Below, piece after piece: positions 1 to 64,000 of a stretch of DNA of 64,000 nt. Source of the DNA: Pachyseris speciosa (Eukaryota; Cnidaria; Anthozoa; Scleractinia; Pachyseridae). Positions within the stretch are counted from its first letter, which is position 1. The number at the start of each line of letters is the position of its first letter. The position numbers and the translations under genes are program-made. The notes beneath the pieces were generated by a model. The model had not been told where the DNA came from and made no database searches. It saw only the letters and a program-made list of their open reading frames with translations. The stretch lies in NCBI GenBank assembly GCA_016490735.1, contig JAEMWC010000282.1, positions 445,001 to 509,000 of the forward strand, given 5' to 3'.

Positions 1-135
1 CCCGGAGACAAACCTCCCGGAGCAGAGTAGAGAACCAACAAACTCAGCCCACTTATGACCGCGAGTGCGTAAAGCGAACCCGGGACACACTGGTGGAAGG
101 CGAGCCTCACCACTGCGCCAACCCTGCTTCCCGAT
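1..135 (-). mobile_element. tRNA-derived SINE, 5' part, cut by window edge
   Basis: Read on the minus strand, this end carries a box A-like TTGGCGCAGTGGTGAG and, about 35 bases further, a box B-like CCGGGTTCGC, the internal RNA polymerase III promoter layout of a tRNA-derived SINE. It is followed by a non-tRNA body (GTTTGTTGGTTCTCTACTCT) that runs off the window edge. Seen: the two boxes and their spacing. Inferred: it is a SINE and not a tRNA gene, because no acceptor-stem pairing closes the head. It lies just upstream of the polycystin exon, so probably in its intron. Confidence 0.65.
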
Positions 136-230
136 ATAAAAAGGTTGTTGTTGTTGCTCAAGGGGAATTCTATTGGCTTGAACGATGCAGACCTTTTTAG
201 CTTATTAATGGTATTGCTTTTTTTTTTCAG

Positions 231-2076
231 ATTCCTGCATCATCCCAACGCTATTTGTGAATTCCATAACGTCGTGCTACGATTTCTACTCCGAAGACGA
301 AGAGGACAAACTGGGATGGGACGTGTCATCCAACACTAATTCGTCCAAACAGAAAACGCATGTTTGCCCTGAAAACTGGAACTACCGGTCAAAAGACGAG
401 CTAGAAAGCCATGATAGTCTAGGTTTGCATGCCCTTTACAAAGGTGGCGGTTATATAGCAAATCTGGGATACAATGGACAAACGGCAGGTTGGATTATAA
501 ATGATCTAACCGAGAACAAATGGATGGATCGTCAAACCAGAGTGGTTCTCGTGGAGGTCTCAACTTACAACGCCGGCACCAAATTACTGGCAGATGCAGC
601 TATTTATTTTGAGATGCTTCCCTCCGGATTTTTGGAACAATCCATAAAAGTCAGAGTAATGCCATGGGTGAAATCAGATTCCGTCTCAAAAGACATTTAC
701 CTGGTTATATTTCTCATCTTTGGCTTTGTTGTTGGTTACTTCTTAGTGACTGAGTGCATCAAGTTTTTCCGGATGAAATTTTCGTACTTTTCGTCGATTT
801 GGAACTGGCTTGAAATGCTTCAGATCATAAGTTCAGTACTTCTCGTGGCATTTTCCATACAAAGAGAAATTACGATGACATCAACTATGCAGAAACTCAA
901 GTTAAATCCGCACGCCTCCATCAGTTTCCACAACACGCTGTCCTGGTTTGAGAAGGAAAATAGCATGATATGCGTTTCTCTCACTGTTGCCGTGCTGAGA
1001 CTTCTAAGACTCTTGAAATTAAACAGTCATATTGTAACACTTTTTATAGCAATAAGAAAGTCTGCAAGGCCGCTCATGAGTTTTACGGTGGTTTTCGCCA
1101 TTTCTTCATTGCATATGGGCATGCAGGTCTACTCCTCTTTGGCAAAAACGCCTACATGTTTTCTTCACTGAAGCTTGTTATGGTGTCGCAGTTTCTCATG
1201 AGTCTCGGAAGCCAGGCTCCACGGAAAGAGCTGGAGGAAGTGGATTGGAGAGTTGCTAACCTATACAGTGGAAGCTTTATTTTCATTACCATGACCATCC
1301 TTATCAACATGTTTGTCGCGATTCTGAATGAAGGTCAAATGAAGTCTACGCACTTTGCCAAGGATGAAGACGACATCGAGGTGGCTAATTTATTGCTTTC
1401 AAAGTTTTTGAATTTACTTGGAATAAACAGCAAATATCCCTGTTCAGACAAGGCAGACGGTGGCTCGAAAGAAGATCCAAATGGAGAAGTGGTGTCCCCG
1501 GTGATAGCTGATACCTTCCAAAGGGAGAACAGGCAAAGAGACGTTTCAATCACAATTGATGCAGAAAAGACAAACACTTTGGTGCCGAAAAGGGGTTCAT
1601 TGAATGACTCAAGAGATGCTGTCAAGCCGTCCACGAGCTCCGTACATTGTGATTTATCGGGTAGCTCTAACATCCAATTTCAGGAGGACTATGATACCAG
1701 TCCTACCGCGGTCCGTAGAGTGCAGTTTTCCACCCAAATAAACGTCAGATATATCACTGTCATGCCCCAAACAATTGACTTCGACAAAGTAAGTGAGTGG
1801 ATCAAAATGAGTGCGCCATTGGATAGCAAGACAGAAAAGAAGGTTGATTTCGCTAAAATAAGTCGGTGGATAAAAAGTAACAACAATTCCAAGGATTTGT
1901 CCAAGTCACATGCTACAAAAAAGGGCAAAATATCTTTTGACGATTTCAGAGTTGTAAAGAAAATGAACAGCACCTCAAAAGCAAGAAATAAGATGGAGAA
2001 ATCGAACGTAGCACAGCTGGAAAACAGATTAAAGAGGCTTAACAAGCTCCTACATGATTTAGATTTGCTGGAGTAA
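231..2076 (+). CDS. Polycystin-family (PKD2/PKD1-like) channel, 3' terminal coding exon with one frame break
   Basis: This is the C-terminal part of a polycystin/TRPP-type six-helix cation channel. The exon begins after a clear acceptor (a long T run ending in CAG at 230) and opens in frame with SCIIPTLFVNSITSCYDF. It shows the end of the extracellular TOP/polycystin domain (YKGGGYIANLG; TRVVLVEVSTYN), then hydrophobic helices near 700-770, 805-860 and 965-1015. After them come a pore-helix-like FSSLKLVMVSQFLMSLG and a last helix ITMTILINMFVAILNE, then a charged tail ending in a short coiled coil (LENRLKRLNKLLHDLDLLE). The frame changes from 2 to 1 near 1103, inside the fifth helix; homology-like sequence continues on both sides, so one base is missing or the copy is dead. 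The N-terminus lies upstream of the window. An AATAAA occurs near 2760. Family assignment is firm; PKD1-like versus PKD2-like is not decided. Confidence 0.88.
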
Positions 2077-3765
2077 AGACTGAGCATGCTGCAAAACAAC
2101 GGCCGTTTTCAGTAGTCTAGAATACAAACGTTTCTCACCTCCCCTACCCATGAAAATTTTATCTCACCTGACCAAAGTAACAAAAGAAAAACTGGAAAGT
2201 AAAGGCAGTGGATGAGATGAGCCGTAAATTAAAGTGCAAGTTTGGCAACTCGAGGAGTCTCCACGTTTATGGAAAAGTCATCAGGAAAAGACGTTGCCAA
2301 AACCTTTGGAGCAAAGAGCATTTAATGTTAAATCACCTTTGATTGAGATTATTAGCAAGCTTTCTATTTTCAGAGGTTTAATTGTGCCGCTGATGCTTAA
2401 AAGCCAAAACACAGACTTGCTGGTTCGATTGCCTTACGTGATCCAGCTTTTCCATGTAATTACCCCGTTACACATTACTCTGCTCTGCCTAGGCGGATAG
2501 GGGTGGGGGGGGGGGGGGGATGAGGGCGTTGGTGTTAATATTAATAGTGTTTAAGTAATTACCACTAACTTTGGATTTTTCTTAAAATTTATTGGACACC
2601 ATTTTGGAATTACGTTCTTTTGTTTATGAAGCTGTTTCTCCAACGTCCAGATGGCTTTACGGCAGTGACGACTATTTTTGCACTCAACAGGGAGACAATC
2701 TTTATCTCTTTCCCTTTCGTTCCCCACTCCCTACACCCAGGAGAGCTTACTCGCTGGCTAATAAAAAGCTTGTAACATGTACTAGTGTACCTGCCGTCCG
2801 GCTAAATACCAACTTTCTTAGACCAAAGTTTTGAATATATCAAGAGTAAACTATGAATCGACCCGCACAAGCATTTTACCACGTGCAATTGTTTCACTGG
2901 CTATCTTGTATATTTCCCGTAGAAGGGATGCACGTACTTGTCCCACGAATTGTTTTCCAAGATAGTTAGTGGTCAGCGGCTTTTTAGTTAAAATAAAAAT
3001 ATGATCCTGGTGCTACTTACAAACTCCTTAGCCCTCAACTTTGCAACCATGGTTTCTTAAGTCGTTATGTTTCCTTAAACAAGGATAAAGGTCACCCGTT
3101 AGTTCTGAGGATCTTAACGTTATTATTGATCACGGTAACCCGAATCTCCAAGAGCCGGCCTTTCTTGAGTCCGTCGTCTGCTGCTTCATGAACCAATTAA
3201 AAGGCCTTGTTGAGAGCTTTGCAGGTCACCGAGTTAATGTATTCCAAGTCACAAGGTTCACCCATTTTTAAAACTACAGCGTTCCATCAACACTAAGTCA
3301 TGATACTGGCATACTTATTAGCTCACCTATACATTTAATTCTAGACCGTTTCTGACAGAGGACGTAGAATAGCAATGAAGTATAAATTTTATAGAATCGA
3401 TGCTAATAAGCTTAAGATGTCTGTATCAAGGGCTTTGAAAATGAAAAAAAATCCTACGTTACCACGCAGAATGGACATCAGAATGCATTATAGAAAACTG
3501 AGGGGAAATGACACTAATGATAGCACGTATATATAGAACGAGTGTAAGGAAAGATCGTAACCATTGTTGGTATATATCATTTTAAACGTGTATTGATGAA
3601 CTAAATCTTTTGTAATTGATATATTTTAGTCTCATTTAACTTAGTAATTAGAGCAAGTATGCTTTTAAGTTGTATTCCATAACAATCCACAGCTGTGTTG
3701 AAATTGGAAATATATCAGTAGAAATGTAATATAAATTTTAACCATTTGGCAAAAATCTACTTACT
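2077..3765. other. Intergenic stretch downstream of the polycystin exon
   Basis: No convincing gene was seen. It contains the likely 3' UTR of the channel gene, with AATAAA-like hexamers near 2760 and 2992, and a run of about 15 G at 2505-2519, which could stall polymerase or form a G-quadruplex. Short open frames here lack recognisable domains. Confidence 0.5.
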
Positions 3766-3770
3766 ATATC

Positions 3771-4114
3771 TGTAACGGAGCCCGTGTGCCCTAGTTTCCG
3801 CAGTATTTTTATGCCCTATTTTAGCTTTTACCACAGCTTATGTCACAATGACTTTCTGATAGTTGTCACGTGACCTTTGCCTATATACCGCTAGACTTGT
3901 GCAATTTTCCATAAGGCTCACAGAAATTCGACGGGCAACTTTGGGTAACTTTGAGTAACATCGGATTACATCACGAAACCTCCGATTATTGCTGTTAAAC
4001 TCAGAACCTACTAAGAGCGTTCGCCCCAACACGTCCTACCAGACAGGATTGCTGTAAGAGTTGGCACAATAAACTTCAGCCTTGTGGAATCTCTGAGTCA
4101 TTCATTTTCTTAGC
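3771..4114 (+). repeat. 5' LTR of the BEL/Pao element
   Basis: This is a direct repeat of 31907-32254 over its whole length with scattered substitutions. It starts TGTAACGG, contains a TATATACC-like promoter region near 3882, and its end aligns position for position with the 3' LTR. The flank ATATC at 3766-3770 is repeated after the 3' LTR. Confidence 0.85.
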
Positions 4115-4590
4115 TTTACGGATCTCTCCACTACCGGAGCTGACGCGCTACAGTCGAATTTCTGTACAGTTGAATTGAAGTCAAGCAAGCTCATCCGAGC
4201 CAGGAGACACTTCTATCCCTGGAAATAGTTGAGCAGTCAACCGAGGACACCAAGTAAGTCCGTTCCTTTGTTATCGTAACTGAAAAGAGAAAAAAGGGGG
4301 CGAGGGAGAGGCTGAGAAGAAGAGAAGAGCACGTGCTCGGAAAAACGGACAATGGAACATTGTCGATCCGCCAGAAGAAAAGTGAAATTCCTTTGAAGAA
4401 GAACATTCAAATACTATTTAAAATCCGTAACCAAAGAACACCAATTAAAACCTTTGCAGACAACGAGGGAAATATAAACGTTGCCTAAATTTAAGTTAGT
4501 TACTGGTAAAACAGAGTTTTAGAAAAACAAGAGTGTCTGTGTCTCATCACCCTGTCGAACTTATCGCCCAAATACCTGAAGTACTACGCT

Positions 4591-5382
4591 ATGAGCCACT
4601 CGCAAAACAGCGAACAAAAGACAAAACCCGGCGCTACGCCAGACGAAACCAGAAATACTGGTCTTAGTGCAACTTTGGCGCAAAGTACAGAGACAATCCC
4701 CCTGATCAAACAGAAGGTTCAGAAATTTCTGAGAAAGGGGACACATCGGAAACACGTTCGCAGACTATGACCGAAAAGGGGTTTGAGTTCCGTTCCGCGG
4801 TAAAGGAAAGTTCAGCTAAGGCCGCAAACAAGAGTTTTCACGCAAACGTCACCGCGTTCCATGCATACCTCGCCTGCTCAAAAGACCGAGATCAAATAGA
4901 CAGGAAGGTTAAAGATTTAATTGCACTCGCCGAAAAAACCGAGCACGAATTGAACAGTTGGCTAGACCTGGTGAAAAATACCTCCCAAGTAGAGCTCATA
5001 ACCGAATTACTTTCAACGGCAAAAGATTCAATTTAAGGAGTACAAAGTGCGGCGTTAAAAAAAGTGTTGACACTAGACAAAGATGAAACCTTATCCGCGA
5101 GGTCACAATCGTCATGCAAGTCAAACCATTCGATAAAGTCATCCACATCCAGTTCATCGCGCTCTTCAAAAGAAACTTTGATTAATGTGAAAGCAAAACG
5201 CGCGGCACTAGAGCAGAAATCAAAATTCAGTGACAAGATTAAAGAACAACAAGACTTTAAATACGCTGAGACTGCATCAACAGCCAAGCGAAACTTTAGC
5301 AGAGGAAGCCGTATATGAAGAGGCGTTAAAAGAGCAAAATCCGCTCGATTGTGCCGAAGTAGATCAATTGCCCAAATAAACG
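4591..5382 (+). pseudogene. BEL/Pao gag, N-terminal part
   Basis: An ATG at 4591 opens a Gln/Thr/Lys-rich start. A frame change near 4715 leads into the frame of the ORF beginning at 4767 (MTEKGFEFRSAVKESS). The region is rich in Ser, Lys and Glu, with a helical NSWLDLVKNTSQ segment and a SRSSKET/KAKRAALEQKSK coiled-coil stretch typical of the N-terminal third of Pao-type gag. There are stops at 5034 and 5378 and frame changes, so it is not functional. The frame reaches GAAAAG at 5383-5388 and continues without shift after the duplicate GAAAAG at 28038-28043. Confidence 0.65.
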
Positions 5383-5388
5383 GAAAAG
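5383..5388. repeat. Target-site duplication GAAAAG, left copy
   Basis: It immediately precedes the left TIR and matches 28038-28043 immediately after the right TIR. Confidence 0.8.
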
Positions 5389-5687
5389 TATGGCGGTAAA
5401 TCTCCGCCAAAAATCGAATTTTATTTTCAACATCCAAGTTTTCATTTTAAACGTTATGTTTATGATTTAGATATGAACTTTTAAAAACAAAACTCTTTCT
5501 TTGCAATCAACATCATACCATATTGCTATCAATACAACTTCAAAGATACTAAACAAGATTCAAGATTGAAGTTTTCTCTTCAAAAATCAACTATTCGTTT
5601 CAACAATCCAGTCTTCGTTTCAACATTCAAGCCTTTGTTTGAACATTCAAGTTTCTGAGAACGATCAAGCCTTCCCCTGAACATTAC
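5389..5687 (+). repeat. Left terminal inverted repeat of the 22.6-kb element
   Basis: The reverse complement of this stretch matches 27739-28037 without length change. Its inner half contains imperfect tandem copies of an approximately 18-bp motif of the form TTCGTTTCAACAWTC at 5596-5660. Such subterminal repeats often serve as transposase binding sites. Confidence 0.85.
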
Positions 5688-5694
5688 ATTATTT

Positions 5695-5777
5695 GGATCA
5701 CTCACCGTTTCTGGGAAAATCGTGTCAAGTTTTATCGAGTGCTAAAACTTTGGTTTCCCAGAAACGGTGAGTGATCC
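5695..5777. repeat. Perfect-arm palindrome next to the left TIR
   Basis: Arms GGATCACTCACCGTTTCTGG and its reverse complement enclose a loop of about 35 bases containing TTTTATCGAGTG. A diverged second copy with the same layout is at 19705-19793. It is inside the element just beyond the TIR, so it may be a structural or protein-binding site of the element. Confidence 0.75.
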
Positions 5778-6450
5778 AGTGGATTGTATTGTTTCTGCAT
5801 TGTACTGTGCTTTGTGATGTCACCCATGAAAGCTCGTTAACTTGGTATATGGTGCACCAGCCTGAAAATCATTGCTACGTAATTTAAGCTTAATGTTGTA
5901 GTCAAACAACTTGAAGCGGTAACAAATGATTTTTTTATTTTTTCAATGAATCCTTACGTAATGTAAATGCCAAGATAAGCTCTACTTCGAGCCACTTTTA
6001 CATTCTTAAAAGGATATGACTTAAAAGAGCACTGCCACCTAATAATTTTTTCCTCATATTCATTATAAATCAAAAATTCATTTTGTCTTGTTTGTGGATA
6101 GTACCAGTTATAATAGCATCAAGTTCACAAAAGCAACCTTGGACAGAAATACGGCAAATACAACGGATTAAAAACACATGTAAAAACTAACCTGGAAAAG
6201 ACTAGTGCATTATTTTGCTGTCATCTTTGCATCAATTTCAAGCTCTAATACTAGCCGCTGATTCAACTAATTAATAAATGGAACTGACATTGACTTGCTA
6301 ATATACATTGCTTACGGTATTTATAAAATAGTTTAACAAAAAGAGCTTGAGAATGATGCTAGGATAACATCAAGAAATCTCAGTATTTATGGAAATGTTC
6401 TATATATTAGGTATTTTCCTATTTGATTCTCATGAAACAGATGGCATAAC

Positions 6451-6590
6451 TCAGCCCTTGTTCACTTTACAGAGTGGAGTTGTTTTATCTGTTATTTCAC
6501 TCCTTCTTTTTTTTAATCTTCTCTCACTCCTTGTTCTTTTGTCTTTCCTCCTTTTCCGCTTGTTTTGTTCCTCGATGTCATTTTCATTCT
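6451..6590 (-). CDS. Candidate last exon, Lys/Arg-rich tail of the mucin-like gene
   Basis: On the minus strand an acceptor (TTCTTCAAAAACAG) opens a frame reading NENDIEEQNKRKRRKDKR and more basic residues, ending in TGA at 6453-6451. Its start phase (needing one base from upstream) matches the phase-1 end of the exon at 7862-6927. No family is recognised. The basic composition could also be chance in A-rich sequence. Confidence 0.25.
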
Positions 6591-6926
6591 CTGTTTTTGA
6601 AGAAAAGAAAGGAGAAGGTTTGACATTACAGGCATTCTTCTTGTTATAACAAATAATCAGGTCTCTCTGTATACAACATCATGTAAATGGAGACATTCTA
6701 TTGCAAAAAAAAAAAAAAACAAGTTGGCTATCTTTCTGACATATATAATCTGGATTCCAATTGTCATTTGCCTTTTTGAACTAATCAATATTGCTTTTCT
6801 GTGTAGCACTTTTATTTAGTGGTGTTTAATATTTGCGGATTTTGTGAATGGTCCGCAATCCGCAAAATACAGCTATAACTCCCATAAAAATTTCATGCTA
6901 CACTGTAGTTTTTTCCCTTTACTTAC

Positions 6927-7862
6927 TTTCACTTATAGAGACAGTGCTAGTAGTACCGGTTGTTGCAGTTCTGACTGGTGCTGAATAAGTTGAGGATGAT
7001 GTAGTTGGTGTTGAGGTTGAGTTGGATGGCTGTGAGGCTGAGATGTAAGTTGGTGAGGCTGTCATTGGTGGGTTTGAGGCTAGGGTTGAAGGTGGGACTG
7101 CGGTTGATGCCGTTGAGGTTGTGGTTGTGTGTTCTGGGGCTGAGGTGGATGCTCTTGAGGCTGTAGTTGACTGGTCAGGGGCTGAGGTGGATGTTCTTGA
7201 GGCCGTAGTTGATAGTATGGGGATTGAAGTGGATGGTTCTGAAGATGTGGTGGATGTTGAGGCTCTGGTTGTTGGTCCTGAGGCTGTAGTTGATGTTGTT
7301 GAGGTTGTAGTTGATGGTTTTGAGGCTATAGGTGATGGTATTGAGGCTTTAGTTGATGGTTTTGAGGCTTTAGTTGATGGTTTTGAGGCTGTAGTTGATG
7401 TTTCTGGGACTGAGGTGAATGTTGACGCTGTGGTTGATGTTCTTGAGGCTGTAGTTGATGGTTTTGAGGCTGTAGTTGATGGTTTTGAGGCTGTAGTTGA
7501 CGGTTTTGAGGCTGTAGTTGATGGTTTTGAGGCTGTAGTTGATGTTCTTGAGGCTGTAATTGATGGTTTTGAGGCTGCAGTTGATAGTTTTGAGGCTGTA
7601 GTTGATGTTCTTGAGGCTGTAATTGATGGTTTTGAGGCTGTAGTTAATGGTTTTGAGGCTGTAGTTGATGGTTTTGAGGCTGTAGTTGATAGTTTTGGGA
7701 CTGAGGTGGATGGTCTTGAGGATGTAGTTGATGGTTCTGGGACTGAGGTGGATGGTCTTAGGGCTGTGGCTGATGGTTTCAAGGCGGTAGGTGATGGGTG
7801 TGAGGCTGGGGTTAATGTTGAGGTCCATGATGTTGAGGGTGATGATTGGTTATGACTGTCAT
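6927..7862 (-). CDS. Ser/Thr-rich mucin-like exon with 7-residue repeats
   Basis: On the minus strand a 936-base exon is bounded by an acceptor (TTTTTGCTACTTAG) and a textbook donor (GTAAGT at 6926). It encodes about 310 residues of near-pure Ser/Thr/Ala/Pro/Lys built on units such as TTASKPS (21-bp period at DNA level, tightest at 7440-7690). The composition is that of a heavily O-glycosylated extracellular stalk. Its phases are 1-1, the symmetrical phase usual for animal extracellular modules that shuffle. It has no hydrophobic segment of its own. Candidate neighbouring exons lie at 8506-8391 and 6590-6451. Opposite-strand open frames here are shadows of the repeat. It lies inside the 22.6-kb element. 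A coding role is likely but unproven, since tandem repeats also keep frames open by chance. Confidence 0.5.
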
Positions 7863-7939
7863 CTAAGTAGCAAAAAGCAAAATAATGGTTATGATGTTCT
7901 TTGTTAACAATTTATTTACTATGCTACTTGCTTGAAAAC

Positions 7940-8165
7940 AGGCAAGAGGACAACTGAAAAGAAATCAGACTCCCAGGCAGGAATTGAACTTACAACCTCC
8001 TTAACGCCAGTGTTATTCAGCTTGATTATCCAAATATTAATGATAGTAATGGTGTGAAGTGTCCGTGAGAAAGAAGATATGCCAGAGCATCCAACCAGTG
8101 TTATGGGGGGCATAGCTTTGATTCCTGCCTGGGACTCTGATTTCTTTCCTGTTGTCCTTTTGCCC
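7940..8165. repeat. Inverted-repeat element with tRNA-like box B
   Basis: Arms of about 47 bases face each other: 7940-7988 (GGCAAGAGGACAACTGAAAA onward) and 8118-8165. They enclose about 130 bases. The left arm contains GAATTGAACTTACAACC, whose reverse complement resembles a tRNA box B. It is probably a small non-autonomous element, intronic to the minus-strand mucin-like gene. Confidence 0.55.
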
Positions 8166-8390
8166 ATTGCCAAGCAACTAGCAAATCACCGTTTTCAAAA
8201 GGCACATCACACCATTACCATAATTTAATAATTTCTTGTTTACACCACAATATAGTCAGAACATTGTGCATTTTCTTGCAATTTTATAGAATTTCTTTAT
8301 TGCACTCAAATTTTGTATACAGTAAGTAGAGGAAGTAAGTCTCTTTTGTTTCAATGACTAGATCAAGTGATATCTTGGCTGGAAATTTAC

Positions 8391-8506
8391 CTTGGTCGTG
8401 TAGAGATCCGTGTAAAGATCTTCTTTAAATTCTAGCCCAATTTGATAGCATGGTTGTTCCTTGTTAGTTTGAAATATTTTTTTTAACCCAAAGTCATATG
8501 AAGGGG
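8391..8506 (-). CDS. Candidate exon upstream of the mucin-like exon
   Basis: The minus-strand acceptor ATTTCCCTAG is followed by PSYDFGLKKIFQTNK, then EQPCYQIGLEFKEDLYTDL and YTTK, with donor GTAAAT. The phase at its start joins correctly to the candidate exon at 8706-8652, but its end phase does not match the mucin exon directly, so an exon is missing or the model is wrong. No domain is recognised with confidence; position before a mucin stalk would fit a SEA-like or other extracellular segment, which is only a guess. Confidence 0.25.
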
Positions 8507-8651
8507 CTAGGGAAATTGTAAACTTTTGCAGTTGATGCACAATAAAGTTGGTAACATTTCCATATTGGCCACTTTTTTGCGCAAGTTAGAGAAAAGTCAT
8601 TTATGAACACTTCATAAAAATATTTAGACATCATTAGGACCTTATGTTTAC

Positions 8652-8706
8652 CTTGAAGTGTTTCCGAAAAATCGTCAGTTCCTCTAAAATTTCCTTGAAA
8701 CATAAT
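8652..8706 (-). CDS. Candidate small exon of the minus-strand gene
   Basis: The minus-strand acceptor TTTCTGTTTTGCAG and donor GTAAAC bound 55 bases encoding IMFQGNFRGTDDFSETLQ and ending in phase 1, which fits the start of 8506-8391. It is short and unrecognised. Confidence 0.25.
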
Positions 8707-9706
8707 CTGCAAAACAGAAAGGAAAAAGAAGGGAGGTATCCTGCCCATAGGGTTCACCTGGGTAGCATACCTCCCTAACTCTCACAAAAAGGAGATATGC
8801 AGACAGCCTCTATCTTATGTCACATTTAGTAACCCTTTATGGAACCATATAAACAGGATTTTATCACAGAATGGATAAATTTCAGTAACTGCCACTGTTT
8901 AATAATAGGTTTAGTTATACACTTGGTCTATTTTAAAATACCGGTATTGACATGAAAGGTAAGTTTTTGGAATTATGTAGCTTAACTTTTGATTGATTAC
9001 AACTAAAATGTCATTTAATTAATACAACTGGGGGAGACAAATCTTTAAACTTTATTTACTTTTATCTAGTTATTGATTAACTTATTATTTGTCAGATTGT
9101 CTGGAGATCCATTGGATAAATTTGGCATGTACAAAAATATTATTAATGGTAAAATACACCTTTAAGCTCCTTAAATGTTATACAATGAAGGTTTTCCCTC
9201 TTTTCTGTAAATTGTATTAAAAAAACATGTATTCATTACATTTGTTTAAAGGCAGTCAGAGCTGCTCAGTGTCACTTGTCAGTCAGTCTCTCCCCACCTT
9301 AGAGTTCGTCGTAATTTAGTGACTCATGATTAGGGTATGTTGCTAGCAAGTCTGTTTACTTATCTAGGTTATATTCCCAAGAGCCTGGAGGCAAAGATCC
9401 TCGCTAACTTAGAGCTTGGACACAAAGGACCTGGCTCGATTAGGAACACTGTCTGCTAAGGTTACATTCCCAAGAGCTTGGAGGACACGCGAAAGACACG
9501 CGCGCGCGAAGTTGCGAGGAGAAGCGAGTGTATCTTTCGCGCGCCCCACAATCCATCGCCGGAATTAGACTCGCAGTCTACCTCCCACCTCCCCTCCCCC
9601 ATTGTCCACTCACCCCGGGTAACGATGACTCTGCTAAAAAAAAAAAACTGACAAGGGAACGCAAGGGACCGCGAGCGGAATCTTCATTTGCTAATATTTT
9701 TAAAAC
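8707..9706. other. Non-coding stretch inside the 22.6-kb element
   Basis: No gene was seen. A short direct repeat (GGTTAYATTCCCAAGAGC) occurs at about 9367 and 9460. It is followed by a CpG-dense patch at 9486-9560 with repeated CGCGAAAGACACGCG-like words, which could be a repeat end or an old promoter. Confidence 0.4.
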
Positions 9707-9717
9707 GCGTGTCACCA

Positions 9718-11719
9718 ATTTTTTTTTTTCAAATAAACAAGCTTTTTATTAAGACATCGCTTACAATACTAACAATACTGGCTAATTAAACAAAAAATTA
9801 CTATCAATACTAACGTTACTAACAAGACTAACGCATTACTACAATACTAGATTTACAGACAAGACTATATATCTTTTTTGGTTTGATTTTTGAGCTCCCA
9901 CAAGGATTTCTTGTCACTGAATTATTAACATTATTTGCCTTATGTTATAAAAACAATAAATAATTATAAGGTAGCTCGCTATACATTACAATTACTTACG
10001 CTACGTATATTACTAGAAAAACTGTGGGGGAAGTGCCGCCAGCTCAGAGCATAGGATCATAAAACGAAACTGAAAAAAAAAAAAGAAAAAGGATGCCGTG
10101 GAGACCTGAGTATCAAGTTGTAGGTTGGGTAGAAAGAGATTCCATTTCTTTGCTGCAGTTTTACCTCTCTTTTCTATTTCATAGCATTGCCCTTTTTTGA
10201 TTGGCATACCCAGATAAAATACTTTGCAGTTAGGCATAGGAAGTTAATTTGGAGTTTGTAATTCGAGCTATCTGGCCTCAGACCCAAGGCTGTCTCTATA
10301 GTTACTTGGTTACTTTTGGATATATCAGCCCAAAAAGATTTTGTTTTTACACATTCCCAGAAAAGGTGTATTAAGGTTTCTCTTTCGTTATGACAAAAAG
10401 TGCATTTGTCATTGTCTTTTATTCCTATTTTTTGCAAAAAACTATTAGTTGCTAAACGACGATGTAGAAATTTGAAATTAAAATAAATAAGCTTAGAGTT
10501 CTTGGTGCACTTAAAGGGTGTTTGGTAAACCATTTTCCAATTAAAAGCATCGTTTGAGCCAGACGTTACATCCTTCTTTCATTTTTCCTGGCATGATATT
10601 GGCTGCTCGCTTTTATTGGAAACAAGCTTGAGGTAAGCGAGTTGGGAAGGATTTTGGGTTATTAGTAATTTCAGCAGGAAACTTTCATGTTTAGTCTGGG
10701 TCCTTGTGTTTGATCGACGTAGACGGTTCACTGCAGAAATCACTCCAAAGAAGGATAGTGGTCGCACCTGAAACCGATATGTATTTTGAAATGCTGTTAG
10801 AGAAAGAAAGCTGCCGGCGTGATCCAATAGCTGTTTAACTTGTGTTATTCCGTTAGAGATCCAGTCGTTATATAGTACAGGCTTATTCTCTATTCTTATT
10901 ATCGAGTTTTGCCACAAAGGTGAAGACAAAAAAAGTTCGTCGGATGTTATTGTTCCCTCAAAACAAACCTCTGATCAGATTTCAAAAATTTCTTTTGTAA
11001 ATGGGTCTGAGATTTTTAAGTCTTTGATATCCTTTAGATTAAGGTTCCCTTTTGGCAGTGCGTTACCTCCAAATTTTTCTAATTGCAAATCAAATAAAAT
11101 TTTCCACTTACCGTTGTTTTCTGGGTCAAGACATTTTTTAACCCAGACAACCTTAAGAGCTTTATTAAAAGATGAAATATCCAGCATTTTCAGACCGCCA
11201 TTAGCATAGTCGTTAATCATTATTTTCCGTTTAACTTTATCTCCTTTATCGTTCCATAAAAAGGAATAAAACATTGAGTTTATCTCTTTAATCGCCTCAT
11301 GGTTAGTTTGCGAGGGGGAGAGTATATAGACAAGTTGAGACGCGACAAGGCTTTTTAAGACTACAATTTTTCCTAATAAAGTGAGCCTACGAAACTTCCA
11401 GCATTCCAGGATGGAAGTTATTTTTTTAAGCTTATCACTGTAATTCAAAGAGATCATTATATTTGGGTCCGTTGAGAACCACACGCCTAGTGCTTTAACT
11501 TTTTTCCTTGACCATTTGAAATCTTTTTCTGGGTAGAGCTTATGTTCACAATCCATTTTAGATCCAATCCATAAAACTTCTGTCTTCTTATTGTTGAGCC
11601 TGAGGCCAGATAAATTCCCAAAAGCTTCTATAAGGAGTATAGATTCAACAAAGGATTCTTTTGAACCATCCAAGATAAGTGTTGTGTCATCTGCAAACTG
11701 GCTTAATTTAAACTCTATT
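9718..11719 (-). mobile_element. L1/Tx1-like LINE, 5'-truncated, with target duplication
   Basis: On the minus strand the copy opens with the RT FADDTTLI motif (about 11700) and continues through thumb sequence (LGVWFSTDPN; LTLLGKIVVLKSLVASQLVY). It then shows a zf-RVT-like Cys/His stretch (DKCTFCHNERETLIHLFWEC) at about 10340-10400. The 3' end is a poly(A) tract, seen as T10 at 9721-9730 on the plus strand. GCGTGTCACCA is duplicated on both sides (9707-9717 and 11720-11730), the mark of target-primed insertion. ORF2 is broken by stops into three main pieces (11673-10975, 10929-10579, 10533-10174). Endonuclease and the first RT motifs are missing by 5' truncation. It is an inactive copy inserted within the 22.6-kb element. 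Confidence 0.85.
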
Positions 11720-11853
11720 GCGTGTCACCATTTGGTTTTGAGTAATATATGTGGAGAAAGTGGCGCGAATATTGTTGACCAATCACAGGGCTAAGTAAAG
11801 GAAAGAGGCCAAAGTAAGGGCAGCTACGATCTTCGACAATTTCAATGAAAAAT

Positions 11854-11946
11854 TAAGACCACCCCTCCCGTTTCAGTGATGAAAAAAGTGGCGCGTTTTT
11901 TTTTTCGCGCGACTTAATCATTGAATCGGGGAAAGGGGTGGTCTTA
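11854..11946. repeat. Imperfect inverted repeat upstream of the TRAF-like gene
   Basis: TAAGACCACCCCTCCCGTTT near the left end is mirrored by GGGGAAAGGGGTGGTCTTA at the right, with CGCGC tracts in the centre. It sits about 260 bases upstream of the ATG of the TRAF-like gene, within or before its 5' UTR. It is either a short TIR element or a promoter palindrome. Confidence 0.6.
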
Positions 11947-13364
11947 CTTTTCATTTTATTCCGTCCATGATTGAAGTCTCCTTCAAAGCCGGCCAGGGAA
12001 GCGTTGCGTGACTTCGGCGCGGGAGGCTGCCAATGAGACAATCCTCAGTTGTCAAAAATAGTAACAATAGGGCCAGTTAATATTACAAAGGCAGCGCCAA
12101 CGTGTCACATTCTCGATCACTGTAGTTTTGTTCAAAGCGACCCTCTTTCGATCGTCTTCGCTTCTTTACCGACTGATCTGCTTTAAGATTATTCTACTGC
12201 TGATAATGTCCGAAACAAGTACTGCCTTCGGTTGTGATCTAATGGTGCCCGTGGATGAGAGATTGCAGTGCGGAATTTGGTAAGATTCACATGTCAAGAA
12301 TTGATTTGAGGGGCACCTAACGCGTCAAATCAACCAAAAGCTGTAGGAAGGCATTTTTTTAAGTACCTTATGGTGTTTAAAGTCTGCTTAAAGTGATGTT
12401 TTCATAAGCTAGAAGAAGTTCATCTTTTTTGATTACTTAGCTGAAATTTTAATTGCCCGAAAATGTTAGGGAACAAAATCTTCATTTAAGAAAATGCAAG
12501 CTGAAATAAACTTTCCACGTGCTTTTTGGGGAACTATTTTCTTTACGAAAATGCAAGCTGACGTTTTTGACTGACAAAAACAGCAGTTACGACCTTTCCG
12601 AAAATCGCTAGTGCATTCTTTAATCGACGTCGAAAGCCTAAGACGAATTACCCGCCACCGAACAGATATCTAACGAAACTTGTCATTAGGTGGCCCTGTG
12701 ATTTAGGCTGACCAATTTTTGGATTAATCGAGCTGGTTTGTGATATGTGTATGTCCTCTTTCGCAGCTTTTACACGATATTGAAGCCAGTTAGCCTGAGT
12801 TGCGGACATTCGGGGTGCAAAAGCTGCATCGAAATGCTCTTTCAGGGAGATACACCGGGCGCCGCACCAAAATGTGCACTGTGCAGGACGACACTAATAG
12901 ACAAATCCGATGCTCTAGGAATCAACGTCACGCTGGATCATCTAACGCGAGATTTACCTGTCCAGTGTACGAGTAGTGGTTGCACCTGGAGAGGAATTTA
13001 TTCTGACGCCAGCTCCCACCACCATGTGTGTGTGAAATTGGAGTTGGAGTGCGGAAATGGCGGCTGTCAGTATAAGTGCGCACGGGAACAGATGCCACAG
13101 CATGCCGACACATGCATGAAGCAATAGATCATGTGTCCAGATTGCAAGAAATCTGTAATGCGTGACTTAATGGACCACCACCGTTCATCCCTATGCTTTC
13201 ATGCGAGGGTCCTGTGCCCTCTAGGCTGTGGGACATCATTGCCAAGGTATGCTGTTTGCATTCTTTTGGTTACTCTATATTATTATTATGGCAGTTTAAA
13301 GACTCTTGAATGCCAGTTCCTAGTAACAAATACTGGGGATGTATCATTATTATTGTTATCACTA

Positions 13365-13366
13365 TC

Positions 13367-13416
<50 letters not shown>

Positions 13417-13432
13417 TATTATTATTAGTAGT
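13365..13432. repeat. (TTA)n microsatellite in TRAF-like intron 2
   Basis: A run of TTA/TAT trinucleotides directly precedes a TIR element. A similar tract is at about 15415-15480 in the same intron. Confidence 0.9.
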
Positions 13433-13722
13433 AGTATATACCACACAAGTGAATAGTGCTTTTCGTGCTCTCTGATTGGTTAACTCAGAGGTGATTAGCC
13501 GGTACTGTTCACCTCTGAGCAGCACGCGCACAAGATTTTACAATTTCCGTCCAATTGTCGATATATTGTCCCCCATTAAGTAATGCCCTGATTATCCAGC
13601 TTGTGTGGTATACACTAAAACAATTATTCATCAGTGTCAGTGAAAGTGGTGGATATTTACCTCACCGCTTCGCGGCTTGGTAAATATCCACCACTCTTCA
13701 CCTCCATTTCAGTGAATAATTG
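13433..13722. mobile_element. Composite palindromic MITE, copy A
   Basis: 13433-13616 has TIRs AGTATATACCACACAAGT and AGCTTGTGTGGTATACACT. It is joined to a hairpin at 13620-13722 with arms AAGTGGTGGATATTTACC and its complement. The same two parts occur in the opposite order and orientation at 18164-18660. It is non-autonomous, with no coding sequence. Confidence 0.75.
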
Positions 13723-13791
13723 TTAATTTTTATTGTACACTGATATTATTATTATTTTAATTATTATTATTAATGAAGTTTTTAGCAAGAC

Positions 13792-15167
13792 TTTTACAGC
13801 GGTGATTGTATTGCCGTGAACACCTAAAATATGTCTGGAATGTTAATTGTATTGTAACCAATCACAGGCGAGATCTTCAAACCACAGAAACCACAGGCAA
13901 CGGTTTCCTATCTGTCACGGAGCAAATTATTTTCGTTTTGTTTTAACATTCAGTCTCTTTACAAGTAAACAATTGCTTTTCCTTCCTATTTGTTTACAGT
14001 GTGTGCTATAATAGCGAAGAATACAGGTTTGAAGGATTTTGAAATAAATTACAAAGCCGAAGTGCCGGGCCGACGCACGCGACGGTTTGGCGTGGGAATT
14101 TTCAAACTTTTTGTAACGATCGAAATCGGTAGTTACGCCTGATCGCAAGTTACAATGTTGCAAGGTAAGCCGCTAGAATTTTCTGATTCTCATCGCTTCG
14201 CGGCTATTGCAGCAAGCGTTAACACTTTTTTGTTAGGTCAGGTAGATTTACTATTTTGGTATTTTTTTCTTTTTTTTTTGGTAGCAAATAATAAAGTTGA
14301 AATTCGAGAGTTGTTCTTGTCGATGTTTTCATTTCTGATAACATAATCCTCGCTAATATTTTTTTGTAAAACAAGGGGATTGGATTTACGTGCGCTAACG
14401 ATTAAACCTTCGAACTACTGTGCATGCAGAAGTTCCTTGATCGCAAGATCGCAAACTGGAAAACCACCGACCAAATTCAACATCTATGGAATGATTGACA
14501 CATCGCGCTAAGTAAACAGCCCAATTTTCGGTATTCCTTCCAAAATATAATTTTGCTTTTTCTCTGAAGGCATTTATGCATTTGATATCAGGGGGATTAC
14601 ATGCTGTAGGAAACTAGTTATGAGGGGATTTAGCCAAGAAGATTTGAAGTCCCCTTTGGATGCGATTATTAGCACATTTTGCGCGCAAAAGAAAAAAAAC
14701 ATGATTATCTCCGATCGCAGTTCTTCTTACCAAAAGAATCTCCGTAAATGTCCGTAAACTCGCATGTTACAACCCAACAGCTTTATATTGTTGAATGCAT
14801 ATCTGAAAATTTATTTTTCTAAGAATACTCGATTGTTCATTTTTTTATTGTCTCCGTGTAATATGTCGTTACATGGAAAACCGGTCGTCGTCGCGTCGCG
14901 TTGGCTTCTAAATTTTCCTTTCTAAAATCGAACGATGTGCTGAATGCGGTCCTCAGCACTGATCTTGGGGAGCAGTGGTGTTTTAAATTCCTAATAAGAC
15001 AGCTTGTATCCTTAAACATGTTAAACAAAACGAAAATAATTTGTTCCGTGACCGTTCGTTGCCTGTGGTTTCTGTGGTTTGAAGATCTCGCCTGTGATTG
15101 GTTACAACACAATCAACATTCCAGACATATTTTAGGTGTTCACGGCAATATAATCACCGCTGTAAAA
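13792..15167. mobile_element. TIR element of about 1.4 kb in TRAF-like intron 2
   Basis: Inverted arms of about 150-158 bases (13792-13949 and 15018-15167) start TTTTACAGCGGTGATT and end in its complement. The interior has no recognisable transposase, so it is likely a non-autonomous DNA transposon. No clear target duplication was found. Confidence 0.7.
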
Positions 15168-15445
15168 CATACAGATTATGATTATGAATACTCTTAGCAA
15201 CCTAGTAGATCAATGATTGTGAATTGAAGATTGTTTGATTATTATCATTATTATCGTTATCATTATTATTATTATCGTTATTATTATTGCTTTGCACAGT
15301 AGTCTTTGGAACTGGAGATCTTACATTGTTATTTCCTCTATCAAGTCAATTTCATCCTCAGGATTTGGAGAACAGACTACTTTCTGTAGAGGTGGTTGAC
15401 ATTCTGGCAACTCTATTATTATTACTATTTTTGTTGTTGTTGTTG

Positions 15446-15481
<36 letters not shown>

Positions 15482-16943
15482 GTTTGTTGTTTTGTTATCA
15501 AATCAATTCTAAGAACATCTTCTAGAATGCCAAAAATGCTATACAGCTTAACACTAAAAACAAAAGCCTATTAATAGCATACTTTTTGGTTTCAGAAGCC
15601 ATACCATTCTGCACATGAGTAACTGCAAAGAGAAAGCCATCAGATGCCATGTTCCTGGGTGCTTGAACGTCGTTAAGAGAACAAACATGAATTTTCACAT
15701 AGACGAAGCAGCATCTAGCCACTTCAATTTGCAGTCAGGGGAAATACAAAGGCTGCGTCGTCTCCTTAGTGATGGGGTAAAAATATACTTAGACTGTTTC
15801 TCTTTATGTAATGAGGTAAAAAAAGGATTTCAGCCAGATCTAATATTATTTCTCATTTCATCCAATTTTTCATTCACTTACTGACTGAACATAAAATACT
15901 GGTACCTCACATTCACAGTACTCGCAAATCAACATGAAAAATATGGTGTGTCCTGTGACAATCAACTGGTACCAGTTTAACAATAAACACAATTTCACAC
16001 CCACTAGAAAGGCTATGGAATTTACATAGCTTTCCTATAAAATAAATTCATGCTAGAATACTCACGTTATAGTTCTTTTTCAACGTTTGAATGCTTTTGC
16101 CTTTAAGTGGGAAATCCAACCATCCACCCTTCCAAATGTATGGTGACTTGCCGTCAAAAACACAGGAACATGCTTCATGTACCTAATGATCTGTTTTGGT
16201 TTTGTATTTTATAGAGTCTTAGTAACTACAACCCAGCACCCAAGGAGGAGAAAGTTGTCTCCTTCAACTGGAATGTGAGAGGTTTTATGTCCCTACATCC
16301 AGACAATTTACAGTCCCTTACAAGTAGAACAATGACCTTGGGAAGAAACAAGTGGAGGGGCTTGTACATGGCAGACAAAACACTGATGTTGCAGCTGGTC
16401 TCAGCTACTGCTCCACAGACAATTTAGATACGGTATGAAAGATCCAGAGTTATTGTTTTGCAATTCATTGGATTGACCAATGTTAAGGGATTTTTACAAA
16501 AAAAGTGTGACAATAACATCAAAAAGAATGAATAAATGCTTTATACCTTTAAACAAGTGATGTACAATATCATGTTCATGCAACAACTCAATTGAATGTT
16601 CATGCAACAACTATTGAATATGCAAATGAAAGAAATAAAATTAAGAATATTATTGTCAGATGACATAGAAAACAATCTTAATAGTTAACAGTTTAACCAT
16701 GTATCCTTTAAGATAGGAATTTTAATGGTAAATAACCATGATTGAACCATTTGTAATCAAGCATCTTTGTATTCCAGGATTGTGATGAGGCCTGGAGAAC
16801 ATGAAGAGCATACCTTCATTCTCCAGCAAGAAACGCTGAAAGAAGGAGACATGCGGGGGGTCAGCATGGCTGACATGAATAAGTGGGTAGACAGTGATGG
16901 AGAAATTAATATTAAATTTATTATTGTTCATCTGCAATTTTAG

Positions 16944-18163
16944 GCATTTAAATTACTTAGACAAAGGCTTTATCCTAAAGGCTTTATCCTATCAACCCAG
17001 GAGAGAGAGAAGAGAGTCTACCTTGAAACATACATAAAGCCCATGTTGCTGTAGTTTCATTAAGAGTGAATGAAATTTGGTTAAGATAAAAAATGAAAAT
17101 GTTAGTTCTGTCCAAAATGGTCCTGGTGCCATGTTATGCCTCGTCAGATGTCAGTTTGAAGAGCACTGCTATAAGAATTCTGATTACATTCAATATTGTG
17201 CAATAACCACTGATGAAGTAACCACCTTTTACACAAAAACTTAAATATTTGAAACAAGAGGTGACATTCCAAAAAAAGAAAATAAAAAGGTTTTGCAAAC
17301 AAGCTTCAGTTATCTGTTACCTCATAGACACTTGAGATCAAAAGACCAATTAACAAAGAAAAAAGTGAGGAGTTGTTTGCTACACTCCAAGTTTACCAAC
17401 ATTTGTCAGACATATTGGTTTATAGCAATCTATGTTTCTTAATTACTACTTACCAAAATTATAGTTCAAGGCTGAATTGCTCAAAGCATGGTTAGCATTA
17501 ACCATTGCTTATACCATTGGTTAAGATATATTACAGCCTATAGGTTGTCATGGTATTTAACCCTGGTTAGCGCTAACCATGCTTCGAGAACTTGGGCCCT
17601 GAAGAGTGGTTACCAGTAAATAATGAGGTATTAAAAAAAAGCATCAACAAAATCATGCATGCCACTCCAATTAGTTGAAACCTTGGAACAAAAATGCAAT
17701 CCAACCCAACCAGCATGAATGCCTATTACGTATAGAGCTTCTTTTTTTTTTTTTGAAAAATGTAAATTGTAAGGCCAGATGAACACTTTGCCCTTTGCAA
17801 ATAGCTCCTTTAATTCGTTTTTCATTATTGAAGGCTCAGGAATAATATGAATAATTGTCTCAATTACAAATTAATCAGTTTAATTCTGTAGCTTGTATTT
17901 ACCTTATATAACTATTCACTTTCTGGGGTCAGGAATTCGAAGAGCCTGGCTTTGGTAAAGCTCACAGGGGCTTTCCTGTCTCCATGAGTCTGAGAAAACA
18001 AAATTAAAGGCAGAGCATAGATGTGCAGGTGTTTGATGGACTGGAACCAAATTTTTCAGTAGCATAACCTGATGAAAAAAAAATTCAGTCAAGGGTCTAT
18101 GTGTACAAAGGCAGAATTACAAGTCAAATTTACTCTCTGTACAACCTGATAAATAGTTAGTAT
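16944..18163. other. Non-coding stretch after the TRAF-like gene
   Basis: No gene was seen. An inverted repeat at about 17475-17595 has arms around AAGCATGGTTAGCGCTAACC, the type of end found on small hAT- or Kolobok-like MITEs, but no target duplication was established. AT-rich spacer otherwise. Confidence 0.45.
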
Positions 18164-18660
18164 TATTCACTGAAGTGAAGGTGAATAGTGGTGGATATTT
18201 ACAGAGCCATGAAGCGGCGAGGTAACTACTGTATCCACCACTTTCACCGACACTGAGGTGAATAATTGTTTTAGTATACACCACACAAGTTAAATAATCA
18301 GCAATTGAAAATTGGTTCAATTTCACCTTGCTGTTGGAACCATGCTGCAAAACGGTAAATATTTCATTTTATTTACTTATATAGTGTTCGACAGTTCACG
18401 TACTTTTTCTATGCCTTAAATTTTTAGTTTGGAAAGATTAATAAACAACTCAACATTAAACACAGTGAAGCAAAATTTTTTTGCCAATTTTGTATTTTTC
18501 GGAACAGCCGGCTAGTTCATTGCTAAAATTTTGCTTCTCGGTAACTGAAGCGAAACGGGAAGCCATTTCGTTTTTCTCCATTTGCTAGTACTTGCTATTC
18601 ACCTCCAAGCTAGCCAATCAGAATGCGAGGAAAGCACTCTTTACTTGTGTGGTATATACT
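18164..18660. mobile_element. Composite palindromic MITE, copy B (inverted relative to copy A)
   Basis: A hairpin at 18164-18269 (arms around TAGTGGTGGATATTTAC) is followed by a TIR element at 18273-18660, with ends AGTATACACCACACAAGT and ACTTGTGTGGTATATACT. Same family as 13433-13722 but longer inside. Confidence 0.75.
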
Positions 18661-19372
18661 TATTTGAAATATCTGGTAGTTATTATGGTGAATATAACAA
18701 AGAAAAGCTAAAGAACTGGAACAAAATAGTCTGGATCTAAGTGTATTGCGACCATTTATTGGTGTTATTGATGCCTGCGCCGTTTTAAACTGACATAATT
18801 GTTCTCTTGCTTGAAAACCCTAATATTAATTAAAACCCCACTTTCAAGTACTGGTACTAGTATCTATTTCTGATTATAACAGTTAAAGATGGCCACGGTG
18901 CTGAACTGTATTTTACACCAAGAACATGTTTAAGATAAATTCCAGAAATTGTCTGTTGAAAATTAATGGCTAGCTGCTTTGATGTTAAGTGGATGTTTTG
19001 TGAAAATACAAATAACTTAATATTTAGCTTAAATATTTCGATCAATCAATAAAAATAACTTTGTTTAATTTTGACATTGTTTGTCCCCAACATGTAAAAT
19101 TTATGGGTCACAGGGGTATCTTAATTACTTTGGTTCAGCAGTGAATGCTGGCTACATGCTAGCGTCTGTCAAGTGACCATGAAGGACGGGTCAGGCTTTT
19201 TATTTTAGTTTGCACTACACAACACCTGACCAAAATCACTCCTACGAAGAAGGTGGGCTTGAATTATAACTAGGAAAACCGCACCTCAATTTTGCACGCC
19301 CCAAGCGGTTCAGTTTAGGCCTCTAAATACTTTTTAACAATCCAAAATGGCCGCTTACCACATACATCACGG
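18661..19372. other. Unrecognised AT-rich spacer
   Basis: No gene, strong repeat or RNA gene was seen. Confidence 0.4.
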
Positions 19373-20070
19373 ATCACGTGCATACCAGTGGAGAACCTCG
19401 CAAACGAGTCTGCCATCGATCACGTGCATACCAATGAAGAGCCTCGCAAACGAGTCTGCCCTAGATCGAGTGACGAAGCCGTCTAGTTCTCTTTCTTTCT
19501 TTCCTTTTTTTTTTTTTTAATTTTCAAATCGAACGTTATGAAAACGAGTGTTCCCTCGTTTTGCAGATCAAATCGAGTATTCCCTCGATACTGAAGTTAA
19601 AATCGAGCTTAGCCACGGTAGCAAATTGTTCCTCGTCTTAGATATGCTGAAAACGAGTGTTCCCTCGATAATGAAGTTTAAATTGAGGGTAGCCACGTTA
19701 ACAAATTGAGTCACTCATATATCGTGTGCACATATCGAAGGATTTTTTTATCGAGTGTATTTGGATTGCTTTCCCGGAAACGATGAGTGATTAACTGTGA
19801 CTCGATTTAAAATCGACACGATGACGCAGGCACTCGATAAACGATTTGTTGTAATGGCGATGGTTCTATCGTGGGGTCACTCGATCACACCAAAGACCGA
19901 AGACGACCCTAGATTTAGACTGAAGATTCCTTTATAAACGACCCTCGATTTAGACCGAAGACTCCTTTATAAATGACCCTCGATTTTGACCGGACTTGTT
20001 TTAAATGACCCTCGATTTTGACTGGACTTGTTTTAAATGACCCTCGATTTTGATCGAAGCCTTAGTAGCG
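19373..20070. repeat. TCGA-rich minisatellite block
   Basis: Three repeat types follow each other. Two copies of a unit of about 47 bp start ATCACGTGCATACCA (about 19373 and 19420). Diverged units around AACGAGTGTTCCCTCG occur at about 19540 and 19650. A tandem array with a period near 35 bp on GACCCTCGATTTAGACCG spans about 19905-20060. A palindrome at 19705-19793 repeats the 5695-5777 structure. Confidence 0.65.
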
Positions 20071-21925
20071 TCCCGCGATGCTTGCACGGGACACCCCTTT
20101 CGTCTCCCTCTTGACGCAAGAAGCGCGGGCTCATTGATTTGTAGGGGTCTGTGCGGGGCTGAAAAACTGTCACCTGCTTGTGAAGGTGAGTTCAGCCTGC
20201 AGAACAGGCGATATTGTTTTGCGTATTTCAGCGAATGGAGGCTCCAGCGATGCGTGCGCGGAGCAATCGGTTAAATAAGCGTCTATTATGCAGGCTGGGG
20301 TGAGTTATGTTGTTTTTCGTATGAAAATAGTAATATTATTAGTCTTTGTTTTCTCGGAAGTTTCGTTGCAAAATGGCCGCGGTTACAGTTTTTGTTGTCA
20401 TTATATCAGTGGTTAGTAGCCACTGGAAACCAGTGTGTGGAGCACATCCTGATGACTACACAAAATACGGCGTTAAGCAATTCCTTTATTAACAAACCCT
20501 ATTAAGTCACTGCAAATTCCTTGTACAATGGACGTGTACGTCAGGAGAATTGTGGCAACTACAAAACTTATTCTTTGATTGCACCTGGCGTCACGGCGGC
20601 CATGTTCTGTCATGTTGGTGGAAAGAACAATAGCGCAAAAGTTCCTTTTGGAATTTGACTCTATTAGTATGCAAACCTTGAGCTACATTTTTATATTGTT
20701 TTGGCACCAACATGGCCATCTTATCACGTGAATGCAATCAAAGAATTGGGCCATCCCATAAATTTTATACACAGACCCATAAAATAGAAGGCCCAATTCT
20801 AGCAGGCCTTCTTATGTACCAATTTAAATTCCAACACTGTTAAAGTGATTCCAACAACACCATGTACCCATGAAGGCATAACAATTTTGGACATGAATTA
20901 CTCTTACTTTAGCAAATACACCGAATTCAATCTCTATTTATTAAATAATGCTCTAAATTCCAGATCCTGTCAGATTAGTTTTAGCGATAATAAATTAATA
21001 ATTGCCTTCCATAAGTTGTTGGAGGGTTATGCAATAAAAATTGAATGCCACATTGAAACAAAACAAACCGATCAATTACCCTACCTCCAGAGGCCCGTTG
21101 AAGGGAAATATAAATTTCCCTGAAAAGCCGAAATCGTTTTCTTCCCGGTACTTTGCGCCTCAGTGCCGCGGCTTCGCTGTGTAATTTCATTCCTTCAAGT
21201 GGAGAAATAACCTCTGGCACCCAGGGTAACCAATCAATATACTGATACTTTTCAACCCCTTTAGTTCTTTTACTGTCAATCACAAATTACTGATGGAAAA
21301 ACTTGAACACTAAGGAGTATTGCTCCACAATAATATTATTGTTAATAATTATCTGAATAACACTAGCCAGACTGAAATTTATTTCTATTATACATGTAAA
21401 CAAACCCATCAATATATAAGACAATTTTTCTTTACCTCTTGAGAAAACTAGAACACCACAATTTAAGAAGTATTGCATTACAGTTGTTTAAGATGATCTA
21501 AATAAAAAGATTAACGTGATTGAAAAATACTTGTAATATATTAATAAACCAATTATATATACCAATTGTCACTGCTATTCACAAAATACTTAATAAATGG
21601 AAAAGCAGAACACGATGAGGTAAGAAGTATGGCTTTACAATAATTAAAAGCAATACTTCTTAATGTGTTATCACTGCTTGAAAATGATCTGAATAATTTA
21701 CGTCAGATTGAAAATTTTGTTTAATAATAATTATCAGGAGGCAAACGTTTTCCTGAGGTAGTGACATAGAAACTGCTAACAACTTTGAAAGATAAAGTTC
21801 AAATTAACTCTTAAATCTGTACACCTTGTCAGAGGCAGAGACTTGCTCCTCAAGCCTTTGAAATCAATCATTGATGTGGTTGGGTCGAATTATTTCATTC
21901 AAGCAAGTTACTTAGCTTCATTTCT
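20071..21925. other. Non-coding stretch with no recognised gene
   Basis: Short open frames (for example 20050-20274 and 20845-21123) show no domain. AT-rich; nothing else is supported. Confidence 0.35.
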
Positions 21926-22256
21926 TCATGGTTTCCACTCATTAGGATAGAAAAAATTCCTTGTGATTTGATTCTGTATGAGGTGCCATTTGCCCAACAG
22001 TATTGTCTTTAAGCTGGGCAAAGCCGGGTGATATTGCGTTACAAAGGGTAGTATTGTCTTACGTGCATTATTGTTCCTTTGTTCTAGTGACGCTTTTCTG
22101 TCAGTGAATTTGACTTCAGAGAGGTGTTTCGCTACAACGTTAGCTGAGTATCCTCTATTTTGAAGGCGTCTCTCGAAGTTTTTCACGTTTTCCTCAAAGG
22201 TCAATTGTGAGGAATTTGTCCTCAGAAGCCTTAACGCTTCTCCCTTGAAAAAGGCT
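21926..22256 (-). mobile_element. Penelope-like element fragment (RT C-terminal region)
   Basis: The minus strand encodes FFKGEALRLLRTNSSQ, then FEENVKNFERRLQNRGYS and LPSLKTILLGKWHLIQNQ. This is the conserved segment between the reverse transcriptase and the GIY-YIG endonuclease of Penelope-like elements. It stops after NQ. The homologous segment in opposite orientation is at 24260-24720. Confidence 0.7.
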
Positions 22257-24259
22257 TATTTAATTTTTTTACTGCTGGTTTTACTCACACAGGTCCAGCC
22301 CGAATCTTATTGAAGAGATCATATAACACAATGCCATTTGCACTAACCTGCGCGCCGGAGTTCATTTGTGCTACTCTTGCTATGTTTTGCGAAAGGTACG
22401 GTTTGAAACAACCATCGATCAAACGTAATTGGAAAAATTTACCCCAGCTTTACATTAACTTTACTTTCAGTATAGTAAAGTGCAACTTTACGCAAACTTT
22501 GTATGGCGTGTAAAGGAAAGTAAATCTGGCTCATCAACTTTCAACAGCCTTTACGCAAGCTGTACGTGCGATAGATGTAAATCTACCTTTACTACAAGTC
22601 TTTACGAAGTGGCGTAAACTTGTTTCACCAACTTTACGCAAATTTACGGCAACTTTAATTTTCCGTAAACCTCTTTATGGGTACTCCCATAAATTTCGGA
22701 TAGGTGTGTGCCGCAAAGGGTCTGAAACCCTGACCCTTTTTAAGAATGAAGCAAACAATTATTGATACCCTATTCAAGGACGAGACCCGAAAAAGCCGGA
22801 AAGAATTAGCGTCAAACTAAAGGCGGATTCAGCAGGCTAATAAATGAGCGATCCAAACAACGGCTTATAAATACTCAATCTGTTTCTTAAATGTAGTCTG
22901 CTGATATCCTGTTAGATTTTTTATTATTAAGTAATATTAATAAATGTATTTTTTCTGTTATGTAATATATGTATCATTTACATAGCCTGTTGCACTTTTA
23001 CCTTCTTGGTTCTTTAAATATCTATGTACATGTTCAAGCAAATTAATTGTCCGTGGCAGTGACCAACTCGAAAGCCTTAAAGCTACTTTGGTCACTGCGC
23101 ACATTTGCTTTTTATCACTTGTGTAATTTAGTTGCTGGCCTATCTCTCTACCCATGTAATGTTCTTTAATGTAGAAATGTTTGTAAATAGTGCAAAAAAC
23201 AATAAACTGAACTGAAACTGAAGCTTACCGCCGCGGAAAAAAAATCATTTCTTTTTTCGTTTAGCTGGGTATGTTGTAGCTGATACAATAAGGCACCCTA
23301 TGTAAGGATCACACGGGAACTCTGTGCCAAAATGTGCAAAAATGATACCCTATTTAACGATCGAGAACCTCAAAAACCATACCCTATCCCGCGGCGCAAT
23401 ACACGAATTTCACCCACCAGGCCTCACAAAAGGCGTTATCAAATTCCTCACAATTAAGGGAGGGGGGTGGGGCTAACTTAACTACAAAATTAGCGGGGCG
23501 ACCTGCACCATTTGCAACACCTCACAAGATTGGTTCAAAACAACAATAAACAAAGAATTAAAAAAATGGAACCTAGCCATAAAACAATAGAGGTGCAACT
23601 GATAAAGATCCAGTGAAATTAGAGGTTTCAAAGAGGTGCAGCCCTACCCAAATTAGCTAACATTGTTGCTATGGAAAGTTTCCAACCCTCATATCTTGGA
23701 AACCCTAACTTGCACAGATAAGCTTCCCGGCTATGTTTTTGCAATCAAAACGTTTTACAAGATTTTCGAGCCACAACCATATTTGGTAAGTCACGTGACC
23801 AGAACAGAAAAAGTCCTAAAACTCGATTGGCGTACACTTCTGTATATCGAAAATGGTGCCAATGGTTAAAGTGCAAAATACTACGTATCGATTTTTGGAA
23901 ATTCGCGTTTGTGTGAGATTTATGACGTCATAGGCATGCAAATTCATACCCTTTTCTTATTATCATTGCAGTTATGTACGTTAACTACAATTGCTTACGT
24001 AAAGAAGGCTGGAATATCTCCCATTGGCAAAAAAATTCGGAACTTCACATAGTTTTCTCCAAGTTTTAGGGATTATTCTCTCTAAAGCGCGGTTGGGGCC
24101 TGGGGCAAGTTACGCATGCGCAATAGCAATTTATAAATTTTACAAGTTCACCTCTTCACTCGTCTCACCAATATAGTGGCAAAAACACCGAAAAACCGTG
24201 TTTTACAAATACATTTCGTAAAAATCTCTTGGCAACAACGTTAAGTCTGTAGTTAAGTT
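22257..24259. other. Repeat-derived non-coding stretch
   Basis: 22430-22680 is dense in TTTACG/CTTTAC words in both orientations. 22690-22800 and 23280-23400 share the ATACCCTATT type of word with spacing that suggests decayed copies of one dispersed repeat. No gene was seen. Confidence 0.4.
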
Positions 24260-24720
24260 AGTCCCCCCTTTAACCTTTGAGGAAAACATGAAAAACGTCG
24301 AGAGACGCCTTCAAGCTAAAGGGTACCCATAGAGAAACACCTCTCTGAAGTCAAATTGACTGATAGAAAAGCATCACTAGAACAAAGGAACAAGGATGTA
24401 CGTAAGACAATACTACCCTTTACAACGCGGTATCACCCGGCTTTGCCCAGCTTAAAGACAATACTGTTCGGGAAATCGCACCTCATACAGCATCAACCAC
24501 AACTAAGAGAAACCTTTACAGAGCCTCCACTCCTATCATATCGCAAATAAAAATCCCTTAAAGACATTCTGGTTAGAGATAAGCTATAAACGCAAAACAC
24601 AATCCATCAGCGAACCGCAGGAGTTGCGTAGGCCCGTCGACACTTCTCACACTTATATTTACAAGATTCGCTTGACACAGTCTAGCGATGGATCTAACAT
24701 GTTGTCTAAAGCAGAAATAG
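24260..24720 (+). mobile_element. Penelope-like element fragment, decayed
   Basis: It shows FEENMKNVERRLQAKGYP, LPSLKTILFGKSHLIQHQ and PPLLSYRK in shifting frames with several stops. It is the same RT-to-GIY-YIG linker region as 21926-22256 but inverted, reaching slightly further towards the endonuclease. Confidence 0.65.
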
Positions 24721-24794
24721 ATTCAAGCTGTGGAGAAAAAAAAAACATTTCTGGTCTCCCCGCGCGAGGCGGCCTCGATCTTCGATATGAAGAT

Positions 24795-27566
24795 CGAGTA
24801 TTTCAGTAATCATAATAATAATATATATCTCATGGGAGATTTTAATATAGACTTGCTAAAATATGAAAACTGTAAATACAGCCAGACACTGTTTCAGTGT
24901 ATACAAAGTTTTTCTATGCTTCCTACAATTGATAAACCAACACGAGTGTATGGGTCCTCAGCGACTTTAATTGACAATATCTTCACAAATAACCTGACAA
25001 ATAATATTTCTAGCGGCAATATCGTTACCGACACAACCGATCATATTTCGCAAGTCTGTATTGTCAATTTAAACAAGCAAAAATTACCACATACAAAAAA
25101 GACTAAATTTTGGGATTATTCCAGCTTTAATGCTAATGAATTCATGAATGATTTAAGTGCAATAAATTGGGAAGAGGTTTCTGGTAATTGCGACGTAAAT
25201 AAGTCGTTCTCTCACTTTTATAAAACCATAAATCATGTAGTTAATAAACATGCACCGCTCAGGGATGTTTCAGTGAGAAAACTAAAAATGATAACTAAAC
25301 CTTGGCTAACTGCTGGACTAAGGAAATCTATAAAGGTGAAGAATAAATTGTTCTTTGAATCAAACTGGCCGAAATATAAAATGTATAGAAATAAGTTAAC
25401 AACCCTTAGTCGATTGAGCAAACAATGTCACTATCAAAGGTTTTTTGACTCTAACATAAAAAATACACGATCGACATGGAACGGTATTAACGAAATATTA
25501 GGAGATATGAAGAAAAGGAAGAAATCAAAAAGAATTAACTTCATTCGTTCTAACGAGCATAGCGTTTTGTCAGATGATCCTAAAACGATTGGTAACACAC
25601 TCAACAAATACTTCTCGTCAATAGGGCAGAAACTTGCAACCGATATTCCTGAAGTTTACACTAATTTTTCTGATTATCTCGATCCACCTTTGCGGAACAG
25701 TTTTTTTTTTATCCAATCGTACCGCAAGAAATTGAAACAGAAATTACCTTGTTGCCATACAATAAAGCCCTGGGGCTTTATTCTACCCCTGTTAAACTGT
25801 TAAAACTTGCTAAATCAGTCATATCCATACCGTTAACCAAAATTTTTAACCAGTCTGTACTAACCGGGGTTTACCCTGCAAAACGTAAATATACAAAAGT
25901 AATTCCAGTGCATAAGGGTGAAGACGAGACGTTACCTGAAAACTATCGTCCAATTTCTTTGTTATCAATCTATAATCGTTTATTTGAGAAAATTTTATAT
26001 CGTAGGCTGATAAAGTTTATAGACAAGAATGATATTCTTTATGATTTACAATATGGCTTTCGCAATAAACATAGTACCCAGCACGCGATTCTTGATATTG
26101 TGAACTCCATACATTCTAATATGGACAATAGAAAGTACTCTTGTGGAATATTTTAGATCTTAAGAAAGCTTTTGATACCGTTAACCATGAGATTCTTTTG
26201 ACTAAACTTGAACACTATGGAATAAGAGGAGTTATAAATTCTTGGTTTAGATCATATCTTTCGGATCGCCGACAGTCGATTGAAATAGAGAAATGCATAT
26301 CTGAAAATGAAACGATCGTATGTGGAGTGCCTCAAGGCTCTGTACTTGGACCCTTGTTATTTTTGTTATATATTAATGACATCCATAAATCTTCCAAGGA
26401 ATTTACTTTTCATCTATTCGCAGATGATACAAGTCTAACTTATGCAAATGACAACTTACGTACTCTTGAACTAACTGTCAATAATGAACTTGAGAAAATA
26501 AGTGCATGGCTTAATGCTAACAAACTAACGCTCAACGTCAAAAAGTCTAATTATGTAATTTTTCGTCCGCGCCAAAAAAAAATACTTTTCATTCCTCAAA
26601 TTAAGATTTTTAATCCAACTTTAAATACTCGAGTAACTCTAGAGATGAAGGACTTTGTTAAATATTTGGGCATAATGATTGATTCTGAACTATCATGGAA
26701 GCATCATATTGACTTTATCTGTCACAAAATTAGTAGATCGGTTGGAATATTTGCTAAAATGAGGCATTTCATTCCACGGCATCTTCTTTTAAATTTATAT
26801 CATACACTTATTTCTCCTTATTTAAATTATGGTATCTGTGCATGGGGCAACTGTCCACAGACCTACCTCAATACGATACTTGTTCTGCAAAAACGTGCTG
26901 TAAGATTGATCTATTTTTCTAAACCCAGAGACCATGCAATCCCTTTTTTTATTGAAGCAAACTGCCTTCCTTTGCAGTCCTTGTTTTTCCAACAGTTAAG
27001 CTATTTAATGTATGACGTTCATGCTAAGAGAGCTCCTAAAAGTCTTCTCGATAAGTTTGCGAAAATCAATACAAAACATCATTATAATACGCGATTATCT
27101 ACAAAGGAATGTTTCTCTGTTAAATTCTCTAGAACCTAAGAAATGAAAAAAAAAATCTTTTACTAGAATTGGTGTGTCTATTTGGAAATCTATTCCACTT
27201 TCTGTTAAGACTCTTAAAGTTTTTAATTTTCGTAAAAAAATTAAATCACTACTCCTTAATGTTCTAGGTAATGAAGATAATTATTTGAATGTTAATTATT
27301 TAATAGAATATTTTGTGAAGTTAACCTGATATGTTGTATATACTTCCAGTCGTAATTTTAGTCTTTTTCAAATAACAAAATCCCTTGTACTTGAATTTAT
27401 ATGTAAGGTGTTTTCTTTCTGTATGCCTTTGTAATTCTCTTTTGTTTTTGTAATTTAATAACGCCTAAATTAAAGTCTTGTCCTGCCTAGATTAGCATTA
27501 TAGCTATTTGCAGGACATGAAGTATTGTAAACTTTATATTTCTTTAAATAAATACATTGTTTTTGT
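24795..27566 (+). mobile_element. CR1/jockey-superfamily LINE, 5'-truncated
   Basis: It starts inside the apurinic-like endonuclease (LMGDFNIDLLK; LIDNIFTNN; TDH) and runs through a full RT ([48 protein letters not shown]) to the C-terminal tail (TRIGVSIWKSIPLSVKTLK), ending near 27310 with stop TGA. A 3' UTR follows with a terminal ATAAATA. Only three frame breaks interrupt it, near 25702 (T9), 26152 (TTTT) and 27146 (A10), all at homopolymers, so they may be sequence errors in a fairly young copy. The CR1-like clade is inferred from motif style. The 5' boundary near 24795 is approximate, and no target duplication was found. Confidence 0.8.
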
Positions 27567-27738
27567 TGAAGAAAACAATGCATGCTTGGTAGGCTACCAG
27601 CGCGCATGTGTCACCTTGAGTATCCGAGATAGTCAAGCGTGAAGTTCAAACCAAAACTTTGAATTCAATACTTGTGCGTCATTTCGGGCGCATCTTCGAG
27701 AAGGTTGAAAGTAAAGACTTGACGTTGAAGCGAAAAAA

Positions 27739-28037
27739 GTAATGTTGAGGGGAAGGCTTGATCGTTCTCAGAAACTCGAATATTCAAACGAAGGCTTGAA
27801 TGTTGAAACGAAGACTAGATTGTTGAAGCGAATAGTTGATTTTTGAAGAGAAAACTTCAATCTTGAATCTTGTTTAGTATCTTTGAACTTGTATTGATGG
27901 GAATATGGTACGATGTTGAATGCAAAGAAAACGTTTTGTTTTTAAAAGTTCATATCTAAATGGTAAACATAACCTTTAAAATGAAAACTTGGATGTTGAA
28001 AATAAAACTTGATTTTTGGCGTAGATTTAACGCCATA
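27739..28037 (-). repeat. Right terminal inverted repeat of the 22.6-kb element
   Basis: Reverse complement of 5389-5687, equal in length. It ends CGCCATA next to GAAAAG. Confidence 0.85.
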
Positions 28038-28043
28038 GAAAAG
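28038..28043. repeat. Target-site duplication GAAAAG, right copy
   Basis: It directly follows the right TIR. The BEL gag frame continues from here in register with 5383-5388. Confidence 0.8.
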
Positions 28044-30197
28044 ATGATCGATCGGTTTGTAAACCAAGCAGAATTTCTTCCCACTCTTCCGATGTCGACC
28101 GCAAGTTTGTCGATGCCTCTAAATGAGAACAAAGGATTACCAGTCACATCCTACACTGATACAGGACACCCACCTCAAAAAGGTCTCTCATCTTACATGA
28201 CCCTCTCTGACACGGGACTATCGACGCATACCCTTGCAGACACAGGGCATCGACTAACCTCCCATCCCACAAATGGCACGGGGCACGACACTTACTTCCA
28301 TCAGAACAAGTAAAAACTCTTCCTGAAACGACGAACCCAGACAAATCTTTCTATTACACGGGACAGCCGGTCGATTCCTCTCCTGGCACAGGACTCTTGG
28401 CTTCACACCATTTTGACACAGGTTACCCAACAACACTTCAGGTTCTGGCTTTCTCTGCAGACACAGGCAACTCAGTAACTACCACACAGACCTTTGTACT
28501 GACTGCCCCTAAGATGGCCGCTGGCGCCAGTACCTCAGTCACTTCTCTATCCGAAGTACCCTTGACTGCTGATCCTCGACATGCTTTGGCCGCTAGTACC
28601 AGCCTGAAACCTGTCCATCCGTCCGCCTACGAGCTTCGTCCACACGCTGATCCCTTCAGCCTTGAGAGTTCTCCGGCAACTCTATACCATGAGATAAAAC
28701 CAAGTCCGTATGTTCAAGGTCAAAATCGTGCTCCTCCAAATTCAGAAAGTGTCTTCCAAATTTCCGAGGCATTGGCTATGGTAACTCAGCTGCAACGACT
28801 CCCACAAGCCAAGCCCGGACGTTTTCACTGGTAACGAGACAGACACTAAATTCTTTATTTGGGAAACAGCTTTCGACGCTCTGATCGACTCCACACCGAT
28901 TAGCGCTCAACAGAAACTGTATTTCCTTTATCAGCACTTGGACGGAAACGCGAAGAAAGTCGTTGAGCAACTGCAGTACATGGTGAGCACTAGTCCAGAA
29001 ATAGCCTACAGCGAAGCAAGAAAGAAATTGAAGTCGCGCTTCGGTCGCCCCGCAATTATAGCTACCGATTTTTAGAACAAACTGACTAACTGGCCTAAAA
29101 TCGGCAATAATGACGCCTGAAGTCTGAGAGAATTTAGCGATTTCCTACAACAAGTCGAAATAGCGAAAAACCACCTTCATAGCCTTAAGATTTTTGAATA
29201 CCCTTCCAAGTTACAAACCTTGGTCGAGAAGCTCCCAAGTTGGTTCCTAACAAGGTGGTCAACAACGGTGCAAACCCTAAAACAAAAGAAAGGTTGCGAT
29301 GGGTTCCCGACCTTTGCTGAGTTTGTCGAAGAATTAACCTTTTATGCTGATGGCATGAAGATTCCACAGATTTTCCGCCAGGCGACCAAAGACCCAGTGG
29401 GAAATTCACCTGGTACATTTTCACCACCTGGCCTCCTGCCACGTAAAAAGCTACCCGGTTCTACTAACCTGACCTCGAAAACAAGTGGTGGACGCGAAGC
29501 CTCATCACCTGAATCAAAGAAAGCGAAATCGGAAGACAATTCTGCAGATAACAACACCTCAGCGGTTAAAAAGCTCTGCCTCTTCCACAAAACAAGGTCT
29601 CACACGCTCAACAAGTGCAAGAAATTTCGAGAGCTACCCTGGGAAGAAAAAAGAGACTTCTTTAAGAAAAACAAACTTTGTTTTAAGTGTATGGCTCCTA
29701 ACAAACAGAATGCCGAAAATTGCGATCAATCACCTCCAGTCTGCGACATTTGCGGCAAGAGACATTTGACAGCACTACATACCGAGACAACGCCCCATAA
29801 CAAGATGAAACCTAATACTCTCGAAGCCAAAAGTACATCTACAGCTTGCACGCAAGTCTGCGGGGAGGAGGAAACCAGTAGGTCGTGTGCTAGAATCGTC
29901 GTAGTACAGGCATTTCATCAGTCTAACCAAGCTAAGAAGTTAACAACGTATCCAGTCCTAGACGACCAATCCACAGATGTCTTTATTTCCGACAACCTGC
30001 TAGAACAACTGGAAGTAGATGCACCAGAGGTCGACCTACAGGTTAACACAATCGTAGGCCCAAACACAATTAAAACCAAGAAAGTAGCTGGCCATTCAAG
30101 ACACAGAAAATGGTTATGCACCAATCAAAGTCCCATTTGCTTACTCACGAGGGTACATCCCTACATCACATGGGGATATCGCCACACCCCCACATAA
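28044..30197 (+). pseudogene. BEL/Pao gag (DUF1759-like) with zinc knuckles and protease region
   Basis: It begins with MIDRFVNQAEFLP, then a Thr/Ser-rich stretch with repeated DTG words (28150-28480, frame change near 28315). A DUF1759-type gag core follows (WETAFDALIDSTPISAQQK; LYQHLDGNAKKVVEQL as YFLYQHLDGNAK), then TFAEFVEELTFYADGM. Cys/His clusters (CLFHKTRSHTLNKCKKF; NKLCFKCM; PPVCDICGKRHLTALH) mark the nucleic-acid-binding part. A retropepsin-like VLDDQSTDVFISDNLLEQL follows, where DDQST replaces the usual D-S/T-G triad, suggesting loss of activity. Stops occur after 28834, near 29073 and near 29119. Dead copy. Confidence 0.75.
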
Positions 30198-31070
30198 CCA
30201 GTCAGTGGAAACATTTGTCCCACATCGCAGACGAAATACAGCACAGCCCCGATGTCGATATAGGCCTACTCATTGGCCGAAATGTTCCAGCTGCCTTCCT
30301 GCCAATCGAAGTCATCTTCGGAAACAACGAAGAGCCCTGGGCAGAACAATACAAGTTTGGCTGGACGATAATTGGTCGTGTATGCAAAGATAAGAACACA
30401 ACGACCAATACAGCCTCGGTCAATCGGGTAAGAGTGGAGAAAGAGACGCTCCTAGATCGCTGCGAGCAAACGTCAAGAACACCTCCAATCCTGAATTACA
30501 AAGACCTAACAAGCCCAAAGCAAGTACACGAAATGATGGAGCTCGACTATAGCGAGATTCAACACGCCCGCAAGATTCGTGGAACTGAACATTCCGAGTC
30601 CATAGAAGATAAACGCTTTGAAGAAATACTTGCCAAAGGCCTGCACAAGAATGAAAACGGAAACTGGGAAGCACCACTACCCTTCAAATCAGATGACCTC
30701 TCACTTCCCGACAATAAAGGGCATTGTTTGAGAAGGCTGCTATCACTTAAAAGAAGGCTTCTAAATGATAACCAACTAAAAGATGACTACCTAGCCTTTA
30801 TGAAAAAGACTCTCAATAACGGCCATGCCAGTCGAGTTCCTGATGATAAACTGAGTACACAAAGAGGCAAAGCATGGTTTCTTCCCCACTTCAACGTATA
30901 TCATCCAAGGAAACCAGATCAAATCCGAGTCGTATTTGACTGCAGGGCCGTCTTCGAAAACGAATCGCTAATAAAGTGTCTGCTCCAAGGTCCAGATCAG
31001 TTAAATTCCTTGCTGGAGTGTTGACACGATTTCGGAAAGAAACGGTTGCCTTCATCTATGACATTGAGCA
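30110..31070 (+). pseudogene. BEL/Pao A17 region and N-terminal reverse transcriptase
   Basis: The frame holds GLLIGRNVPAAFLPIEV and KFGWTIIGRVC, typical of the Pao peptidase A17 segment. The RT fingers follow (KAWFLPHFNVYHPRK; IRVVFDCRAVFENESL; LLQGPDQLNSLL), then FIYDIEQM, where a SINE interrupts it. RT continues at 31542. The frame overlaps the end of the preceding ORF by a shift. Confidence 0.75.
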
Positions 31071-31078
31071 AATGTTAA

Positions 31079-31533
31079 TAATAGTAATAATAATAATAAT
31101 AATAGATCACATTTATATGGCGCATTTTCTATGCAATATTCAAATGCGCATTACAACACTGGCCGGGGGACTTTGCCAGACTGCTTATAACGCAGTTTAC
31201 AATTAATGAAGATGAGTTATGAGTGCCCCCGTAATGTAAATATCAAATTAAGACAGACACTAGGGGTGGTCACTGCCAGAGTTTTGTTGCGTCCCTAGTG
31301 GTTCTTTTACGTCCCACAGAATCAGAGAATTATGAAGAGTTGTGAGACGTGGCCTACGGTTTATCGTCCTTATCCAAGAAGACTAGAAAGTCTAACCGTT
31401 TGTAGATGTCATTACAAAGGCAGCACTTTCTCCTCAATTACTTAAAGACCCTGAGTGTTGGTCCGGCCGGGGTTTGAACCCACGACCTCCCGCACGGTAG
31501 TTCGGTGCTCTACCACTGAGCTAACCGGTCGGC
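31079..31533 (-). mobile_element. Full-length tRNA-derived SINE inserted in the BEL RT
   Basis: On the minus strand the head (31533-31455) is a tRNA-like sequence with box A TTAGCTCAGTGG and box B GGTTCAAACC. A body follows with CTTATCC/GGATAAGGACGATAAACC-type sequence, then a tail ending in (TAT)n at 31079-31105. AATGTTAA is duplicated at 31071-31078 and 31534-31541. The head is tRNA-like enough to be mistaken for a tRNA gene, but the long body and flanking duplications show a SINE. Confidence 0.85.
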
Positions 31534-31541
31534 AATGTTAA

Positions 31542-31800
31542 CCCTGAGGACAGGAACTTTCTGAGCTTCCTGTGGTTCGAAAACAACGACCGAACAAAGC
31601 CAATCGTGGAATATCAAATGAATGTATAGCTCTTTGGTGCAGCATCCTCCCGGCCCGGAGTGGCAAACGTCTGCTTACATCAAACAGCAGAAACTCACAA
31701 GCAATGTGCGCAAGAGATAACTTAAACCTGCATAAGTTCGCAAGTAACTGCAAAGAAATCTTAGAAGCTCAACCCGTTGATGACCACGCAAATTATATCT
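31542..31800 (+). pseudogene. Remainder of BEL/Pao reverse transcriptase
   Basis: It resumes after the SINE with PEDRNFLSFLWF and EYQMNV (stop) LFGAASS. After an internal deletion it ends with LNLHKFASNCKEILEA and QPVDDHANYI, both typical of Pao RT. RNase H and integrase are absent before the 3' LTR at 31907. Confidence 0.75.
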
Positions 31801-31906
31801 AGATTTTTATCCATAAGTTTCGTAGTCGGCATATATTTGAATTTTAAATCGCATTTTTATAATTTAAAAGGTTTATTGGTAAATGAAGAAACATTTAGGG
31901 AAGCAG

Positions 31907-32254
31907 TGTAACGGCACCCGTGTGCCTTAGTTTCCGCAGTATTTTTATGCCCTATTTTAGCTTTTACCACAGCTTACGTCATAATGGCTTTCTGATAGTT
32001 TTCACGTGACCTTTGCTTATATACTGCTAAACTTGTGTAATTCTCCATAAGGCTCACAGATTGAAATTCGACGGGCAACTTAGGGTAACTTTGAGTAACA
32101 TCGGGTTAAATCACAGAACCTCCGATTAGTGCTGTTAAACTCAGAACCTACTAAGAGCATTCGCCCCAACACATCCTACCAAAAAGGATTGCTGTGAGAG
32201 TTGGCACAATAAACTTTAGCCTTGTGGAATCTGTGAGTCATTCAGTTTACTACA
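31907..32254 (+). repeat. 3' LTR of the BEL/Pao element
   Basis: Direct repeat of 3771-4114. It is preceded by a short purine stretch (GGGAAGCAG) and followed by ATATC at 32255-32259. Confidence 0.85.
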
Positions 32255-32259
32255 ATATC

Positions 32260-33219
32260 TGTATAATAGAGCAGGTTTTGATGAATCGCGGTGAAACCAA
32301 TTCAAGAAAAAACACGGACGCAAAGTTCGTAATGAACCAATCAGAATTCAAGGCAATTACACGGAGCCGGTGCCAAGCTCGGAAAAATGCGCGCAATCAA
32401 GTAAGGCGTGATTGGTTTTGGTCTTTCTTCTTATTGGTTGAATAAGTGGCGGGAGTTTCAATGACCAATCACAAAGCCAGTTGTTTGTTTGTTTTGTTGT
32501 TGTTGTTGTTTTTGCTTTTTGCATTCATTACATTTATTAAGTTGAAAAGCGCTGTAAATGGGTTTTGTTCAAATGATATCAGAAGTAGAAAGATATTGAT
32601 TATTGGTTGGTCATATAATCCAATATCGTTTTTAGATATGGGAGAATTATAAAGTCTCTCTCTATAATTTAGTGAGCCATTTCCTTTAATCAGTTAAAAT
32701 GTGAGCTTCTTAAGCAATTTCACATTTTGCATAAAACGTGACTATAGTACATTACCGATATCTCGAACACGCATGAGAAACCAAAAAGTGTTCGAATTAA
32801 CAGGAGTCGGAGATGGCCTGAGCTAAATAAACGGGAAATTTATCCAAAGTAGTCAACTTTCAGGGGATTGAAATAGCAGGAGTCAATTGTATTAATCTAG
32901 GTTAACGAGTACAATTGTCATTTTAAAGCTAGTATCAAGTTTGTAGTACGTTCATTAAGATGTGCAATCAAGATAAACTTGTTTTAATTTAAACTCACGA
33001 ACGTGAAACCTGTACGTCTAAACAAACGTGGGTTTTTGGAACTTGTTCTCATTGATAACTTTGTGTATAACATTTTTTTTGTTGGTTGGTTAGCTTGTTT
33101 GCTTGGAGTTATTCCTTTAGGCATTGGCGGAAATGGGGTGACAAAGGCCTGCAAATCGCTGCGATGACACATCAGCTGCTAACATTCAAATCCGCATTGG
33201 AAGAGCTATAAATTTTCAA
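32260..33219. other. Unrecognised spacer
   Basis: No gene was seen. Four CCAAT/ATTGG words lie between 32330 and 32470, a spacing seen in some promoters, but no transcript start can be assigned. Confidence 0.35.
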
Positions 33220-33812
33220 TTGTTATGTGACTCCCCAAGTTTAAATCACCAGAGACATAAGTTACAAAGAATTCAGACTACTTCAGCTCGAATGATAATA
33301 GGAGCCCGCAGTTCTGATCACATAATACCTATATTAAAGAGCCTGCACTGGCTACCTGTGGAAGCAAGGAGTAACTTTAAGATTCTTCTTATCACATATA
33401 AAATCTTGAATGGACAATCTGCTGGATATCTAGAACCTCTGATTAAGGAAGATCATCCATCAAGAGCACTACGATCATCATACCTTTTGCTATTGTGCAC
33501 CCCAGCCATAAAATCCAAAACATATGGAGGGCGTGCGTTTTCTACTGCAGCAGCTCAGTTATGGAATGCTATCCCAGAATATGTCAAAAATGCAAAAAGT
33601 GTTGCTGCATTTAAGACAAAACATAAAAAATTTTTATTTTGGAAATATTTTAATTGGTTTTGAAGCTTAAGTTTGCAATGTTTGGTGTATTGTGTGTTAC
33701 ATAGGCTAGTGGTTTTTCCTTTTTTGGCTTTTTCTTATCATGATGTAAAGTGCATTGAGATGCAGAAATGGGCTAAATAAGAACCTATATTATTATTATT
33801 ATTATTATTATT
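33220..33812 (+). mobile_element. L2/CR1-like LINE, 3' end only
   Basis: An open frame carries the conserved C-terminus of L2/CR1-type ORF2: KLQRIQTTSARMIIGARSS, DHIIPILKSLHWLPVEARS, FKILLITYKILNGQ and AFSTAAAQLWNAIPEYVK. The 3' tail CTAAATAAGAACC runs into (TATTAT)n. It is heavily 5'-truncated and inactive. Confidence 0.8.
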
Positions 33813-36251
33813 TATTTCTATTTGTATTAGATTCCCTGTTTTGCTTCAGAAGCCAAACGCCAACTTGATTTTTTTCTGATTTGCCCCCAAAATGTCGGTC
33901 ACCAGTTTAAATCTACTCAGTCAATCTTCACATTAAGGTAATTCCCTTGAAGATAATGAACTATCCAGATTTTTTTCAAACTCGACAAAATTGATATTCA
34001 TCCATAGGACATTGAAAAAATGCACTAAAAAGATGGGGTTAATGTGTTTGTTTTCGCACTGCATGCCCGTCGATTCTAAGTCTTTCTATTGAGTTGCGCG
34101 AGAAACTTGAGACTTGAAAAACCAAACAAACTGTTATTATGTAGCAAACTTAACTATCAATAGTAGCGAATTCTATAGACTATTATTTCTCTGGGCTATA
34201 ATCTTTCAATTTCGTGGTTTCAAATTACCCGATCTTGCGAATAATGTGAGGAAACTGGATCACTACGTCATCATCTCGTAATCCTTCTTGGCTACAAATA
34301 CAGAGGTCCATGTCATTTATATGTAAATAATCCAACTTCTATTAAACTTTTTTTCTCCTTAAAATATGTCTTTTTGTGTGAGAACATAAAACTAATAAAA
34401 AAGGGTGATCACCGTGTTCGTTTCTTTGCAACACGTCGACAAAGGGAAAATTTCGCCTGACAAAGCTCTGTGTCAAGGCAAATATGCCATGTTTGTAATG
34501 TGCGCGCGCACGAGCGCACGCTAAATGACGCCATAAACTATGCGCAGTAAGGAAGCGCCATGTAAGCAATTACCTCAAGGGACACGATAGTATTTAAAGG
34601 GCAAGGTCTCTGTACGAACCTCTAATCCTTATTCTGTAATCTGTAAATACATTACTCAGTTGGTTTCTTTTTAAGCTAAATATTTCGGCTATATCTCTTA
34701 ATTCCTTACCAATATGCAAATGTCGAAATGGTGAATTTATTTCGCCATTATTAATCATGGACAGACATTTAGTGTTAAAACGCTGAATGTGTATTGAAGG
34801 CTCAGACAAACAGGAAGTTTTCACTACCTTCTTTTCTTCCGTTTTATTTCAAGAGCGTTTATGCTCCTTAAGGACTTATGCTGACAAGCGGAAGAAGTTT
34901 GTAATAATCTACATGGAAATGAACTCAAATTAAGGTTGAATAAATACGGAGGAGACATTAGTGCGACAAATATTTTCAAGATAAAGACATTTCTCTATAA
35001 TTGGATCCTGCCATCCCGTCTCATTTTTGTAATAATGTTAAGCCGTTCTCTAGTCGTTTTCTGGATTTTAATCCAGGAATCACTGGACAAGTTGCTTGAA
35101 ACCTGATCTAAAACGTTTCGTTTTCCATCCATATACACGCAAGAAAAATATTTCGCGGGGACGTTAACTGCTGCAATGCATAGATTTCAAGACGCCTTCT
35201 TTTCGATTGATGGTACGCAAGCTCAGAAAGATATTGTGATTCCCCACATTGTCATGACAGAGGCGGTTTTGGACTGCGGTCGCCAAAATACTGAAGTGAT
35301 ATTTCTTTTTTAAACAAAAGACTGTCGCCTTTACAAGCAGAAGAGTATGTTCCTTACAGTTCTGCTTGGAAAGTTTCAGAAGGGAGCATAAAAGTTTTAG
35401 TAGAACTGTAATTTTTCCTGTCTGGCTGCCTATTTAATAACTTTTGAGAAACCGTCTTTCAACGTTTTACCACCTCAATTAATTTGGGTCATCCGTTGGG
35501 AGACGAAAAGCTTGCGCTGCGTATTACTTTTAAAGCAGGACAAAGATATAGTAGATAACAATGCAAGATTTGGCAATTTAATTTTATTCACCATGTCAGT
35601 ACATCGATATCGTTATGTCAAGTCTATCACACTGGCCGGAGTCCTAAACCATTGCTGAGCTGACATTATGATATGTGTCATAGCCAGGATAGCCACGAAT
35701 CCCTCTTAACTTCAGAGCGAAAACAAAAGCAGACGTTTCGGTTTACATATCCGTTATTTGCCCTGGTGTGCATTATCTTTAAAAACTCCAGAAAACTCTT
35801 CGGTCCTAGTGAACTCATAATTTCACGAGGACAATGTTCATTAACATACATTTGAAAATTATAAAATAAATAAACACGTTGGGCTACTCTGCCCAAATAG
35901 CCACCACCACAGTAGATGAGAAATGAATCTGAAGGATAATTTCTAAAATGGACCACCGCTCTCGTGACATGTTGAACGCTATATACTTTTTGATTTTTCA
36001 CCACGCGCTTTTCCAATGATTAACTAGCAAAGGACCAAACTATAGTTTGCTATCTAAACGACGTTCAACCAGTATTGGTAAAAAAAAAAAAAGACGCCAG
36101 AGTCTGATCTGATTCATGTCGACAAAAGAAAATGCTTTATTTTCTGTCAGATGCAAAGTGAATGTTCAAACACATAACAGTAGAAGTCGCTTAAGACGAA
36201 AGGACGCTTATGCTAATTCAGTTCGTTTTCAATACGCAAACAACGGAGAAA
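33813..36251. other. Unrecognised intergenic stretch
   Basis: No gene was supported. Small open frames at 34594-34824 and 35678-36016 on the minus strand have no recognisable domain or splice context. Confidence 0.35.
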
Positions 36252-36408
36252 ATGAAATGTTGTTTCTACTGTGTTTTTTTAATCTTGATATGTTCGCTGG
36301 GTCTGATAAACTGCTTTGTTTTCCAGCCTTCACCTGAGAACAGACAAAATGCATGTAAATTTACAATCATCCGCAAGAACTCATTATGCTTCAGTGAGCC
36401 AAACAAAG
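36252..36408 (+). CDS. Candidate signal-peptide exon
   Basis: An ATG at 36252 opens MKCCFYCVFLILICSLGLIN, a good signal-peptide profile, continuing for 52 codons to a donor GTAATT and ending in phase 1. That phase would join correctly to the exon at 43824, so it could be an alternative first exon of the receptor gene. A second possible acceptor (TTTTCCAG at 36326) would make only its last part an internal exon. No homologue is recognised. Confidence 0.35.
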
Positions 36409-37945
36409 GTAATTTATAGCCTCAAAGATACTTCAGCTATCAAATCACTTGCTCATTTACGTTCATTTCAGCCTTAAGTTTTCACAGTGAATCCTTAAAA
36501 TGAAAATAGGAGTTATAAACAAATAATATTTAACATTCTAATTCTAAACACAACACAAAGTTTGGTTTCAAAACGAAGCTAAGGCAGATCTAGAGGAAGA
36601 CGTTTTTAATGCTTTAATAAAATGGCTTGAGAGATGAAAGAAAGCTAATGACGCACATCAGTAGAAACTAATTTGTCAAAAGTAAACGTCTTGCCGACAT
36701 AACTGACGACACTTTTGTGTCCTAATTTACCTTTTCGGGTTTCAATATTTGTTATTTCAGACTGAAATATATCATACGCACCATGATTACTTTGTAGGTA
36801 GTGGTGCGTCAAATTTAATGATTCAACACTCAATTGAAATGACGCTTAAGCAAGATCAACTTTACAGCTTCATTTAAATTTTTCAACTCAATCGTAACTT
36901 AAAAACATTGTATAATTTAAACTATTCGGGAAAATGCAAAAAAAGCTGTATAAGCTCCTTGTTGATGTTACGCTGTTCTAAGTTTATGGTACATTGAGTG
37001 AATATCCACCTTTCAAGGCCAAATGATATGGAAACGATTTTTTTAATAAATAAATGCAAATACAACGTTCACGACAGAAAACGAAAAAAGTGACAGACGA
37101 AGGGGTACCATTTGACATGTCATTCCTATCAATATTTCGAATTAACCTAAAACGGGGAAGCAACGCGATGGTTTATTATTCTTGTTATTATTCTTGTTAT
37201 TATTATTTTGCCAGGGGAGTACTTGCTAACAAAATATTGAGACGAATAATTAATATTGCCCAGTCTTAATAAACTGATAACAAAAATATTGGAAGCTTAA
37301 TTCTCCCTTCAATGAAAAGGTGAAGTTTATTGTCTTTTTATAGTATTGTTAGTTCCACAACGATATGCAGAAAGAAAACAAGCCTACAGCTTGCGTTTTC
37401 AACGGCCTTTGAATAACACACTCTCGTTAGTTATTAGTTTTTTAGCTGTGTTACCAAGGTGATTTGTATGAAGAGCATTTTCATTATCAAAACAATATTC
37501 AAGCAAGAATAGACAGCCTGGTCCAGTTATATATTTCATTGAATAACTGCAATTTCACTTTGAAATGTGGCTTTGCGTTTGACATAAACCTGGATAGCTT
37601 GTATAAACCTAAAAACCTTTTAAGGAGGCGATATAATTATTAGCTAATCGAAACTGAAAACTGTCACTGCATGTTGCCCAGTTAAATAGCGTTACGCAAA
37701 TGTTACCAGGTAGAGGCATTTACATGTCCTTGAACGAAAACATCTGCCTTTGAAAAAAAAAATACATGCGATTCCGAGACTTTGGGATTTGAGTAATAGC
37801 GAAACACCGGTCAAACAGTAGTTTTGCATTTGAAATTGTGAAAGAGATTTCTTAGGTCTCCAACGAGCCACGTTTGTTGCTTGATATTCGAAACAGCTGC
37901 TATAGTCACCGATGAGTTCGGCAAACTTGCGACTGACTTAGAAGC
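36409..37945. other. Upstream region of the receptor gene
   Basis: No gene was seen. The last 60 bases carry CGAAACAGCTG (37889), which is repeated before the decayed exon copy (39776), and probably belong to the 5' UTR or promoter. Confidence 0.4.
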
Positions 37946-63903
<25,958 letters not shown>

Positions 63904-64000
63904 GTGAGGGGGCGAGGGGTTATTGGATTTTCTGATCTCCTTCATTCCATCCATAATCTTCATTCTGTTTGCTTTCAAACTTGCAATTTGGCAAATGGCC

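Follow-up and report, generated by a model that had tools for sequence, protein, structure and literature searches.

The window, that is, the whole stretch of 64,000 nucleotides of Pachyseris speciosa DNA analysed here, contains an LTR retrotransposon with ~350-bp LTRs (3771 to ~4117 and 31907 to ~32254; 312 of 342 positions identical) that is bounded by the 5-bp duplication ATATC, and within this host lies a 22.6-kb unit with long terminal inverted repeats (TIRs). The Pfam scan of the retrotransposon pieces searched returned no family that would identify the host; we call it BEL-like from its LTRs, the length of its duplication and our own reading of gag- and protease-like frames. An Rfam scan of the window gave no match at gathering score. 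The features are as follows, with strand where one was assigned:

3766–3770, plus strand: ATATC, left copy of the host LTR retrotransposon's 5-bp target duplication
3771–4117, plus strand: 5' LTR of the BEL-like host; its right edge is approximate
5383–5388, plus strand: left 6-bp target duplication (GAAAAG)
5389–5694, plus strand: left TIR of the IS3EU-like element, outer part (repeat positions 1–306)
5694–5778: palindrome of 85 bp at the left TIR's inner edge
5695–21960: nested 16.3-kb block in place of left-TIR positions ~307–761, not seen in copies at other sites
10174–11724, minus strand: nested LINE fragment (RVT_1, zf-RVT)
12304–12700, plus strand: nested MITE, presumably hAT-like, edges approximate
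12744–13475, plus strand: gene fragment (RING, zf-TRAF) broken by a stop codon
13796–15163: 1.37-kb insertion that we take to be Tc1/mariner-like, with a TA duplication and ~150-bp TIRs
15558–15884, plus strand: second zf-TRAF-like fragment, weak, below Pfam's cut-off
21961–23494: family core, left TIR inner part and centre, from alignment to family copies
23495–23649: nested 155-bp MITE with the 8-bp duplication AAATTAGC at 23487–23494 and 23650–23657
23650–24793: family core, centre and right TIR inner part (24270–24793), from alignment to family copies
24794–27566, plus strand: nested LINE (RVT_1; weak endonuclease trace)
27567–28037, minus strand: right TIR, outer part
28038–28043, plus strand: right 6-bp target duplication (GAAAAG)
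31907–32254, plus strand: 3' LTR of the host retrotransposon
32255–32259, plus strand: ATATC, right copy of the host's 5-bp target duplication

The two ends of the unit match each other far above chance, with 284 of 306 positions identical between 5389–5694 and the inverted stretch 27733–28037 (E = 2e-127) and 312 bp at 92% for the same pair by ungapped alignment. The inverted ends of 299 bp and ~93% identity noted in the initial annotation are thus real, but they represent merely the outermost stretch of a ~1-kb inverted repeat, whose left arm retains repeat positions 1–306 (5389–5694) and ~762 onward (21961–22204) and whose right arm is cut in two by a LINE (27567–28037 plus 24270–24793). 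The termini read TATGGCG..CGCCATA, and directly outside of them GAAAAG is indeed duplicated (5383–5388 and 28038–28043). The proposal that the gag frame resumes after the duplicate held with respect to register, which is the same on both sides, but the left frame in the window is closed by a stop codon three codons short of the site, so that this is not an open frame simply resuming.

A single TIR search of the same 984-Mb genome (40 of 84 candidates scored) gave at least 41 matches, 40 of them at 92–100% identity over 295–299 bp and one of 88 bp. The family consists of small elements, mostly 2.9–4.3 kb in size, with ~1-kb inverted repeats (98.7% over 998 bp in copy L009) that carry internal ~20-bp subrepeats; the ends conform to TATGG..CCATA, with TATGGCG..CGCCATA at most of them, and are written for this IS3EU-like family as TATGGCGTTAAATCT. 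Among the matches listed, inverted TIR pairs were found at 12 independent sites, and a 6-bp target duplication was present at 10 of these, whereas mismatched flank pairs gave 1 of 132; for this test, hand-placed edges were used for L010, L011, L016 and L029. The two failures concern the L009/L012 site (4 of 6 letters) and L010, where GTGCAG is repeated only at a larger offset. L009 and L012 have both 14-bp flanks in common and measure 2,878 versus 8,264 bp; the extra length of L012 is an inserted LINE with a 1,258-aa frame, meaning that swelling recurs in this pair. The expected inverted pairs were therefore found repeatedly in the genome, with a common core and 6-bp duplications, from which it follows that the TIR family was mobile. 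No transposase gene was seen in the family among the ORFs scanned, and as to an autonomous partner, eight long ORFs from six loci were without an integrase domain, with 8 of 12 single-ended or partial copies partly unreadable. For the fully readable single-ended copies L026, L027 and L034, no partner TIR was present within the ~9.4 kb retrieved.

Aligned to the 3,860-bp copy L023, the unit in the window falls into four pieces, amounting to 3,455 bp of family sequence as opposed to 19,194 bp of nested sequence, the latter comprising the 16.3-kb block, in which pieces of a LINE and of RING/TRAF gene sequence lie, the 155-bp MITE and the LINE at 24794–27566, around which TGAAGA is duplicated (24788–24793 and 27567–27572). 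This LINE, the 155-bp MITE and the Tc1-like insertion have a duplication of their own each, and for each of them an empty site exists in another large copy (C282:792896-818448), so that these three insertions postdate that of the element. The block substitutes for ~455 bp of the left TIR, and at its edges we found no inverted or direct repeat, nor did it show termini or a duplication belonging to it. In the 13 paired copies elsewhere, there was no match to it longer than 100 bp, the MITE at 12304–12700 aside (the interior of L013 being unreadable). The 85-bp palindrome at 5694–5778 is probably an insertion remnant; a diverged copy (C472:328k) has a related palindromic end at the same TIR position. 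The MITE at 12304–12700, which we label hAT-like on account of its CAGGGGCACC-type ends and 7–8 bp duplications, also occurs at the centre of many family copies. Its consideration as the family core was abandoned: in L022 the segment lies inside a TIR with its own duplication, which identifies it as a MITE in its own right.

Two further large copies were found, C282:792896-818448 (25,553 bp) and C472:574675-597032 (22,358 bp). Both lie where the window unit does in the retrotransposon, share its flanks and GAAAAG, and are hence duplications rather than independent insertions; both also extend beyond the 3' LTR. Retrotransposition of the host together with its cargo was rejected as their source, since the homology of C282 copy 2 continues beyond the 3' LTR as far as window position ~33.8 kb, and that of the diverged C472 copy reaches window position 2767, outside the 5' LTR. 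Insertions among the three large copies are not cleanly tree-like: a ~1.1-kb insert near 5781 is common to the two other copies, the LINE is common to the window and C472 copies, and the Tc1/mariner-like insertion is restricted to the window copy, both others having the empty site. On the 40 of 84 candidates scored, with 8 of the 12 single-ended or partial copies partly unreadable, an independent large copy elsewhere is unlikely.

Taken together, we regard it as highly probable that the unit is a swollen copy of a ~3.9-kb non-autonomous IS3EU-type family that owes its 22.6-kb size to nesting and not to transposition. Of the readings offered in the initial annotation, a small foldback element swollen by nested insertions and capture of gene sequence matches the data; insertion as one 22.6-kb piece does not, as the three large copies found represent one duplicated site and the interior was not seen in the paired copies elsewhere. 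An element of ~3.9 kb, with internal ~20-bp repeats in its ~1-kb TIRs and TATGGCG..CGCCATA ends, would have been bound at the TIRs by a transposase made elsewhere in the genome; it was inserted with a 6-bp stagger into the gag region of the LTR retrotransposon, which left GAAAAG on either side. Comparison with unswollen copies shows that the LINE, the MITE, the Tc1-like element and the 16.3-kb block came to lie inside it later, and that the block, itself with transposon pieces and the RING/TRAF fragment, replaced ~455 bp of the left TIR, its route of arrival being our inference. Segmental duplication then carried the retrotransposon and its cargo to two or more additional locations, of which one may be the other haplotype, and afterwards each copy gained different insertions.

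The size, the 6-bp duplication, the existence of three large copies of 22–26 kb, the RING/TRAF gene pieces inside the unit and some copies of which one end alone was seen would also be in line with one-piece movement, at ~20 kb, of a giant non-autonomous transposon (similar to Polinton/Maverick or of another type) whose captured cargo included a fragment of a TRAF gene. We consider this very improbable: the three large copies have one insertion site and its flanks in common, the interior was not seen in any of the 13 paired copies at other sites, three nested insertions are later than the insertion as judged from empty sites in the sister copy, and no Polinton gene was present among the scanned ORFs. 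Even more improbable is that the junctions are assembly artefacts. Long repeats of this kind are prone to misassembly, and our analysis concerns assembled sequence, but the same retrotransposon/TIR junctions recur in three copies on two contigs with differing later insertions, and the LINE and the MITE are each flanked by duplications.

The origin of the block allows for somewhat more latitude. Displacement of ~455 bp of TIR, edges without inverted or direct repeats and the presence of non-transposon gene sequence could point to the transposon's own gap repair, in which an aberrant template switch replaced left-TIR positions ~307–761 with ~16 kb from elsewhere, as opposed to ordinary nested transposition. 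This is a minor possibility, as stepwise nesting would account for the LINE fragment, the MITE and the tandem repeats that the block likewise holds, the palindrome at its left edge resembles an insertion remnant, and the diverged C472:328k copy carries the related palindromic end. Only a slim chance is accorded to the further idea that entry of the block with the RING/TRAF fragment via this repair machinery created a giant cargo-bearing IS3EU-type element, which a transposase that acts on the intact outer ends could in principle still move whole, as a 20-kb piece.

Though instructive, the swollen IS3EU-type copy is ordinary animal repeat DNA, not a giant new mobile element. It illustrates how a giant terminal-repeat element can be mimicked when 22 kb are enclosed by long TIRs and a perfect target duplication, although most of this interior came from elsewhere or at a later time; such cases would inflate any count of giant elements based on TIR pairs and duplications alone. 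Same-site copies with and without particular nested insertions also allow the inserted families to be dated relative to one another on a small scale.

Polinton/Maverick elements have AG..CT-type termini, unlike the TATGGCG..CGCCATA ends seen here, and their 15–25 kb size, as stated in the initial annotation, is reached here by nesting. Neither polB, integrase, ATPase, protease nor capsid was detected in the scanned ORFs of the unit (Pfam only; sets of 8 and 5 ORFs and 44 of 60 ORFs of at least 62 aa in 5695–21960, the short frames of the core pieces lying outside these sets). The suggested link to this group is therefore rejected on the basis of genes and TA..TA ends. The 6-bp duplication is not discriminating, as it is common to Polinton/Maverick and to the IS3EU/GingerRoot superfamily of DDD/E DNA transposons, the latter with TA..TA ends, according to PMC10045372. 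Fungal TET-bearing IS3EU families have TAYGG..CCRTA ends and TIRs longer than 30 bp, according to excerpts of PMC12730594. As far as these accounts go, our family agrees with IS3EU/GingerRoot in its 6-bp duplications (10 of 12 sites, four loci with hand-set edges), its TATGG..CCATA ends that fit the TAYGG..CCRTA signature and its TIRs above 30 bp, which at ~1 kb lie far beyond the quoted minimum; unlike there, no transposase was found (8 ORFs from 6 loci scanned), and the classification derives from ends and duplications. Since both match IS3EU, the new TIR superfamily that had been considered is not needed. Among the literature titles listed, none describes this TIR family. A structural parallel is offered by the foldback-like Galileo/Newton elements of Drosophila (P superfamily), for which PMC2775673 describes internally repetitive TIRs that reach 1.2 kb, copies that are non-coding and contain nested insertions, rearrangements mediated by the copies and a 7-bp target duplication of Galileo. 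With respect to these features, our family differs in its 6-bp duplication, but resembles Galileo/Foldback in combining ~1-kb TIRs built with 20-bp subrepeats with scanned ORFs devoid of a transposase.

The 22.6-kb unit at 5383-28043, bounded by terminal inverted repeats (TIRs), is very probably a small non-autonomous IS3EU-like element that inserted into a BEL-like retrotransposon, swelled by nesting, and was multiplied together with its surroundings by duplication. Its inverted repeats (5389-5694 versus 27733-28037) are identical at 284/306 positions (E=2e-127) and GAAAAG immediately flanks both ends (5383-5388 and 28038-28043), bearing out the inverted ends and duplicate described in the initial annotation. 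The gag frame said there to resume beyond the insertion does keep its register from one side to the other, but a stop codon lies in the left frame of the window copy, three codons upstream of the site. The LTRs and 5-bp ATATC duplication of the host retrotransposon suit BEL, and its gag, protease, and RT-like frames look BEL-like by eye; searching pieces of it against Pfam gave no family match that identifies the host element.

Alignment to the 3,860-bp copy L023, a member of the same TIR family fetched from this genome, resolves the unit into four pieces (5389-5694, 21961-23494, 23650-24793, and 27567-28037) that amount to 3,455 bp of family-derived sequence. A 16.3-kb block (5695-21960) stands in place of TIR positions ~307-761.

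Features of the unit and its host (window positions)
3771-~4117 and 31907-~32254: LTRs of the host retrotransposon
7113-7808: 21-bp minisatellite in the block
10174-11724: LINE fragment in the block, reversed
12304-12700: MITE in the block, which we take to be hAT-like
12744-13475, weaker at 15558-15884: RING/zf-TRAF gene fragment in the block
13796-15163: 1.37-kb element in the block, ~150-bp TIRs, TA site
23495-23649: 155-bp insert flanked by AAATTAGC
24794-27566: nested LINE with RVT_1, flanked by TGAAGA

The RING and TRAF-type zinc finger fragment, interrupted by one internal stop codon, matches six predicted proteins in public databases, with 64-78% identity in the stretches that match. 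The minisatellite region (6990-7855) comprises ~33 units, with long reading frames open on both strands.

As the initial annotation had suggested, the assembly (984 Mb, 2,368 contigs) was searched with the left 299 bp of the unit, and inverted pairs were found to recur. There were at least 41 matches (40 of 84 candidates scored), 40 of them with 92-100% identity over 295-299 bp. Among the fetched copies, inverted pairs occupy 12 independent insertion sites, counting contigs C932/C360 as one flank set and two C15 copies as another; the window site has further copies. Matching 6-mers lie on both sides of the element (offset ≤4 bp) at 10/12 sites versus 1/132 mismatched left/right pairs, the edges of L010, L011, L016, and L029 having been placed by hand; the exceptions are L009/L012 (4/6 letters match) and L010 (match only at a larger offset). 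Most family ends terminate in TATGGCG..CGCCATA, and less damaged copies have inverted repeats of ~1 kb (98.7% over 998 bp in L009; 89.6-96.4% over 938-1,044 bp in L010, L012, L014-L017, and L023). Copies measure 2.9-4.3 kb (the 4.3-kb L013 has an unreadable interior); the outliers are an 8.3-kb copy that contains a LINE and three copies shortened to 1.1-1.6 kb.

Nesting also occurs elsewhere in the family. L009 (2,878 bp) and L012 (8,264 bp), on separate contigs, have both 14-bp flanks in common, and their size gap is an insertion containing a LINE. The 1,258-aa frame of this LINE (L012 2267-6040) is uninterrupted, with endonuclease, RT, and zf-RVT; judged by sequence, it looks recently active. 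The hAT-like MITE sits at an identical central position in L014-L017, L034, and L038 (L037 is readable on one side), and centrally also in L024, L026, and L033; an element once nested in this way has thus spread along with the family. Outside the MITE, the block had no match >100 bp in any of 13 paired copies at other sites, nor any >150 bp between window 1-40,000 and 12 single-ended or partial loci, 8 of which have unreadable stretches. Of the remaining four, which are readable, L026, L027, and L034 lack a partner TIR in the fetched stretch.

Two more large copies, C282:792896-818448 (25,553 bp) and C472:574675-597032 (22,358 bp), carry GAAAAG and the retrotransposon flanks of the window (flank segments 95.8-98.4% identical). 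Homology extends beyond the 3' LTR, reaching window position ~33.8 kb in the C282 copy and ~33.3 kb at C472:569k, where the fetched sequence ends. Given these shared features, both are segmental duplications, or the C472 copy is possibly the alternative haplotype. The insertion as one piece that was initially proposed is thus not upheld, since 19,194 bp of the unit are nested and the large copies found belong to one duplicated site. The C282 copy has empty sites for both the 155-bp insert and the LINE at 24794-27566, the latter being present in the C472 copy; it alone carries a 5.5-kb insertion (TG..CA ends, GTGGC duplication) at window 12690. Both other large copies contain a ~1.1-kb insert near 5781 that the window lacks, and both lack the 1.37-kb element. 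The insertions do not form a clean tree; gene conversion or loss may account for this. The fourth locus (C472:319-333k) has diverged further, with identities of mostly 90-96%, and has the right-hand flank on both sides of an element, an inverted arrangement apparently made via recombination between the long TIRs. In L028 (C472:318800-328780), whose positions 2900-9904 hold this diverged version of the site, a partial third TIR lies beside the left flank.

Elsewhere in the window, a direct repeat (44699-45434/50768-51530; ~764 bp, 95% identity) with minus-strand ORFs in between probably represents the LTRs of another retrotransposon. Three 323-bp units stand in tandem at 42183-43159, with inverted matches within the unit. 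Reading frames at 209-2076 have Polycystin-domain and PKD-channel matches, and the overlapping stretch 1161-3556 has a 96% identical match at C472:193-196k (L037).

As to a partner transposase, 8 long ORFs from 6 loci contained no integrase domain. IS3EU elements are described in PMC10045372 as having 6-bp duplications and TA..TA ends. Fungal IS3EU families with a TET gene end in TAYGG..CCRTA according to PMC12730594, a signature that the TATGG..CCATA ends of our family fit. The nearest analogue in form is Galileo, which, according to PMC2775673, likewise has repetitive long TIRs, nested insertions, and rearrangements, but differs in duplication length.
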